Shown here: one piece after another, positions 1 through 64,000 of the stretch
Layout: each line of letters opens with the position of its first letter
Position numbering within the stretch: the first letter of the stretch is position 1
NCBI RefSeq assembly: GCF_001951155.1
Contig: NZ_CP016359.1
Coordinates: forward strand, 1,636,001 to 1,700,000
Direction: 5' to 3'
Origin: Christiangramia flava JLT2011
GTDB taxonomy: Bacteria; Bacteroidota; Bacteroidia; Flavobacteriales; Flavobacteriaceae
Length of the DNA: 64,000 bases
Program-made: the position numbers and the translations under genes
Notes under the pieces: generated by a model
Told to the model about the DNA's origin: nothing
Seen by the model: only the letters and a program-made list of their open reading frames with translations
Databases searched by the model: none

Positions 1-121
1 CCGCAGCCGTTTCCGTACCAATATGCGTATCAGTTACATGAGCAAATGTGAAATCCTGAGACTGGGTAGTAAATGAAATTGCCAGTAGAAAAAGGAATAG
101 AAGGTACTTGTTGAAATTCAT
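1..121 (-). CDS. metallophosphoesterase, N-terminal part only
   Basis: Only the first 40 codons lie in the window; the gene runs off the left edge. The start is the ATG at 121-119. Residues 1-22 form a signal peptide (MNFNKYLLFLFLLAISFTTQ). The mature protein opens with FAHVTDTHIG, which matches the first metal-binding block (D-x-H) of calcineurin-like phosphoesterases. It starts 4 nt after the stop of the leftward amidase gene and so looks like the last gene of the ROK-nagB-amidase operon. It is predicted to be an exported phosphoesterase; its substrate cannot be told from this fragment. Confidence 0.6.
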   Translation of the reverse strand, partial: MNFNKYLLFLFLLAISFTTQSQDFTFAHVTDTHIGTETAA

Positions 122-125
122 AATT

Positions 126-1016
126 TCAGAGATATTTAAAAACCAGGTTGTAAAGGATTTTGATTTCGCGGTCGTTCAGTTTTCCGTCGGGTTCATTCTG
201 GAGGAAATGCAGTTCAAAAGCCTGGATGGCCGATTCGGGTTTGGAAATATCGTATCCAATAATCCGAAGCGCCAGGAGCGGGTCAAAATTTTCGGGAACA
301 AGGAGTTCTTTCGGCAAAGCGGTCGGAAATTCTTCAGAATTCAGACTGTCTTTGGCCATTTTGATACGGTCTATCTTTTCTTCGTCATACCAGTAACCAT
401 AGCCATTTTCTGCCAGGGTTTTCCACGGAAAAAATTTATTGGGATCTACCTTTCGGCTGGGAGCCAGATCAGAATGGCCAATAAAATTCGCCTGAGGAAT
501 GCCGTATTCTTCCTTGAGAAAACCGAGCAGTTTCAATAAACTGTGAATCTGTAAAGCTGAAAATTCAGTAAACCCGTCATTATCCAACTCGATCCCTATG
601 GAAGAGGAATTCAGATCCTGGTTATTACCCCATTTTCCAACACCGGCATGCCAGGCGCGGTAATAATCGTTCAGCATATGATAGATTTTACCATTTTGAG
701 CGATCACGTAATGCGCACTTACCTGGGTTTTGGGAAGCGTGAACGTTTTCAGGGTTTGTGCCACCGAATCCTGCGCGGTGTGGTGAATTACCACATAATT
801 AGGCCTGCGGAGATTGAAATTCGTAGTCGCCACAGGATAATCGGCGTAATCCAGGAACAGGGTGTCGGTCCTATTTTCGGTAATGGGAAGCTGTTTCAGT
901 TCCTAAGAAAATTCCGCAGCGCGCTTCTTATAATAACGGTTGGTCGTTTTGTAGGGATTGGGGCTACAGGCGAAAACCGTAGCTAAAACGACCAGGTATA
1001 GGTTTAATTTTTTCAT
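126..1016 (-). pseudogene. AmiD-like N-acetylmuramoyl-L-alanine amidase lipoprotein, interrupted by in-frame TAG
   Basis: The natural start is the ATG at 1016, giving a lipoprotein signal (MKKLNLYLVVLATVFACSPN, Cys at residue 17). Codon 38 is TAG (905-903), and the same frame then runs without interruption to 126. The remaining part is a full amidase_2/AmpD-type domain: the VVIHHTAQ zinc-ligand block, GHSDLAPSRKVDP near the end of the domain, and a small C-terminal helical repeat of the kind seen after AmiD domains. Such enzymes remove stem peptides from murein fragments. Without readthrough, the amidase domain could only be made from an internal GTG at 833, and then without export. The gene starts 1 nt after nagB. 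A sequencing error is possible; the conserved downstream frame suggests that the stop is recent. Confidence 0.75.
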
Positions 1017-1017
1017 C

Positions 1018-2937
1018 TTAAAACTTCCATCTCACAAAAGCTTCCATAGCTTCGTAATTGGCCAGACCGAGCTTATGGTACTGTTCTGCAGTTTCCCTGT
1101 TGCGCTCTTCGGCTCTCACCCAGAATTCACGCTCGTCATCTCCAGGAAAAACAGGTCGGTCTTTTTGAGACTGGTGCTGGAAAATAGCATTTCGTTTTTT
1201 CTCCACTTCCTGCGGAGAAAGCGGAACGGCCATTTCAATTTCATGTACGTGGAATTCCTGCCAGGCACCGCGGTACATCCATAACCAGCAATCCTTGGTC
1301 CATTCTTCGGTCTTCCGAAGCTCGTTGAGTGCTTCCAGCACGATATGGAAGCAAACGATATGCGTCCCATGTGGATCGGCAAAATCACCGGCTGTGAAGA
1401 CCTGGTGCGGTTTGATTTCCTGTAACAGTTCCATGGTAAGCTTCACATCTTTTTCGGTCATTGGTTTTTTCACCTTTTTCCCGGTTTCGTAGAATGGAAG
1501 TGCCATAAAATGGATGTTTTCATCATTCAACCCGGCGTAACGCGCTCCGGCGATAGCTTCGGTCTTCCTGATGAAGGCTTTCACATCCCGAACCTCCGGA
1601 ATGTCTATGTCATTAGGTTTTTTCTTGCTGAAGAACTTCCACATTTTGTCGTAAGTGGCTTCCAGCTTGGAAGTATCATCGCCGATACTTTTATTGAAAT
1701 CGATAGCAAATTCCACATACCGAAGCACATCTGTATCCCAAACTGCGGTGTTACCTGAAGTTTGATACGCCACATGCACGTCATGTCCCTGGTCAACAAG
1801 GCGTATAAAGGTCCCACCCATCGAAATCACATCATCGTCTGGATGCGGGCTGAATATGACCGACCTTTTTCGGGCCGGCCTGGCACGTTCCGGTCTTTGG
1901 GAATCATCGGCTTTTGGTTTTCCACCCGGCCAGCCGGTAATGCTGTGCTGGAGGATATTGAACACCTTGATATTGATGTCGTAGGCCGTTCCCTGATCGG
2001 TGATGAGCTGCGCCATTCCGTTGGCGTTGTAATCTTCTTCGGTAAGCTTCAGGATAGGTTTCTGAAGTTTCCGGGAGAGCCAGATCACGGCCTTTTTTAT
2101 CAGGCTTTCGTCCCATAGGCAATCTTTTACCAGCCAAGGCGTGTCAAAACGGGTTAACTCTGAAGCTGCTTCCTTATCCAGGATAAATTCCACGTTTTCT
2201 GCCAGCTGAAGATAAGTGGCAGGGACACTGCTGGATATTTCCCCTTCCACCGCTTTTTTGATGATCGGCGCTTTTTTCTTGTTCCAGGCCATCAGGATGA
2301 TCTCCCTCGCTTTGAAAATCGTCCCAATACCCATAGTGATCGCCTTGGTAGGCACGTTTTCTTTTCCTCCAAAATCGCGGGAAGCATCTCTTCTGGTAAG
2401 ATCATCCAGCGTTACCAGGCGAGTTCCGGAGTTGGGAGCCGAACCGGGTTCGTTAAAACCGATGTGGCCGGTTCTACCAATTCCCAGCACTTGCAGATCG
2501 AGGCCACCAACGGCCGAGATCTTCTGTTCATAAGCCAGGCAGTAATCGGTAATTTCTTCTTTTTCCAGGGTTCCGTCAGGAATATGGATGTTGTCCCGGC
2601 GAATATCGATATGATTGAACAGGTTCTCATCCATGAAGCGAACATAACTTTGCTTGGCCTCTGGCTGCATGGGAAAATATTCATCGAGGTTGAAAGTGAT
2701 CACATTCTTAAAACTCAGGCCTTCTTCCTGGTGAAGTCGTACCAGCTCTTCGTAAACACCTACAGGGGTTGCGCCGGTTGCCAATCCCAAAACCGCATTT
2801 TCACCTCTTCGTTGTTTGCTTTTAATGATGTCTGAAATTCGAAGTGCCACTTTTTTAGCGGCGATGTCTTCATTTTCAAAAACACTAACCGGAAGTTTTT
2901 CGAATCTGGTTTCTTCTAAGAGGTTTAATCTGGCCAT
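1018..2937 (-). CDS. nagB: glucosamine-6-phosphate deaminase fused to PIG-L deacetylase-like domain
   Basis: The protein has 639 residues in two domains. The first ~300 residues are a NagB isomerase/deaminase: GLATGATPVG for phosphate binding, FNLDEYFPM with the catalytic Asp, and GIGRTGHIGFNEPGS. It would convert glucosamine-6-phosphate to fructose-6-phosphate and ammonia. From about residue 355 a PIG-L/LmbE domain follows, with the zinc motif FSPHPDDDVISMGG and a later DPHGTH, typical of GlcNAc-type deacetylases. Stand-alone NagB is about 260 residues; this long fused form is common in Bacteroidota. It lies 15 nt downstream of the ROK regulator in the same operon. The second domain may deacetylate an amino-sugar derivative, but its substrate is not known. 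Confidence 0.93.
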   Translation of the reverse strand: MARLNLLEETRFEKLPVSVFENEDIAAKKVALRISDIIKSKQRRGENAVLGLATGATPVGVYEELVRLHQEEGLSFKNVITFNLDEYFPMQPEAKQSYVRFMDENLFNHIDIRRDNIHIPDGTLEKEEITDYCLAYEQKISAVGGLDLQVLGIGRTGHIGFNEPGSAPNSGTRLVTLDDLTRRDASRDFGGKENVPTKAITMGIGTIFKAREIILMAWNKKKAPIIKKAVEGEISSSVPATYLQLAENVEFILDKEAASELTRFDTPWLVKDCLWDESLIKKAVIWLSRKLQKPILKLTEEDYNANGMAQLITDQGTAYDINIKVFNILQHSITGWPGGKPKADDSQRPERARPARKRSVIFSPHPDDDVISMGGTFIRLVDQGHDVHVAYQTSGNTAVWDTDVLRYVEFAIDFNKSIGDDTSKLEATYDKMWKFFSKKKPNDIDIPEVRDVKAFIRKTEAIAGARYAGLNDENIHFMALPFYETGKKVKKPMTEKDVKLTMELLQEIKPHQVFTAGDFADPHGTHIVCFHIVLEALNELRKTEEWTKDCWLWMYRGAWQEFHVHEIEMAVPLSPQEVEKKRNAIFQHQSQKDRPVFPGDDEREFWVRAEERNRETAEQYHKLGLANYEAMEAFVRWKF

Positions 2938-2952
2938 TGGAGTTGTTACAAT

Positions 2953-4224
2953 TTAATTGATGTGTGATTTGATCAGGTTGGTTTGTTCATGGAAAATGGT
3001 TTCCATGACCGCGATGATCCCACCATACAGGCTTGAGTTGGGCCCGAGTGTGGACAGCGCAATATTTGTTCTTTCTTTCAGCTGCATCATACAGTAAGTG
3101 TTCATGGCCTGCTGCACGGGAGTGGTGATGAACTGCCGCGCATCGGCGATCTTTCCTTCCAAAATGATCAGTTCCGGGTTGAAGATCTGAACGAGGATGG
3201 AAATTCCCTTTCCAAGCTGAATGCCTATTTCTGAAATGACGTTAATGGCGAACTGGTCGCCTTTATTGGCAGCTTCGATGATCACCTGTGGTTCCAGGCG
3301 ATCGTATTTATTTTTCAGTAATTCGTTAAGCAGGGAGGTTTCTCCTGCATCCAGGCCTTCCTTGGCCTTTTTCACCAGCGCCAGGCCGGAAGCTTCGGTT
3401 TCCAGGCAGCCTCTTTTTCCACAGTGGCAAAGCTGGCCGTCTTCGGTCATGGGAATATGCCCGAATTCCCCGGCAAATCCCGAAGAGCCGGAATGCATTT
3501 TTCCGCCCATGATGATGCCCAGGCCAATTCCCCAGTCCATAGAGATCACCAGCACATCCTGCCGATTCTTGGCAAGCCCATAGCGAAATTCAGCAAGACA
3601 GGCACTTTTGGCATCATTCAGAATTGCCACCGGTTTTTTGAAAGTTTTCTCCAGTTTATTCTGAAGTGACTCCGGTTCCTGGTCGCTGAGGTAATAAGTG
3701 AAGTTTTTACCTTCTTCCGTAGAAACCAGGCCGGGCATGCTAATTCCCACACCCATGATTTTATCCTGGCTGATTTCTGAATCTTTGATAAGGTCCTGGG
3801 AAAGTTCATAAAGGTCATCCACGATATTGGCTGAAGGGGAGATTTCCTTTTCCACATTTCGCTCGGCTACGATACTGTGATTGTTATCGATGATGGCGAA
3901 TTTGATGTTCGATCGTTCAATATGAATGCTCAGGACAAAAAACAGGTGTTCCCGCAACCCGAAAAGATCGGGTTTTCTTCCTCCATCTGATTTTCCCTGG
4001 CCTTTCTTGACAACGATATCGGCCTCTTTTAACTGGTTGATCAATGCCATGGAGGTTGGGAGACTTACATTGAATTTGTTGCAGATATCTGCATTGCTCG
4101 TCTCACCATTCAGAAACAGATGCTTGATAATCTTAATTTTCTGAAGGTATTTTTTTCTTTCCACATTGCTGATCCCGGCCAGTTGTTCATCTTTAACCAG
4201 GAAATCCTTTAAATCTTTTGCCAT
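2953..4224 (-). CDS. ROK family transcriptional regulator (NagC-like)
   Basis: The N-terminal ~85 residues form a winged helix-turn-helix (NADICNKFNVSLPTSMALINQLKEA is the likely helix pair). The rest is a ROK sugar-kinase-like domain with the ATP-site-like VISMDWGIGLGIIMGG and the zinc motif CHCGKRGCLETEASG. Such proteins sense amino sugars or their phosphates and usually repress uptake and catabolic genes. It is the first gene of the leftward operon with nagB and faces the NagX-like gene across a 189-nt AT-rich gap, so it probably controls both directions in response to GlcNAc-type signals. That role is inferred from context. Confidence 0.88.
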   Translation of the reverse strand: MAKDLKDFLVKDEQLAGISNVERKKYLQKIKIIKHLFLNGETSNADICNKFNVSLPTSMALINQLKEADIVVKKGQGKSDGGRKPDLFGLREHLFFVLSIHIERSNIKFAIIDNNHSIVAERNVEKEISPSANIVDDLYELSQDLIKDSEISQDKIMGVGISMPGLVSTEEGKNFTYYLSDQEPESLQNKLEKTFKKPVAILNDAKSACLAEFRYGLAKNRQDVLVISMDWGIGLGIIMGGKMHSGSSGFAGEFGHIPMTEDGQLCHCGKRGCLETEASGLALVKKAKEGLDAGETSLLNELLKNKYDRLEPQVIIEAANKGDQFAINVISEIGIQLGKGISILVQIFNPELIILEGKIADARQFITTPVQQAMNTYCMMQLKERTNIALSTLGPNSSLYGGIIAVMETIFHEQTNLIKSHIN

Positions 4225-4413
4225 AAGCTGCTGTAATAGTTCAATAATTCATGAAAGCATTAAAAACTATTAAAATATAGATTTTAAAAGAAAGTGTCTA
4301 ACGAGAGATTAAAAATAGATAAAAAAACTTCTAAAATAAAAACTTAACTAAAAATTTTATAAAAGATTTTTTATTTGGTTAAAATTTATACTTTTATAAT
4401 TCTGAAACATATT

Positions 4414-5544
4414 ATGTTGGTTCAAACTTCTTTAAAAAGGTATCTGTCTCTGGATGTGCTTCGCGGCCTCACTATTGCTTTAATGGTCGTCGTGAATACT
4501 CCAGGAAGCTGGTCTACTATCTATGCGCCCTTTGAACACGCGCCCTGGCATGGTTTCACACCCACTGACCTTGTTTTTCCTACCTTCCTGTTCGTGGTTG
4601 GAAACGCCATGAGCTTTAGCCTGAAAAAATATGAAGCTGCCGGAGAACGTGCTTTCTGGCAAAAGATTCTGAAAAGGAGCCTGCTGATCTTTTTAATTGG
4701 TCTTTTATTAACGGCCTTTCCGCTGGTTACGCGAACCGAAGAAGGGATCGTGTGGAAAGATTTTACTGAAATGCGTATTATGGGCGTGCTTCAGCGGATC
4801 GCGCTTTGCTATTTTTTCGCGTCGATCATCATTCATTATTTAAAATCTCGTGGCGCCCTGGCACTTTCAGTATTCTTCTTACTGGCCTATTGGGGAATCA
4901 TGTGGTTTTTCGGGACTCATCCTGATCCATATTCGCTTCCGAATAACGCGGCCTTAAAATTTGACCTGCTGGTTTTTCCGAAGGAGAATCTATGGAAAGG
5001 CTTCGGGCAGTCTTTTGATCCGGAAGGATTGCTCAGCACCCTGCCGGCAATCGTAAACGTCATAGCCGGTTACCTCTGCGGAAGATTCATTCAGAAAAAC
5101 CCCAAAAAGATCAAGCTTGTCGTGAGTTTGCTATGCATGGGAGTGATCTTGCTGGGAATTGGAAAATTCTGGAATATTTTCTTCCCTATAAATAAAGGAA
5201 TCTGGACGAGTTCCTTTGTGGTTTATAGCACCGGCTGGGATCTGCTCCTTATCGCGCTGCTCATTTTTATAACCGAAATTGCGAAGATATCCAGGTGGAC
5301 CTATTTTTTCCAGGCTTTCGGAAGGAACCCGCTTTTCATTTTTATCATGTCTGGCGTGCTCATCAAATTGCTCAATTTCATACAGATCAATGGAGAAAGC
5401 CTGAAGGCGATCATCTATCGCGAAGTCTTCCAAAGCTGGCTGGATCCATACAATGCATCTTTATTATTTGCCTTATCTTTCATGCTGTCGCTGTGGTTGC
5501 TTGGATATGTGCTCGACAGAAATAAAATTTACATCAAAGTTTAA
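4414..5544 (+). CDS. NagX-like membrane acyltransferase (heparan-alpha-glucosaminide N-acetyltransferase family)
   Basis: The start at 4414 is preferred over an upstream in-frame one because family members begin close to the conserved RYLSLDVLRGLTIALMVVVN block. The protein has about ten hydrophobic segments. The first segment carries the LDxLRG signature and is followed by APWHGFTPTDLVFPTFLFVVG, both typical of the DUF5009/HGSNAT-like family. In other Bacteroidota and proteobacteria this gene (nagX) accompanies GlcNAc utilisation and is thought to move or modify amino sugars at the inner membrane; the exact reaction is not settled. It lies 14 nt before the GH3 gene and diverges from the ROK regulator. 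Confidence 0.82.
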   Translation: MLVQTSLKRYLSLDVLRGLTIALMVVVNTPGSWSTIYAPFEHAPWHGFTPTDLVFPTFLFVVGNAMSFSLKKYEAAGERAFWQKILKRSLLIFLIGLLLTAFPLVTRTEEGIVWKDFTEMRIMGVLQRIALCYFFASIIIHYLKSRGALALSVFFLLAYWGIMWFFGTHPDPYSLPNNAALKFDLLVFPKENLWKGFGQSFDPEGLLSTLPAIVNVIAGYLCGRFIQKNPKKIKLVVSLLCMGVILLGIGKFWNIFFPINKGIWTSSFVVYSTGWDLLLIALLIFITEIAKISRWTYFFQAFGRNPLFIFIMSGVLIKLLNFIQINGESLKAIIYREVFQSWLDPYNASLLFALSFMLSLWLLGYVLDRNKIYIKV

Positions 5545-5558
5545 ATACGATATCGATA

Positions 5559-8504
5559 ATGTTCTCAAAAAAGATCTTTTTCCTTGGTTTTATCATGCTC
5601 GCTTCCGGCCTGTTTGCGCAACAATCCGGCACGGTAGAGCCTGAATTCCTGAAGTTCACCAATAGCAAATGGGTAGATTCCATTATGAAGAAGCTGTCGC
5701 CAGACGAGCGCGTAGCCCAGCTCATCATGGTTGCGGCCTATTCCAATCGCGGCGAGGAACACCGCCAGGAGATCCTGAAACTGATCGAAGAACAAAAAAT
5801 TGGCGGACTCGTTTTTTTCCAGGGAGATCCGGTGAGTCAGGCAAAACTGATGAATGATTATCAGCTTGTGAGCGAAGTTCCACTATTGGGCGCCATTGAT
5901 GCGGAATGGGGACTGGGCATGCGCCTGGACGGCACCATAAGCTACCCGTTCCAGATGAGCCTGGGTGCGGTTCAAAATGATTCTCTTTTATATGAAATGG
6001 GGCAGGAAGTGGCCAGGCAGGTGAAACGCAGCGGTTTGCATATCAACCTGGCGCCGGTGGTAGATGTGAATAACAATCCGGGCAACCCGGTGATCAATTT
6101 CCGTTCGTTCGGGGAAGACCGCGAAAACGTTAGTCGGAAAGGCATTGCGTATATGCAGGGAATGCAATCTGAATATATCCTTACTACTGCAAAACATTTT
6201 CCGGGACATGGAGATACCGATACCGATTCCCATTTGGCTCTCCCACAGATCAACCATTCGCGCCAAAGACTGGATTCTATTGAAATGTACCCATTTCGGC
6301 AAATGATCCGCGCGGGAATTGGCGGGGTAATGGTCGCCCACCTGGACATTCCTTCACTGGATTCCTCCGGCGTGCCTTCCACCCTGTCTAAAAAGATCAT
6401 CAGCGACATCCTGAAGGACAGCCTCGATTTTCGCGGAATTGTGATCACAGATGCCATGAATATGAAAGGTGTCACCAAGGGCAAGGAACCGGGGGTGGTT
6501 GATGAAGAAGCACTGGTAGCCGGAAATGACCTGCTGGAATTTACGGAAGACGTGCCGCGAGCGATCAGCGAGGTACGAAAGGCAGTTAAAAACGGACTGA
6601 TCTCACAACAACAGATCGATAACAGACTTCGGAAGGTACTCGCTTTAAAACAATGGGTGGGGCTCGACAAATATGAGCCAACTTCGATCGAAAATATGAT
6701 GCAGGACCTGAACAATCCACAGGCTGTTTATCTCAATCACCAGTTGGCCGAAGCATCGGTAACGCTACTGAATAATGAGCTTTTGCCATTGCGAAGGCTG
6801 GATACGCTGAAAGTGGCAAGTATTTCAGTAGGAGCAGAGAAGCAGACCGAATTTCAGGACTACCTGGAACTCTATACCGAAGTTTCCCATTTTCAACTCC
6901 CGGCTGATGCTGGAAAAAAGCAAATTGATTCCATAAAAGAGCAATTGGAAAATTACAACCTGGTCATTTTAGGGCTGCACGATCACAGTAAATTTCCGCG
7001 GAACACGATCCAGTATTCCGAAGAAAACAGGGAATTCCTGAAGTCGGTTTTTCAGCAGAAGAACGTGATCACGGCACTTTTCAAAAACCCGTATACGATT
7101 AATGATCTCGAAAATATCGAAGATTCGCCGGTTTTGATCGCTTCCTACCAGGATTCCCAAATCACCGAAGAAGTTGCGGCACAGCTCATTTTCGGCGGAA
7201 TTGGCGCCAGCGGGAAACTTCCAGTAAGCATCGGCCAAAAGTTTCGCGCAGGAGATGGAATTTCTATTGACGGAATTGGACGTTTTCAGTATACCGTTCC
7301 CGAAGCTGCCGGGATGAATTCAGAAATACTGGTACCCCAGATCGATTCGCTGATGCAGGACGCCATCAGCCAGAAAGCGATTCCTGGCGGCGTGGTCCTG
7401 GTCGCGCGGAACGGAAAAGTGGTTTTTCATAAGGCATACGGCCTTCATAGTTATAGCGACACCATACATGTTGAAAAAGACGATTTGTATGACCTGGCTT
7501 CGGTTACCAAGATCTCTTCAGCTTTGCCCGCGGTCATGCAGCTTTATGATCAAGGGAAATTTGACCTGCAGGCGGGGATCGACGATTATCTTCCGTATTT
7601 CAAAAATTCGAATAAAGCCGGGGTTCCTTTCCGGCAGATCCTGGCGCACCAGGCACGTTTCAAACCCTGGATTCCATACTGGCAGAATACGCTTCGGAAA
7701 AATGGCAGTTTTAAATGGAATACGTTTCAAAAAGATTCTTCGGCCAGGTTTCCAATAAAGGTCAAAGAGGAGTTGTGGCTTCATAAAAATTATAAACACC
7801 AGATTTTTAAGGCGATCAAACAGTCGCCGCTGGAAAAAGAAGCAAAATATAAATATTCCGGACTCCTATTTTATCTCTTACCGTCAATCGTGGAGAACCT
7901 CACGGGTGACGAATTTCGCCACTACATACGTTCTGAATTTTATGACAGGCTGGGCGCCACAACCTTGGGTTACGAGCCAATGGAACGTTTTCAACTCGAT
8001 CGCATCGTTCCCACTGAAAGTGATTTTTTCTTCCGCCACCAGGTCATTCATGGCCGGGTGCATGATGAAGGCGCGATCATGATGGGCGGGGTTTCAGCCA
8101 ACGCAGGACTTTTTTCCAACGCCAATGATCTTGCGAAACTGATGCAGCTTTACCTCAATATGGGTGAATACGCCGGGGAGCGATTTATTTCCGAAGAAAC
8201 CCTGAAAGAATTCAGTAAGGTGCAGTTTCCGGAGAATGATAACCGCCGTGGTCTTGCGTTTGATAAGCCAAATCTCGAGTACATCGGGGAAGACAACAAT
8301 ACCGCGAAAGACGCCAGCAGTGACAGTTTTGGGCATACCGGTTTTACCGGAACGATGGTCTGGATGGATCCTCAGGAACAACTGTTGTATGTTTTTCTTT
8401 CCAACCGGGTGTTGCCCACGCGCGAGAATACCAGGCTTTACCGTTTGAACACGCGCACTAAAATTCAACAGGCTTTATATGATGCGATAAAAACCGGAAA
8501 ATAG
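5559..8504 (+). CDS. GH3 beta-N-acetylhexosaminidase fused to CubicO-type serine hydrolase
   Basis: This 981-residue protein has a signal peptide (MFSKKIFFLGFIMLASGLFAQ). The N-terminal ~370 residues are a GH3 domain of the NagZ type: KHFPGHGDTDTDSH supplies the His/Asp dyad of N-acetylglucosaminidases, and VITDAMNM holds the nucleophile Asp. A middle region resembles the GH3 C-terminal domain. From about residue 590 a class C beta-lactamase/CubicO domain follows (SVTKISS = SxxK; YSGLLFYLL = YxG-type block; HTGFTG). The hydrolase would release terminal GlcNAc from murein or chitin fragments in the periplasm. The second domain may be an esterase or peptidase acting on the same fragments. It stops with TAG at 8502-8504. 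Confidence 0.92.
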   Translation: MFSKKIFFLGFIMLASGLFAQQSGTVEPEFLKFTNSKWVDSIMKKLSPDERVAQLIMVAAYSNRGEEHRQEILKLIEEQKIGGLVFFQGDPVSQAKLMNDYQLVSEVPLLGAIDAEWGLGMRLDGTISYPFQMSLGAVQNDSLLYEMGQEVARQVKRSGLHINLAPVVDVNNNPGNPVINFRSFGEDRENVSRKGIAYMQGMQSEYILTTAKHFPGHGDTDTDSHLALPQINHSRQRLDSIEMYPFRQMIRAGIGGVMVAHLDIPSLDSSGVPSTLSKKIISDILKDSLDFRGIVITDAMNMKGVTKGKEPGVVDEEALVAGNDLLEFTEDVPRAISEVRKAVKNGLISQQQIDNRLRKVLALKQWVGLDKYEPTSIENMMQDLNNPQAVYLNHQLAEASVTLLNNELLPLRRLDTLKVASISVGAEKQTEFQDYLELYTEVSHFQLPADAGKKQIDSIKEQLENYNLVILGLHDHSKFPRNTIQYSEENREFLKSVFQQKNVITALFKNPYTINDLENIEDSPVLIASYQDSQITEEVAAQLIFGGIGASGKLPVSIGQKFRAGDGISIDGIGRFQYTVPEAAGMNSEILVPQIDSLMQDAISQKAIPGGVVLVARNGKVVFHKAYGLHSYSDTIHVEKDDLYDLASVTKISSALPAVMQLYDQGKFDLQAGIDDYLPYFKNSNKAGVPFRQILAHQARFKPWIPYWQNTLRKNGSFKWNTFQKDSSARFPIKVKEELWLHKNYKHQIFKAIKQSPLEKEAKYKYSGLLFYLLPSIVENLTGDEFRHYIRSEFYDRLGATTLGYEPMERFQLDRIVPTESDFFFRHQVIHGRVHDEGAIMMGGVSANAGLFSNANDLAKLMQLYLNMGEYAGERFISEETLKEFSKVQFPENDNRRGLAFDKPNLEYIGEDNNTAKDASSDSFGHTGFTGTMVWMDPQEQLLYVFLSNRVLPTRENTRLYRLNTRTKIQQALYDAIKTGK

Positions 8505-8562
8505 GCAATATTCGGGGTGATTTAACGATTTAGTTATCAGTTGTATAGGATTGAAATTTTGC

Positions 8563-8592
8563 TTGGCAGATTTTCAATTAATTCTATATTTG
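8563..8592 (+). promoter_or_regulatory. Bacteroidota-type promoter for the TonB-dependent receptor
   Basis: TTG at 8563-8565 is followed after 19 nt by TATATTTG at 8585-8592. This is a full match to the known TTG-N19-TAnnTTTG promoter of Bacteroidota. The -7 box ends 33 nt before the receptor ATG at 8626. Confidence 0.75.
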
Positions 8593-8625
8593 TGCTTGAT
8601 TTGCTGAATTAGACTAAAACCATCC

Positions 8626-11031
8626 ATGAATATTAAGTACGTTTTCTTACTTTTTTCCCTAATTTTTTGCTCTTTTTTGAACGCCCAGAACCGGGTTGAA
8701 GGTTCATTGCGTGACCAGGAGAAAAATCCTGTGGCCTATGCGAACGTGATCTTGCTGGCTGAAGATTCGACCAGCGTGATCAAAGGTGTTGTTTCCGAAG
8801 AAAATGGTGATTTCCTGCTGGAGAACATCGAAGACGGAAAATATGTGATCAAGGTTTCGTTCATCGGTTTTGAAGATTATTTAAAAGCGCTGGAGGTTGA
8901 TGGAAATACCAAATTGAAGAATTTTCAGCTGAAGTATTCCAGCGACGCCCTCGATGAAGTAACCATCAATGCGCGTAAACCGAAGATCACCCGCGAGGTA
9001 GACCGCATCGTTTTTGATGTGGAAAACTCCAATCTTTCCAGTGGCAACACCTGGGATGTGCTGCGAAAAGCGCCTGGAGTGATCGATAATCAGGGAAATT
9101 TGATGGTTCGGAACTCTGCTGTACAGGTTTACCTGAATGGGAATAAGATCCATTTATCAGCTTCAGAACTTAAAACGCTGCTGGAAAGCTATTCCGCAGA
9201 AAACATTAAAGCGATCGAGATCATTACGAATCCGCCGGCGAAATACGATGCTGAAGGTGGCGCCATTTTGAATATTACGACTTCCAAAGCAATTTCCGCA
9301 GGATATAAAGGAAGCCTGGAAGGGAATTATACACAGGCGATCTATCCAAAATTCCAGCTTGGAACCAGCCATTATTTCCAGGGAGAGAAGCTGGATGTTT
9401 TTGCCAATTATTCTTTCAGCCCTAAGAAACAGTATAAAAATGATGACAGCTATATCAATTTTATGCGTAACGGGCAGCTGTATTCCCGATGGGATACCGA
9501 TTTTACCCGGGAAACAAACAGCCAGGCTCACAATGCCAATGCAATTTTAGATTACCAGATCAGTGAAAATAGTAAACTGAATTTTTCAGTAAACGCGAAT
9601 TTCACGCCGAATACCGAGTTTGATAATTCGGTGAGGACCGAAATGAAAGATTCTCAACGACAACTGGATTCGATTTTGCTTACCGATTCTGAAGTTTTTA
9701 CCGATCAGGATAACATCGCGTTGAATCTTGGATATGATACCAACTTTGAGAATGGCGCCAATCTTTCGGTCAAGACACATTACACCAAATTCCAACAGGA
9801 TCGCGAGCAGTATGTGAACTCGAATTACTACGATCCTTCTGGAAATTTGCTGAATTCCATAGATTTTAATACCGATGCTACTCAGAATATCGATATTTTC
9901 ACAGGGCAGATAGATTATACTACGACCCTTGGAGGTTCGGCTCTGGAAACCGGCGCGAAATTTTCAGGAATCGAATCTGATAGTCAGATCGATTATATGG
10001 ATGCCGACGAAATTCAGGGTAATTTGTATGTAAATCTTTCCGATCATTTTATTTATTCTGAAAATATTTACGCGTTGTATACCAGTTTATCGCATGACTG
10101 GGAGAAGTGGAGCGGTAAGCTTGGACTTCGCGGGGAATATACCGACAGGCGTGGCGAATCGCTGGTGCTCGACCAGGTGATCAATCGCGAATATTTCCAG
10201 TTATTCCCAACGGCCTATTTGCAATATCGAGCTGCAGACGATCACAGTTTTACGCTTGATTACAGCCGAAGAATTCAGCGGCCTAGATATGAAAGCCTGA
10301 ATCCTTTCCGCTATTTTCTGAATGAAACGAATTACAACGCCGGGAACCCAAATTTGATCGCTTCCATCAGCAACAATTTCAATTTGAATTATACGCTGAA
10401 GAACTCGTATTTCTTCGATTTCTATTATCGTGATAATGGGAAAACCCCGGAAAATCTTGTTTTCCAGGATAATCAGAATCTGACCCTGAGAACGGTGAGC
10501 CAGAATTTGATCAACAGCAAATCCTACGGAGTGGATATTTTTCATAGCCGGTCGATCACCAATTGGTGGTATGCACAAATGTTTACATCCTTATTTCACG
10601 AGGAAAACACGTTCCAGGCACTTGAAAGTGGCAATGTGGAAGTGACCAGGGATGTGGAAGGAATCCAGGCTTATGTTTATAATATTTTTACCCTGTCTCA
10701 GGATGGTACCTGGGAGGGAAATATGTTTGCGCAGCATTTGAGTAATTACCTGGTTGGCTCTTATAAAATGGAGCCGATGACGACTGTTTCAGTTGGAGTT
10801 CGTAAAACATTATGGAACAATCGTGCGGTGCTAACGCTGGATTTCAATGATATTTTCAATTCTACGAATACCAGGCTCACTTCAGATTATCTGAATCAAA
10901 GTAATAGTTACTTCAGCTTTATTGAAAACAGAAACGTGAAAATTGGTTTCAAATACAACTTCGGAAACTTCCGCCTGGACGATAATGAGCGCACGATTAA
11001 CGAGGCAGAAAGAGATCGCTTAAATCCCTGA
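8626..11031 (+). CDS. TonB-dependent outer membrane receptor (OMP_b-brl_3 type)
   Basis: The protein has 801 residues, with a signal peptide (cleavage near FLNAQ). A carboxypeptidase-regulatory-like beta-sandwich follows at about residues 22-105 (VEGSLRDQEKNPVAYANVIL). A plug domain contains the typical IKAIEIITNPPAKYDAEGG block, and a long beta-barrel full of aromatic/aliphatic alternation fills the rest. It is a TonB-dependent receptor outside the SusC class, and no SusD-like partner lies beside it. The substrate is unknown. It has its own promoter and is followed by dusB, which appears to have a separate promoter. Confidence 0.85.
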   Translation: MNIKYVFLLFSLIFCSFLNAQNRVEGSLRDQEKNPVAYANVILLAEDSTSVIKGVVSEENGDFLLENIEDGKYVIKVSFIGFEDYLKALEVDGNTKLKNFQLKYSSDALDEVTINARKPKITREVDRIVFDVENSNLSSGNTWDVLRKAPGVIDNQGNLMVRNSAVQVYLNGNKIHLSASELKTLLESYSAENIKAIEIITNPPAKYDAEGGAILNITTSKAISAGYKGSLEGNYTQAIYPKFQLGTSHYFQGEKLDVFANYSFSPKKQYKNDDSYINFMRNGQLYSRWDTDFTRETNSQAHNANAILDYQISENSKLNFSVNANFTPNTEFDNSVRTEMKDSQRQLDSILLTDSEVFTDQDNIALNLGYDTNFENGANLSVKTHYTKFQQDREQYVNSNYYDPSGNLLNSIDFNTDATQNIDIFTGQIDYTTTLGGSALETGAKFSGIESDSQIDYMDADEIQGNLYVNLSDHFIYSENIYALYTSLSHDWEKWSGKLGLRGEYTDRRGESLVLDQVINREYFQLFPTAYLQYRAADDHSFTLDYSRRIQRPRYESLNPFRYFLNETNYNAGNPNLIASISNNFNLNYTLKNSYFFDFYYRDNGKTPENLVFQDNQNLTLRTVSQNLINSKSYGVDIFHSRSITNWWYAQMFTSLFHEENTFQALESGNVEVTRDVEGIQAYVYNIFTLSQDGTWEGNMFAQHLSNYLVGSYKMEPMTTVSVGVRKTLWNNRAVLTLDFNDIFNSTNTRLTSDYLNQSNSYFSFIENRNVKIGFKYNFGNFRLDDNERTINEAERDRLNP

Positions 11032-11054
11032 TTTTTACTTATCAAGTATTTCTG

Positions 11055-11062
11055 TAATTTTG
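11055..11062 (+). promoter_or_regulatory. likely -7 element upstream of dusB
   Basis: TAATTTTG fits TAnnTTTG and lies 20 nt before the GTG start of dusB. No clear TTG lies 19-21 nt upstream, so the call rests on the -7 box alone. Confidence 0.4.
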
Positions 11063-11082
11063 CAACCTCAAACAAACTGGTT

Positions 11083-12075
11083 GTGGCAAAAATTGGAAAT
11101 ATAGATGTAGGAGACTTCCCGTTGCTTTTAGCACCGATGGAAGATGTGAGTGACCCGCCTTTTCGCGCATTGTGTAAGGAGCAGGGCGCCGATGTGGTGT
11201 ATACCGAATTTATTTCTTCGGAAGGATTGATTCGCGATGCGGCGAAGAGCACCATGAAGCTGGATATTTATGAAAAGGAACGCCCGGTAGGGATCCAGAT
11301 CTTCGGGGCAAACCTGGAATCGATGTTACAATCGGTTGAAATCGTGGAAAAATCGGGACCGGATATTATCGATATCAATTTTGGTTGCCCGGTTAAAAAA
11401 GTGGTTTCCAAAGGAGCCGGCGCCGGAATTCTGAAAGATATTGACCTGATGGTTTCTCTAACCGAAGCGATGGTCAAGCACACCAAATTGCCGGTTACTG
11501 TAAAGACAAGATTGGGTTGGGACCACGATTCCATTAAAATTCTTGAAGTTGCTGAAAGGTTACAGGATGTAGGTTGCCAGGCGATTTCCATTCATGGGCG
11601 TACCCGTGCCCAAATGTATAAAGGAGAAGCTAACTGGGGGCCTATCGCTGAAGTAAAGAATAATCCAAGAATGCACATCCCGGTTTTTGGAAATGGCGAT
11701 GTTGATTCTCCTGAAAAGGCAAAACTGATGCGCGACGATTACGGCCTGGATGGTGCGATGATCGGTCGTGCCAGCATTGGTTATCCGTGGTTTTTCAGAG
11801 AAGTAAAGCATTATTTTGAGACTGGTGAACATCTTCCTGCTCCAACCATGAAAGAACGCTTAGATGCCGCTAGAAGGCATTTACAAATGGCTATCGACTG
11901 GAAAGGTGAGAAACTTGGGGTATTTGAAACCCGTCGCCATTACACCAATTATTTTAAAGGAATTCCGCACTTCAAGGAATACCGAACCAAAATGGTGACC
12001 AGCGATGATTCCGTAGACGTTTTTAAAGCTTTTGATGAGGTGGAAAGAGATTTCGCCGATTACGAATTTGCGTAA
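11083..12075 (+). CDS. dusB: tRNA-dihydrouridine synthase B
   Basis: The protein has 330 residues and starts with GTG at 11083, which fits the family's opening MxKIGNI-type sequence. Signature blocks are LLAPMEDVSDPPFRALC at the start of the FMN-binding TIM barrel, NFGCPVKKVVSKGAGA with the catalytic Cys, SIHGRTRAQMYKG, and GNGDV followed by GAMIGRASIG for FMN phosphate binding. It reduces uridine in the D-loop of tRNAs. It converges with the LolC/E-type permease gene with no spare bases between the two stops. Confidence 0.95.
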   Translation: MAKIGNIDVGDFPLLLAPMEDVSDPPFRALCKEQGADVVYTEFISSEGLIRDAAKSTMKLDIYEKERPVGIQIFGANLESMLQSVEIVEKSGPDIIDINFGCPVKKVVSKGAGAGILKDIDLMVSLTEAMVKHTKLPVTVKTRLGWDHDSIKILEVAERLQDVGCQAISIHGRTRAQMYKGEANWGPIAEVKNNPRMHIPVFGNGDVDSPEKAKLMRDDYGLDGAMIGRASIGYPWFFREVKHYFETGEHLPAPTMKERLDAARRHLQMAIDWKGEKLGVFETRRHYTNYFKGIPHFKEYRTKMVTSDDSVDVFKAFDEVERDFADYEFA

Positions 12076-13278
12076 TTAACCGAGCGCTTTTTGACTTCTT
12101 CCCGCAGCGATGTAGGAAGCAATGAGCCCAAGAACGAAGATCGTTACGATCACAATCAGGATATTTTCCGCTTTCATTTCTACAGGATATGGCAGGCTTG
12201 GAGTGATCATCACCAGGTCAAAGTTCATTTGCAGAATGATAAGGATGATCGCTACCACAAGGCCAATCAAGCCGCCTAAGCAGGTCATTAGCATTCCTTG
12301 CATAAAGAAGATATTTTTGATCTGGCTTGGCGTTGCGCCCAGGCTATGGAGTGTTTTGATGTTTTCCCGCTTATCCAGGATCATCACGATGATCGATCCT
12401 ACCACATTAAACAATGCAATAGTAAGTACAAGCGTGAAAATAAGGTAAACAAACAGGTTTTCTGAATTCAGCATTTTATTGAGCGCGTCATTCAGTTCCG
12501 TTCGGGTTTTGATCATTACTTTTCCATCGAAAATATTACTGATTTCTTCGGAAACCTGATCGGTATCAGCACCTTCCTTCAGCTTGAATTCTATAGCCGA
12601 ATATTCGTCATCTTCCATATTCAGAAGGTCTCGCGCCAGTTCCATTTTCGAGAAAATATACTTGTCGTCCAGTTCCTCGTTGACACTATACAACCCGCAC
12701 ACGATCACATGTTTCGTGCTGAAAGCGTTCTGGATATTGGTCATGGTGATCTGGCCTTTTCCGGGTTTTGGCACCATGATCTTCAGTAAATTCTGGTAAT
12801 TGTAAATACTTACATCAAGCTGCCTGGAGATCCCGTTGCCCAGAACTACCTGCGGTTCCGAATTCGTAAGCCAGTTTCCGTAAACGATCGCACTGTCGAT
12901 CTGGTTCACATGGCGGTAATTCGTATCCACCCCTTTGATAAAAGCGGTGTGGTTTTTATTTCGGAAATCCAGGAACACCCGTTCCTCGATCACTTTCGTG
13001 TAGGCTTCAATATCCTGAATCTCAGAAAGCTTTTTTTGCTGTTTTTCGGAAATTTTCAACACCTTCCCGCTATCAGGAAAAGCCTTCAGGTCAGGATCAA
13101 ATTCATTGGAAAAAGACAGGCTGAAGTCACGCAGTCCGGAAAATCCGCTCAAAACAATAAAAAGCGAAAAAGCGCCAGCAAAAACACCAATAGCCGCGAT
13201 GACGGTGATGATGTTGATGGCGTTGCTCTTGCTTTTGGTGAAAAGGTATCGCTTGGCGATGTAGAGCGGAAACCTCAA
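12076..13278 (-). CDS. ABC transporter permease of the LolC/LolE (FtsX) type
   Basis: The protein has 400 residues. It begins MRFPLYIAKRYLFTKSKSNA, the usual start of this family in flavobacteria, and the codon here is TTG at 13278, 1 nt after the rbfA stop. One N-terminal transmembrane helix is followed by a periplasmic MacB-like domain (about residues 45-235) and three C-terminal helices of the FtsX domain. Such permeases extract lipoproteins from the inner membrane for transfer to the outer membrane. The partner ATPase is not in the window. The rbfA-permease pairing is common in this phylum. Confidence 0.88.
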   Translation of the reverse strand: MRFPLYIAKRYLFTKSKSNAINIITVIAAIGVFAGAFSLFIVLSGFSGLRDFSLSFSNEFDPDLKAFPDSGKVLKISEKQQKKLSEIQDIEAYTKVIEERVFLDFRNKNHTAFIKGVDTNYRHVNQIDSAIVYGNWLTNSEPQVVLGNGISRQLDVSIYNYQNLLKIMVPKPGKGQITMTNIQNAFSTKHVIVCGLYSVNEELDDKYIFSKMELARDLLNMEDDEYSAIEFKLKEGADTDQVSEEISNIFDGKVMIKTRTELNDALNKMLNSENLFVYLIFTLVLTIALFNVVGSIIVMILDKRENIKTLHSLGATPSQIKNIFFMQGMLMTCLGGLIGLVVAIILIILQMNFDLVMITPSLPYPVEMKAENILIVIVTIFVLGLIASYIAAGRSQKALG

Positions 13279-13279
13279 A

Positions 13280-13672
13280 TTATGACTTTTTGCGCTTCTG
13301 AAGTAAATCCGGGTTTTCGATCGGGTTTTCTTCTCCTTTTAAAGAACGCTCAATTCCATCAATATATTCCAGGGAATCATCGATATAAAAGTTCAGATCG
13401 GGCATTTTACGAAGCTGGTGCTTGGTGCGCTGGGCCATTTCGTGCTTGATAGCCGATTTGTTTTCCTGGATCTGTTCCAGCGTTTCCTCGGCATGTTTCG
13501 ATGGGAAAATGCTCAAATAAGCTTTTGCGATGGAAAGATCTGTGGTAACACGAACTTTGGAAACTGAAATCAGAATCCCGTTCTTCCCACTATCTCTCAG
13601 CAAATTCTGCAGGATATCTGCAAGATCTTTTTGCAGCAATCCGCCAATCTTCTTTTGTCTGTTTGTTTCCAT
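13280..13672 (-). CDS. rbfA: 30S ribosome-binding factor RbfA
   Basis: The 130-residue protein shows the KH-like fold sequence of RbfA: RQKKIGGLLQKDLADILQ at the start, ISVSKVRVTTDLSIAKAYLSIFP, and FYIDDSLEYIDGIERSL near the end. It assists 16S rRNA 5'-end processing and late 30S maturation, mainly in the cold. A minus-strand TACTTTTG (13684-13677), fitting the -7 consensus, sits only 4 nt before its ATG, which would give a very short leader. Confidence 0.94.
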   Translation of the reverse strand: METNRQKKIGGLLQKDLADILQNLLRDSGKNGILISVSKVRVTTDLSIAKAYLSIFPSKHAEETLEQIQENKSAIKHEMAQRTKHQLRKMPDLNFYIDDSLEYIDGIERSLKGEENPIENPDLLQKRKKS

Positions 13673-13759
13673 GCTACAAAAGTAAAATTTTTAAATGTCA
13701 TTTACGCTATTGCTGAAAATAGCTTTAATTATGGATATTTGTTATGCAATTAAGTTGGA

Positions 13760-14164
13760 ATGATGAAAAAAATAGAACATATAGGTATTGCAGTGAAAGA
13801 CCTGGAAGCAGCCAATGAGACATACCGGAAAGTAATGGGAGCCGAACATTATAAAACGGAAGCGGTGGAAAGTGAAGGTGTGATCACTTCTTTTTTTAAG
13901 GTTGGCGAGAGTAAAATTGAATTACTGGCTGGCACTACTGAAGACAGCCCGATTTCCAAATTCATTTCCAAACGAGGGGAAGGCATTCATCACATTGCGT
14001 TCGGAGTAGATGATATACAGGCTGAAATTGAAAGATTACAGAATGAAGGTTTCCGATTGCTGAATGAAATTCCCAAGCCGGGTGCCGATAATAAGCTGGT
14101 GGCTTTCATGCATCCGAAAGATGCAAACGGCGTGTTGGTAGAATTATGCCAGGATAAAGAATAG
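13760..14164 (+). CDS. mce: methylmalonyl-CoA epimerase
   Basis: This 134-residue vicinal-oxygen-chelate (glyoxalase-fold) protein contains KIEHIGIAVKDLEAANETY at the start, GEGIHHIAFGVDDI in the second half and GVLVELCQ at the end. These blocks hold the His/Glu metal ligands. It interconverts (R)- and (S)-methylmalonyl-CoA in propionate metabolism. ATG codons at 13760 and 13763 are equally possible starts. Confidence 0.9.
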   Translation: MMKKIEHIGIAVKDLEAANETYRKVMGAEHYKTEAVESEGVITSFFKVGESKIELLAGTTEDSPISKFISKRGEGIHHIAFGVDDIQAEIERLQNEGFRLLNEIPKPGADNKLVAFMHPKDANGVLVELCQDKE

Positions 14165-14175
14165 CATTTTTTTCT

Positions 14176-14206
14176 TTGGTCTGTAATGGGCAATTATCTA
14201 AATTTG
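14176..14206 (+). promoter_or_regulatory. promoter of the CAU tRNA gene
   Basis: TTG (14176-14178, preceded by T) and TAAATTTG (14199-14206) are separated by 20 nt, matching the Bacteroidota promoter. The tRNA begins 23 nt further on. Confidence 0.7.
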
Positions 14207-14229
14207 CCGTCCCGATACGCAAAGTATCA

Positions 14230-14303
14230 GGTCCCATAGCTCAGTTGGTTAGAGCACCTGACTCATAATCAGGTGGTCCTTGGTTCGAGCCCAAGTGGGA
14301 CCA
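14230..14303 (+). tRNA. tRNA with CAU anticodon (Ile2 or elongator Met)
   Basis: The 74-nt cloverleaf is complete. The acceptor stem GGTCCCA pairs with TGGGACC, the discriminator is A at 14303, the D-stem is GCTC/GAGC, and the anticodon stem CCTGA/TCAGG encloses loop CTCATAA. The T-arm is CTTGG-TTCGAGC-CCAAG. No CCA is encoded. The anticodon CAU means either elongator Met or an isoleucine tRNA that needs lysidine. The C4-G69 and C5-G68 acceptor pairs are features used by TilS in E. coli, which slightly favours Ile2. Confidence 0.95.
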
Positions 14304-14314
14304 CTTTTAAAGAT

Positions 14315-14342
14315 AAGCCTTGCAGAGATGCAGGGCTTTTTT
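14315..14342 (+). terminator. intrinsic terminator after the tRNA
   Basis: A 10-bp stem (14315-14324 with 14329-14338, one G-T pair) closes a GAGA loop and runs into six T residues. Confidence 0.8.
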
Positions 14343-14419
14343 ATTTTTGGCGGGCACAACATAGGTACAATAAGCTAATTTTCTTTTGGTTACATTTATT
14401 ATCTCCAAAATCTACAACC

Positions 14420-15098
14420 ATGAAGAAATTAGTTACCATTTTCGCAAATGGATTTACCAGATTAGAGGTTATCAAAGCGAACTCTTTAAAATCTCCAGAG
14501 AAAAATAAATACAGTAAAATTGGAGTTTTTTTAATTTTATTTATTCTTGCGACTTCTATTCTCTCTTTACAAAATTCATTTTTTCTATCCTGAATCTCCC
14601 GATAGAATTAAGAATTTAATTGTAGTATTTGCAGGGATATTTATTTCTACAGTTTTGATTACTGGATATAAACAGAGTAGAGGAAAAATTAAGTCACGCT
14701 CATACGAGTTTCAATTTAATAAGATAGATTTTAATAAAATCAATTATGAGGAGCTTAAAATAGATCAGGAAGAAATATAGGATTTCAATTTATTGATTTC
14801 AGGATATAAAGTTTCTCAAAAAATTGACTTCAAATTTAAAGCTGTTAGGGACAAAATGCCGTGTTATAGAACGCTATTTTGCCTTTTTCATTGTTTAATT
14901 CGAAATGGAATCCAAGTATTTGAAGGCGAAAAGAAAGATAGGTTTTTTTCAATGCTTAATGAAAGCTTACTTATGGATCGAGAACCTCTTAATCTCGGAA
15001 CCTTTGAGTCTAGTTTTTCAACATGGAAGAAGAAAATGAAGACAAATGAATACTCCGAAGCCATTTTATTTTTCAAGCAAGTATTAAATATAAAATAA
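14420..15098 (+). pseudogene. decayed membrane protein of unknown family
   Basis: The ATG at 14420 opens a frame that ends at 14593. A second frame, entered through the T-run near 14579-14584, continues the protein to a TAG at 14778-14780, and the same frame then runs on to 15098. Joined up this gives about 225 residues. It would have two hydrophobic helices (KIGVFLILFILATSILSL and IVVFAGIFISTVLI) and then a polar domain with a C-terminal FFKQVLNIK. One frameshift plus one internal stop mark it as a pseudogene. I do not recognise the family. Base composition is more AT-rich than the genes before the tRNA. Confidence 0.55.
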
Positions 15099-15965
15099 TT
15101 AAAGCATAATATACAAGAACTGAATTTACTCTATTGATTAAGTGTCTTTTATGGTAATATACTTGCTGAGAAGTAAATGGCCATTCACTCATTTTTAATA
15201 ACCTGAAATAGCGAATACTGTTTTGAACAGGCACCGCATGATCATCGTTAGCGTGTACGAGAAAAACTGGAGGTGTGTTGGATGAAACATTCAGCTCATT
15301 TGAGAATGCATTAACCTGCTCATCAGATGCGTTTTCTCCAAGGAGATTATTTCTGAATCCCATATGTGTGATATCCTCATCCAAGGAAATCACGGGATAA
15401 ATAAGAGCGGAAAAATTGGGTCGAGCGCTTATTTGATCAGTTTCATAAATTTGAAGATCGAATTTTGTTGAAAGTGTGGCAGCAAGATGACCTCCTGCCG
15501 AAAATCCCATAACTCCAATCTAATCCTAATTGAGATTCCATTTTTCAGCATTTCGCCGGATTATTCGCATGGCTTCTTGTGCATCCTGCAAGGGCCCGTT
15601 CTCTTTGTTTTCCATGATTTCATCGCTGCAGACGGTACTTTAGAACAATCCCGGTTACCCCACAGTGAGCTATCTAGCCACTTTAAATCCTTCTTTTCAA
15701 TAGCCAGATGACCATATTCGCCGCCTGGTAGAATCAGTACAGTGGTTCCATTGGGGTTTTCAGGAGAAAAAATACTTATTTCAGTTTTGGTAACCTTACT
15801 GGTGCCGGTTAGCTTTCCATTTCTCATTACAGGTTGCTCCTAGTAATTCTCGTTTACTATTCCTCCCGGAATTTGATCGGGCCACACTGGCAAAACTTTA
15901 TCCTAAGCAAAAAAAAGTTCACACTGAAACAGGATTATTACCAGGATTAATAATCTTTTATTAAA
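15073..15965 (-). pseudogene. remnant of a secreted alpha/beta-hydrolase esterase
   Basis: Read leftward, the remnant starts with a signal-like KRLLILVIILFQCELFFA and then VWPDQIPGG, LILPGGEYGHLAIEK, DAQEAMRIIRRNAEKW, the nucleophile block GFSAGGHLA, and HANDDHAVPV with the Asp of the triad. These belong to the acetyl-esterase/BD-FAE-like family found beside GH105 genes. The frame is broken by TAG codons at 15905-15903, 15842-15840, 15528-15526 and 15522-15520, by frameshifts between about 15660 and 15690, and by loss of the C-terminal His block. It lies just after the GH105 stop, so it was probably the third gene of the GH106-GH105 operon and once removed acetyl or similar groups from pectin fragments. 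Confidence 0.7.
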
Positions 15966-15973
15966 TATATGTC

Positions 15974-17110
15974 TTAGTCAAAGCCGTTTTCCAATTTATA
16001 AACTTCGCTTCCTGCGAGCAGGAAACATCCTATACCATAATCTTCAAAATCAGGAGCTTTATCGTAAGATAGTGGCTGTCCATCTTTTGGTTCTTTTCCA
16101 GTTGATTGGAGATAGCCCAAAAAACCGTTGTCATGAAGACCCTTTTCTGTCATTGCCTTCCAGCCTTTTTCAATCACGGGTAGATATTTTCCTTTGTCCA
16201 GGAGATCATTATTTACACCATAAGCCATAGCATAAACAAACAATGCGGTTCCTGATAACTCCGGTCCGCCAAAATGATTTTCATCGTGCAAACTAACGTT
16301 CCAAAATCCATCTTCACGCTGAACTTCAGTAAGGGCCTCAGCCATTGTTCTCAGATCATGGATATACTGGTCTCTGTGAGGTGCATCTTCAGGGATGATT
16401 GAAAGTACCCTGGCCAGAGCACCGGCTACCCAGCCATTTCCACGGCTCCAATAACTATCTTCACCATTAGGCTCGGTATAGGGTGGGTCAAAATCGGCAT
16501 CACGCCACCATAATCCGTCTTCTTCATTGAACAATCCGTTTTCGCCTTCCTTATTACGGGTGTACATATACATTTCATACATCTTCTGGAAGTAACGAGA
16601 ATCCTTTTCCAGAACTCCCATTTTAGAAAAAATTGGCATTCCCATTTGGATGGCGTCTATCCAGTTCCAGTCGCCATTTTGTGAGGTATGTAGGAATTTC
16701 TGCATACAAGCCCTGGTATTTTTCAGCTTTTCTGAATCAGGTTCCAGATTATAAAGATCAATATAGGTTTGCGCCGCACAGTAGTCATCGGCATTTCTGG
16801 TTTCGTTACCACTACGGAAGCCCCAGTCATGAAAATTTGCCCAATCTAATGCATACTGGTAATACACCTCTTTGGGATAAATTTCATGAAGCGCCATTAA
16901 GCCTTCGTAGTAAACGGCACGGGTCCAGATGTGGCTGGGACGCTCTTTATTGGTAATGATTGTTTTGCCTACATCAGGCCATTTTTGCATAAAATAATTA
17001 TTGGCCAGTTGCATTTGTTTTAAAACTTGTGTACGGTCAAAACTTTCCTGTGCAATAATGCTGTAAAAACTCAATAAAAAGGTAAAAACTAAAAATGATT
17101 TTGCATTCAT
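15974..17110 (-). CDS. GH105 unsaturated rhamnogalacturonyl hydrolase
   Basis: The ATG at 17110 is preferred to a TTG two codons upstream. The 378-residue protein has a signal peptide ending near SIIAQ and then an (alpha/alpha)6 barrel. WIDAIQMGMP carries the catalytic Asp seen in YteR-type enzymes, and YWSRGNGWV and GFLGYLQ are other family hallmarks. It would hydrolyse the unsaturated uronic acid from the non-reducing end of lyase products such as delta-GalA-Rha. It begins 9 nt after the GH106 gene, so the two probably form an operon that removes the unsaturated uronate and then rhamnose. Confidence 0.92.
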   Translation of the reverse strand: MNAKSFLVFTFLLSFYSIIAQESFDRTQVLKQMQLANNYFMQKWPDVGKTIITNKERPSHIWTRAVYYEGLMALHEIYPKEVYYQYALDWANFHDWGFRSGNETRNADDYCAAQTYIDLYNLEPDSEKLKNTRACMQKFLHTSQNGDWNWIDAIQMGMPIFSKMGVLEKDSRYFQKMYEMYMYTRNKEGENGLFNEEDGLWWRDADFDPPYTEPNGEDSYWSRGNGWVAGALARVLSIIPEDAPHRDQYIHDLRTMAEALTEVQREDGFWNVSLHDENHFGGPELSGTALFVYAMAYGVNNDLLDKGKYLPVIEKGWKAMTEKGLHDNGFLGYLQSTGKEPKDGQPLSYDKAPDFEDYGIGCFLLAGSEVYKLENGFD

Positions 17111-17119
17111 GTTCAAATA

Positions 17120-19870
17120 TTAATTCTGTTTAATGAGAGGAGTTAAGGTTACTGGTCCTAACAATCCTGAGGGAGTAGGAGACCATTTAGTTGCATCAAA
17201 TTTTTTATAATCCTTATCTACCATATTTATTTCATAAAAAATCTTCCATTCTTTACCTCTTTGCTCCAGATTTCTGATGCGGTTTGCAGCAAGATTAGTG
17301 ACCTCAACACGAATGCTGTTCTCTCCCGGTTTTAATTCATCTATTCTAAGCTGAAATGGATTAGACCAGGCCGTTCCTATAAATTTTTCATTAATCCATA
17401 CTTTAGCACTTTCACGAACATCTCCAAGCTCAAGAATCCATGCATCTGCATTTGAGTTCGGTTTTTCAAATTTCGAAGTGTAGGCTGCTGTTCCTGAAAA
17501 GGCTTCAGCTGTTTCGCTTAGTTCAACCCAGGATTCGGGCTCATCCATCCTAGAATTCTCAGGCAATTCAGGCCCTCCTTTTAAGAACTCGATATTCCAG
17601 GAATTATCAATCTCATATTTTATTGCCAATGTTTCATAATATGGCCATTCTACCAGATCTTCCGCAGGATCTGTTATAAGAAAAATAGATTCGCCAGGCA
17701 AGATTTTAGCTCTTACACTAATTCCGTTTTTCAGTTCTTGCAATTCAGCCAGGCCTTTTTCGCCGGTTTCTGGATTAAAAATTGCAACCACTTCTGAATT
17801 TACATTTAGCGGAAGGTATCCGTCAAAAGCTTTTAAAGTATGATTAACAACAAAATAGATTGTCTGGCCGTCCTTTTTCCTTCTAATAAATTTTAAGCCT
17901 GTCTCTACAAGGGTTTCAGGATAAATATTTATTTTTTTCAGGGTTGAAACAATATCTGTATCAGGTCTCGTCAGGTTTTGATTGGAGCTGATGAGTTGTT
18001 TAAGTTCTTTGTTTTTTGATTCGAATTGAAAAAGTCCAGGTATAGACTCCGGAATGCCTTTAAAAATAATACTTCCTCCTTCTTTTTTTAACTGAAGCAG
18101 TTTTTGTATAGTTTCCAGGGGCATCTTATCTGAGTCCGGAACTACAATACTTTTATAACTACCTCCCGGAAGTTGAATTTTACCATTTTTCACGGTGGCC
18201 TTCTTTATAAAATCATCAGAAATAAAATCCAGGCTATAACCCTTTTTCATCAAATCTGTGGCGGTGGTATAGAAGTCCCTTCCATATAACCATTCATTTA
18301 GGGAATGGATTTTAAATTGGAAAAAGAGCGAACCATCTAAATAATCATCCCAAACATCAAAAATCGGCCAGTAAAGCAGTAACTCGTTATCTGGTTTTCC
18401 AGATTGAAGCAGGGTCTGGCAATTAGTTAGAAAAGAAAGCATTGCCGGTGCATCTTCCCATATTGTATTTACCGGGGAAAAATTAACAGAGGCATAAAAC
18501 TTCCATCCCGGCCATTTGGCCCTTTCGGGAGAATAAGTAGTACCGTGAAAGAAGATATGGTTTATCCCGTTTAATAGTAATTCTTCCGTTTCAGGTTTAG
18601 TTTGCGATAGGGCGGTTTTAAAATGGTCACGTAACCAGGTGAAACTCTCGGAGGATGTTAATGGTTTGCCTGATATATGTGCTGCAGAGGATGAGAATTT
18701 TAACATTACCGGGTCTGCATCCCCCTCCCGGATATTGTTCGCTTCTCTCCGAAGTCCTGGAATATCAAAAGGCATGGATCCAAACGTTTCACACTCGGGA
18801 ATATCTGCTCCGGCATAAAGGTCAATGAGGTTACCGGGTGAACCGTGAGCCTGCAGTCGGGTTTTTAACTTTTTGCTGTGTGCCCATTCTGTCCAATCTT
18901 CTTCAAAATTGTAAAGCAACAATTCTGATATGGTCTGGCGATAATCACTCCTTACCCGGCTTGCTTTTTCATTATTTTTTTCTTCACTAATGAGCAAAGG
19001 CAAGAATGGCTTAAGATCATATCCCCGCCTATTATTAAATTCCTCAAAGAATTGAGGAGTGAAATCTGTACCATATACTTCGTAACTGTCATTAAATACT
19101 GCCCTTGGCTTATTATCCAAATGCTTAAAAGCCTCATCATAAGGCTCAATGTAATCCCGCAAAGCCTCGCTGGAATAGTGATCTAATGTAAAACCCTGAC
19201 CACCAGGAGCCGCTCTTTTTACTTTTTGTCCGGTTTTACCTGCAAACACGGCGTATATAACGAAATTCTCTTTTTTTGCTTTCCAGTTAAGATGATCATC
19301 ATTATTTAATATTGAAGAGAGGTCTTTATATGAGCCTTCATTGCCGTAGGCCAGTACATACAAAAGATCTGCAGGTTGTTTCTCTTTAGTAGTATCAGGA
19401 ATAATTTTTTGTTTTATACGCCTGCCTTTTTCCAATTCATATTTTCTCACCACAAGTTTTGTAGCAGCATATTCTCTTTCTACCTGTGGCCCGCCATATG
19501 GCCAGCCAGTTCCAAGGACCATGTCCACTCCCATCTCAAGACTGTCTGCCAATTCAATGGTATAATCTACAATTTCCAGCCATCCCGGGGATAAATGGTC
19601 TAAAAAATTTGCTTCTTCCCCTTTAACACCATAGATGGGTGTGATCTCAACCCCGCCAATCCCTGCGCTATCAAGAGCAATAAGATTCGTTCTTATGTTT
19701 TCCTTATCTACGGCATTACCCATCCACCACCAGCGAGTCCAAGGCTTAGAAAGATTTAAATTTTCAGAAGTTTGATCACTTACATGTTGCTGCGCATATG
19801 AGTTTGGAAAACAAAACAAGCTGAGATGTAACAGGAAAATAAACTTTTTCGGAAAGTTTTTAATATTCAT
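17120..19870 (-). CDS. GH106 alpha-L-rhamnosidase-like protein
   Basis: This 916-residue protein has a signal peptide (ending near NSYAQ). The N-terminal block WTRWWWMGNAVDKENI, then GIGGVEITPIYGVKG and LGTGWPYGGP, is the classic opening of GH106 catalytic domains. The C-terminal ~130 residues form a galactose-binding-like beta-sandwich (SAKVWINEKFIGTAW). GH106 enzymes remove alpha-L-rhamnose from pectic side chains or rhamnogalacturonan oligomers. It is the first gene of a leftward operon with GH105 and the esterase remnant, and its promoter carries the shared regulatory motif. At 916 residues it is shorter than the characterised ~1100-residue Bacteroides enzyme. Confidence 0.87.
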   Translation of the reverse strand: MNIKNFPKKFIFLLHLSLFCFPNSYAQQHVSDQTSENLNLSKPWTRWWWMGNAVDKENIRTNLIALDSAGIGGVEITPIYGVKGEEANFLDHLSPGWLEIVDYTIELADSLEMGVDMVLGTGWPYGGPQVEREYAATKLVVRKYELEKGRRIKQKIIPDTTKEKQPADLLYVLAYGNEGSYKDLSSILNNDDHLNWKAKKENFVIYAVFAGKTGQKVKRAAPGGQGFTLDHYSSEALRDYIEPYDEAFKHLDNKPRAVFNDSYEVYGTDFTPQFFEEFNNRRGYDLKPFLPLLISEEKNNEKASRVRSDYRQTISELLLYNFEEDWTEWAHSKKLKTRLQAHGSPGNLIDLYAGADIPECETFGSMPFDIPGLRREANNIREGDADPVMLKFSSSAAHISGKPLTSSESFTWLRDHFKTALSQTKPETEELLLNGINHIFFHGTTYSPERAKWPGWKFYASVNFSPVNTIWEDAPAMLSFLTNCQTLLQSGKPDNELLLYWPIFDVWDDYLDGSLFFQFKIHSLNEWLYGRDFYTTATDLMKKGYSLDFISDDFIKKATVKNGKIQLPGGSYKSIVVPDSDKMPLETIQKLLQLKKEGGSIIFKGIPESIPGLFQFESKNKELKQLISSNQNLTRPDTDIVSTLKKINIYPETLVETGLKFIRRKKDGQTIYFVVNHTLKAFDGYLPLNVNSEVVAIFNPETGEKGLAELQELKNGISVRAKILPGESIFLITDPAEDLVEWPYYETLAIKYEIDNSWNIEFLKGGPELPENSRMDEPESWVELSETAEAFSGTAAYTSKFEKPNSNADAWILELGDVRESAKVWINEKFIGTAWSNPFQLRIDELKPGENSIRVEVTNLAANRIRNLEQRGKEWKIFYEINMVDKDYKKFDATKWSPTPSGLLGPVTLTPLIKQN

Positions 19871-19990
19871 AGAAGAATCAATATTTAGGCTTTATTAGAA
19901 ATGAAATTTATTTTCAGTAGATATTGATAAGGCTAAAATAACCTTCCCTGAGCTCAAAAATATGGTTTAAGTAAAACGTCATCAAGGACA

Positions 19991-20036
19991 GAAAATTAAT
20001 TTAAAAACCAAATCTGTCTATCCTGTGCCGTCCTGT
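19991..20036 (-). promoter_or_regulatory. shared PUL promoter motif upstream of the GH106 operon
   Basis: On the minus strand ACAGGATA (20026-20019) is preceded 10 nt upstream by ACAGGACG (20036-20029). It is followed, exactly 28 nt from core start to box start, by TAATTTTC (19998-19991), a 7/8 match to TAnnTTTG. Confidence 0.65.
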
Positions 20037-20068
20037 CGCTAAGGCTGATAAGGTTTATAATTTGAGCA

Positions 20069-20114
20069 GCAGTAAAGTACAGGATGCAGTAAGGGGAAGG
20101 GTAGATTAAGTTTG
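20069..20114 (+). promoter_or_regulatory. shared PUL promoter motif upstream of the sulfatase
   Basis: GCAGTAAAGTACAGGATG covers 20069-20086, with the core ACAGGATG at 20079. A perfect TAAGTTTG -7 box (20107-20114) begins exactly 28 nt after the core start. The sulfatase ATG is 53 nt downstream. Confidence 0.7.
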
Positions 20115-20166
20115 AGCTATATCAATTTATTGTGAATTTTATCTATTTAAAATAATAGCTGCAGGA

Positions 20167-21564
20167 ATGAAGGTGTCTTTAACAAAATCTGGTTCAGTAA
20201 TAAATCTGGCAATTTTGGCCATCTTGTTTGGATTATTAGGATGTAAAAATTCTTTGACAGATGCTGAAAATATTTCTAGCAATTCCAGGCCTAATATTAT
20301 TTTGATCATTGCGGATGATGCAGGTTGGAACGATGTGGGTTACCACGGTTCAGAAATTAAAACTCCTAATATTGACAGCCTTGCAATAAACGGGATTCAG
20401 TTAAATCATTTTTATGCATATCCAACCTGCTCTCCATCCAGAGCAAGCTTATTAACCGGGATACCGGCAAGCCGAATGGGGATCGTTGCGCCAATTAGCG
20501 GTAAAAGCGAAATTTCACTGGCAGATACCATTCACACTTTGCCAAAGGTTTTAAAAGGTGAGGGATATGTCACAGCCCTGTTAGGAAAATGGCATTTAGG
20601 TCTTAGGCCGGAAAGTGGCCCTGGAGCTTATGGTTTCGATTACTCTTATGGATTTTTACATGGGCAGATAGATCAATATGCCCATACATATAAAAATGGG
20701 GATTCCAGCTGGCACGAAAATGGGAGTTTTATAGATGAAGAGGGTCATGTGACCGATCTTTTAGGTAAGGCCGCAATGAAGTATATACAACAAAAAAGTG
20801 CAGACAGCATACCTTTCTTCTTACAATTGGCTTATAGTGCGCCACATATTCCTTTGCAGGAGCCAGAGAAGTGGAAAGAAATGTATCGCGACGTGATTTT
20901 AGACAGTTCACGATTAGACTATGCTGCCGCGATGACTCATATGGACCATTCCATAGGAGAAATTCTTAAAGTGATCGGCGAAACAGGTATAGCAGATAAT
21001 ACGATAATAATTTTCATGAGCGACAATGGTGCCCAGGAGAGCTGGTATCCAAATACACAGTATAACGGTAAATATGGACCTAATGCTACACTGGGAAGTA
21101 ACTATCCCTTTAGAGGATTTAAAATGTCTAACTATGAAGGGGGAATTAGAGTTCCGGCAATAGTCTACTGGAAAAATAAACTCTCACCCGGAACCAATAA
21201 TAATTATATATCTGTTATAGACATTATGCCATCTATTTTGAACGTTGCGGGAACAAATAAAAATGTCCCCTATGTAGAAGGCAGGAATATGTGGAATGCT
21301 ATTGCTGAAAATAAAAATACTAATGATTTTATATATGTAAGAGGACATTTGCAGGAAAGTATCATCAAAAATTCCTGGAAACTTATTAGAACTAGGTATT
21401 TAAATGATTCTTCGGAATTGGAACTTTATAATCTCGAAAAAGATCCAGAAGAAAGTGATGAAAAATTTGTAGATGAACCAGAATTAGTTAGTGAGCTTCA
21501 AAAATTGCTTCAGGACCAGTTTAAACAAGATGCGGAAGAAGTGAACGTAGGCTTGGAAAACTGA
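20167..21564 (+). CDS. family S1 sulfatase, lipoprotein
   Basis: The protein has 465 residues. The N-terminus has a lipobox (ILFGLLGCKN), so it is probably anchored in a membrane facing the periplasm. ILIIADDAGWNDVG gives the first metal-binding Asp pair. CSPSRASLLTG is the C-x-P-S-R signature whose Cys becomes formylglycine, so a maturation enzyme is needed and is not in this window. LLGKWHLG, SAPHIPLQEP and FMSDNGAQ are further S1 blocks. It would remove sulfate esters from a glycan. A sulfatase is unusual in a pectin-type locus and suggests a sulfated rhamnose-containing substrate. It is divergent from the GH106 operon, and both promoters carry the same motif. Confidence 0.92.
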   Translation: MKVSLTKSGSVINLAILAILFGLLGCKNSLTDAENISSNSRPNIILIIADDAGWNDVGYHGSEIKTPNIDSLAINGIQLNHFYAYPTCSPSRASLLTGIPASRMGIVAPISGKSEISLADTIHTLPKVLKGEGYVTALLGKWHLGLRPESGPGAYGFDYSYGFLHGQIDQYAHTYKNGDSSWHENGSFIDEEGHVTDLLGKAAMKYIQQKSADSIPFFLQLAYSAPHIPLQEPEKWKEMYRDVILDSSRLDYAAAMTHMDHSIGEILKVIGETGIADNTIIIFMSDNGAQESWYPNTQYNGKYGPNATLGSNYPFRGFKMSNYEGGIRVPAIVYWKNKLSPGTNNNYISVIDIMPSILNVAGTNKNVPYVEGRNMWNAIAENKNTNDFIYVRGHLQESIIKNSWKLIRTRYLNDSSELELYNLEKDPEESDEKFVDEPELVSELQKLLQDQFKQDAEEVNVGLEN

Positions 21565-21652
21565 GAAAGTTTAAAATAATTCATTCTAAACTAAATTTTT
21601 CTTAAAAAATTCATGTTTAAATCATCAAAAAAGTAAAAAATTTAAGATTTAT

Positions 21653-21698
21653 CCAGTACAGTACAGGATACCTTACAGGGTAGCATTAAATATATTTG
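21653..21698 (+). promoter_or_regulatory. shared PUL promoter motif upstream of susC
   Basis: CCAGTACAGTACAGGATA covers 21653-21670, with the core at 21663. TATATTTG (21691-21698), a perfect -7 box, starts exactly 28 nt after the core. A second copy of the core, ACAGGGTA at 21675-21682, lies 12 nt downstream of the first. A second possible -7 box, TAGATTTG, is at 21705-21712. Confidence 0.72.
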
Positions 21699-21726
21699 AA
21701 ACTATAGATTTGAATAATTTTTAATG

Positions 21727-21736
21727 TAATCGATTG
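21727..21736 (+). promoter_or_regulatory. TAATCGATTG element in the susC leader
   Basis: This near-palindrome resembles half-conserved LacI-family operators. The same ten bases occur at the kduI start (53731-53740). A second shared string, GAGTGATAAT, lies at 21811-21820 here and at 53691-53700 there. No LacI-type gene is in the window. Confidence 0.35.
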
Positions 21737-21848
21737 AAAAAAGGGCTTACAAGGATTCTGATCATAAAAACTCAGTGATCTTCTTCCGGAAATCGAATCC
21801 GATTAAAAATGAGTGATAATACTGGAAAGGTTAACTAAACATTAAATT

Positions 21849-24830
21849 ATGGAACAAAAAAAATTTTCTTTTCAGACAGCGGTATTTCTATTTACCATGG
21901 TCTTTTTTCTGAATAGTTATGCACAGCAAAACCCGGTAACCGGGAAGGTGACATCGTCTGATGGTATGCCAATACCCGGGGTGAATATTATTCAGAAAGG
22001 AACTTCGAATGGAGTGGTTACAGATTTTGATGGAATTTATTCTATAGTACTTGAGGAAGATGCAGATCAGGTACTGGTGTATTCATTTATAGGGTTTCAG
22101 TCTAAAGAAGAGGCGGTTAATAAAAGGTCTAACATAGACGTTACACTAAGTGATGGTGGTTCTCTTGATGAAGTAGTGGTTATTGGGTATGGTACACAAA
22201 AGCGAAGTGATGTTACCGGTGCCATTTCCTCCATTAGCGCGGAAAGTATTCAAGATGCCCCTCCAGTTGCGCCAGAACAAATTTTACAGGGTAAAGTCAC
22301 TGGGGTGAATATCGTTCAGAATAGCGGTCAGCCCGGTGCAGCTTCCACTGTAAGAATTAGAGGGATAAGTTCTATCTCTGCGGGTAATAATCCATTATAT
22401 GTTGTAGACGGGGTGCCTTTACAATTTGGTAGTGCAAATAATTCGGTTCAATTAGGATCCCAGGGAGGGACTACTGCCTTTTCTAATGAGGTGGCCAACC
22501 CTTTGAATATTATTAATCCAGCAGATATTCAAAGTATCGATGTGCTTAAGGATGCCTCTGCAACTGCCATTTATGGATCCAGAGGAGCTAATGGAGTAAT
22601 TATAATTACCACTAAAAATAAAGAAGGATTAGGTGAAACAATTACTTATGATAATTATTTTGGAATAGCAAACGTTAGGGAAACCCTGCCATTTCTCTCG
22701 GCAGCTCAATACCGGGAATATGCCGAAAGCATAAATGAACCTTATCCAGACCTTGGTGCGAATACCAATTGGCAGGAGGAAATATTCAGATCGGCATTCT
22801 CTCAAAATCATAACCTTTCTTTCTCAGGAGGTTCTAAAACCACAAAATTTCGAGCTTCATTTGGTTATACCTCACAAGAGGGGGTTATCCTTTCCAATGA
22901 ATTGAAAAAATATACCGGTAGGTTTAACGGTACACATAGAGCTCTGGATGACCGCTTAAGAATTGGAATAAACATGACCTATGCCAATTTAGAGGATGAC
23001 AAAGTAGCAATATCTTCCAGTATAAATAATGAAGGAGGTAATATTCTGAAGGATGCTTTACGCTGGGCCCCAACATTGCCTGTTTACAATGATGATGGAA
23101 GCTTCTATCAGGTTGGAGAGCTAAGAATCAATCCGGTTTCGTGGGTGGAAGTAGAAGACCTTAATCAAACCGACTATTTCATAGGAAATACTGATGTTAA
23201 ATTTGATCTTCTTGAAAGTTTGACCTTTGGTTTAAATCTAGGGTATTCCAATGAAAGAGTAGATCGCTATACTTTGGCACCAGAAACACATCCTTCTGCC
23301 GAATCTGAAGGAGGTCGTGCCTCGATAAGCAAGTTTAAAAATACCACTGCACTTATAGAAACGACTCTTAATTATGATAAGCAGATCAATGAAGATAATT
23401 ATCTCAGTATGTTGGTAGGGTATTCCTTCCAGAGATTTCAAAATGAAAATACCTTTACTCAGGCGAACCAGTTTGTTTCTACGGCTACCAAATGGAATTT
23501 AATCCAGTCTGGTAATACCCTGGCCAATACATCTTTCAAAGAAGCAAACAGGTTGGCTTCTTATTATGGTAGAATTAATTATAAGCTTAAAGACAGGTAC
23601 CTTTTAACTTTTACCCTGCGAAGAGATGGATCCAGCAGGTTTGGAGAAAATAATAGGTGGGGAACTTTTCCATCGGGAGCCTTCGCATATAATATTTCCA
23701 ATGAAGATTTTATGGAAGGCAGTGAAATTAGTAACCTGAAATTTAGACTTGGGTATGGAATTACCGGTAACCAGGAGATTCCGAATAATCTATATAGGGA
23801 GCAACTGTCTATTAGTGGTTCTAGTGTATATGTTTTTGGAGGACAGGCCGTACCCAGTGTATTGCCTACTAACTATGCAAATCCTGATTTGCAGTGGGAA
23901 GAAACAAGCCAGTTTAATATTGGGGTTGATTTTGGAATTTTTGATCAAAGACTTACAGGAACTATTGATTATTACCAGAAACAAACGGATAATCTATTAT
24001 TGAATTTTTCCACTGCTGCACCTTCTGTGGTTACCTCGCAATGGGCAAACGTAGGGGCTGTTGAAAATAAAGGTTTTGAATTTGGTATTACCGGCGATAT
24101 ATTTAGCAGTGATGACTTTAGCTGGACATCAAACCTTAACTTTTCTACCAATAAGAACGAAGTAAAAAGTCTTTCAAACGAAAACTTTCAACGCGATGAA
24201 ATAAGAACGGTAGATGGATCGGGAGTGGTTGGCTTCCAGACAGGTATTCAAATAATTCGCCCGGGCTTGCCAATTGGTTCATTTTACGGTAGAAAATTTA
24301 CAGGGCTCGATGCCGAGGGAATGGAAACTTTCCTTGACGAAGATAATGATGGGCAGGCAGATCTTCTTGTAATAGGTGATGCTAATCCTGATGTAGTATA
24401 CGGCTTTAATAATAATTTTAGATTTAAGCAATTTGATGCTGCGATCAATCTTCGAGGTGTACTGGGAAATGATATTTATAATAATACTGCTGCCGAATTT
24501 TCTTACCCGGTTTCGGCTCCGGGATTAAATGTGCTGGAATCTGCTCTTACTAATGGAACCAGCAGAGAGGAACAAGCAGAGTATTCATCTAGGTGGTTAG
24601 AAGATGGAAGTTATCTTCGGTTAGATAATATGAGTGTGGGTTATACTTTTAATACAGAGAATCTCGCATTATTAAAAAAAGCTAGAATCTATATTACCGG
24701 TAAAAATCTTTTCGTGATAACAGATTACTCTGGTTATGATCCTGAAGTGAATACCAGGGCCTTTGGAGTAGACTACCTGGCTTATCCAAGACCTACTACA
24801 TTCTTAATAGGAGGCAGTGTAACATTTTAA
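21849..24830 (+). CDS. SusC/RagA-type TonB-linked outer membrane transporter
   Basis: This 993-residue protein has a signal peptide (ending near LNSYAQQ), a carboxypeptidase-like domain (PVTGKVTSSDGMPIPGVNIIQKG split across residues ~29-50) and a TonB-box-like region. The SusC hallmark DEVVVIGYGTQKRSDVTGA follows, then a plug with IYGSRGANGVIIITTK, and a 22-strand barrel. It ends FLIGGSVTF, with the terminal Phe needed for outer membrane insertion. It would import rhamnogalacturonan oligosaccharides together with the SusD protein 18 nt downstream. Its promoter carries the shared motif. There is no extra N-terminal signalling domain, so it is not of the anti-sigma-coupled type. Confidence 0.95.
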   Translation: MEQKKFSFQTAVFLFTMVFFLNSYAQQNPVTGKVTSSDGMPIPGVNIIQKGTSNGVVTDFDGIYSIVLEEDADQVLVYSFIGFQSKEEAVNKRSNIDVTLSDGGSLDEVVVIGYGTQKRSDVTGAISSISAESIQDAPPVAPEQILQGKVTGVNIVQNSGQPGAASTVRIRGISSISAGNNPLYVVDGVPLQFGSANNSVQLGSQGGTTAFSNEVANPLNIINPADIQSIDVLKDASATAIYGSRGANGVIIITTKNKEGLGETITYDNYFGIANVRETLPFLSAAQYREYAESINEPYPDLGANTNWQEEIFRSAFSQNHNLSFSGGSKTTKFRASFGYTSQEGVILSNELKKYTGRFNGTHRALDDRLRIGINMTYANLEDDKVAISSSINNEGGNILKDALRWAPTLPVYNDDGSFYQVGELRINPVSWVEVEDLNQTDYFIGNTDVKFDLLESLTFGLNLGYSNERVDRYTLAPETHPSAESEGGRASISKFKNTTALIETTLNYDKQINEDNYLSMLVGYSFQRFQNENTFTQANQFVSTATKWNLIQSGNTLANTSFKEANRLASYYGRINYKLKDRYLLTFTLRRDGSSRFGENNRWGTFPSGAFAYNISNEDFMEGSEISNLKFRLGYGITGNQEIPNNLYREQLSISGSSVYVFGGQAVPSVLPTNYANPDLQWEETSQFNIGVDFGIFDQRLTGTIDYYQKQTDNLLLNFSTAAPSVVTSQWANVGAVENKGFEFGITGDIFSSDDFSWTSNLNFSTNKNEVKSLSNENFQRDEIRTVDGSGVVGFQTGIQIIRPGLPIGSFYGRKFTGLDAEGMETFLDEDNDGQADLLVIGDANPDVVYGFNNNFRFKQFDAAINLRGVLGNDIYNNTAAEFSYPVSAPGLNVLESALTNGTSREEQAEYSSRWLEDGSYLRLDNMSVGYTFNTENLALLKKARIYITGKNLFVITDYSGYDPEVNTRAFGVDYLAYPRPTTFLIGGSVTF

Positions 24831-24848
24831 TAAAATAAAGAAGTGATT

Positions 24849-26414
24849 ATGAAAACAATTGATATAAAATTTAGGATAAAACTAATCATGGGAGCCATGG
24901 TCATGCTCGTACTGGGTTCCTGTTCGCTGGAAGAAGAGACCTATTCAATCTATACACCTGAGACATTTTATTCTAATGATTTCCAGGTACTCTCATCACT
25001 CTCCGGTATTTACAGGAACTTCGCGGGAATCACTGGGATGGGTGTTGAATATCGTACCTTAGAGTTATCTGCAGATCAAGTGGTAGTCCAGGCCAAGATC
25101 CAGGGCTGGTGGGGAGGAGATAATTTCTGGCAATTAATGGAACATGACTGGAATCCAGACCATGCTTATATTGGGGGCACCTGGGATACTTTCTTTAGAA
25201 CCGTAGGGCAGACTAATGCTCTTTTAAACTCACTGGAGGGTTCTAATTTAGATGTAACCGGTCCAATTGGAGAATTGAGGTCTCTAAGAGCATATGCCTA
25301 TTTCTTCCTTATGGACTTATTTGGAAATGTGCCAATATTTACTGAACCTAAAGTTGACCCGCTCAATCTGCCTACACAAAATTCTCGCCTTGAAGTCTTT
25401 GAATTTGTAACCTCTGAGCTAAAAGCTGCTGCTGAAGTTCTTCCGTCAAAATCGGAAGCTGGAAGTGATTATTATGGTAGAATAACTAAGGAAGCAGCAT
25501 GGTCGTTACTGGCTACGATTTACTTGAATGCCGAAGTTTATACCGGAACCGCGATGAATGATGAAGCTGAAGAGTATGCAGATAAGGTAATTAATTCTGG
25601 AAATTATAGTCTTTTACCTAATTTCTTCGACAACTTTGTGCCAGATAACCAAAATAATGCTGAATTTATTTTTGGAGCTGTTTATTCGCCGGATGTCGCC
25701 GGTGGAATAGGGCATCCATTAGTTCAAAAAGTTCTTCCTGGTATCTCGGGTGGTTTATTTGGATTGCCTTATACCCCGCAAAATGGTTTTGCAACCCGAC
25801 CTTCTATTTATAATGCCTATACCGATGAGGATATAAGAAAGGATGTATTTATTGGTTATGGCCCTCTCATTGATCCTCGAAATGGAGAAACCGTGATGGT
25901 AGAAAGGATCGTGCCAGATAATAATTCAGCTCTTTATGTTCCCGGAGTTTCCAGTGAAGGCCCTGTGCCTTACGAAATAATCCCGGCTACCGGTATTAGA
26001 AGTCAGCCTATGAATGCAGGTTTAAAATGGATAAAATGGCAACTTGATCCTAATACCCAGGGAGGAAATGCAGGTAATGACATCGCTTTTATTCGCTACG
26101 CAGATATTCTATTAATAAAAGCAGAAGCAATGGCAAGACAGGGAGACCTTGAAGGAGCCAAGGACTATGTTAATATGGTTCGGGAACGAAGCAATGCAGA
26201 GCCTTTCACCTCTATTACCTTAGAAGATATTCTTGAGGAAAGGAATCGCGAGTTGGCTTTTGAAATGACCCGAAGAAGGGATTTAATAAGATTTGGGAAG
26301 TTTACTGACGCCTGGGAATGGAAACCTGCTTCTGAGCCTTTTAGAACCATGTATCCTATACCACAGTCAGCTCTTAATGCTAACCCGAATTTACAGCAGA
26401 ATCCCGGTTATTAA
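24849..26414 (+). CDS. SusD/RagB-type glycan-binding lipoprotein
   Basis: The start is the ATG at 24849, two codons inside a longer GTG-initiated frame. The lipobox MLVLGSCSLEEE follows a short hydrophobic segment. The body has the TPR-like helices and C-terminal blocks of SusD proteins: LRSLRAYAYFFLMDLFGNVPIF, KEAAWSLLATIYLNAEVY, FIRYADILLIKAEAMARQGD, and a near-terminal RRRDLIRFGKF with YPIPQSALNANPNLQQNPGY. It caps the SusC transporter and binds its glycan at the cell surface. A strong terminator follows, separating the susCD pair from the enzyme genes. Confidence 0.94.
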   Translation: MKTIDIKFRIKLIMGAMVMLVLGSCSLEEETYSIYTPETFYSNDFQVLSSLSGIYRNFAGITGMGVEYRTLELSADQVVVQAKIQGWWGGDNFWQLMEHDWNPDHAYIGGTWDTFFRTVGQTNALLNSLEGSNLDVTGPIGELRSLRAYAYFFLMDLFGNVPIFTEPKVDPLNLPTQNSRLEVFEFVTSELKAAAEVLPSKSEAGSDYYGRITKEAAWSLLATIYLNAEVYTGTAMNDEAEEYADKVINSGNYSLLPNFFDNFVPDNQNNAEFIFGAVYSPDVAGGIGHPLVQKVLPGISGGLFGLPYTPQNGFATRPSIYNAYTDEDIRKDVFIGYGPLIDPRNGETVMVERIVPDNNSALYVPGVSSEGPVPYEIIPATGIRSQPMNAGLKWIKWQLDPNTQGGNAGNDIAFIRYADILLIKAEAMARQGDLEGAKDYVNMVRERSNAEPFTSITLEDILEERNRELAFEMTRRRDLIRFGKFTDAWEWKPASEPFRTMYPIPQSALNANPNLQQNPGY

Positions 26415-26452
26415 TAATTGAATTAGTTTTTATATAGTTTAGTTGGATTGTG

Positions 26453-26483
26453 AAAAAGGGCCGTTTTTTAAAGGCCCTTTTTT
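26453..26483 (+). terminator. intrinsic terminator after susD
   Basis: AAAAAGGGCC (26453-26462) pairs with GGCCCTTTTT (26473-26482) around a 10-nt loop and is followed by T. It lies 18 nt before the next ATG and probably lowers expression of the enzyme genes relative to susCD. Confidence 0.8.
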
Positions 26484-26500
26484 GTTTCAAAATTATAAAT

Positions 26501-27802
26501 ATGAAAAATAAAAAATCAGTAAGTAAAAAGTATAAAACCTTCAAAGGGTTAATGCTCGTAAGTCTTGGTGTTATTGTTCTTGGATTTACCCAGTTCTCCT
26601 ATTGCCAGGTGATTGAAGGGAAGGATTATTCTTCAAGATCTGATGTTGATCACACGTTTGACATGGCTGGAGAAGATATTTTTGGACAACGTTTCCCTTC
26701 TGAAAATTTCACTTATCCCGATAAAGTGACCGGAATTAACGTTAATGCCCTTACTACATCAAGGCACAATAGCTCAAAAATGTACCAAACGCATCCTCAA
26801 TGGACTGCTGATGGTAAGTATATTATATTCTCCTCTAATCGTACTGCGCAGGAAGGAAAAGGTAGGCAATATTATGCAGTATCCATGGAAAATTATGAGA
26901 TCGTACAGATCACCACAGGAGATAGTGGAAGGAACTTCCACTTAGGATGGAATAGTGGAAAGGCTTATTTCATGAGAGATAATAACATTGTAGAACTGGA
27001 TCTCGATCGTCTTTTAAAAGACAGTGAAAAAGATGCGGTAAATGAACCTGAAAATTATGAAAAGATTCTGGCTAAAATCCCAGACAGTATTGGTCCATCA
27101 GGAATAGGCCTGGATGCTAAAGAAACCAGGGTTTTCTATTCAGCAAAAATAGATGAAAGAACTTCTGCTATCTACAGTACCGAATTTAAGTCTGGAAAAA
27201 CAGAAAAGCTAAAAGAAGTCCCTTTCCGTATAGGACATCTGCAGGCCAATCCATACGTCTCTGGAGAAGTAATGTATTGTTGGGAAACCGGAGGAGATTC
27301 TCCTCAAAGGATGTGGTATTTAACAGTTAAGGATAATGGTGACGTAAATAATCGACCAGTATTTGAAGAATCGGATACAGATTGGGTAACTCATGAAGTT
27401 TTTATGGGACCAGATCATATTTTATTCAACGTCATGGGACATCTGGACCGTTTGCAAAAAAATAAAACTGGTATTTTCTCTCTGAACCTAAGAACAAATA
27501 AACTTCAATATCACGGTCAGGCAGATGGTGGTGGATATTGGCATGTTAATGCCAGCAAGGATGGGAAATGGATCGCGGGAGATACTTTTGACGGGCGGTT
27601 GTACAGGATAAATGCTTTAGACAGTACAGACGTGAAGTTGCTCACCCAGGGGCACAGGCTGCTTAGTAAAAGTCCTTTTACCAGTGAAGCCCATATGCAT
27701 CAGTCGGTTAGCCCTGATGGGAAGTGGGTACTGTTTAATTCAAGTTATTTTACTGATAATGATATAATGCTGATGCCTTTCCGGCCCGATAATACTAAAT
27801 AA
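26501..27802 (+). CDS. PL22-type oligogalacturonate lyase, exported
   Basis: The ATG at 26501 is chosen because an earlier in-frame start would place coding sequence across the terminator. The N-terminus has a hydrophobic export signal (GLMLVSLGVIVLGFTQFSYC). The body is a beta-propeller of the Ogl family: THPQWTADGKYIIFSSNR, IGHLQANPYVSGEVMYCWETGG, WVTHEVFMGP with a metal-binding His, GYWHVNASKDGKW and MHQSVSPDGKW. Such lyases break digalacturonates by beta-elimination to 4-deoxy-5-ketouronate. This copy and the one at 35349 are only moderately alike, so they probably differ in substrate, perhaps one acting on GalA-Rha-type units. It heads a four-gene group running through PL26, DUF4861 and DUF6250. 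Confidence 0.85.
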   Translation: MKNKKSVSKKYKTFKGLMLVSLGVIVLGFTQFSYCQVIEGKDYSSRSDVDHTFDMAGEDIFGQRFPSENFTYPDKVTGINVNALTTSRHNSSKMYQTHPQWTADGKYIIFSSNRTAQEGKGRQYYAVSMENYEIVQITTGDSGRNFHLGWNSGKAYFMRDNNIVELDLDRLLKDSEKDAVNEPENYEKILAKIPDSIGPSGIGLDAKETRVFYSAKIDERTSAIYSTEFKSGKTEKLKEVPFRIGHLQANPYVSGEVMYCWETGGDSPQRMWYLTVKDNGDVNNRPVFEESDTDWVTHEVFMGPDHILFNVMGHLDRLQKNKTGIFSLNLRTNKLQYHGQADGGGYWHVNASKDGKWIAGDTFDGRLYRINALDSTDVKLLTQGHRLLSKSPFTSEAHMHQSVSPDGKWVLFNSSYFTDNDIMLMPFRPDNTK

Positions 27803-27835
27803 ATTTTCAATATTCACTTTTCCAAACCCTGTGGC

Positions 27836-30547
27836 ATGAAAAATCTAATTTATCCCATTGTACAACTACAATATGTTCTGGTGTTTCTCATATTTTCGGG
27901 TACTGCTAACTTGTCAGCCCAGGAGACTTCTTCAGTAGATCTTAAATGGCTGGGCGATAAGGCTCCACCTATCCAAACAGGGGTGAGTTGGGGAGTTCCA
28001 TTTTCCATGGGACAAGTGCAGCCTGATGATGCTTTTACTCTAAGAAATTCTAAAGGAGTTGAATTCCCAGTGCAATCCTGGCAACTCGCATACTGGCCCG
28101 ATGGATCCATAAAATGGGCAGGTTTTGCTTCTGTCATGGAATCAGGGACCAGTAAACTAAGTCTTGGTGTTGTTAAAAAGTCGAATGCTTCAATGAAAAA
28201 TACCATCCAGATTAGAGAAAATTCTGAAATATTTCAAATAAATACTGGAGTTTCAGAAATTATAATTCCGAAGCAAGGCGAAAAGATCATTGAATCTATA
28301 GCAGTAAATGATAAACCGGTTAGTTCTGGAGGTCGTTTAATCTGTATCAAACAGGAAGGACCTGATGTTGAAGTTGGGGTTCCACCTGCACTTAAGAAGT
28401 ACATAGGAAATATTTCAAAAGTTACCATGGAACAAAATGGACCGGTTAGGGCTGTTTTTAAGATTGAAGGAATGCATACCAGTGAAGATGGTGAATCCTG
28501 GCTTCCGTTTATAGTGAGACTGTATTTCTACGCAGGAATGGAATCAGTAAAAATGGTACATACTATTGTCTATGATGGAGATCAGTATAAAGATTTTATC
28601 CGCGGGCTTGGAGTGAGCTTTGAATTGCCTATGAAGGAAGAAGTTCACAACCGCCATGTACGCTTTTCAGGAGAAAATGGAGCTTTCTGGGACGAGCCCG
28701 CCCAACCTGTGAATGGCAGGATTAAATTATATAAGGATAGTACGAATTTGTATGAGAGGCAGCTTCTAGGGAAAAGATTACCTGATAGAAGTGAATTTTC
28801 TGATAATAAACAATTTTTGCTGGATCACTGGGCCTCATGGAATGATTTTAAATTGTTGCAGCATAACGCCGACGGATTCATTATTCAGAAAAGAACGAAT
28901 GATCAAAGCTCTTGGATAGATGCGGGGGCTGGAAACAGATCACGCGGACTTGTTTTCGCCGGGGATGTTTCCGGAGGTCTTGCAGTAACTATCCGTAATT
29001 TCTGGGAGTCATACCCGAGCGCACTGGAAGTGAAAAATTTAAAGACTGATAAGGCTGAAATTAAGGCATGGCTTTGGTCTCCCGAAGGTCCGGCCATGGA
29101 TCTAAGACCTTATGATACGCTTGCATGGGGGCATTCCCTGAGAGCAAGTTATGAAGATGCTCAACCCGGTCACAGTACCCCGGAAGGAATAGCGCGCACC
29201 AGTGAGATCTTGCTGTTTGCAACTTCAGAAGTTCCTTCCCTAGAAAGATTGAATAACATAGCAACACTAGGAAATAAGCCACCTTTACTTAGTGCAAGCG
29301 CAGAATATATTCATAATATCCCGGTTTTTGGAGCCTGGAGCTTACCAGATCGTTCTTCAAAAGGGAAGGTGTGGCTTGAAGATCAGCTTCAAAAATCCTT
29401 TAATTATTACCAGGCACAGGTAGAACAGCGTAACTGGTATGGCTTCTGGGATTATGGAGATATAATGCATGGTTATGATGAAGACCGCCATGAATGGAAA
29501 TATGATATTGGAGGCTACGCCTGGGATAATACTGAATTGATGCCAAATATGTGGCTCTGGTATCAATACCTTAGAACTGGTAATGAGGAGGTTTTTCGAA
29601 TGGCTGAGGCTATGACAAGACATACCGGAGAAGTAGATGTTTACCATGATGGACCTTTTAAAGGTCTAGGATCCCGGCATAATGTGCTGCATTGGGGCGG
29701 CGGTGCTAAAGAAGTACGTATAGCCCAGGCAGCCCTTGGAAGATTTTATTATTACCTCACCACAGATGAGCGTACCGGTGATCTAATGCGAGAATCTGTA
29801 GAAGCCTCGAATACGGCAATAGGGGGATTGGATCCCTTGCGTCTTATTTTGGACAAAAGTAAATATCCAACTCACGCCAGGGTGGGTCCAGACTGGTTTG
29901 CGCTTGTAGGTAACTGGATGACCGAGTGGGAACGTACTGGAGATGATAAATATAAAAAGAGGATCCTAACGGGAGTAAAAAGCTTTTCCAAAATGCCTTA
30001 TGGATTTTTCTCAGGGAAGGAGGGTGCCTTTGGTTATGATCCAAAAAGTTTGAAAATGTATCAGTTAGCACCAGATCATATTGGTGAGTCACACTTATCG
30101 GTATTGATGGGAGGTCCTGAAGTGGCTTTTGAGTTAACTCCCTTGCTGGATAATAAACAATGGAACAAGTTATGGTTCCAGTTCAGTAAAATATATGGTG
30201 CTCCGGTAGAAGAAGTTAAGGCAGAATTTGATCGCGAAGAAAAATTAGGCGACGTAGGACCCTGGTATTCCAGGCTTGCCGCTTATTACTACAGCCAAAC
30301 AGGAGATGAAAAATATGCCCAAAGAGCCTGGAGCACTTTTTTAGAGGACAATCCGTGGGGTGGTTACACAAATTTTAATACCACTATTTATAATGAACCG
30401 GGGAGTCTTGAACCTGTTGAGGAAGTGCAGGGAGTTTCTACAAATAATACGGCGCAATGGTCCTTAAATGCCATAGAGCTTTTAGAACTGGCAGGAGATC
30501 AAATTCCCAATGATCACCCTCGCTTTGAGAATAACGATAAAAATTAG
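27836..30547 (+). CDS. PL26-type exo-rhamnogalacturonan lyase (PcRGLX/YetA-like)
   Basis: The 903-residue protein has a signal peptide (ending near NLSAQ). The N-terminal block VDLKWLGDKAPPIQTGVSWG and VQSWQLAYWPDGSIKWAGF are characteristic of the PcRGLX/YetA family: an N-terminal RIFT-barrel, a central beta-sandwich (to about residue 460) and a C-terminal alpha/alpha barrel (YGFWDYGDIMHGYDEDRHEW, LMPNMWLWYQYLRTG, HWGGGAKEVRIAQAALGRFYYY). The characterised fungal member is an exolyase on the rhamnogalacturonan-I backbone. In B. subtilis the homologue yetA sits with GH105 and CE12 genes, as here. It would deliver unsaturated GalA-Rha disaccharides to the GH105 enzymes. It ends with TAG. Confidence 0.87.
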   Translation: MKNLIYPIVQLQYVLVFLIFSGTANLSAQETSSVDLKWLGDKAPPIQTGVSWGVPFSMGQVQPDDAFTLRNSKGVEFPVQSWQLAYWPDGSIKWAGFASVMESGTSKLSLGVVKKSNASMKNTIQIRENSEIFQINTGVSEIIIPKQGEKIIESIAVNDKPVSSGGRLICIKQEGPDVEVGVPPALKKYIGNISKVTMEQNGPVRAVFKIEGMHTSEDGESWLPFIVRLYFYAGMESVKMVHTIVYDGDQYKDFIRGLGVSFELPMKEEVHNRHVRFSGENGAFWDEPAQPVNGRIKLYKDSTNLYERQLLGKRLPDRSEFSDNKQFLLDHWASWNDFKLLQHNADGFIIQKRTNDQSSWIDAGAGNRSRGLVFAGDVSGGLAVTIRNFWESYPSALEVKNLKTDKAEIKAWLWSPEGPAMDLRPYDTLAWGHSLRASYEDAQPGHSTPEGIARTSEILLFATSEVPSLERLNNIATLGNKPPLLSASAEYIHNIPVFGAWSLPDRSSKGKVWLEDQLQKSFNYYQAQVEQRNWYGFWDYGDIMHGYDEDRHEWKYDIGGYAWDNTELMPNMWLWYQYLRTGNEEVFRMAEAMTRHTGEVDVYHDGPFKGLGSRHNVLHWGGGAKEVRIAQAALGRFYYYLTTDERTGDLMRESVEASNTAIGGLDPLRLILDKSKYPTHARVGPDWFALVGNWMTEWERTGDDKYKKRILTGVKSFSKMPYGFFSGKEGAFGYDPKSLKMYQLAPDHIGESHLSVLMGGPEVAFELTPLLDNKQWNKLWFQFSKIYGAPVEEVKAEFDREEKLGDVGPWYSRLAAYYYSQTGDEKYAQRAWSTFLEDNPWGGYTNFNTTIYNEPGSLEPVEEVQGVSTNNTAQWSLNAIELLELAGDQIPNDHPRFENNDKN

Positions 30548-30570
30548 TGTGAACTCATAATGCAATTAAT

Positions 30571-31860
30571 ATGAAAAGATCAGTTATCGCAGCAATTTCT
30601 TTAGTTTCACTACTTACTGTTCAATGTAAAAAAAATGAAGCGAAGCCTTCTGAAGAAATAGTCCTGAAAAACACTTCTTCAGATTCACTTTTTGATAAGC
30701 CGGTGCAAATAGAGAAATCCCGACTTAAAATCACGGATTCTTCAAAATATCCGGTATTAACTTCAGGTAGCGAAATATATCCCTTACAGGTTTCTGATAT
30801 TAACAATGATGGAGTTTGGGATGAAATATTCCTGGTAGCCAATTTTGCACCTAATGAATCCAAGAAATTAAAACTGGACTGGATTGAGGAGCACAAGATC
30901 CCTAATTACACTAAGCGAACGAATGTGCGTTTTGGGAAAAGGGAAACCGAAGAAGATCCGGTAAAACCTGCAACTGAAGAAGTGCTGAGTAAAAATGAAA
31001 TGCCGGCGAAACAAGGATTTCAGAAGTACCAGACCGATGGTCCCAGTTGGGAAAATGATAAGGTTGGTTTTCGCCAGTATCTGGATGGCAGGTATTCTAA
31101 AGATGTCTTCGGAAAAAAGATCTCTGGCATTTCACCGGAAGATGTTGGGATAAATAAAGAAGCTGCCGTAGAAGATAATTATCACGTTATGGAAGATTGG
31201 GGACGGGATATTCTTGCTGTTGGAAACTCCGTAGGAGTGGGTGGTTTTGGTTTAATTGTTAATGACACCGTTCAAAGATTAGGGGCTCTTGTAACAGACA
31301 CCGTAAGTAATGTGGAAAGAACCGAATTCAGAATACAGGAAGAAGGCCCGGTAAGATCGGTATTATCTTATAATTATCGGGATTGGCGGGCAGGTGGCAA
31401 TTCTTATAATGTTAAGGAAACTACTGCTATCTGGCCCGGTATATACGGATTTATGAATACAGTGGAAGTTTACGGACTACAGGGAAATGAAAAACTGGCT
31501 GTAGGTCTCGTGAATATTAATAATCAGAATCCTTTGCAGGAAATTGAAATAAATGAAGATTGGGTGGCCTTGATCACGCATGACCATCAAACCTACGAAC
31601 GGGAATGGATCCTGGGTCTTGCGCTCATACTTCCGCGGGAAGTTTATGATGGATATATGGAAGCGCCTAAAACAGGGAAACTTACAGATTCTTTCCTGGC
31701 GAAATTGAAGATTAAGAATAGTGAACCGGTTAGTTATTATGTGATTGCCGGTTGGGAATTAAGCCAGGAGCAAAGGTTTGCTGATGCTGAATTCTTTAAG
31801 AATTATGTAGTCCGGGCCGCCAAGCAAATCTCTGCAGAAGTAGAAATAACCGTGAATTAA
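30571..31860 (+). CDS. DUF4861 family lipoprotein
   Basis: The 429-residue protein has a lipobox near residue 19 (LLTVQCKKN). The rest matches my recollection of the DUF4861 family: IYPLQVSDINNDGVWDEIFLVANFAPNE (in two parts), then WGRDILAVGNSVGVGGFGL, WPGIYGFMNTVEVYG and YYVIAGWELSQ. The sequence looks like beta-sandwich folds related to galactose mutarotase-like domains. No function is proven as far as I know; members turn up in pectin, rhamnogalacturonan and ulvan loci. It lies 23 nt after PL26 and 2 nt before the DUF6250 gene, so the three are translated as one unit. It may be a lyase, a hydrolase or a binding protein. Confidence 0.75.
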   Translation: MKRSVIAAISLVSLLTVQCKKNEAKPSEEIVLKNTSSDSLFDKPVQIEKSRLKITDSSKYPVLTSGSEIYPLQVSDINNDGVWDEIFLVANFAPNESKKLKLDWIEEHKIPNYTKRTNVRFGKRETEEDPVKPATEEVLSKNEMPAKQGFQKYQTDGPSWENDKVGFRQYLDGRYSKDVFGKKISGISPEDVGINKEAAVEDNYHVMEDWGRDILAVGNSVGVGGFGLIVNDTVQRLGALVTDTVSNVERTEFRIQEEGPVRSVLSYNYRDWRAGGNSYNVKETTAIWPGIYGFMNTVEVYGLQGNEKLAVGLVNINNQNPLQEIEINEDWVALITHDHQTYEREWILGLALILPREVYDGYMEAPKTGKLTDSFLAKLKIKNSEPVSYYVIAGWELSQEQRFADAEFFKNYVVRAAKQISAEVEITVN

Positions 31861-31862
31861 GC

Positions 31863-32591
31863 ATGCCTTGTCTGAAACTGCAAGTATTATTTTTTCTTGT
31901 TTTTTGCTGCTTACTTTCCTGTAAGGTCCCGGCCGAAATTAAGTTAAATGATATTGAATTTGAGCAAAAGGAGCTTCTGTTTGAAGATTCTTTTAAAAAT
32001 GGACTGGATAAATGGGTAGTGGAAAAAGAACCGGTAGGAACTTCAGAAGTTTATACTAAAAATGGTAAAATGATCATCGATGTTGGCGGGGGATCCACGG
32101 TCTGGTTTAAGGAAATGATAGACAAGAAGAATGTACTGATTCAGTATAAAAGAAGAGTTGTAATGAAAGGTGGTGAGAACGATCGGTTGTCTGATCTTAA
32201 CCAGTTCTGGATGGCTAACGACCCTCATAATCCTGATATTTTTAGTCGTTCCGGTTCTTTTGCAGAATATGATCCTCTGCAGATGTATTATGCGGGCATA
32301 GGCGGTAACAGGAATACCACCACAAGATTTAGAAAGTACCTGGGAAATGGAGAACGGGAACTTATTTATGATCTTACAGATAAGGAATATCTGCTTGAAC
32401 CCAATAAAACCTATTTTATTCAAATCCTGGTTTCAGAAGGTATCACTAAGCTATTTGTAGATGGTACCGAATTATTCTCATATAGCGATACAAAGCCTCT
32501 AACAAAGGGCTATTTTGGATTTAGAACTGTACAATCGCATCAGGAAATTGATGAATTCAGGGTCTATTCATTACATGGAAAATCAAATTAA
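31863..32591 (+). CDS. DUF6250 family lipoprotein (concanavalin-like fold)
   Basis: The 242-residue protein has a strong lipobox (LVFCCLLSCKV). The remaining ~215 residues have the pattern of a jelly-roll lectin-like domain: LLFEDSFKNGLDKWVVE, FWMANDPHNPDIFSRSG, MYYAGIGGNRNTTTRFRKY, and a closing GYFGFRTVQSHQEIDEFRVYS. This matches the DUF6250 family, found almost only in Bacteroidota polysaccharide loci. A role as glycan-binding protein or as a small glycosidase-like enzyme is possible, but no catalytic residues can be assigned. It follows the DUF4861 gene by 2 nt and precedes the PKD protein by 7 nt. Confidence 0.65.
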   Translation: MPCLKLQVLFFLVFCCLLSCKVPAEIKLNDIEFEQKELLFEDSFKNGLDKWVVEKEPVGTSEVYTKNGKMIIDVGGGSTVWFKEMIDKKNVLIQYKRRVVMKGGENDRLSDLNQFWMANDPHNPDIFSRSGSFAEYDPLQMYYAGIGGNRNTTTRFRKYLGNGERELIYDLTDKEYLLEPNKTYFIQILVSEGITKLFVDGTELFSYSDTKPLTKGYFGFRTVQSHQEIDEFRVYSLHGKSN

Positions 32592-32598
32592 ACGTACT

Positions 32599-33699
32599 AT
32601 GGGGAGGCAATTAAATTTAAAGTATAAGAATCTTCTCAAAGATCTATTTATACTATTGGTAGTTTTATTTACAAACAGTTGCTGGTCACAGGATAACAGA
32701 AGTTTTAAGATCTTCCAGTTTCCTGCTGATAAAATCCCAATGATAAATGGCGATAAATCAGATTGGAGTATTGTACCAGATAGTTATTCGGTAGGAATGC
32801 AGGATTTATGGGAAGATAGTGGAAAGCATACGGCAATAGATTCTTCAAATCTGGCAGTACATGTAAAAGTAGGCTGGGTGAAAGGAATGAACAGGCTCTA
32901 CTTTCTGTATGAAGCTTACGATGATTACTGGGATTTCGCCTCGCCAGGTTTACATAATGACACTTTCGAAGTGATCGTAGATGGGGATCAGTCCGGAGGG
33001 CCATTTATTGATCGTTTTCATCCCAATAAAAATATTGATACCCTGGATGCCTTCTTTTCTTTTCACGGTGTTCATGCGCAAAATTACCATATTTTCACTC
33101 CGGCGAAGGAGAAAGACTGGACCATGGTTTGGGGCAGCCAGCCATGGATAAAGGAACTTCCGTATGCCAACGCTTCCTATTCCTATGATTTTGAGCCCGG
33201 AGAAAAAGGTAAGCTTATTCTTGAATTCTGGATTACCCCTTTTGATTATGCCGGCAATGATCCTTCCCGAGCTGTTGCCTCAATTTTAGAGGAAAACAAA
33301 AATATAGGTCTCTCCTGGGCAATTATAGATTATGATAATGTCGATAAAAAATCTAATAACGGATTTTGGAACCTTTCAAAAGAGCATACAATGTATGGAA
33401 ATGCCTCCTACGCGCTTCCGTTTAAACTGATGCCTTTGGAAAAGGAATATCAGGAAAAGCTAAAGGCCGACTGGTCTTATAAAATTCTGAATATGGATGA
33501 ACGTAAAGTGAGCTTTTCAGATGGATCTATAGGAAGGGTGAATACCTGGAAGTGGGATTTCGGCGACGGTAAAACTTCCGAAGACAAAGATCCTGTACAC
33601 ACTTATTCCAAGGGAGGGAAATATGTTGTGATCCTGGAGATCTCTGGTCCAGATGGTAAGTCCAGGAGATCAAAGGTCTGGGATGTGGTCTTAAAGTAA
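32599..33699 (+). CDS. CBM9-like/PKD-domain exported protein
   Basis: The ATG at 32599 is preferred to one overlapping the previous gene, because the signal peptide (LLKDLFILLVVLFTNSCWSQ) then starts at a usual distance. Residues ~35-270 resemble a CBM9/DOMON-like sandwich (INGDKSDW, NRLYFLYEAYDDYWDF, NDTFEVIVDGDQSGGPFID). A C-terminal PKD domain contains WKWDFGDGKTS and HTYSKGGKYVVILEI. There is no obvious catalytic site. It probably holds the glycan or anchors the enzyme set at the cell surface or in the periplasm. It is the last gene of the group beginning at 26501. Confidence 0.7.
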   Translation: MGRQLNLKYKNLLKDLFILLVVLFTNSCWSQDNRSFKIFQFPADKIPMINGDKSDWSIVPDSYSVGMQDLWEDSGKHTAIDSSNLAVHVKVGWVKGMNRLYFLYEAYDDYWDFASPGLHNDTFEVIVDGDQSGGPFIDRFHPNKNIDTLDAFFSFHGVHAQNYHIFTPAKEKDWTMVWGSQPWIKELPYANASYSYDFEPGEKGKLILEFWITPFDYAGNDPSRAVASILEENKNIGLSWAIIDYDNVDKKSNNGFWNLSKEHTMYGNASYALPFKLMPLEKEYQEKLKADWSYKILNMDERKVSFSDGSIGRVNTWKWDFGDGKTSEDKDPVHTYSKGGKYVVILEISGPDGKSRRSKVWDVVLK

Positions 33700-33706
33700 T
33701 ACCTGG

Positions 33707-33752
33707 ACAGGACAGAGCGGGATACCTGGTAGAAAATCTATCTTTAAATTGA
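33707..33752 (+). promoter_or_regulatory. weak version of the shared PUL motif upstream of the second GH105
   Basis: ACAGGACA (33707-33714) is followed 10 nt on by GCGGGATA (33717-33724), the same doublet arrangement as at the GH106 promoter. TAAATTGA (33745-33752) starts exactly 28 nt after the second copy but matches TAnnTTTG at only 6 of 8 positions. Confidence 0.35.
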
Positions 33753-33782
33753 TGACGTTTTCAATTATATAAACTATTCAAA

Positions 33783-35120
33783 ATGAATTATAAGCCTACT
33801 GTTCTCTTTTGTCTCATTTGTGTATGTTTTGGTGCGCAAAGTGCTTTCGCGCAAATCAACGATGCTACCACTCCTTTGCACCTTCTTAAACCTAATTATC
33901 CTACTCCTTATGAAGCACCTGAGATAGCTGAAGTAAAGGAAGTTCTGGATAGGGTTTATACTTTTCTGGATGATTCTACACCTGCGGCGATTATAAGCAC
34001 CAAAGACAGTTCGGCGATCAAAAAAATTAAGAACCTGGATGAAAATATTGCTTTTGCTCCGGCCTCTTTCCGTCTTACCAGTTACGAGTGGGGAGTGACC
34101 TATGCGGGTATGCTTCTGGCTTCAGAAGCAACAGGGGAAGATTATTTTGAAGAATATACTAATTCCAGGCTGAAGCTCATTGCAGATCTGGCCGGTGAGC
34201 ACCGGGGAAAGTCGTATGACAAATCTCCCGTGCATTCTGTTTTACATCCTGGAGCTTTGGATGATGCAGGTGCAATTTGTGCTGCAATGATCAAAGCAGA
34301 GAAAAAAGGTTTGAATGCAGATGCACGCCCTGTGATCGAGAATTTCATAGATTATATTAGTAATGACCAGTATAGATTTCAGGATGGAACTCTAGCCAGA
34401 AACAGGCCGCAGGATAACACATTATGGCTGGATGATTTATTCATGTCAGTTCCTGCCCTGGCTCAAATGGGAGATCTTACCGGAGAAACAAAATATTTTG
34501 ATGATGCGGTAAAGCAGGTAAATCAATTTTCTGAAAGAATGTTCGATAAGGAAAATGGCTTATATATGCACGGCTGGGTAGAAGCTATGGAATACAGACC
34601 TCAGTACCACTGGGCCAGAGCAAATGGCTGGGCCGTAATGGCAATGGTAGAATTGCTGGAAGTATTACCAAAGGATCATCCAGGTTATAATGATGTTCTA
34701 GCCCAGTTGCGGGCACATATACGTGGATTGGTTAAATATCAGGACGGAACAGGCTTCTGGCACCAGTTGATCGATAGAAATGATTCTTACCTGGAAACTT
34801 CTGCTACCGCGATCTACGCATACTCTATCACACGGGCGATCAATCGGGGGTATATAGATAAGATGTCTTATGCACCGGTGGCTATCCTTGCCTGGAATGC
34901 GGTGGCGAATAAAGTCAATGGTCAGGGCCAGGTAGAAGGAACCTGCGTAGGTACTGGAATGGGCTTCGATCCCGCTTTCTACTATTATAGACCTATCAAT
35001 AAATATGCAGCTCATGGATATGGACCTGTACTACTTGCCGGAGCTGAAATGATCATGATGCTGAAGAATGATGATTTTGAGATCAATGATAGTTCTCTTC
35101 AACTTAAAGTTCAAAAATAA
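33783..35120 (+). CDS. GH105/GH88-like unsaturated glucuronyl/galacturonyl hydrolase
   Basis: The 445-residue protein has a signal peptide (ending GAQSAFAQ). The barrel shows the family blocks LWLDDLFMSVPALAQMG with the catalytic Asp, HWARANGWAVMAMVELL, and GTGFWHQLIDRNDSYLETSATA. It differs from the copy at 15974 in having a longer N-terminal region and SVLHPGALDDAGA. The two hydrolases probably take different unsaturated products, for example from PL26 and from pectate-type lyases. A weak copy of the shared motif precedes it, so it may start a separate transcript with the PL22 gene downstream. Confidence 0.88.
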   Translation: MNYKPTVLFCLICVCFGAQSAFAQINDATTPLHLLKPNYPTPYEAPEIAEVKEVLDRVYTFLDDSTPAAIISTKDSSAIKKIKNLDENIAFAPASFRLTSYEWGVTYAGMLLASEATGEDYFEEYTNSRLKLIADLAGEHRGKSYDKSPVHSVLHPGALDDAGAICAAMIKAEKKGLNADARPVIENFIDYISNDQYRFQDGTLARNRPQDNTLWLDDLFMSVPALAQMGDLTGETKYFDDAVKQVNQFSERMFDKENGLYMHGWVEAMEYRPQYHWARANGWAVMAMVELLEVLPKDHPGYNDVLAQLRAHIRGLVKYQDGTGFWHQLIDRNDSYLETSATAIYAYSITRAINRGYIDKMSYAPVAILAWNAVANKVNGQGQVEGTCVGTGMGFDPAFYYYRPINKYAAHGYGPVLLAGAEMIMMLKNDDFEINDSSLQLKVQK

Positions 35121-35139
35121 CTCAGTAATATTTAAATGT

Positions 35140-35181
35140 TCATAGTATAGGATTTATCTGAATTAAAAAGCTTTAAATTGA
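35140..35181 (+). promoter_or_regulatory. weak shared-motif candidate upstream of the second PL22
   Basis: TAGTATAGGATT (35143-35154) matches 9 of 12 bases of CAGTACAGGATA. CTTTAAATTGA follows (35171-35181), identical to the string at the previous weak site; its TAAATTGA starts 27 nt, not 28 nt, after the core. The rest of the 228-nt gap (35121-35348) shows nothing else clear. Confidence 0.25.
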
Positions 35182-35348
35182 AATTTTCGTCCTTAATATT
35201 TCATCATTAAGAGAGGATATTTACAAACTGTAAACTTTTAAATTTGTCTGGACAAAAGAACCTGAATTAAAACAAATGATTTTCAGTTGAAGAATTAGAG
35301 AATTTTCCAATTGCAGAACAAATCTTACACTCGTAAAATTCGATAAAA

Positions 35349-36737
35349 ATGAAAATTAAATCCAGTTTTGCTGTTATTGCAATAATTTCAGTAATTACAA
35401 TTTTACCGGTATCAGCACAAATTGGAAAACGTTTTCCATCCGAGCGAAAAGTGGTGAAGGATACGGTGACCGGAACTGAATTAATCTTTTTAACAAGTAC
35501 ACCGGTTGGAGATTCTAAGATCTATCCTACGCATCCGCAATGGACCGCTGATGGAGAATGGCTTATTTTCAGATCTAACCGGGTAAAAGGAGAAGCCATG
35601 GCGGTAAATGAAAAAACCGGGGAGCTGGTCCAAGTTACTGAAGGAGGTTACACCGGGATGCTGAATATCGCCCAGCGATCTATGAAGCTTTACTATATGC
35701 GGAAAGTGGCAGGGAATGCTACAGGAGATCAAAGGAATGGAGCGCTTGAAATTGTTGAGACCGATCTCGCTAAACTCTTTGCCGATAGTGCAGCAGGAAC
35801 AATGAAACCTGCAGAAGAATATCAAAGAAGCTGTGGCACGACTCCCGAAGCTATGGAAGCAGGGGGAGATATGGCTTTAGATGCAGGAGAAGAATGGGTG
35901 TATTTCAGGGTTGGTAAAGAGGAAGCTGCAAAGCACCTGAATGCCGGAATAGAAGTTAAAGGTAATTTCGGACCACGGAATATGGGCGCCGGCCCGGGAG
36001 GTATCGCTAAAATGAATATCAAAACCGGAGAAATTAAACACGTGGTCTCTGTTCCGTTCCAGGTAGGACATATTCAGTCCAATCTCTGGAACCCGGGAGA
36101 AATAATGTTCTCGTGGGAAACAGGGGGCAAATCCCCGCAAAGAACCTGGACGGTAATGGAAGATGGCAGCGGTTTGCGTCCGCTCTATCCTGAAGCCGAT
36201 TATGAATGGGTAACTCATGAAGCCGTGATCTCGAAAGATGAAGTAGCGATGGCTATCATGGGGCACAGAGATATTGATATTGAAAAACAGCCTCTTGAAG
36301 AAGCTACTACAAGTACCGGAATTAGAGATCCTGAAAATCCTGGCCAGGAAACCAGTTGGGGCCCTTCAGGAACCAGGGAAAAACCAACCGGTCTGGCTAT
36401 AGTGAATCTTAGAACCAGGGAAATGATCATTGCGGGACAGACTTCCAGTGGAAGCGGACTCTGGCATGTACACGGTTCCCCAGACGGGCGCTGGGCAGTG
36501 GGCGACGACTTTTCCAGAAGCCTGTACCTCATAGACAGGAATAGCAGAGAAATGAAAATGCTAACTACCGGACATAAACAAACGGCGGCAGATCACCTTC
36601 ATCCAAGCTTTAAGCCCGATGGTACTAAAATTCAAATTCAATCGGCCATGCTTTCAGAAGATGGACGTTCCATGAATATTGTAATTGTTCCCGTACCGGC
36701 AGATTGGCTGCAAAGAACATATCCGAATAAAATTTAA
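35349..36737 (+). CDS. PL22-type oligogalacturonate lyase, exported
   Basis: The 462-residue protein has a signal peptide (ending ILPVSAQ). Propeller blocks include YPTHPQWTADGEWLIFRSNR, VGHIQSNLWNPGEIMFSWE, WVTHEAVISKDE with the putative metal His, LWHVHGSPDGRWAVGDD and DHLHPSFKPDGTKIQIQS. It is closer to a canonical Ogl than the 26501 copy. Proteobacterial Ogl is usually cytoplasmic, whereas here the export signal puts the reaction in the periplasm. Its product, 4-deoxy-5-ketouronate, is the KduI substrate. It is followed 8 nt later by rhaM. Confidence 0.88.
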   Translation: MKIKSSFAVIAIISVITILPVSAQIGKRFPSERKVVKDTVTGTELIFLTSTPVGDSKIYPTHPQWTADGEWLIFRSNRVKGEAMAVNEKTGELVQVTEGGYTGMLNIAQRSMKLYYMRKVAGNATGDQRNGALEIVETDLAKLFADSAAGTMKPAEEYQRSCGTTPEAMEAGGDMALDAGEEWVYFRVGKEEAAKHLNAGIEVKGNFGPRNMGAGPGGIAKMNIKTGEIKHVVSVPFQVGHIQSNLWNPGEIMFSWETGGKSPQRTWTVMEDGSGLRPLYPEADYEWVTHEAVISKDEVAMAIMGHRDIDIEKQPLEEATTSTGIRDPENPGQETSWGPSGTREKPTGLAIVNLRTREMIIAGQTSSGSGLWHVHGSPDGRWAVGDDFSRSLYLIDRNSREMKMLTTGHKQTAADHLHPSFKPDGTKIQIQSAMLSEDGRSMNIVIVPVPADWLQRTYPNKI

Positions 36738-36745
36738 TATTAAAA

Positions 36746-37060
36746 ATGGGATCCAAAGCTTTTAAAATGAAACTCCTTCCGGGTTTTGAAGAAGAATATA
36801 AAAAGAGACATGATGAAATCTGGCCTGAATTGAGTAAGTTACTTTCAGAAAGAGGAGTTTACGACTATAGCATCTTTTTAGATGAAGAAACGATGTCGCT
36901 TTTTGCCGTTCAGAAATTGAAGGATGATGCGAACGTTGATCATCTTACCGTAGAACCTATTCTGCGAAAATGGTGGGATTATATGGCTGATATTATGGAA
37001 ACCAACCCAGATAATTCACCCGTTGAGAAGCCATTGAAAGAGGTTTTTCATATGGAGTAA
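36746..37060 (+). CDS. rhaM: L-rhamnose mutarotase
   Basis: The 104-residue protein matches the full length of RhaM. It shows KMKLLPGFEEEYKKRHDEIWPEL with the family's catalytic His, YSIFLDEE, and LRKWWDYMADIME near the end. It interconverts the alpha and beta anomers of L-rhamnose so that the isomerase can use both. It lacks a signal peptide, so it acts in the cytoplasm although its neighbours are exported. That supports entry of free rhamnose into the cell. Confidence 0.93.
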   Translation: MGSKAFKMKLLPGFEEEYKKRHDEIWPELSKLLSERGVYDYSIFLDEETMSLFAVQKLKDDANVDHLTVEPILRKWWDYMADIMETNPDNSPVEKPLKEVFHME

Positions 37061-37164
37061 AAAAATATCGAACACAAATTTTTCTTGCAAGATGATTTCC
37101 GGGGGTTTTACCGGAATTTCATACCCATAAGTTTTAATAATATGTAAAAAGAATAAATAGTACA

Positions 37165-38778
37165 ATGCCTAATTACCTTAAAAAATACTGTTTCTGCCTT
37201 TTATTTCTGCTTATATCGGCGATTAGTACCGCTACTGAAAGGTATAATATCAAAGATTTCGGTGCTGCCGGTGATGGGACTACGTTAGATACAGAGGCGA
37301 TTAATAAAGCTATTACAGCAGCTGCAAAAAAAGGTGGAGGAATGGTTTACTTTCCTACAGGCACATATCTTAGTTATTCCATTCGGCTTAAAAGTAATAT
37401 TCATCTCTTCCTGGAAGCTGGTTCTATTCTAAAGGCAGCAGGAAAGAATGATGGCGGAAGTTATGATGCGCCGGGTAAAGGTGCTGGGAATGAATACCAG
37501 GATTATGGGCACAGCTACTGGCGAAACAGCCTGATTTGGGGAGAGAACCTGGATAATGTTACTATCTCTGGGCCGGGAACTATCCTGGGAGAAAACTTAA
37601 GCAGGGGCTTTTATGATCATGAACAATGGGATGAGAAAGGTATTCCTGCAGGGAATCTCATGTGGCAAGGTGGAGGAAATAAGGCCATCGCCCTCAAACT
37701 TTGTACGAATGTAATTCTAAAAGATTTTACCATTATCAAGGGAGGCCATTTCGGAATTCTGGCTACAGGAGTAGATAATTTTACCATTGATAATTTAAAG
37801 ATAGATACCAACAGGGATGGGATAGACATAGACTCCTGTAAAAATGTTAGGATTTCCAATTGTACAGTGAATTCTCCAAACGATGACGCCATCTGCCTGA
37901 AAAGTTCTTTCGCCTTGGGTTATGCCAGGCCTACAGAAAATGTTACTATCACGAATTGTCAGGTTTCTGGCTATGATGTGGGTACTCTTATAGATGGTAC
38001 TTTTAAAACGGAAGAGGGACATTTGGTTCCCGATCAGGAAGGTCCTACTGGTAGGATAAAATTTGGAACAGAATCCAATGGAGGATTTAAAAATATAACT
38101 ATCAGTAACTGTGTTTTTGACCGTTCCCGTGGTCTGGCACTGGAAACTGTGGATGGCGGTTTATTGGAAGATGTTACAATAAGCAACATCACTATGCGTA
38201 ACACAACTAACTCTCCGTTCTTTTTGCGACTTGCGGGGAGAATGCGCGGACCAGAAGGTGTAGAACCGGGGGAATTGAGAAGAGTGAATATCAGTAACAT
38301 TAACGTTTATAATGCCGATTCCCATTTTTCCAGTATTGTTGGCGGAATTCCCGGTCACAATATTAAAAATGTAAGATTCAGTAATATTAATATATGGTAT
38401 AAACCTCTGGATTCAGTAAAAACACAGATTCAAAAAGTGGTTCCCGAACATATAAAAACTTATCCGGAACCGGCAAAAATGGGAATAATGCCTTCTTATG
38501 GTTTTTTCTTACGCCATGTTGAAAATGTTGAAATGCATAACATCAATATCTATCATTTAGGAGAAGAGGTTAGACCAGCTCTTATTTTTGAAGATGTACG
38601 GGATGCAGAACTTTATAACCTAGATGCGCAAAGAGCTGGAAACGCTCCAATCTTAAGATTGAAAAATTCTGAAAATATCCATTTAAAAGATTCTGAATTC
38701 CTCGAGGACCAGAAAATTTTCAGGAAAACGACCGGAGATTTTGGAGCACGGGATGCAGTTCAGAACAATTCGGAATAA
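37165..38778 (+). CDS. GH28 polygalacturonase/rhamnogalacturonase-like hydrolase
   Basis: The 537-residue protein has a signal peptide (ending AISTATE) and a right-handed beta-helix opening with YNIKDFGAAGDGTTLDTEAI. The GH28 catalytic blocks are TNRDGIDIDSC and NSPNDDAICLKSS, holding the three Asp residues, and TGRIKFGTESNGG with the RIK motif. The usual GHG motif is not obvious. It would hydrolyse galacturonosyl links, either in homogalacturonan or in the rhamnogalacturonan backbone. Its stop lies inside an inverted repeat shared with the convergent CE12 gene. Confidence 0.9.
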   Translation: MPNYLKKYCFCLLFLLISAISTATERYNIKDFGAAGDGTTLDTEAINKAITAAAKKGGGMVYFPTGTYLSYSIRLKSNIHLFLEAGSILKAAGKNDGGSYDAPGKGAGNEYQDYGHSYWRNSLIWGENLDNVTISGPGTILGENLSRGFYDHEQWDEKGIPAGNLMWQGGGNKAIALKLCTNVILKDFTIIKGGHFGILATGVDNFTIDNLKIDTNRDGIDIDSCKNVRISNCTVNSPNDDAICLKSSFALGYARPTENVTITNCQVSGYDVGTLIDGTFKTEEGHLVPDQEGPTGRIKFGTESNGGFKNITISNCVFDRSRGLALETVDGGLLEDVTISNITMRNTTNSPFFLRLAGRMRGPEGVEPGELRRVNISNINVYNADSHFSSIVGGIPGHNIKNVRFSNINIWYKPLDSVKTQIQKVVPEHIKTYPEPAKMGIMPSYGFFLRHVENVEMHNINIYHLGEEVRPALIFEDVRDAELYNLDAQRAGNAPILRLKNSENIHLKDSEFLEDQKIFRKTTGDFGARDAVQNNSE

Positions 38779-38799
38779 GCGTTTTTTATTTATTCCGAA
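38769..38799. terminator. inverted repeat between convergent GH28 and CE12 genes
   Basis: TTCGGAATAA (38769-38778) and TTATTCCGAA (38790-38799) form a perfect 10-bp stem with an 11-nt loop rich in T. The GH28 stop codon is within the stem. It is probably a bidirectional terminator, though a T-run after the stem is lacking. Confidence 0.6.
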
Positions 38800-38815
38800 C
38801 TATATAATTGGAGAT

Positions 38816-40305
38816 TTATTCTTTTGGGAAAAAGATATAATCTCGTAGTTCACTTTGTTTTAAACCGTACAGCGATTTTGCCACTATTAAGGCATTTAAT
38901 TCAGCACCTTCCATATTGGTGTGCGTATGATCCTGCGGGAAAAGATTTTTAACCTCCTGCCGGCCGATTTGCTCATATCTCCTGGCAATAGAATCGTTGA
39001 GGTCTATAAAATGCCCGCCCGCGATAGCTACAGCTTCTTTCGCCCATTTTGCATTACTTTTTCAGCATGCCAGATATTTCTCGGGATCATACTTAGAACA
39101 ATGGGCGTGGCCCCTTTAGCTTTTGTTTCAGTGATATATTTTTTCATATACCAGCCATATGTGTGCACCACCTCAGTACTATCTTTTTTAAATTCAACTG
39201 TTTGTGTTTCATCTCCCATTCCTTTTAGAGACCCGCGATATTTAGGCTGGTCCACTTCACCGCCATCGTTATGCCCGAATTGTATTAATAAAAAATCACC
39301 TTTATCCAGATCCTTCAAAACCTCATCCCAGAGACCTTCTCCTCTAAAGCTACGAATGCTTCTGCCACCGCGAGCTTTATTGTACACATTCACGCGGGTA
39401 GTATCGAAGTATTTATCCATTGGAACTCCCCAGCCCACTAAAGTATCGTTGTTATTTGCTACTGTAGAATCACCAATAAGATATACGTCTTTCTTTGTAG
39501 GGGTTTGAATTTCAGGATCTTCCAGGAGATATTTTTTCAGTGAACTACCAGATTCTTTTAAGCCTTCGATAATTAGAGATGCAGCCATCACCGCTCCTTT
39601 TGCTGAAGTGTGGGTGTGATCTCTGTCATAGAAATAAGTTCCGGTGATGTTTTGTTCGCCTTTTTCTTCCATTTGAGAAGCCATTTTTTCATTCAGATCG
39701 ATGAAGTAAGCATCTTCCTCTTCAGCCACCTGTTTTGCCCAGCCACCATAAGTAGTTGCATTCCTTGGAACTTTGCCGTTTTCCCAGTCATTTCGCGGAA
39801 TAGGCGACATGATGATTGGAATCGCCCCTTTCTCTTTGGTTTCTTTTACAAGTTTTCGAATATACCAGCCATAACTATGCACGGTCTCGTGTTTTCCCGT
39901 AAGAATATTATCTATTTCTTCGCTTTCCTCACCAGTTCCATTAATAGTCCCACGTGCCCTAAAATTATCATTTATGGGCCCGGCATCATTGTGTCCAAAC
40001 TGGATTAATACGTAATCTCCCTTTTTTAAACTATCTTTAACTGGTTCCCATAGCCCTTTGTCCTGAAAGGTTCGGCTACTGGTGCCGCCAAGTGCATGAT
40101 TTTGCACGTTAACTTTAGTGGTGTCCAGAAACTGGCCGAGGGAATCACCCCATCCCCAAAGGCCACCGGCTCCATCACCCTGGCCATTTTTTACGGTGGA
40201 ATCGCCAACCATATAAACTGTAGGTTTTTCTCCTGAATCACTTTCCTCGCAGCTGATCATAAAAAGCGAGAATGTTAGTACGATCAAATAATTGAATGTT
40301 TTCAT
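38816..40305 (-). CDS. two-domain CE12 rhamnogalacturonan acetylesterase, frameshifted near the 3' end
   Basis: A lipobox (FSLFMISCEESD) is followed by two SGNH-hydrolase repeats. Domain 1 has VYMVGDSTVKNG (nucleophile Ser), IQFGHNDAGP and YDRDHTHTSAKG (Asp/His), all intact. Domain 2 has VYLIGDSTVANN and IQFGHNDGGE, but its reading frame shifts in the A-run near 39058 and hits TAG at 39028. In the alternative frame the protein continues with WAKEAVAIAGGHFIDLND and QDHTHTNMEGAELNAL to a TAA at 38818-38816. The frameshift thus cuts off the second Asp/His pair. The enzyme would remove acetyl groups from galacturonate in rhamnogalacturonan. Domain 1 should still work; a sequencing error is possible. 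Confidence 0.85.
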
Positions 40306-40314
40306 TTGAAATAT

Positions 40315-43185
40315 TTAATTACTCTGAAAATTTCTAAAATCGAACCATAGGTTCATGGTAATACCGTCATCTCCTTTTTTAATCCTGATATTGGTAGGCT
40401 GGCTGCTGGGCCCCTGGTGTGAAAGAGGTTTGAAAGCTCTCATCGCGGGGATCTCGTACATAAAAGAAATGTTACCTTCTGGAAATTCAGGTTGCGCATG
40501 TGCTCCGGGGAATGCATTTTTTGGTTCTGCAGGAGTGAAAAGTCTTAAAAACAGTTTATCAGATTCACTGAAGATCCTGAAGCTGTTTTCTCCAGCAAGA
40601 ATTTTAGCCGCTAGAAGATTGGCGTGGTAGCCTTTAAATTCAGGATAGATAAGGTTTTCAAAACTTTCACCCGTAATGGTATTGTTATAATCTTTTTCCC
40701 AAATATTATATTCGGTCCCCTGCAGCCTGTTCTTCCAGACATGATATGGACCTTTTCCAAACCATTTGATACCTTCTACCTCCTCTTCCGGAAAATCAAA
40801 AGTGATCCCGAACTTATTGATTTCACCTTCATAAAAGGCACCGTCAAAACCACTACTTGTGCCGGCATTTTTTAAGGCGGTCATTTCCATTTTTAACCTT
40901 CCATCGGGAAACATGGTCCATTTTATCGTATGGATCCCACCGGCATAGCTTACCAAAGCAATGGCATTACCGTCCTTATTTTTTATTTCAACTTTCTCCA
41001 CTGCGGCTTTCATGCCAACAGGACGCGGACCATTTAGAAATGCGATCTCATTTACAGTGTTTTCAATATGAATGATTTCGCCATTTTCAGCATCCAGGAT
41101 CACTGTTATTTCGCCGCCGGAAAGTTTGATCTCGTTTTTATTCTTTTCTACCGTCGCTTCAGTTGCCGATTCTTTTTTCTGAAGAAATTTTTCGGCAAAA
41201 AATGCCGCTTTATGAATAGGCCAGGTCCAGGTATAGATCTCCCGGCCATGCTTGTCTGTTCCGGTAATTTCGATCCAGTCTCCGCTGAAGAATTCGTCTT
41301 TTACCGGAATGTTGATTTTTCGTGTTTCACCGGGCTCAATACTAGGAACATCAATTTTTCCAGAATAGATAATGGCTACATCATCCTGCTCATAAAAAGA
41401 ATTTATTCCGGCCTTTTTTACTTTGTATTCCATGAGGATCTCCTCTAAATTGGTGAAGAGATATGTATTAGTAATAAGGAAACTACAGTCAAAGCTTTTA
41501 TTGATTTCTTTTGGTTGAAACTGAACCGGGGCCCAAACCTCTTTTATGGTATAGAAGCTGCCTTCTTTTTCACGGTGTGGTCCCAATATTCCATCGGGTG
41601 CGAGAGAGCCTTTAGAATCATAGATTTGATCGCCATCCCAATCTGTGCGTCTAACTGCCTCATCATTAAAAACCCAAAGAAATCCACCGGCAAACAACGG
41701 GCTTTTAGTATAACGTTCCCAAAAATCGGCAAGTCCGGCACCATGGCCATTGTCATAAGTACCATGCATGAATTCGGTAGGAAAGAAAACATTCTCACCA
41801 TTGCCAAACCTATGTACTCCGGTAAGATAAGTAGGGTAGTGGTGTGTGTCCCAACCGTTAAAGTCAGCCCAGGGATGAATAACGATTCGGTTTTGAGGAT
41901 CATATTCAGAAAAAACGGTATCCAGTTCTTCGTTCCAGCCACCTTCATTTCCCTGGTCCCAGATAATAACCGATGGATGATTCACATCTCGCTGTACCAT
42001 TTCTTTGATCAGTTTTTTACCGGTTGAGGTGTCATAAGGATTTTGCCAGCCGGCTAGTTCATCTAAAACAAATAATCCCAGGGAATCACAGGCTTGCAGG
42101 AAGTGATTGTCTGGAGGATAATGAAAACGTACTGCATTCATATTCATATCCTTAATAAGATTTACATCCATGATGCTTATGCGTTTACTGGTGCTTCGGC
42201 CAGATTCCGGCCAGATGGTGTGGCGGTTAACCCCCTTCATGATAATTTTTTTACCATTTACATATATGCCATCTTTCTTTCTAAAATCAATACTTCGAAA
42301 GCCAATACGTTCGGTTACTTCATGGAGTACTTTATTCCCCTTTATCAAACTTAATTTAAGATCATAAAGATTTGGATCTTCAGGGTTCCATGGTTTTATA
42401 TTCTCCCATTTTGATTCAAGAATAGTTTCTTCAGATGCTTCGACTACAGGAAAGCTGAAAGATTTATAGGATGCATCATTTCCAATTGGTTGAAGACTAA
42501 CTTTTAGTTCGGTATTCTTCGGAATATTCTTCAGCAGTAGATTGGCTTTTAAAGAACCATCCATTTCCGGAGCTACCGCAACATGACTTATATGAGTTTC
42601 TGGAGTGATCTCCAGCCAAACGGGACGGTAAATTCCTCCAAAAAGCCACCAGTCTGCTTTACGTTCCGCATTATTTACGGTAGGATTGGCAGAATGTTTC
42701 CAAACATGTACTTCTAAAAGATTTTCTGAATCATATTTAATAAGATTGGTGATATCGTACTGAAATTCATAAAATCCCCCCTGGTGTATTTCTCCAGCAA
42801 GTTGACCATTCACTTTTACTTCAGTATCTGTCATTACCCCGCCAAATTTGATGATCACGCGTTGGCCATCATATACTTTTGGAGCTTGGAATTCATATTT
42901 ATAAAATCCTTCTTCTTTGCTGGGTTCTTCCTGTTCCAATTCCTTATACCAGCGGCCGTAGGTATACGTCCCAAAACCCTTTATTTCCCAGTTTGAAGGC
43001 ACTTCTATTTTACTCCATTTTCCGCTGTTCTGGCCATCGGTAACCTTGAAGTCCCATATTATAGTGTCGGTTTCAGAATCTTTACCAGAGAGATATATTT
43101 TTTTACTTTCCTGAGCATAGATTTGAGAGCCCAGAAAACATAAACATATTATTTGAAGAAGATATTTCGAGTGGTTCGCAGCCAT
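40315..43185 (-). CDS. GH2 beta-galactosidase-like glycosidase
   Basis: The 956-residue protein has a signal peptide (ending GSQIYAQ). It has a sugar-binding domain (WEIKGFGTYTYGRWYKE), an Ig-like domain, a TIM barrel with KGVNRHTIWPESGRST, the acid/base Glu in IIWDQGNEGGWN and the likely nucleophile in FFPTEFMHG, and a C-terminal beta-sandwich of the LacZ small-chain type. It would remove beta-linked galactose from rhamnogalacturonan-I side chains; beta-glucuronidase activity cannot be ruled out. It is the first gene of a leftward pair with CE12 (9 nt apart), and its promoter carries the shared motif. Confidence 0.87.
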   Translation of the reverse strand: MAANHSKYLLQIICLCFLGSQIYAQESKKIYLSGKDSETDTIIWDFKVTDGQNSGKWSKIEVPSNWEIKGFGTYTYGRWYKELEQEEPSKEEGFYKYEFQAPKVYDGQRVIIKFGGVMTDTEVKVNGQLAGEIHQGGFYEFQYDITNLIKYDSENLLEVHVWKHSANPTVNNAERKADWWLFGGIYRPVWLEITPETHISHVAVAPEMDGSLKANLLLKNIPKNTELKVSLQPIGNDASYKSFSFPVVEASEETILESKWENIKPWNPEDPNLYDLKLSLIKGNKVLHEVTERIGFRSIDFRKKDGIYVNGKKIIMKGVNRHTIWPESGRSTSKRISIMDVNLIKDMNMNAVRFHYPPDNHFLQACDSLGLFVLDELAGWQNPYDTSTGKKLIKEMVQRDVNHPSVIIWDQGNEGGWNEELDTVFSEYDPQNRIVIHPWADFNGWDTHHYPTYLTGVHRFGNGENVFFPTEFMHGTYDNGHGAGLADFWERYTKSPLFAGGFLWVFNDEAVRRTDWDGDQIYDSKGSLAPDGILGPHREKEGSFYTIKEVWAPVQFQPKEINKSFDCSFLITNTYLFTNLEEILMEYKVKKAGINSFYEQDDVAIIYSGKIDVPSIEPGETRKINIPVKDEFFSGDWIEITGTDKHGREIYTWTWPIHKAAFFAEKFLQKKESATEATVEKNKNEIKLSGGEITVILDAENGEIIHIENTVNEIAFLNGPRPVGMKAAVEKVEIKNKDGNAIALVSYAGGIHTIKWTMFPDGRLKMEMTALKNAGTSSGFDGAFYEGEINKFGITFDFPEEEVEGIKWFGKGPYHVWKNRLQGTEYNIWEKDYNNTITGESFENLIYPEFKGYHANLLAAKILAGENSFRIFSESDKLFLRLFTPAEPKNAFPGAHAQPEFPEGNISFMYEIPAMRAFKPLSHQGPSSQPTNIRIKKGDDGITMNLWFDFRNFQSN

Positions 43186-43319
43186 AGTATTAATGGTGAT
43201 TTAAATGGCGTACTTTTTCAGAATAAGGTTTGGTAGCTCCAAAATCTTTCAGGCTAAACGAACTATCTTTAGATATCGGAGGCGCCGGGATCTATAAGTA
43301 CTAAGAGTTAATTTAGTAA

Positions 43320-43365
43320 CTAAACTAGTAAAGCTTTATAGTAAGTGTATCCTGTACTGTTATGA
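43320..43365 (-). promoter_or_regulatory. shared PUL promoter motif upstream of the GH2-CE12 operon
   Basis: On the minus strand AACAGTACAGGATACAC ends the motif, with ACAGGATA at 43355-43348. TAGTTTAG (43327-43320), 7/8 to TAnnTTTG, begins exactly 28 nt after the core start. Confidence 0.65.
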
Positions 43366-43374
43366 GTTCACTTT

Positions 43375-44418
43375 TTAAACTGAATTTCGTTCAATATAAT
43401 TGAAGACATTTTTTACATTTTCCTTTTTATTTTTCAGGATCATATAGGCAGCAGATTCCCCCATAGTTTTAAAATCTGTACTAATTACCGAAATTCCCAG
43501 GAGTTCTTTTAATGGAGTTTCATTGTAAGATATAATACCAATGTCTTTGCCCAGAATCAGCTTCTTTTTCCTGGTTTGGCGAACCAAGTTCACGAGATCT
43601 CTTTCCTGTATGGTGACATACACATCTTTGCTTTGTAACTCCATATCGTCATAGATTTCATGCAGGATCTCATAATCGAAATTGTTTTCTACACAAAATT
43701 TTATGAAGCCGGTGCGTATTCTACGGGGATATGGATTGGCAGATTTCTCTGGATACACTAAGATCACTTTGTCGTATTTTTTGATCTTTTCCAATCCTTC
43801 GGTAAGTGCATTGAAAATGTCCTGTTTAAAATCCTGGTATATGGAGCTAAATTCAGTATTCAACATATCCTTCACGTTATCCAGCATGATGAGACTATCT
43901 GTAGGGATTTTTTTTAAAGTATCCAGAACTGAAGGTGTGAAAGTTACGTGATGAGAGTTTTCATCTCTAAAATGAGGCATGATTACGTAATAATCATAGG
44001 CACCCATGTTTCTTTCCATGGTTTTTAGAAACAAAGATTCATCACAATGATAAATAAACATGTCTACATGAGCATTCACTCCTAGGGCATCTACAAAAGA
44101 ATTATAGATGATCATTTTATAAACACTCGGTTTATTCACCATGAATAAAATGTTCACCCTGGAAATTAGGTCGGTTTTAGAGGTATAAAATCCTTTTCCT
44201 TTTACCGAGACGATGACCTTTTTCTCTTTTAATAGCCGATAAGCTTTTTCCACCGTATCTCTGGAAAGAAGTAAATGTTCACTAAGTTCATTAATAGAGG
44301 GTATTTTCTCTCCTACCTTAATATTTCCATGAGAGATATCGGAAATTATAGAATCTACGATTTGCTTATATTTTGGAATTCTGGAATCTTCGTTGATTTT
44401 GATATCTAATGGGAACAT
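43375..44418 (-). CDS. GntR family regulator with periplasmic-binding-protein-like sensor domain
   Basis: The 347-residue protein has an N-terminal GntR winged helix (RIPKYKQIVDSIISDISHG, IPSINELSEHLLLSRDTVEKAYRLL). A LacI/PBP1-like ligand-binding domain follows at about residues 90-340 (VILVYPEKSANPYPRRIRTGFIKFC, IGIISYNETPLKELLGISVIS). This architecture is used by Bacteroidota for sugar-responsive control. It faces rhaEW across a 157-nt gap and follows the GH2 operon, so L-rhamnose or a rhamnose intermediate is the likely ligand. It is the only regulator encoded within the locus and the first candidate for binding the shared motif. Confidence 0.87.
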   Translation of the reverse strand: MFPLDIKINEDSRIPKYKQIVDSIISDISHGNIKVGEKIPSINELSEHLLLSRDTVEKAYRLLKEKKVIVSVKGKGFYTSKTDLISRVNILFMVNKPSVYKMIIYNSFVDALGVNAHVDMFIYHCDESLFLKTMERNMGAYDYYVIMPHFRDENSHHVTFTPSVLDTLKKIPTDSLIMLDNVKDMLNTEFSSIYQDFKQDIFNALTEGLEKIKKYDKVILVYPEKSANPYPRRIRTGFIKFCVENNFDYEILHEIYDDMELQSKDVYVTIQERDLVNLVRQTRKKKLILGKDIGIISYNETPLKELLGISVISTDFKTMGESAAYMILKNKKENVKNVFNYIERNSV

Positions 44419-44501
44419 ACTCTTGATCGATAATTGCTAAAAGTTTATAAAATTAATTAATTATTTCAGGGATTAAGTCTTAATATCAAAACTTTCCCTG
44501 A

Positions 44502-44547
44502 ACAGTACACTACAGGATAGCCTCTATATCAATTAAACCTAAATTTG
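44502..44547 (+). promoter_or_regulatory. shared PUL promoter motif upstream of rhaEW
   Basis: ACAGTACACTACAGGATA covers 44502-44519, with the core at 44512. A perfect TAAATTTG -7 box (44540-44547) begins exactly 28 nt after the core start. The rhaEW ATG is 28 nt further on. Confidence 0.72.
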
Positions 44548-44575
44548 ATTAAAATGCTAATCTTTAAAAATTATC

Positions 44576-46672
44576 ATGGAAAAAACTTTTAAGTATGTAG
44601 ACTATCTATGGGACGAGCAAAAAGCTGCTTCATTAGGAGATGATCAGGTGGCCTTATTTTTATATAGATCCAATATTCTGGGTGCAGATTTGAGGATCAC
44701 GAATTTTGGAGGAGGAAACACGAGTTGTAAAACCACTGAAAAAGATCCGCTAACCAATGAAGATGTTGAGGTTATGTGGGTAAAAGGCTCCGGAGGAGAT
44801 ATCGGTACTTTAACCAGGGAAGGAATTGCCGGACTATATACCAAAAGATTGCGAGATCTTAAGAACGTATATCAGGGAATTACTGATGAAGATAGAATGG
44901 TTGGCTTGTTTAACCACTGTATATATGACCTGAACAGTAAAGCTCCTTCTATAGATACCCCCTTACACGGACTCTTACCTTTCGCACATATAGACCACTT
45001 ACATCCAGATGCGCTTATCGCGGTGGCTGCTGCTAAAGACAGCGAAAAAGTAACTAAAAAGATATGGGGGGGTACTATGGGTTGGGTGCCATGGCAACGA
45101 CCTGGTTTTGATCTGGGGTTACAACTGGAAAAATGTTTGGAGGAAAATCCTGGAATACGCGGGATTGTACTGGGTAGCCACGGTCTTTTTACCTGGGGAG
45201 ATACTTCTTACGAATGTTATATGAACAGTCTTGAGGTGATTGAAACTGCTTCAGAATACATAGCTAGTAAGATCAAAGAAAATGGAGAGGTTTTCGGGGG
45301 GAAAAAATTAGAAAGTCTTCCTGCTGAAGAAAGAAAAGATAAAGCAGCAATTTTAATGCCTTTACTGCGCGGTTTGGTATCTTCAGAAAACCAAATGATA
45401 GGTCATTTTACAGATTCTGATACTGTATTGCAATTTATTAATAGTAACGACCTGGAAAGGCTTGCGCCCATGGGAACATCATGTCCAGATCACTTTTTAA
45501 GAACAAAGATCCAGCCTCTTATCTTAAACCTGGAGACTTCTGAAGACATTTCAAAAACAGAAAATGTTTTAGGAAAATTAAGGCCAGATTTCGAACAATA
45601 TAGAAAAGAATATAAAGACTATTACGAAAATTGTAAGCATGATAATAGCCCGGCGATGAGAGATCCAAATCCGGTGATCATTATCTATCCTGGTGTTGGA
45701 ATGTTCAGTTTTGCCAAGAACAAGCAAACGGCGCGAGTGGCCAGCGAGTTCTACGTAAATGCGATCAATGTGATGCGTGGTGCTGAAGCGATTACAGAAT
45801 ATACCTCATTGCCAAGACAGGAAGCCTTTGATATTGAATACTGGCTTTTAGAAGAAGCCAAATTACAAAGAATGCCGGCAGAACAACCTCTTTCCCGTAG
45901 AGTAGCACTGGTTACTGGAGCTGGAGGAGGAATTGGTAAAGCGATAGCAGATAAACTAGTAGCAGAAGGAGCCAATGTAGTGCTTACAGATATTAATAAA
46001 GATAATTTAAAGGAAGCGGTTGCTACATATAAACGCGACCAGGTACATGGAGCACTTTGTGACGTTACCAAAGCAGAATCTATAGATGCCGCCTATAAAA
46101 AAGCTAACTTGGCTTTTGGTGGAGTAGATATTATCGTGCACTCGGCAGGACTGGCCATTTCTAAATCTTTAGAAGATACGACCCAGAAAGATTGGGACTT
46201 GCTTCAGGATATTTTAGTAAAAGGTCAATTCCTGATAGCTCAAAAAGGAGTGGAGATCATGAAACAACAAGGTCTTGGAGGTGATATTGTTAATATTGCT
46301 AGTAAGAACGGACTGGTTGCAGGCCCAAATAATGTTGGTTACGGGACTGCAAAAGCGGCGCAGCAGCACATGACACGTTTACTTGCTGCTGAATTGGGGC
46401 CAGATCATATTCGAGTAAACACGGTAAATCCTGATGGAGTGATCGTGGGAAGTAAAATATGGGAAGGTGAATGGGCAGAAGGTCGCGCTAAAGCTTATGG
46501 GATTGAGGTTAAAGACCTTCCAAAGCATTACGCGAAAAGAAATCTTTTACAGGAAATTATTCTTCCGGAAGATATTGCTAATGGAGTATTTGCATGTGTT
46601 GGAATTTTAGATAAAAGTACGGGAAACACCATAAATGTTGATGGAGGAATGGCTAACGCCTTTGTAAGATAA
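44576..46672 (+). CDS. rhaEW: bifunctional rhamnulose-1-phosphate aldolase / L-lactaldehyde dehydrogenase
   Basis: The protein has 698 residues in two parts. Residues 1-~430 form a class II aldolase/adducin domain (NFGGGNTSCKTT, WVKGSGGDIGTL, the HGLLPFAHIDHLHPDA metal site, GSHGLFTWGD). The C-terminal ~260 residues are a short-chain dehydrogenase (VALVTGAGGGIGKAIADKL for NAD binding, then YGTAKAAQQHM with the catalytic Tyr/Lys, and a closing NTINVDGGMANAF). The aldolase splits rhamnulose-1-phosphate to DHAP and L-lactaldehyde; the second domain oxidises the aldehyde to L-lactate, as in known RhaEW proteins. The lldD-like gene downstream fits this product. A strong terminator follows the gene. 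Confidence 0.93.
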   Translation: MEKTFKYVDYLWDEQKAASLGDDQVALFLYRSNILGADLRITNFGGGNTSCKTTEKDPLTNEDVEVMWVKGSGGDIGTLTREGIAGLYTKRLRDLKNVYQGITDEDRMVGLFNHCIYDLNSKAPSIDTPLHGLLPFAHIDHLHPDALIAVAAAKDSEKVTKKIWGGTMGWVPWQRPGFDLGLQLEKCLEENPGIRGIVLGSHGLFTWGDTSYECYMNSLEVIETASEYIASKIKENGEVFGGKKLESLPAEERKDKAAILMPLLRGLVSSENQMIGHFTDSDTVLQFINSNDLERLAPMGTSCPDHFLRTKIQPLILNLETSEDISKTENVLGKLRPDFEQYRKEYKDYYENCKHDNSPAMRDPNPVIIIYPGVGMFSFAKNKQTARVASEFYVNAINVMRGAEAITEYTSLPRQEAFDIEYWLLEEAKLQRMPAEQPLSRRVALVTGAGGGIGKAIADKLVAEGANVVLTDINKDNLKEAVATYKRDQVHGALCDVTKAESIDAAYKKANLAFGGVDIIVHSAGLAISKSLEDTTQKDWDLLQDILVKGQFLIAQKGVEIMKQQGLGGDIVNIASKNGLVAGPNNVGYGTAKAAQQHMTRLLAAELGPDHIRVNTVNPDGVIVGSKIWEGEWAEGRAKAYGIEVKDLPKHYAKRNLLQEIILPEDIANGVFACVGILDKSTGNTINVDGGMANAFVR

Positions 46673-46690
46673 TAGTTTGTTTTTAAATTC

Positions 46691-46725
46691 AAAAAGGGAT
46701 TTTCAGTAAATGGCGATCCCTTTTT
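46691..46725 (+). terminator. intrinsic terminator between rhaEW and rhaI
   Basis: AAAAAGGGAT (46691-46700) pairs with ATCCCTTTTT (46716-46725) around a 15-nt loop. It would lower expression of the genes after rhaEW unless read through. Confidence 0.7.
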
Positions 46726-46748
46726 AATACCTGATTTTAAGCTGATTT

Positions 46749-48029
46749 ATGAAAATTGATAAAAATAATATTTCAGATCATAACAAGAAATATAAGAATT
46801 CATTCCAGAATGAATTCGATTTTGTTTCCGATAAGCTGGAGAAAAAAGGGATCGATATAGAAGAGATCGTAAAGAAAGTAAGCGATTTCCAGGTGGCAAT
46901 TCCTAGCTGGGCTTTGGGCGCAGGAGGTACTCGTTTTGGACGTTTCTCTTATGGAGGAGAACCTTCCTCCCTGGAACAAAAACTTCAGGATGTTGGAATA
47001 TTACATGCGCTTACAAGATCGGCCGGATCTGTATCTTTACATATTCCCTGGGATATCCCGAAGGATATTGAGGCGATCAAGGAAATTGCCAAAGGCAATG
47101 AGATCACTTTCGATGCTATGAATTCTAATACATTCCAGGATCAGAAAGATGCTAAAAAGAGCTATAAATTTGGTTCCTTAAACAATTCAGATCAGGAAAT
47201 AAGAGATTTTGCTGTAGAGCATAATCGTGAGGTCATTAAAATAGGGAAAGAGCTGGGTTCTAAAAGTCTTACTGTCTGGCTGGCCGATGGCGCTAGTTTT
47301 CCTGGTCAGTTAAATTTTCAACGAGCCTTGGATAATACTCATACCAGCTTGAAAGGTATTTATGATACTCTTCCAAAAGATTGGAAAATGTTCATTGAAT
47401 ATAAACCCTACGAACCTAATTTTTACAGCACAACCATTCAGGATTGGGGAACTTCCCTGATGCTAGCTAATGCCTGCGGCGAAAAAGCTTATACTCTTGT
47501 AGATCTTGGGCATCATTTGCCAAATACCAATATCGAGCAAATTGTAGCTACGTTAATGTATAAAGGCAAATTGGGAGGATTTCATTTTAATGATAGCAAA
47601 TACGGGGATGATGATGTTACGGTAGGATCTATTAAACCATATGCCCTTTTCCTTATTTTTAATGAACTGGTTTATGGCATGGAGAATAATCCTAACAATC
47701 CCGAACTGGCGTGGATGATAGATGCCAGTCATAACATCAAAGACCCTCTGGAGGATCTGCTACAGTCTATAGAAGCTATTCTGCTGGCTTACACAAAGGC
47801 ATTGCTTATAGATCAAAAGGAACTTAGAGAAGCACAATTGGCTCATGATGTGGTAAAATGCCAGGAAATTCTGCAGGATGCTTATCGCTTCGATGTAAGA
47901 GTTATACTTCAGGCAGCAAGATTAAAGCAAGATGCTCCTTTAAATCCTCTGGAAGCTTATCGCAGTTTTAACGTGCGTAAAAATCTAATTCTGGAAAGAG
48001 GAAATAAAACAATCGCTACGGGTCTATAA
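46749..48029 (+). CDS. rhaI: L-rhamnose isomerase, RhaI type
   Basis: The 426-residue xylose-isomerase-like TIM barrel protein shows IPSWALGAGGTRFGRF at the start and metal ligands in FIEYKPYEPNF, TLVDLGHHLPN and GFHFNDSKYGDDD. These blocks mark the Pseudomonas stutzeri-type RhaI and not E. coli RhaA. It converts L-rhamnose to L-rhamnulose. It lies 11 nt before the kinase gene, in a cytoplasmic catabolic operon that continues to the transporter. Confidence 0.9.
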   Translation: MKIDKNNISDHNKKYKNSFQNEFDFVSDKLEKKGIDIEEIVKKVSDFQVAIPSWALGAGGTRFGRFSYGGEPSSLEQKLQDVGILHALTRSAGSVSLHIPWDIPKDIEAIKEIAKGNEITFDAMNSNTFQDQKDAKKSYKFGSLNNSDQEIRDFAVEHNREVIKIGKELGSKSLTVWLADGASFPGQLNFQRALDNTHTSLKGIYDTLPKDWKMFIEYKPYEPNFYSTTIQDWGTSLMLANACGEKAYTLVDLGHHLPNTNIEQIVATLMYKGKLGGFHFNDSKYGDDDVTVGSIKPYALFLIFNELVYGMENNPNNPELAWMIDASHNIKDPLEDLLQSIEAILLAYTKALLIDQKELREAQLAHDVVKCQEILQDAYRFDVRVILQAARLKQDAPLNPLEAYRSFNVRKNLILERGNKTIATGL

Positions 48030-48040
48030 AAATAATCAAC

Positions 48041-49417
48041 ATGAGTCAGGGAAAGGTAACGGCTGTTTTTGATATCGGAAAAACGAACAAGAAATTTTTT
48101 CTTTTCGATGAAGAGTTTCAGGAACTTCACAGGGAATATATCAGGATCGATGAAATTAAAGACGAAGATGGATATCCTACAGAAGATCTGGAATCCTTAA
48201 AAAACTGGATGAGAAAGGTCTTTAACGATATTCTTGAAACCGAAAAATACGATATCTCTGCCATCAATTTTTCTACTTATGGAGCCAGTTTGGTGCATTT
48301 AGATGAAAATAATGAAATTCTTACTCCCTTATACAATTATACGAAAGATATAGACGCTTCAGTAATAGAATCATTTTATGAAAAATATGGTCCTGAAGAG
48401 GATTTTGAGGAATTAACAGGATCGCCTAAAGCAGGATTGCTTAATTCGGGCATGCAACTTTACTGGATCAAGCAAACGCAGCCAGAAATCTTTAAAAAAA
48501 TTAAATACTCGCTGCATTTACCACAATATCTCAGTTATATTTTCACGGGAATTCCAATAAGTGAATATACCAGTATAGGTTGTCATACGGCCATGTGGGA
48601 TTACAAGAAAAGGGATTACCATAGCTGGATCTATGAAGAAAACATACACTTGATCCTGCCGCCAATTGTTTCTACGGAAACCAGTTTTAATATGAACTAT
48701 AATGGCAAAAGAATAAAAATTGGTGTAGGTATTCATGATAGCTCGGCGGCACTTTTGCCGTATGTACGCAGCATCAGGGAAAATTTCATCCTGGTTTCCA
48801 CTGGAACCTGGAGCATCTCTTTCAATCCTTTTTCAGACTCTAAATTGTCTAAATTGGAAGTTGAAAAAGGGTGTATAAATTATATGCGTATTAACGGGAA
48901 AGCGGTAAAAGCTTCCAGGTTATTTTTAGGGAACGAGTTCAAAAAGCAAATTGAATTTCTTTCAGATTATTACCAGGTTCCGAAAGATTTTCATAAAAAG
49001 ATCTTGTTCGATTATGATATTTATTACGAGATAACCAAAGATTTTGAACCTATGTTCAGGTGGTTTAGTCTTGAAACTGAGAATATGCCTTCTGAAACTA
49101 TAATCAATTACTATAATGTAGAGCAGGCCTATCATCATTTAATGATCGAGCTGGTAAAAGTTCAGGCTGAAAGTATTAAAACTATAGAGGGCAACTCCAG
49201 CAATTACAAGTTATACGTAGATGGCGGCTTTACAGATAATAATGTCTACATACAGTTGCTGTCTCACTACTTGCGGAATATGTCTTTAAGAACCACGAAA
49301 TCGTCTCTGGGCTCTGCTCTTGGTGCCGCACTTTCTATTTCAGACAAAAAATTAAATTCTAAATTTTTAAAGAAAAATTACTCTTTGAAAAAGCACGTTC
49401 CATTTATAATTAATTAA
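48041..49417 (+). CDS. FGGY-family sugar kinase, probable rhamnulokinase
   Basis: The 458-residue protein starts with the phosphate-binding AVFDIGKTNKKFFLFD and has GVGIHDSSAALLPY, LVSTGTWSISFNPF and LYVDGGFTDNNVYIQLL, all typical of FGGY kinases. It is diverged from E. coli RhaB, but its place between rhaI and lldD and after rhaEW makes L-rhamnulose the most likely substrate. L-fuculose kinase activity is the main alternative. It ends 2 nt before the next gene. Confidence 0.85.
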   Translation: MSQGKVTAVFDIGKTNKKFFLFDEEFQELHREYIRIDEIKDEDGYPTEDLESLKNWMRKVFNDILETEKYDISAINFSTYGASLVHLDENNEILTPLYNYTKDIDASVIESFYEKYGPEEDFEELTGSPKAGLLNSGMQLYWIKQTQPEIFKKIKYSLHLPQYLSYIFTGIPISEYTSIGCHTAMWDYKKRDYHSWIYEENIHLILPPIVSTETSFNMNYNGKRIKIGVGIHDSSAALLPYVRSIRENFILVSTGTWSISFNPFSDSKLSKLEVEKGCINYMRINGKAVKASRLFLGNEFKKQIEFLSDYYQVPKDFHKKILFDYDIYYEITKDFEPMFRWFSLETENMPSETIINYYNVEQAYHHLMIELVKVQAESIKTIEGNSSNYKLYVDGGFTDNNVYIQLLSHYLRNMSLRTTKSSLGSALGAALSISDKKLNSKFLKKNYSLKKHVPFIIN

Positions 49418-49419
49418 CA

Positions 49420-50565
49420 ATGGCCTTTAATTCTAAGTATCCTTCTGTAGAAGATCTTCGGCAAAGAGCAAAAGAAAGAGTACCAGCATTTGCTTTTGAA
49501 TATCTGGATGGAGGCTGTAATGAAGACGTAAATATTAGTCGCAATACCAGAGAAATTAGAGAGGTGCAGTTGCAACCAAGGTATTTGCGCAATTATGGAA
49601 ATAGTTCTACAAAAACGAAAGTTCTGGGAATGGAATTCGATGCTCCTTTTGGTATTTCGCCAGTAGGACTTCAAGGTCTTATGTGGCCAAATTCCCCTCA
49701 AATTCTTGCTTCGGCTGCATATAAACACAATATCCCTTTTATTTTGAGTACAGTAACTACCATGGATATTGAAGAAGCAAGCCGACTTACTGATGGCCAG
49801 GCTTGGTTCCAATTATATAATCCCGTAGAAAATTCTGTAAGAAATGATATTTTAAGTAGAGCAAAAGATGCAGGTTGTCCGGTACTGGTACTACTATGTG
49901 ATGTTCCTACTTTTGGGTATCGACCAAGAGATATACGGAATGGGCTTGCATTGCCTCCAAAAATGTCGTTTAAGAATATTTTACAAATCCTAGGGAAACC
50001 CACCTGGGCCTTGAATACTTTAAAATATGGTCAACCTACTTTTGAGAATTTGAAACCTTATACACCTGAAGGCTTAAATCTAAAACAACTTGGGCAGTTT
50101 ATGGATAAAACATTTTCTGGCCGCCTGAATGAAGATTTGATAAAACCCATTAGGGATAAATGGGAAGGTAAATTGGTGCTGAAGGGGGTGTCATCAAAAC
50201 AGGACACCGAAGACGCGATAAGAATGGGTTTTGATGGTATTATAGTTTCAAATCACGGAGGTCGACAGCTGGATGCTGGTGAATCAACTATCCATTCTCT
50301 TCAAAATATTGTTGAAAAATATAATGATAAAATTGAAATCATGATGGATAGTGGCTTAAGGTCAGGTCCTGATATTGCTCGTACACTTGCTTGCGGTGCT
50401 AAATTCACCTTTATGGGGAGGTCCTTTATGTATGGCGCTGCCGCATTAGGAGATCAGGGAGGTGATCATACCATTAGCATGATGAAAACACAATTCCAAC
50501 AAGTGATGGACCAATTGTGCTGTGATAAAGTAGAAGATTTACCCAAATATTTAATCAAGAATTAA
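49420..50565 (+). CDS. lldD: FMN-dependent L-lactate dehydrogenase (alpha-hydroxy acid oxidase family)
   Basis: The 381-residue TIM-barrel flavoprotein contains FAFEYLDGGCNEDVN at the start, FGISPVGLQGLMWPN, WFQLYNP, LVLKGVSSKQDTEDA with the FMN Lys, and SNHGGRQLDAG with the catalytic His. It oxidises an L-2-hydroxy acid; in this operon L-lactate from RhaEW is the natural substrate, giving pyruvate and passing electrons to quinone. The gene symbol follows this inferred role. It lies 17 nt before the transporter gene. Confidence 0.87.
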   Translation: MAFNSKYPSVEDLRQRAKERVPAFAFEYLDGGCNEDVNISRNTREIREVQLQPRYLRNYGNSSTKTKVLGMEFDAPFGISPVGLQGLMWPNSPQILASAAYKHNIPFILSTVTTMDIEEASRLTDGQAWFQLYNPVENSVRNDILSRAKDAGCPVLVLLCDVPTFGYRPRDIRNGLALPPKMSFKNILQILGKPTWALNTLKYGQPTFENLKPYTPEGLNLKQLGQFMDKTFSGRLNEDLIKPIRDKWEGKLVLKGVSSKQDTEDAIRMGFDGIIVSNHGGRQLDAGESTIHSLQNIVEKYNDKIEIMMDSGLRSGPDIARTLACGAKFTFMGRSFMYGAAALGDQGGDHTISMMKTQFQQVMDQLCCDKVEDLPKYLIKN

Positions 50566-50582
50566 TTTAAAGAATACTTAGC

Positions 50583-52001
50583 ATGGCCTTAAATAATCAG
50601 GAGGAAGTGGCAATAAAAGAAATTTCTGGAGGTGAATTTGAGAGAGAGGCTGTTCCGGAATCTAACTGGAAAAGCTGGAAAAGCTTTCTTGGTATGTATG
50701 CAGGAGAGCATGCTGCAGGAACAGAATTCGTTATAGGCCCATTATTCCTTACTACCGGGGTAAGTGCCTTCGATTTGATCTTCGGGCTAATCCTGGGAAA
50801 TCTTATGGCCGTATTAAGCTGGCGATTTTTGACTGCTGAAATCGGAACTAAATTTAGATTCACTTTATATTATCATTTAGAAAAAATCTGCGGTACGCGG
50901 TTGGTTATTATATATAATTTAGCAAATGGGATGCTATTTTGTTTTCTAGCTGGGGCAATGATTACAATCTCTGCAACAGCGGTGGGGATTCCTTTTGATA
51001 TGGAAATGCCTCAGCTTACAGATACATTGCCAAACGGCGTCACATGGGTGGTTATAGTACTTTCAATAGGAACCGTTATTTCAGTTATTGCTGCTAGAGG
51101 TTATTCAATGGTAGCCAAAGCGGCCAACTGGATGTCTCCTATAATTGTTTTGGCTTTCATAGTTTGTGGAATTGTAGCCCTTTTTCAATTGAATGTGAAT
51201 AATTTTAGTGATTTCTGGAATATTTGGGGGAGTGGAAGTGAACCATTTCCAGGACAAATTAAATATACTTTCTGGCATGTATTTTTATGGTCCTGGTTTG
51301 CAAATGCTGCTATGCACATAGGTATGTCTGATCTTTCAGTGTTTCGTTTTGCTAAAAGAGCAAATACAGGCTGGACCACGGCAGCAGGTATGTATGTTGG
51401 TCATTTTATTGCATGGATATCAGCTTGTCTTTTGTATGCGGTTTATTTAAAATCTCCTGAAGCTCTTGTTTTTCTTAATAACGGTGAGGCTCCGCCCGTT
51501 GCTCCTGGTCCATTAGCCTATAATGCAATTGGATTTTTCGGAATTATAGCGGTAATTCTTGCAGGCTGGACAACTGCGAACCCAACTATATATAGAGCCG
51601 GTTTAGCATTCCAGGCAATTCTGCCCAAAACTTCTACCTTCTGGGTCACTATTATTGCCGGAGGAATAGCAACTATTGCTGGTCTATTTCCAGCATTTGC
51701 CATGCGTTTATTAGATTTTGTAGCCTTATATGGCTTTATACTGGCTCCAGTGGGTGCAGTAATTGTATTTGAATATTTCTTTGGGAAAAAGATAGGGATA
51801 CAATCCTTTTATGCACAAAAAACAGGAGGGCGATTCAATCTGGCAGTTTTTTGGGCCTGGATAATTAGCTTCGGAGTATTTTATTACATATCTATTCAAT
51901 ACGACGTGTTTCTTTCTTTTCTAACATTACCAGCCTGGTTGCTCTGTGGGACATTATTTTTAGTTTTAAGTAGGTTTTACCAGGCGAGAGTAGATTGCTA
52001 A
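50583..52001 (+). CDS. NCS1-family (purine-cytosine permease-like) transporter
   Basis: The 472-residue protein has about 12 hydrophobic helices. MYAGEHAAGTEFVIGPLF early, WSWFANAAMHIGMSDLS mid-way and AGWTTANPTIYRAGLAF late resemble NCS1 cation symporters such as CodB. Known members carry nucleobases, hydantoins or related compounds. Here the gene closes a rhamnose catabolic operon and no classical rhamnose permease is visible, so it may carry L-rhamnose, lactate or a uronate across the inner membrane. That is inference from position only. Confidence 0.75.
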   Translation: MALNNQEEVAIKEISGGEFEREAVPESNWKSWKSFLGMYAGEHAAGTEFVIGPLFLTTGVSAFDLIFGLILGNLMAVLSWRFLTAEIGTKFRFTLYYHLEKICGTRLVIIYNLANGMLFCFLAGAMITISATAVGIPFDMEMPQLTDTLPNGVTWVVIVLSIGTVISVIAARGYSMVAKAANWMSPIIVLAFIVCGIVALFQLNVNNFSDFWNIWGSGSEPFPGQIKYTFWHVFLWSWFANAAMHIGMSDLSVFRFAKRANTGWTTAAGMYVGHFIAWISACLLYAVYLKSPEALVFLNNGEAPPVAPGPLAYNAIGFFGIIAVILAGWTTANPTIYRAGLAFQAILPKTSTFWVTIIAGGIATIAGLFPAFAMRLLDFVALYGFILAPVGAVIVFEYFFGKKIGIQSFYAQKTGGRFNLAVFWAWIISFGVFYYISIQYDVFLSFLTLPAWLLCGTLFLVLSRFYQARVDC

Positions 52002-52099
52002 ATATTTATATGGATGAATTTCATTGGCATTATTTTACTGAAAGGAAAAGAATATAAAAGTATTGAATACACTCACTTTAATTTGAAAAAATAAATAAC

Positions 52100-53581
52100 A
52101 TGGTCTCTTATCGTATATTTCTAATCTTTTTCTTTTTAGTGGTTTCCTGTAAGGATAAGGATAATCAGAAGGGAAAAGTAGTCATGAATTCACAAGAAAA
52201 GAGGCAGGGATTTCGGCCCGACTGGGTAGACAAGGTAGGTGCTAAAGAAAATAAATTCAAAGACAGTACCTATTTTGTCAACAATTATAATGCTATAAAT
52301 GATGGTTCCGCTCTTACAACAAATGCAATTCAAAAGACTATAGATGATTGTTTTAGAAATGGAGGGGGAACTGTTGCTTTTAAACCAGGGATATACCTTA
52401 CAGGCTCAATATTTATTAAGGAGGGTGTTCATTTTATTGTTCATAAGGGCGTCGAAATCCGGGGGAGTGAGAATATAGAAGATTATCCATTAATAGACAC
52501 CCGGGTTGCCGGAGTAGAACTGGAATGGCCTGCGGCTTTAATAAATGTGCGAGATCAAAAAAATGTTACAATAAGTGGAAATGGAATTGTTGACGGCCAG
52601 GGGAAGGTCTTTTGGGATTATTACTGGAAATCACGTAGGGAGTATGAACCCAAAGGTCTGAGATGGATTGTTGACTATGATGCCCAAAGACCAAGAACAT
52701 TTTTAATTTCTAATTCTAAAAATATCTTTTTAAAAGATCTGAATATTCAAAAAGCAGGATTCTGGACTGTCCAGGTGCTTTATTCTGAATATGTTACCGT
52801 AGATGGATTAACTATTCGGAATAATATTGGGGGGCATGGTCCAAGTACTGATGGCATAGACATCGATTCTTCTCAATGGATACTGGTACAAAATTGTGAT
52901 ATCGATTGTAATGACGATAATTTCTGTCTTAAGGCAGGTAGGGATTGGGATGGGTTAAGGGTTGACAGGCCTACTGAATATGTGGTAATTCGAGACTGTA
53001 TAGCGAGACAGGGTGCAGGTCTATTCACTATAGGAAGTGAAACTTCCGGGGATATTCGTCATGTTTATGTTTCAAATATTCAGGGAATGGGGGCCAGAAA
53101 TGGACTTAACATTAAATCTGCTACTACCCGTGGAGGAACTGTTGAAGATATTTATCTTGAAAATATAAAAATGGATAGCGTGGGTACATTTATGGAAGTT
53201 TCAATGAACTGGAATCCAACTTATAGTTATTCCAAATTGCCAAAAGAGTATGATATAAATAAAATTCCCGAACACTGGAAGACTATGCTTAAAAAAGTAG
53301 AGCCTGCATTTAAGGGTATTCCTAAATTTAAGGATATAACTTTATACAATATTGAAGTGAAAAATGCCAAAAGAGCAATCAATGTGAACGGTATAGACAG
53401 TTCCTTGGTCGAAAATATGAATTTAAAAGATGTGCATATACACTCAGAAAAAGCTGGCCAGATAAATTTTAGTAAAAACTGGAATCTGAACAATGTAAGC
53501 CTAAATATAAATAATGGTTCTAAATTAGAAATTATGAATACGTACAAAGTGAAGTTTCATGATTCAATATATCAGCACTAA
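52100..53581 (+). CDS. GH28 family hydrolase, lipoprotein
   Basis: The 493-residue protein has a lipobox (FFLVVSCKDKD) and a right-handed beta-helix beginning VNNYNAINDGSALTTNAIQK. Catalytic Asp blocks are PSTDGIDIDSSQW and DCNDDNFCLKAGRDWDG; ETSGDIRHVYVSNIQG resembles the region with the binding-site Arg. It differs clearly from the copy at 37165 and may be an exo-acting rhamnogalacturonan or galacturonan hydrolase. It follows the transporter by 98 nt, with no convincing copy of the shared motif in between. Confidence 0.87.
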   Translation: MVSYRIFLIFFFLVVSCKDKDNQKGKVVMNSQEKRQGFRPDWVDKVGAKENKFKDSTYFVNNYNAINDGSALTTNAIQKTIDDCFRNGGGTVAFKPGIYLTGSIFIKEGVHFIVHKGVEIRGSENIEDYPLIDTRVAGVELEWPAALINVRDQKNVTISGNGIVDGQGKVFWDYYWKSRREYEPKGLRWIVDYDAQRPRTFLISNSKNIFLKDLNIQKAGFWTVQVLYSEYVTVDGLTIRNNIGGHGPSTDGIDIDSSQWILVQNCDIDCNDDNFCLKAGRDWDGLRVDRPTEYVVIRDCIARQGAGLFTIGSETSGDIRHVYVSNIQGMGARNGLNIKSATTRGGTVEDIYLENIKMDSVGTFMEVSMNWNPTYSYSKLPKEYDINKIPEHWKTMLKKVEPAFKGIPKFKDITLYNIEVKNAKRAINVNGIDSSLVENMNLKDVHIHSEKAGQINFSKNWNLNNVSLNINNGSKLEIMNTYKVKFHDSIYQH

Positions 53582-53730
53582 TAAAAGTTTAAGTTAATTA
53601 AAAATTGGACCTCTTCAATTCTAAACCTCAATAAGCCTAAAACTATTTAATTCTAAAAATTCAAAAAATCTAGTTTTTTGGATAAAAATGGAGTGATAAT
53701 ATAAAATTTAAAAAAATCATTTTAATCGTG

Positions 53731-53740
53731 TAATCGATTG
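53731..53740 (+). promoter_or_regulatory. TAATCGATTG element overlapping the kduI start
   Basis: The ten bases are identical to 21727-21736 in the susC leader, and their last three are the proposed TTG start codon. GAGTGATAAT lies 31 nt upstream (53691-53700), also shared with the susC leader. It may be an operator that affects transcription or translation start. Confidence 0.3.
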
Positions 53741-54598
53741 CGTTCAATCCAAAAAGAAGAAATTAGGACACGATCAGAATTTAGATATGCACATCACCCT
53801 AAGGATGTTAAAGGATATACTACCGAGGAATTAAGGGAGCATTTTCTTATTCCGGAATTATTTGTCAAAGACCAAATTTCACTTACTTATACCATGTACG
53901 ACAGGTACATCCCCGGAGGAGCTTTTCCAGTATCAAAATCATTGAAACTGGAAGCTATCGATGAGCTTAAGGCTGATAATTTTCTAGACCGTCGCGAATT
54001 GGGAGTGATCAACTTTGGAGGTAAAGGAAAGATTACCGTAGATGGGGAGTCATATGAGATAGGCCACAGGGAAGCTCTATATGTAGGTAGAGGTCCTAAA
54101 GATGTAGTTTTCGAGGCTACCGATGAACAACCTTATTTCTATATCAATTCAGCTCCTGCGCATAAATCCTATCCAACGAAAAAGGTGACTAAAAAAGAAG
54201 CTGAGGTTGTTGAGCTGGGAGATTCAAAATATTCTAATAAAAGGGTCATTAACAAGCTGCTGGTAAATTCGGTCATAGATACCTGCCAGTTGCAAATGGG
54301 AATGACCGAACTTCAGGAAGGAAATATCTGGAATACCATGCCGCCACATACTCACGAAAGACGTTTGGAGGTATATTTCTATTTTGACCTTGCAGAAGGG
54401 CAAACCGTAAGTCATTTTATGGGACAGCCGCAGGAAACAAGACATATCTTTCTTCAGAACCACCAGGCGGTGATCTCGCCCCAATGGTCTATACATGCCG
54501 GTGCCGGGATCTCCATTTTAACTTTTATCTGGGGTAAGGCCGGGGAGAATCTTGATTATGGAGATATGGATAAAGTATCTGTTGACGAACTGAAATAA
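53738..54598 (+). CDS. kduI: 5-dehydro-4-deoxy-D-glucuronate isomerase
   Basis: The protein has 286 residues against 278 in E. coli. Conserved blocks are YTTEELREHFLIPELF, RRELGVINFGGKGKITVDG, YEIGHREALYVGRG, MPPHTHERRLEVYFYFDL with the zinc His/Glu ligands, GQPQETRHI and AVISPQWSIHAGAG. It isomerises the ketouronate made by PL22 lyases and GH105 hydrolases to 3-deoxy-D-glycero-2,5-hexodiulosonate. The frame has no ATG before residue ~50, so TTG at 53738 is the likely start. KduD, which takes the next step, is not in the window. Confidence 0.93.
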   Translation: MRSIQKEEIRTRSEFRYAHHPKDVKGYTTEELREHFLIPELFVKDQISLTYTMYDRYIPGGAFPVSKSLKLEAIDELKADNFLDRRELGVINFGGKGKITVDGESYEIGHREALYVGRGPKDVVFEATDEQPYFYINSAPAHKSYPTKKVTKKEAEVVELGDSKYSNKRVINKLLVNSVIDTCQLQMGMTELQEGNIWNTMPPHTHERRLEVYFYFDLAEGQTVSHFMGQPQETRHIFLQNHQAVISPQWSIHAGAGISILTFIWGKAGENLDYGDMDKVSVDELK

Positions 54599-54704
54599 TT
54601 CAAAATGGAGAAGTGAAATTTAATGCAGCTGGTGCTAGTTTTATTTCTCTTTATTCCACTAATTTAAAGCAGTAAATTTCTTGTTGGAATTAATATTCTA
54701 AGAA

Positions 54705-54736
54705 AAGCCCGTGTTAGTTTTACGGGCTTTTTTATA
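54705..54736 (+). terminator. intrinsic terminator at the end of the PUL
   Basis: AAGCCCGT (54705-54712) pairs with ACGGGCTT (54722-54729) and is followed by a run of T. It closes the kduI transcript and could also end the small leftward frame. Confidence 0.8.
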
Positions 54737-54744
54737 GAACCTTT

Positions 54745-54837
54745 TCACGCCTGGAAGAACACGATATATAAAATGGCCATCAATGCGATCGAGATCAACA
54801 CAGCACTAACGATGTTTTCGATTTTAGAATCTGCCAT
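54745..54837 (-). CDS. possible 30-residue membrane peptide
   Basis: The ATG at 54837 opens a 30-codon frame ending in TGA. It has a polar start (MADSKIEN), then one hydrophobic helix (IVSAVLISIALMAILYIVFF), and ends QA. The composition fits a small single-span membrane protein, and a hairpin with its stem at 54705-54729 lies downstream in its direction. No family is recognised and chance cannot be excluded. Confidence 0.4.
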   Translation of the reverse strand: MADSKIENIVSAVLISIALMAILYIVFFQA

Positions 54838-55168
54838 TTGAATATATAGTTTTCCTATACATACGTATAAAGCGGTAATCCGGTTTTAGATTTGTCTTCA
54901 AGAAAAGCCACTAACCCCTTAACTTTTAGTTTCTTAAATGTATATATGTCAATTATATTGATACATTTGTAGTACTATTTACTTACCCCTATGGTTTTGC
55001 AATCCCCACAAACTAGTAAAACCAAATTATTTTGATTTTCGTATATAATTGTGAGCAGATTTCACCCGATGACCGGCTTTCCCCAATTTTATGGTGGTGA
55101 GATGGAGGAAATCCGTAAAATATTCTAAATTTATGCCCTAGAAGGGGCCCGATAGTAACCAAACATCC

Positions 55169-55432
55169 ATGAGGAAGTACAGAGATTTAGTTTTGATCCT
55201 TTTACTTTCAGTATCTCTTTCCTTCGCGGTAAGGGGTCAGGACCCGCCGGCTCCAGACACGAAGAGTCATACTGATCCGCCATGTGATCCGGGGACCAGT
55301 GGCGATGGAGGCAGCACCGGTGTTCCGCCGCCGGTAGGACTTTGTCTGCCCATAGATGACTACGTTTATTTACTGATGGCTGTAGGTGTCATGTACGGAT
55401 GCTATAAAATGCGGAATTTTGAACTTCGTTAA
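55169..55432 (+). CDS. small secreted protein with PID-CTERM-type sorting signal
   Basis: The 87-residue protein has a signal peptide (LVLILLLSVSLSFAVRGQ), then a short Pro/Gly/Asp-rich segment with two Cys. The C-terminal tail is GLCLPIDDYVYLLMAVGVMYG followed (one residue later) by a basic KMR-type end. The P-I-D motif before a transmembrane helix and basic residues matches the PID-CTERM signal of Bacteroidota, thought to be handled by an exosortase-type enzyme. The mature segment would be only about 40 residues. Its stop overlaps the convergent ribE stop. Confidence 0.7.
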   Translation: MRKYRDLVLILLLSVSLSFAVRGQDPPAPDTKSHTDPPCDPGTSGDGGSTGVPPPVGLCLPIDDYVYLLMAVGVMYGCYKMRNFELR

Positions 55433-56016
55433 CCTAATTCTGTCAGTCGCTTGACATATTTCCCGATCACATCAAACTCCAGATTGACCGTATCCCCTTT
55501 CCGAAGATTTTTAAATGTCGTATGCTCATAGGTATAAGGAATGATCGCTACCTGGAAACTGTTCCTGGCTGAATTGACCACTGTGAGGCTTACGCCATTT
55601 ATTGTGATCGAGCCCTTTTCAATAGTTACATTTCCCTGTTTTGGATCGTATTCAAAACTGAATATCCAGCTTCCTGAAGCTTCTTCGATATTTTTGCAGA
55701 TCGCCGTCTGGTCTACATGTCCCTGGACAATATGCCCATCCAGCCTTGCGCCCAGTTTCATGCCGCGTTCCAGGTTTACAGCATTTCCGGTTTTTAAGTC
55801 GCCAAGATTGGTCTTTTGAAGAGTTTCCTTGATAGCGGTTACCTGGTACACTTTTTCAGAAATATGGACTACCGTCAAACAAACGCCATTGTGAGCCACG
55901 CTCTGGTCTATTTTTAGTTCAGGAGTCATTTCAGCTTCCACAAAAAGATGCAGATTCTCATTCTCCTTTTCGATGCGGCTTATTTTGCCGGTTTCTTCAA
56001 CAATACCCGTAAACAT
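55429..56016 (-). CDS. ribE: riboflavin synthase alpha subunit
   Basis: The 195-residue protein has two lumazine-binding repeats. The first opens MFTGIVEETGKI and contains VAHNGVCLTV; the second has LDGHIVQGHVDQTA and ITINGVSLTVV. It dismutates two 6,7-dimethyl-8-ribityllumazine molecules to riboflavin. It diverges from pdxA with only 57 nt between the two ATG codons. Confidence 0.95.
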   Translation of the reverse strand: MFTGIVEETGKISRIEKENENLHLFVEAEMTPELKIDQSVAHNGVCLTVVHISEKVYQVTAIKETLQKTNLGDLKTGNAVNLERGMKLGARLDGHIVQGHVDQTAICKNIEEASGSWIFSFEYDPKQGNVTIEKGSITINGVSLTVVNSARNSFQVAIIPYTYEHTTFKNLRKGDTVNLEFDVIGKYVKRLTELG

Positions 56017-56073
56017 TGTATTCTTTAATTGTTACATTTGTGGGTAAATGTAAATATTATATCGCGAAAGTGT

Positions 56074-57120
56074 ATGAAACATTCTGAAATGATCAAACTG
56101 GGAATAAGTATAGGAGATTTGAATGGGATAGGCAGTGAGATCGTGCTGAAGACTTTTGACGATCCAAGGATGCTGGAATTCTGCACGCCGGTGATCTTCG
56201 CGAATTCCAAGACTATCAATTTTCTGAAAAAACATTTTAACCTGTCCTTGCATTTCCAGGGTATCGACGAACCTTCGAAGGCGATCGACGGGAAGATCAA
56301 CGTCATGAACGTCTGGAAAGAGAATGTAAAGGTCAATTTTGGAGAAGAAGATACCAGGATCGGGGATTATGCCTTCCGGTCTTTGGAAGCGGCTACCGAG
56401 GCGTTAAAGAGTGACGAGATCGATGTGCTGGTCACAGCCCCGATCAATAAACACACGATACAGTCAGATAAATTTAATTTTCCCGGGCATACCGATTACC
56501 TGGCGCGGGAACTGAATGGCAAGAGCCTTATGTTTATGATCACCGACAATCTGAAAGTTGGATTGCTGACAGATCATGTGGCTTTAAAAGACATCGCCAA
56601 TACCATTACCCCGGAACTGATCGAAGATAAGATCGCGATCATTCAGCAGACTTTAAAGCAGGATTTCAGGGTAGAAAAACCGAAAATTGCCGTTTTGGGA
56701 ATCAATCCTCACAGTGGGGATAATGGTGTGATTGGTAAGGAAGATGAAGAAATTCTGAAGCCCACCATCCAGAAAATCAGGGATAAGGGGCATCTGGTTT
56801 TTGGGCCTTATTCGGCTGATAGCTTCTTCGGAAGCAAGAATTACCAAAATTTTGATGCCGTCGTGGCCAGCTACCACGACCAGGGACTTATTCCGTTTAA
56901 AACCCTATCCTTCGGGAGAGGAGTGAATTTTACCGCAGGATTGAGTAAAGTAAGGACTTCACCAGATCATGGAACGGCCTTTGAAATTGCCGGCAAGAAC
57001 GAAGCGAATATTAATTCTTTTAAAGAAGCGGTTTTCAAGGCCTTGGAAATTTTCAAAGCCCGGGAAGAATACAAGGAATTAACCAGTAACCCCTTGAAAA
57101 AACAAGGAAGAAAGATATAA
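56074..57120 (+). CDS. pdxA: 4-hydroxythreonine-4-phosphate dehydrogenase
   Basis: The ATG at 56074 is chosen because the family starts shortly before the block IKLGISIGDLNGIGSEI. Other blocks are VTAPINKHTIQ, FPGHTDYLAREL, LLTDHVALKDIA with metal His, GINPHSGDNGVIG, and ASYHDQGLIPFK with a second metal site, then RTSPDHGTAFEIAG. It oxidises 4-phosphohydroxy-L-threonine in vitamin B6 synthesis. Length is about 348 residues, as usual. Confidence 0.94.
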   Translation: MKHSEMIKLGISIGDLNGIGSEIVLKTFDDPRMLEFCTPVIFANSKTINFLKKHFNLSLHFQGIDEPSKAIDGKINVMNVWKENVKVNFGEEDTRIGDYAFRSLEAATEALKSDEIDVLVTAPINKHTIQSDKFNFPGHTDYLARELNGKSLMFMITDNLKVGLLTDHVALKDIANTITPELIEDKIAIIQQTLKQDFRVEKPKIAVLGINPHSGDNGVIGKEDEEILKPTIQKIRDKGHLVFGPYSADSFFGSKNYQNFDAVVASYHDQGLIPFKTLSFGRGVNFTAGLSKVRTSPDHGTAFEIAGKNEANINSFKEAVFKALEIFKAREEYKELTSNPLKKQGRKI

Positions 57121-57142
57121 ACAAATTTTGTTTATAATTCAT

Positions 57143-57170
57143 TTGTAATTGATTAATTTTTATATCTTTG
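57143..57170 (+). promoter_or_regulatory. promoter of the yceD-rpmF operon
   Basis: TTG (57143-57145, preceded by T) and TATCTTTG (57163-57170) are separated by 17 nt; the -7 box is perfect. The yceD ATG follows after 37 nt. Confidence 0.7.
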
Positions 57171-57207
57171 CACCCGCCTTTCCGGGATCGGAAGGTGCTC
57201 AAAACTG

Positions 57208-57747
57208 ATGACGATGAGGAATTTAGATGAGTTCACAATTCCTTTTAAGGGATTAAAACTTGGGAAACACCAGTTTGAGTATGAGTTAGATAACGAGTTC
57301 TTTGAACATTTTGAGTACGAGGAGTTCAACAGTGCCGATGTGAAGATCGACCTGCTGTTCGAAAAGAAAACCACTATGATGGAGCTTACTTTTCTGGCAA
57401 CAGGAACTGTGAATGTGAATTGTGACCTTACCAACGAACCATACGATCAGCCCATAGATGGCAAATTGTTTCTGGTGATCAAGTTTGGCGAGGAATTCAA
57501 TAATGAAGATGAAGATTTACTGATTTTGCCTCACGGTGAATATGAGGTGAATATTCAGCAATACGTTTACGAACTGGTCGTGTTGTCTGTTCCGCAGAAG
57601 AAAATTCATCCGGGAGTAGAAGACGGCACCTTGAAATCTGAAGTACTTGATAAGCTGGAAGAGCTTAGTTTGAAAAATCAGAAAAAGAAAAATGAGGATG
57701 AAACAGATCCTCGCTGGGATAAACTAAAAAATTTATTAAACGAATAA
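57208..57747 (+). CDS. yceD: YceD-like protein (DUF177)
   Basis: The 179-residue acidic protein carries the DUF177 core: FLATGTVNVNCDLTNEPYDQPIDG and ILPHGEYEVNIQQYVYELVVLSVP, and a C-terminal DPRWDKLKNLL typical of the family. YceD is needed for normal 23S rRNA levels in E. coli and is almost always encoded just before rpmF, as here (12 nt). ATG codons at 57208 and 57214 are both possible. Confidence 0.9.
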   Translation: MTMRNLDEFTIPFKGLKLGKHQFEYELDNEFFEHFEYEEFNSADVKIDLLFEKKTTMMELTFLATGTVNVNCDLTNEPYDQPIDGKLFLVIKFGEEFNNEDEDLLILPHGEYEVNIQQYVYELVVLSVPQKKIHPGVEDGTLKSEVLDKLEELSLKNQKKKNEDETDPRWDKLKNLLNE

Positions 57748-57759
57748 TAACAGGAAGCC

Positions 57760-57957
57760 ATGGCACATCCAAAGAGAAAAATTTCTAAAACCAGAAGAGA
57801 TAAGAGAAGAACGCATTACAAAGCTTCGGCTCCTAAGGTAGCTGTAGATGCTGTAACAGGTGAACCACACCTTTACCACAGAGCTCACTGGCATGAAGGT
57901 AAATTATACTACCGTGGCCAGGTATTGATTGACAATACGGAAGAAATTGAAGCTTAA
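57760..57957 (+). CDS. rpmF: 50S ribosomal protein L32
   Basis: The 65-residue protein begins [19 protein letters not shown], the typical basic N-terminus of L32, and contains HLYHRAH in place of the zinc-Cys pair, so it is the Cys-free form. It lies in operon with yceD, and a terminator follows. Confidence 0.96.
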
Positions 57958-57983
57958 TAACTTAAGCGCATAGAAACTAGAGA

Positions 57984-58008
57984 AACTCTCACATCGTGGG
58001 AGTTTTTT
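57984..58008 (+). terminator. intrinsic terminator after rpmF
   Basis: A 9-bp stem (57984-57992 with 57996-58004, one G-T pair) has a 3-nt loop and a T-run to 58008. Confidence 0.75.
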
Positions 58009-58091
58009 GTTTTAAGTTGATTAAGTCCTAAAAAGACCTTAATTTGCAAGCCGGTTAGAATTAATTTTAGTAATTTACTATGAATGTTGAA

Positions 58092-58099
58092 TATGTTTG
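58092..58099 (+). promoter_or_regulatory. likely -7 element upstream of fabH
   Basis: TATGTTTG fits TAnnTTTG and lies 33 nt before the fabH ATG. No clear TTG is found at the usual distance upstream. Confidence 0.4.
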
Positions 58100-58132
58100 T
58101 GGGCCGGTTACGGGTGAATTAAATCCTATTTT

Positions 58133-59131
58133 ATGAGTAAAATCACAGCAGCAATTACAGCTGTAGGCGGGTATGTGCCCGAAGATGTGTTGACCAACGA
58201 AATGTTGGAAGAAATGGTGGAAACGACAGATGAATGGATCACCACCAGAACTGGAATTAAAGAGAGAAGAATTCTCAAAGACCCCACAAAAGGAACCTCA
58301 TTCCTGGCCATCGAAGCAGCAAAAAACCTGATTCAGAAGGCTGATATCAATCCTGAAGAAATAGATTTGATCGTGATGGCTACTGCCACACCAGATATGC
58401 CAGTAGCTGCTACCGGTGTTCATGTGGCCAGCCAGATCGGAGCTATCAATGCTTTTTCCTATGATTTGCAAGCTGCGTGTAGCAGCTTTCTTTATGGACT
58501 TTCTACAGGTGCTGCCTATATTGAATCCGGGCGATACAAGAAAGTGCTGGTCATTGGAGCAGATAAGATGTCTTCTATCATAGACTATACAGATCGTACG
58601 ACCTGTATCATCTTTGGAGACGGTGCCGGTGCGGTTCTTCTGGAACCGAATACGGAAGGACTTGGACTTCAGGACGAGATTTTAAGGTCAGACAGTATTG
58701 GCCGGGAATCTTTAAAAATTTCCGCAGGAGGATCATTGATGCCTCCTTCCGAAGAAACCGTCGCCAAGAAGTTGCATTATGTGCACCAGGATGGTAAAAC
58801 GGTTTTCAAATTCGCCGTATCTAACATGGCCGGAGTGAGTGAGCAGATCATGCTTCGCAATAACCTGACCAATACTGATGTGAACTGGCTGGTAGCACAC
58901 CAGGCCAATAAACGCATTATCGATGCTACGGCGAATAGGATGAACCTGAACGATGAGGGGAAAGTACTGATGAATATCGAAAGATATGGAAACACTACTT
59001 CAGCAACTTTACCACTCTTGTTAAGCGATTACGAAAAACAATTTAAAAAGGGAGATAACCTGATTTTCGCCTCTTTCGGAGGTGGCTTCACTTGGGGAGC
59101 CGCGTACCTGAAATGGGCCTATAACTCATAA
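58133..59131 (+). CDS. fabH: beta-ketoacyl-ACP synthase III
   Basis: The 332-residue thiolase-fold enzyme has the full catalytic triad: Cys in [12 protein letters not shown], His in [12 protein letters not shown] and Asn in [24 protein letters not shown] near the start and [13 protein letters not shown] at the end are further hallmarks. It condenses acetyl-CoA or a branched acyl-CoA with malonyl-ACP to start fatty acid synthesis. It is grouped with accB and accC, which feed malonyl-CoA production. Confidence 0.96.
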
Positions 59132-59150
59132 AAAACCAACACCAAATATT

Positions 59151-59663
59151 ATGGATTTAAAAGAAATTCAGAATCTGATAAAATTCGTTGCCAAGTCTGG
59201 TGCTAGCGAAGTAAAGCTGGAAACCGGTGATGTAAAGATCACAATCAAGACAGGTGGAGACGAAAAAGAAACAACAATTGTTCAACAGGTTCCTGTTGGA
59301 GGTGGGCAGATGCCCCAACAGCAAATTCCTGTACAGCCACAGCAGCAGGCCCCGGCGCCGGCGCCACAGGCTCAGGAAAGCAGCGCTGAAAAGAGCGAAT
59401 CTTCCGGAGAAGATACCTCTAAATACATCACTGTAAAATCCCCGATCATCGGTACTTTCTATAGAAAACCTTCTCCAGATAAGCCTGCATTCGTAGAGAC
59501 TGGAGCAACGGTAAAAGAAGGTGACGTACTTTGTGTTATCGAAGCCATGAAACTTTTCAACGAAATTGAAAGTGAAGTTTCCGGAAAGATCGTAAAAGTA
59601 TTGGTAGACGATTCTTCACCTGTGGAGTTCGACCAGCCATTGTTCTTAGTAGATCCTTCTTAA
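59151..59663 (+). CDS. accB: biotin carboxyl carrier protein of acetyl-CoA carboxylase
   Basis: The 170-residue protein has an N-terminal helical domain ([20 protein letters not shown]), a Gln/Pro/Ala-rich linker (about residues 45-85) and a C-terminal biotinyl domain with [14 protein letters not shown], the Lys of which takes biotin. It carries the carboxyl group between AccC and the carboxyltransferase. It lies 19 nt after fabH and 56 nt before accC. Confidence 0.95.
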
Positions 59664-59719
59664 TCTAACTACCCGTTTAAAAACCTGCCGGTTTCCCCGG
59701 CAGCATAAAAGCATTAGGT

Positions 59720-61069
59720 ATGTTTAAAAAAATATTGATAGCCAACAGGGGAGAAATCGCTCTAAGAGTGATCAGAACCTGTAAAGAAATGGGGATTAAA
59801 ACGGTTGCAGTATATTCAACTGCAGATGCCGAAAGTCTTCACGTAAGATTTGCTGACGAAGCGGTTTGTATTGGCCCAGCTCCCAGTAACCTCTCTTACC
59901 TGAAAATTTCGAATATCATCGCTGCCGCGGAAATTACCAACGCAGATGCGATCCACCCGGGTTACGGGTTCCTTTCAGAAAATGCCAAATTTTCAAAGAT
60001 CTGTGCAGAGCATGAGATCAAATTCATTGGTGCATCACCAGATATGATCGCAAAAATGGGAGATAAGGCTACGGCCAAAGCGACCATGCGTGCCGCCGGA
60101 GTACCGTGTGTACCGGGCTCAGAAGGTGTTCTGAAAGATTATAAAGAATGTCTGAAAGTTGCTAAGGAAATAGGTTTCCCGGTAATGCTGAAAGCCACCG
60201 CCGGTGGTGGAGGTAAGGGAATGCGCGCCGTTTGGAAAGAAGAAGACCTGGAGCCAGCTTGGGAATCGGCTCGAAAAGAGGCAGATGCTTCCTTCGGGAA
60301 CGATGGCATGTACATGGAAAAATTGATCGAGGAACCTCGTCACATCGAGATCCAGGTCGTTGGAGACAGCACCGGTAAGGCCTGTCACCTTTCAGAAAGA
60401 GACTGTTCGATCCAGCGTCGCCACCAGAAACTTACAGAAGAAACTCCGTCACCATTTATGACTGACAGTCTTCGTAAGAAAATGGGGGAAGCCGCAATAA
60501 AAGCTGCGGAATTCATTAAATATGAAGGAGCTGGAACCGTGGAATTCCTGGTAGACAAACACCGTAATTTCTATTTTATGGAAATGAATACGCGTATCCA
60601 GGTAGAGCATCCAATTACCGAGCAGGTGATCGACTATGACCTGATTCGCGAACAGATCCTTGTAGCCGCAGGTGTGCCGATCTCTGGTAAAAATTACATC
60701 CCGCAACTGCACTCTATTGAATGTCGTATCAATGCGGAAGATCCATACCACAACTTTAGGCCGTCTCCCGGCAGAATTACCAATTTACATGCACCGGGAG
60801 GTCATGGAGTAAGGATCGATACACATGTGTACAGCGGGTATATCATTCCGCCGAACTATGATTCGATGATTGCAAAATTGATCACGACCGCTCAAACCAG
60901 GGAGGAAGCCATTAATAAGATGAAACGAGCTCTGGACGAGTTTGTGATCGAAGGGATCCAGACCACTATTCCGTTCCATCGCCAGCTGATGGATCATCCA
61001 GATTATATCGAAGGGAATTATACTACGAAGTTCATGGAAGACTTCCAGATGAAGCCCAAAGAAGCTTAA
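59720..61069 (+). CDS. accC: biotin carboxylase subunit of acetyl-CoA carboxylase
   Basis: The 449-residue ATP-grasp enzyme shows [17 protein letters not shown] at the start, the glycine-rich ATP loop [29 protein letters not shown], and [14 protein letters not shown] with the active-site Glu/Asn/Arg. It carboxylates AccB-bound biotin using bicarbonate and ATP. The carboxyltransferase genes are not in the window. Confidence 0.96.
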
Positions 61070-61076
61070 TACTATC

Positions 61077-61103
61077 AAACCCCGGAATCTTCCGGGGTTT
61101 TTT
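61077..61103 (+). terminator. intrinsic terminator after accC
   Basis: CCCCGG (61080-61085) pairs with CCGGGG (61092-61097) around a 6-nt loop, with A residues before and a T-run after. Confidence 0.8.
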
Positions 61104-61144
61104 AATGCGCTAATTTTTGTAATTTCAGCAGGAAAATAGAATGT

Positions 61145-62269
61145 ATGAACTTTTCCTTCTGGGAGCGCGATTCCTGGTTCTCGAAAATTGACTATACCAT
61201 AATAGGAAGTGGAATTACCGGACTCAGCTGTGCTTTGCGCCTGAAAGAGCTTCGTCCGGAAGCCAATGTCCTGATCCTTGAAAAAGGGATTTTGCCGGAA
61301 GGTGCCAGCACCAAGAATGCCGGTTTTGCCTGTTTTGGGAGTATTTCGGAGATACTGGACGACTTGCGCACGCATTCCGAAGACGAAGTGGTGGAACTGG
61401 TAAAAAAGCGCGTAAATGGGCTGGAATTGCTTCGAAAAAATTTGGGTGATCGCGCGATCGGGTATCAAAGCTTTGGCGGTTACGAGCTTTTTTCGCCTTC
61501 AGATGAAGCCTTATATGCTGAATGCCTTCAGAAGATCCCCGAAATAAACGAGTTGTTAAGACCCATTTTTCACGATGCAGTTTTCAGCGAAAAGGCAAAT
61601 CAATTTGGTTTTAGGCAAATTCAGCCAAAATTGATCTACAGTCAGTTTGAAGGCCAGATCGATACCGGGAAAATGATGACCGCTTTACTGAAGAAAGTCC
61701 AGGTAGCCGGGGTGAGGATCCTCAATAATTGTAAGGTTTTAAAGATGAAGCCAGAGAATGGGCGGGTAACTATCGAAACCGATAAATTTCGCTTACAAAC
61801 CGATCACCTGCTCATCGCAACCAACGGATTTGCCAGCAGACTGGGAATTGAGGAGGTGAAACCAGCCAGGGCCCAGGTCCTGATCACCAAACCACTTTCC
61901 AAATTGCCGTTCGAAGGGACTTTCCATCTGGACCGGGGTTATTATTATTTCAGAAATGTGGGAAACAGAATTCTTTTTGGTGGCGGAAGAAATTTAGATT
62001 TTAAAACAGAAGAAACTGATACATTTGGTGAAACATCGGTAGTTCAGGAAAAACTGAAAGAGCTGCTGAAAACCACCATTTTACCTGGGCATTCATATGA
62101 AATCGATTACTCCTGGAGCGGGATCATGGGCGTTGGCAACCAGAAAAAACCGGTCCTGAAAAAACTGGATGAAAATGTGTATTGCGGAGTTCGACTGGGC
62201 GGAATGGGAATTGCCATTGGAAGCCAGGTGGGAACAGACCTTGCCAATTTAGCTTTAGAATATGATTAA
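61145..62269 (+). CDS. FAD-dependent oxidoreductase of the DAO family
   Basis: The 374-residue protein has the dinucleotide motif YTIIGSGITGLSCALRLKE, then GASTKNAGFACFGS, LLIATNGFASRLG, and near the end YSWSGIMGVGNQKKP and YCGVRLGGMGIAIGSQ for FAD binding. It belongs with D-amino-acid/glycine-oxidase-like amine oxidases; the substrate cannot be named. It overlaps mtgA by 8 nt, so the two are translationally coupled. Confidence 0.85.
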   Translation: MNFSFWERDSWFSKIDYTIIGSGITGLSCALRLKELRPEANVLILEKGILPEGASTKNAGFACFGSISEILDDLRTHSEDEVVELVKKRVNGLELLRKNLGDRAIGYQSFGGYELFSPSDEALYAECLQKIPEINELLRPIFHDAVFSEKANQFGFRQIQPKLIYSQFEGQIDTGKMMTALLKKVQVAGVRILNNCKVLKMKPENGRVTIETDKFRLQTDHLLIATNGFASRLGIEEVKPARAQVLITKPLSKLPFEGTFHLDRGYYYFRNVGNRILFGGGRNLDFKTEETDTFGETSVVQEKLKELLKTTILPGHSYEIDYSWSGIMGVGNQKKPVLKKLDENVYCGVRLGGMGIAIGSQVGTDLANLALEYD

Positions 62270-62933
62270 ACGAATACTCAAATTTTTACTCAAAGCGATC
62301 GCCTATCTTTTTGTTTTCAGCATTCTTATCACCCTGCTGTTCAAATGGGTGCCGGTGCCTTTTACACCGCTTATGGCGATCAGGTATTTTGAAAATCCTG
62401 AGGAATCCATTCAGCATGATTGGGTGCCGATGGAAGATATTTCGCGTCACATGCAGCTGGCTGTGATCACCAGTGAAGATCAGAACTTCGTTAATCACAG
62501 TGGTTTTGATTTTGAAGCCATCGAAAAAGCGATCGAAGATAATAAGAAGGGAAAGAGAGTGCGCGGGGCTTCCACCATTTCCCAGCAAACCGCTAAAAAC
62601 GTGTTTCTGTGGCCGGCACGAAATTATTTTCGGAAAGGCCTGGAAGCTTATTTCACATTCCTGATCGAAAATATGTGGAGCAAGGAACGAATTCTAGAAG
62701 TGTATCTCAATAGTGTGGAAATGGGCAAAGGAGTGTATGGTGTGCAGGCTGCAGCACAATTCTGGTTTCATAAAGATGCCAGCCAGTTGAGCGCTCAGGA
62801 AGCAGCGGCGATTGCGGCCATACTTCCCAATCCCAGGGAATACCGTGCGAACCCCGCAAGTAACTATATACAGGGACGGAAGAACTGGATCGTACGCCAG
62901 ATGTGGAACTACGGAAAATTTAAGCTGGATTGA
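62262..62933 (+). CDS. mtgA: monofunctional peptidoglycan transglycosylase
   Basis: The 223-residue protein has an N-terminal membrane anchor (LLKAIAYLFVFSILITLLF) and a GT51 domain: VITSEDQNFVNHSGFD with the catalytic Glu, RGASTISQQTAKNVFLW, and RILEVYLNSVEMGKGVYGVQ with the second Glu. It polymerises lipid II into glycan strands. No transpeptidase domain follows. Its TGA overlaps the next ATG. Confidence 0.94.
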   Translation: MIKRILKFLLKAIAYLFVFSILITLLFKWVPVPFTPLMAIRYFENPEESIQHDWVPMEDISRHMQLAVITSEDQNFVNHSGFDFEAIEKAIEDNKKGKRVRGASTISQQTAKNVFLWPARNYFRKGLEAYFTFLIENMWSKERILEVYLNSVEMGKGVYGVQAAAQFWFHKDASQLSAQEAAAIAAILPNPREYRANPASNYIQGRKNWIVRQMWNYGKFKLD

Positions 62934-63382
62934 TGGGCATACGCGAAGAACTGATCAGGATTTGCAGGGAAAAGATCGATGAGAAAGTAGCTTCTCTGAA
63001 AAAGTCTATGGACGGGCTCAAGGAAGATCTTGAGAACGAATCCAAGAGCAGCGCGGGCGATAAGTATGAAACCAGCCGGGAAATGATCAATATCGAATGG
63101 AACAAACTGAGCCAGCAACTGGTGGAATTTGAAAAGCAGTTAAAAACCCTCAACCGGGTCCAGCATCTGGAACCTAAAGAAACCGTGCAGCTTGGTGCTA
63201 TCGTAGATACTGGTAAAGCACGCTATTTCATCTCGGTGCCGGCCGGTGAGATCTACCTGGATCACCAGCGTTATTATGCCATTGGGGTTCATTCACCCAT
63301 CGCCCAGGCCATGCTGGGCAAGAAAAAAGGAGAGTTTTTCAGTTTCCGGGAAACGTCCACAAAAATTAACAGTATCGCCTAA
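62933..63382 (+). CDS. GreA/GreB-like coiled-coil protein
   Basis: The ATG at 62933 overlaps the mtgA stop by one base. Residues ~1-80 form charged helices able to make a coiled coil; residues ~85-149 resemble the GreA C-terminal domain (VQLGAIVDTGKARYFISVPAGEI and HSPIAQAMLGKKKGEFFSF). Such proteins are found across flavobacteria and are sometimes wrongly labelled 3-oxoacyl-ACP synthase. It may act on RNA polymerase; this is not proven. Confidence 0.7.
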   Translation: MGIREELIRICREKIDEKVASLKKSMDGLKEDLENESKSSAGDKYETSREMINIEWNKLSQQLVEFEKQLKTLNRVQHLEPKETVQLGAIVDTGKARYFISVPAGEIYLDHQRYYAIGVHSPIAQAMLGKKKGEFFSFRETSTKINSIA

Positions 63383-63440
63383 AAATTCTTCATACAAGCT
63401 GTGCAGAAATTTGCTACTATTACGCACTTTTTTGTAGGGT

Positions 63441-63986
63441 ATGAAACATTCATTTTTACTGCTATTATTTTTCAGCAGTCTGTGTCAGGCACAGTTCCAG
63501 TTCGGCCTCAAGGCAGGTTTGAACAGCGCTGATATTCGTTACAATATTGAAAATTATAATCCACCTGCTGCGTTGGGTTACCAGGCCGGCGGGATGGTGA
63601 AATATGCCTTTTGTGAAGGCTTCGGAATGCAATCTGAACTACAGTTCGCTGCGGAAGGCCATAAGGATGACCGGCTGAACAACCTGAACTGGCCATTATT
63701 TTTCCGGGCCAACTGGGGAAATTTTGGAATTTACGGCGGTGACCAGCTTTCTTTTTTACTGTCTGCGGAAAGCGGAAAAGAATATTATGAAAAATCCAGT
63801 TTTGGCGGAATTGCCGGAGTAGACTATCAGTTGAAATCAGGTTTATGCTTTGACCTTCGTTACTGTTTCGGGACGTCTTCGGTCAACCGCGAATTTGTGG
63901 AAATTGCTGATGCCAATGGCGCATCCTATTATGGGTATACCGCTTACCCGAGGGTTTTTCAGTTTAGCATAGGTTACTGGTTCTAG
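63441..63986 (+). CDS. outer membrane beta-barrel protein (PorT-like)
   Basis: The 181-residue protein has a signal peptide (LLLLFFSSLCQA), then FQFGLKAGLNSADIRYN, the usual opening of the outer_membrane_beta-barrel family. Alternating strands run to a terminal FQFSIGYWF with the C-terminal aromatic used for barrel insertion. The size fits an eight-stranded barrel. Its function is unknown. Confidence 0.8.
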   Translation: MKHSFLLLLFFSSLCQAQFQFGLKAGLNSADIRYNIENYNPPAALGYQAGGMVKYAFCEGFGMQSELQFAAEGHKDDRLNNLNWPLFFRANWGNFGIYGGDQLSFLLSAESGKEYYEKSSFGGIAGVDYQLKSGLCFDLRYCFGTSSVNREFVEIADANGASYYGYTAYPRVFQFSIGYWF

Positions 63987-64000
63987 GCCAGCCTGCTGCG

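Follow-up and report, generated by a model that had tools for sequence, protein, structure and literature searches.

A composite operator-promoter motif stands before genes for glycan import, depolymerization, and rhamnose catabolism in the window (the whole 64,000-nt stretch of Christiangramia flava JLT2011 analysed here). Judged from sequence, it is probably the operator of a rhamnose-polymer regulon, read by a dimer of the GntR regulator encoded at 43375-44418, which would activate transcription once its effector is bound. The features concerned are as follows.

17120..19870 (-): GH106 alpha-L-rhamnosidase, predicted regulon target
19991..20035 (-): GH106-GH88 operator-promoter unit, CAGGACGGCACAGGATAG, 19-nt spacer, box TAATTTTC (19998-19991); matrix rank 4
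20070..20114 (+): sulfatase operator-promoter unit, CAGTAAAGTACAGGATGC, spacer, box TAAGTTTG; matrix rank 3
20167..21564 (+): sulfatase, predicted regulon target
21654..21698 (+): SusC/SusD operator-promoter unit, CAGTACAGTACAGGATAC, spacer, box TATATTTG; matrix rank 2
21849..26414 (+): SusC and SusD genes, predicted regulon targets
33708..33752 (+): possible weak sixth site 5' of GH88, CAGGACAGAGCGGGATAC, spacer, box-like TAAATTGA
33783..35120 (+): GH88 unsaturated glycuronyl hydrolase, which the weak site may serve
39028..43185 (-): GH2 glycosidase and GDSL esterase, predicted regulon targets
43320..43364 (-): operator-promoter unit 5' of GH2 and the GDSL esterase, CATAACAGTACAGGATAC, spacer, box TAGTTTAG; matrix rank 5
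43375..44418 (-): GntR winged helix with LacI/periplasmic-binding-protein (PBP)-type effector domain, proposed operator reader
44503..44547 (+): rhaEW operon operator-promoter unit, CAGTACACTACAGGATAG, spacer, box TAAATTTG; matrix rank 1
44576..50565 (+): rhaEW, rhamnose isomerase, FGGY kinase, and L-lactate dehydrogenase-like FMN enzyme, predicted regulon targets

Specificity of the composite motif

Direct location of cores and boxes confirmed the five sites, each with a box at 28 nt, that the earlier note had described. The ACAGGATA/G cores lie at 20026-20019 (-), 20079 (+), 21663 (+), 43355-43348 (-), and 44512 (+), and the distance from core start to box start is exactly 28 nt at all five; three of the boxes match TAnnTTTG exactly and two have one departure. 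When the window is scored with a matrix built solely from 28 rhaEW promoters, which come from 27 other genomes, these sites take the top five places (38.1, 36.1, 30.8, 23.0, and 18.4), and the next score is 7.5.

The composite of core and box is specific, unlike the bare core. ACAGGATR alone is modestly enriched in the window (10 occurrences vs 3.3 expected), and the remaining five cores have matrix scores of -8 to -34. In the 4.0-Mb genome the exact core and box (spacer 19-21) are found 3 times, always in the locus, with none in the reversed control. With at most 1 mismatch there are 6 matches, 5 of them the window sites; the sixth, at 2233251, reads in the wrong direction, into the final part of the gene upstream, and was taken as chance. 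A longer pattern with at most 3 mismatches gives 7 matches, including the same 5, and 0 in the reversed control; the two others, at 816617 and 1785891, have 3 mismatches each. At exactly 2 mismatches the short pattern is mostly noise, adding 84 genome matches (the reversed control has 38 at up to 2).

The five sites are also conserved in the relative G590, where 87/90 operator positions and 38/40 box positions are identical to those of the window, but only 40/95 spacer positions. The GH106-GH88 unit, which has 2 mismatches to the long pattern, is among those kept. Many relatives carry a site at the equivalent of the GH2/GDSL position, which in L010 precedes a GDSL-type gene.

As for the weaker versions reported earlier at 33717 and 35147, the former receives some backing from conservation and the latter fails. 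In G593 and G590 the GH88 orthologue has a sequence resembling the 33717 site ahead of it, and none was seen before GH88 in G592; the matrix score of the 33717 site itself, 6.0, is within chance (simulated maxima average 4.3 and reach 14.0). The 35147 candidate has a spacing of 27 nt, one base out of register, and was rejected as unsupported.

Promoter phase and proposed mechanism

The operator consensus is CAGNAYAS-YR-CAGGATRS, followed by 19 nt and TAnnTTTG, i.e., a direct repeat with a 10-bp period. Promoters of Bacteroidetes sigma-A carry a -33 TTTG element. At these sites it is absent, and GGATRS of the operator occupies its place, while the box corresponds to the sigma-A -7 box TAnnTTTG. 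In Flavobacterium psychrophilum the -7 box lies at -12 to -5, according to passages of PMC9723704. A scan for the operator without the box gives 127 matches, of which 63 have a strict box at exactly 20 nt (38 of these outside the training promoters); a strict box at any other distance up to 40 nt is seen in just two cases, and one in the opposite direction in two. Thus, the operator overlaps the upstream promoter element with constant phase and polarity, as a class II activator site does, and because both are fixed over the -33 region they suggest that the regulator is an activator.

The proposed mechanism builds on what sequence establishes: the sites, their phase, polarity, and repeat, their conservation, the co-occurrence with GntR, and the covariation with its helix. 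A GntR/PBP-type dimer would directly bind two half-sites, CAGNAYAS and CAGGATRS, head to tail and one helical turn apart. The operator would span about -49 to -32, standing in for the -33 promoter element and keeping a constant phase to the -7 box. The effector domain may take up L-rhamnose or a breakdown intermediate, and the effector-bound regulator would then aid initiation by sigma-A RNA polymerase at the promoters of the SusC/D importer, GH106, sulfatase, GH2, and esterase genes and of the rhaEW operon. On balance we also favour the broader view that such a sensor is a class II activator which, on a head-to-tail repeat replacing the -33 element, co-induces genes for ulvan, rhamnogalacturonan, and rhamnose catabolism in Flavobacteriaceae from one monosaccharide signal.

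Alternatively, GntR could sit on the identical operator as a repressor over the -33 region, released by rhamnose or an intermediate. AraR and many sugar-responsive GntR regulators repress, a GntR regulator of alginate catabolism in Zobellia galactanivorans is reportedly called a repressor in the title of its study, and a protein at -49 to -32 could block polymerase. A repressor, however, needs no single phase or polarity, whereas a distance of 20 nt is seen for 63 of the 65 strict boxes that lie downstream within 40 nt, and the operator takes the place of the -33 element; we consider repression unlikely. One observation counts against activation as proposed: passages of PMC5306329 report the rhamnogalacturonan PUL-like genes of Gramella flava JLT2011, very probably the locus studied here, as unchanged on pectin, so induction was not seen.

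Co-occurrence with GntR and covariation with its helix

Among 299 Flavobacteriaceae genomes, the motif is found in 62, GntR in 62, and both in 59. For genomes with rhaEW, at the cut-off used, the motif is present in 58 of 61 having GntR vs 0 of 9 lacking it. All 59 related loci whose upstream region can be read have a site before rhaEW, and 31 of these loci did not contribute to the training. Motif and GntR also occur together in G333 and G329, which lie outside the family. The reversed control of the scan across the class had matches in 2/295 genomes.

A divergent GntR clade shows both a changed recognition helix and changed half-sites. In the four genomes on which this covariation is based, with the helix SRDT(I/V)V(R/K)AY, CAGAA(C/T)R replaces CAGGATR, and position 4 is A in all of their left halves vs 6/146 of the usual sites listed. 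Genomes of similar overall identity that retain the SRDT(V/I)EKAY helix keep CAGGA.

These data bear on the alternative that the direct repeat is read by a different activator, of the AraC, DeoR, or hybrid two-component type and encoded elsewhere, with GntR as a co-distributed passenger. In favour of it, passages of PMC3870299 describe RhaR operators of the DeoR type as direct repeats of 10-11 bp and those of the AraC type as 21-bp repeats. The motif, however, follows GntR among genomes with rhaEW, G333 and G329 outside the family have both, operator changes track changes in the GntR helix, and G272, where an AraC gene adjoins rhaEW, has neither the motif nor a GntR match. With GntR being the regulator whose co-distribution was examined, a passenger role appears quite improbable.

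Some genomes count against the reading with GntR as the reader. G246 and G219 have a motif-like site and only distant GntR proteins (helix SRDTVLMAF), and G024, G249, and G291 have rhaEW without the motif; GntR is represented by distant proteins only in G024 and gave no match at E 1e-40 in G249 and G291. In G277 the single site is poor, and there is no match to GntR.

Direct repeat or palindrome

The earlier note had left two options: a direct repeat bound by an activator to which it gave no name, or an 11-bp pseudo-palindrome (GTA-N5-TAC or CTA-N5-TAG) for the local GntR. Half-site statistics cover 146 of the 150 sites listed, from 31 genomes, with three window sites and the G277 site omitted. 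Position 18, free in the search pattern, is C/G in 132/146, in register with position 8. Three sites of the window, those of SusC, GH2, and rhaEW, do contain the pseudo-palindrome, but across the 146 sites there is no G/C complementarity between positions 8 and 18 (59 pairs complementary, 70 non-complementary, and 17 other; Fisher p = 0.51) and no positive association between positions 9 and 17 (p = 0.15), with p-values that are not strict because the genomes share ancestry. A palindromic GntR site is therefore scarcely credible. From the first option the repeat geometry stands, with the local GntR as the likely binder; the second keeps GntR and loses the palindrome. Given this geometry, the GntR co-occurrence, and the helix-linked half-site changes, the two options most likely merge into a direct repeat with GntR as its predicted reader.

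In Weeksellaceae, sites are flanked by a possible inverted repeat.

Targets across the family

Elsewhere in the family, the genes downstream of sites include those for SusC, rhamnosidases, sulfatases, ulvan lyases, and rhamnogalacturonan lyases; part of this list comes from 20 proteins of chosen clusters and variant sites, which form a non-random sample. In a chosen genome subset (64 sites typed, 3 on contigs without GntR), the median distance from site to GntR is 23 kb, with 39/61 at 50 kb or less; therefore, the targets are not all neighbours of GntR. A sample of 20 sites, drawn from part of the site-bearing genomes, comprises one per genome, none beside rhaEW and all with at most 1 mismatch (the first such listed for 16, a later one for G163, G172, G227, and G245). 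SusC-type genes lie downstream of 9/20, as would be expected if the motif belonged to SusC promoters in general and had no link to rhamnose, but that explanation is close to negligible, as the motif is absent, at the cut-off used, from 237/299 genomes of a family in which SusC genes are common, and the other targets include rhamnosidases, lyases, sulfatases, and rha genes.

The motif is not as frequent at unrelated promoters, either in its own genome or in the 299 family genomes, and this specificity supports the single regulon suggested earlier, joining glycan import, depolymerization, and rhamnose catabolism.

Comparison with known systems

Ulvan and rhamnogalacturonan are abundant rhamnose-rich polysaccharides, and an operator defined by sequence makes the regulon predictable in any genome. 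With such an operator one can also ask directly whether activation by a GntR sugar sensor can work through replacement of the -33 element, and the natural operator and helix variants are ready material for specificity swaps in laboratory strains. Passages of PMC5306329 on the G. flava locus give no operator or regulator for it, and the word GntR has 0 occurrences in its main text. In a search of mostly open-access literature, covering titles and the passages of some papers, neither this operator nor a GntR regulator of flavobacterial rhamnose use is named.

According to Pfam, the regulator has an N-terminal GntR winged helix (PF00392, E 1.7e-13, residues 16-78) and a weak effector domain (PF13377, 22.0 of 26.5, under the cut-off). 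A fold search with a model of the protein matched, among others, regulators of the LacI type and 3tb6, the effector domain of AraR, and sequence matches include 4egy, an arabinose repressor DNA-binding domain. It thus has the LacI/PBP-type effector domain of the AraR-like subfamily and a domain plan identical to that of Bacillus subtilis AraR. AraR is a repressor with palindromic operators, whereas the operator proposed here is a 10-bp direct repeat without complementarity, in fixed phase over -33. The Z. galactanivorans regulator, compared by title alone, likewise belongs to the GntR family and to the polysaccharide locus of a marine flavobacterium, but it is reportedly a repressor and concerned with alginate, not rhamnose glycans.

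MocR proteins such as GabR and TauR share the winged helix, often have direct-repeat operators one or several helical turns apart, and in these two cases activate (passages of PMC5320631). Their aminotransferase-like PLP domain, however, was not found in the present protein by Pfam, and its NCBIfam MocR matches span the DNA-binding domain only. RhaR regulators of the AraC, DeoR, and LacI types control rha genes and sometimes polymer-use genes too, with the DeoR-type repeats given above, but are non-homologous to this GntR (passages of PMC3870299, where the word GntR has 0 occurrences); Pfam detected neither the AraC helix-turn-helix pair nor the DeoR DNA-binding domain in it. Finally, Bacteroides RhaR (AraC, BT3768) and FucR (GntR, BT1272) also govern Bacteroidetes sugar regulons, the latter with a GntR protein. 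According to passages of PMC3878776 each has a single target operon, whereas the regulon proposed here would include genes for polymer import and cutting.

Sites and locus in the window

According to family searches of the window genes, a rhamnogalacturonan-type locus surrounds the five sites for which the earlier note had claimed one promoter motif with fixed spacing. All five are present at the positions claimed, and the TAnnTTTG box (−7 promoter element) starts 28 nt after the start of the ACAGGATR core in 5/5:

20026-20019 (-), site before GH106-GH88
20079 (+), site before the sulfatase gene
21663 (+), site before SusC/D
43355-43348 (-), site before GH2-GDSL
44512 (+), site before rhaEW
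43375-44418 (-), GntR regulator gene
44576..50565 (+), rhaEW operon

The locus comprises GH88, GH106, sulfatase, SusC/D, PL22-like, rhamnogalacturonan-lyase-like (PcRGLX), DUF4861, DUF6250, GH28, GDSL, GH2, GntR, and rhaEW-isomerase-kinase-lactate dehydrogenase genes. The sulfatase gene (20167-21564) and the rhamnogalacturonan genes have the same operator in front of them, a hint of a substrate that contains rhamnose and is sulfated. Following the rha genes, 50583-52001 encodes a 472-aa protein without a Pfam family, 68-91% identical in relatives, whose sole match, to an NCS1 transporter, is weak and far under the cut-off; it is a possible rhamnose transporter. Passages of PMC5306329 report that Gramella flava JLT2011 grows on L-rhamnose and has a PUL-like rhamnogalacturonan cluster with transcripts unchanged on pectin.

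Statistical strength and geometry of the motif

Taken by itself, the core octamer says little: the window has 10 copies vs 3.3 expected. Across the genome, searched as one contig of 4,007,868 bases, exact core plus box has 3 matches, every one in the window locus, and with at most 1 mismatch 6, of which 5 are the window's sites. With a matrix built from 28 rhaEW promoters of 27 other genomes (one strain gives two; window excluded), these sites take the top five window scores (38.1 to 18.4), the next being 7.5 and the highest in 40 simulated windows 14.0. Christiangramia crocea (genome G590, locus L004) has 5/5 sites, identical to the window's at 87/90 site and 38/40 box positions and at only 40/95 spacer positions.

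When only the site portion of the matrix was used, 85 loci yielded 127 matches, 27 of them training promoters. Counted from the end of the scored 18-mer (ending at R), a strict TAnnTTTG lies exactly 20 nt downstream in 63 matches (38 non-training), at any other distance up to 40 nt downstream in 2, and in the opposite direction in 2. A box-like sequence at 20 nt accompanies 114/127 matches and is missing in 13, several of which look like chance. Including the next base, position 18, in the operator leaves a 19-nt spacer. Since passages of PMC9723704 map the box at −12 to −5 in Flavobacterium psychrophilum, the operator would cover about −49 to −32.

Among the matches listed, position 18, unconstrained by the search pattern, is C/G in 132 of 146 sites from 31 genomes, in register with S at position 8; on sequence grounds, the operator is thus two halves, CAGNAYAS and CAGGATRS, with period 10. 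The 11-bp pseudo-palindrome (GTA-N5-TAC or CTA-N5-TAG) that the earlier note had offered as the alternative is opposed by positions 8 and 18, complementary no more than by chance in those 146 listed sites (59 vs 70, p = 0.51). In rhaEW promoters of Weeksellaceae (loci L045-L080), the bases on either side of the operator are often an inverted repeat of each other, with apparent covariation at the outer positions (CAGCA...TGCTG, TAGCA...TGCTA, CGGCA...TGCCG).

Co-occurrence with GntR

Among 299 Flavobacteriaceae genomes, the motif (at most 2 mismatches) occurs in 62, GntR (E up to 1e-80) in 62, both in 59, and rhaEW in 70; the reversed-control motif matches none. In rhaEW genomes the motif accompanies GntR in 58/61 cases vs 0/9 without GntR at that E-value, with p-values that ignore shared ancestry of the genomes. 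Among the exceptions, three genomes (G256, G020, and G064) have GntR proteins 59, 43, and 44% identical, respectively, and degenerate operators at the correct phase. Class-wide, 9 of 295 genomes (286 outside the family) match the motif and 2 the reversed control. The 9 are the window's genome, G127 (Flavobacteriaceae), and seven outside the family: G319, G333, and G329 with GntR (63, 49, and 48%), G502 with a 40% GntR, and G318, G312, and G403, each with one 2-mismatch site and no GntR at E 1e-40.

Four genomes negative at E 1e-80 (G108, G222, G247, and G037) carry divergent GntR proteins (41-46% identical), with the variant half-site CAGAA(C/T)R, an altered left half (e.g., CAGAACGGTACAGAACG in G222), and the recognition helix SRDT(I/V)V(R/K)AY vs the usual SRDT(V/I)EKAY. 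G020, G064, G329, and G333 are nearly as distant overall (43-49%), yet retain the usual helix and CAGGA. Motif-like sites also occur in G219 and G246, whose GntR proteins are all distant and of a third helix type; in G246, an operator-like site (L124:5182 (-)) precedes a PL28 ulvan lyase gene, the nearest GntR proteins are 34-38% identical, and the best one's helix is SRDTVLMAF. G277 has one poor motif site and no GntR match. Loci L117 and L119 show an apparent regulator swap: in G272 an AraC-family gene lies beside rhaEW and the motif is absent, and in G298, whose sequence upstream of rhaEW is nearly the same, a 299-aa open frame takes the AraC position.

The claim of a shared motif is correct in substance and extends further than had been stated: the operator is family-wide and GntR is a strong candidate for the regulator of rhamnose-polymer use.

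Predicted regulon targets in other genomes

In 20 genomes, sampled at one site each (at most 1 mismatch, none beside rhaEW), an open frame starts no more than 195 nt past the box in 20/20, the earliest start codon overlapping the operator-promoter unit in 3. According to Pfam, all 20 are carbohydrate genes: 9 SusC-type TonB receptors, 3 sulfatases (one a GH78 fusion), a further GH78, 2 GH3, an ulvan lyase (G163), GH88, GH43, an FGGY kinase, and a ThuA protein. A second set of 20 proteins, from chosen clusters and variant sites, adds the PL28 ulvan lyase of G246 (without a close GntR), GH106, GH78, SusC, sulfatases, a sulfatase-GH78 fusion, RGL11, GH5, a BNR-repeat protein, GDSL, lactate dehydrogenase-like, glucose/sorbosone dehydrogenase-like and short-chain dehydrogenase proteins, an ECF sigma factor, and another GntR; by Pfam, 1/20 has a secretion tail only and 2/20 no family. 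Because a strong operator precedes the ECF sigma factor gene (L127:16361-16930 (-), G212), control within the regulon may have a second tier. In G163, L129:10071-10823 (+), which follows an operator-like site, encodes a lactate dehydrogenase LdhH-like CCG protein, paralleling the lactate dehydrogenase among the window's rha genes.

Mode of action and known systems

The structure model of GntR (mean pLDDT 89.6) and a fold search give a winged helix joined to a LacI/periplasmic-binding-protein-type domain. GntR is predicted to bind the operator and activate transcription; we infer the ligand, the direct binding, and the activation step alike. Activation is suggested by constant phase, constant polarity, and an operator that replaces the −33 element. 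Precedent speaks against activation: AraR is a repressor, and a flavobacterial polysaccharide regulator of the GntR type is reportedly called one in a paper title.

Rhamnose regulators in passages of PMC3870299 are of AraC, DeoR, and LacI types, the word GntR having 0 occurrences in that paper, and passages of PMC3878776, PMC9296495, PMC5507952, PMC7953866, and PMC12323373 name no GntR regulator of flavobacterial rhamnose use. MocR proteins, according to passages of PMC5320631, have GntR-type winged helices that act on direct repeats, with activation. The window GntR would resemble them in winged helix, direct-repeat operator, and predicted activation, and differs in its effector domain, which in MocR proteins, as described there, is other than the LacI/periplasmic-binding-protein type.
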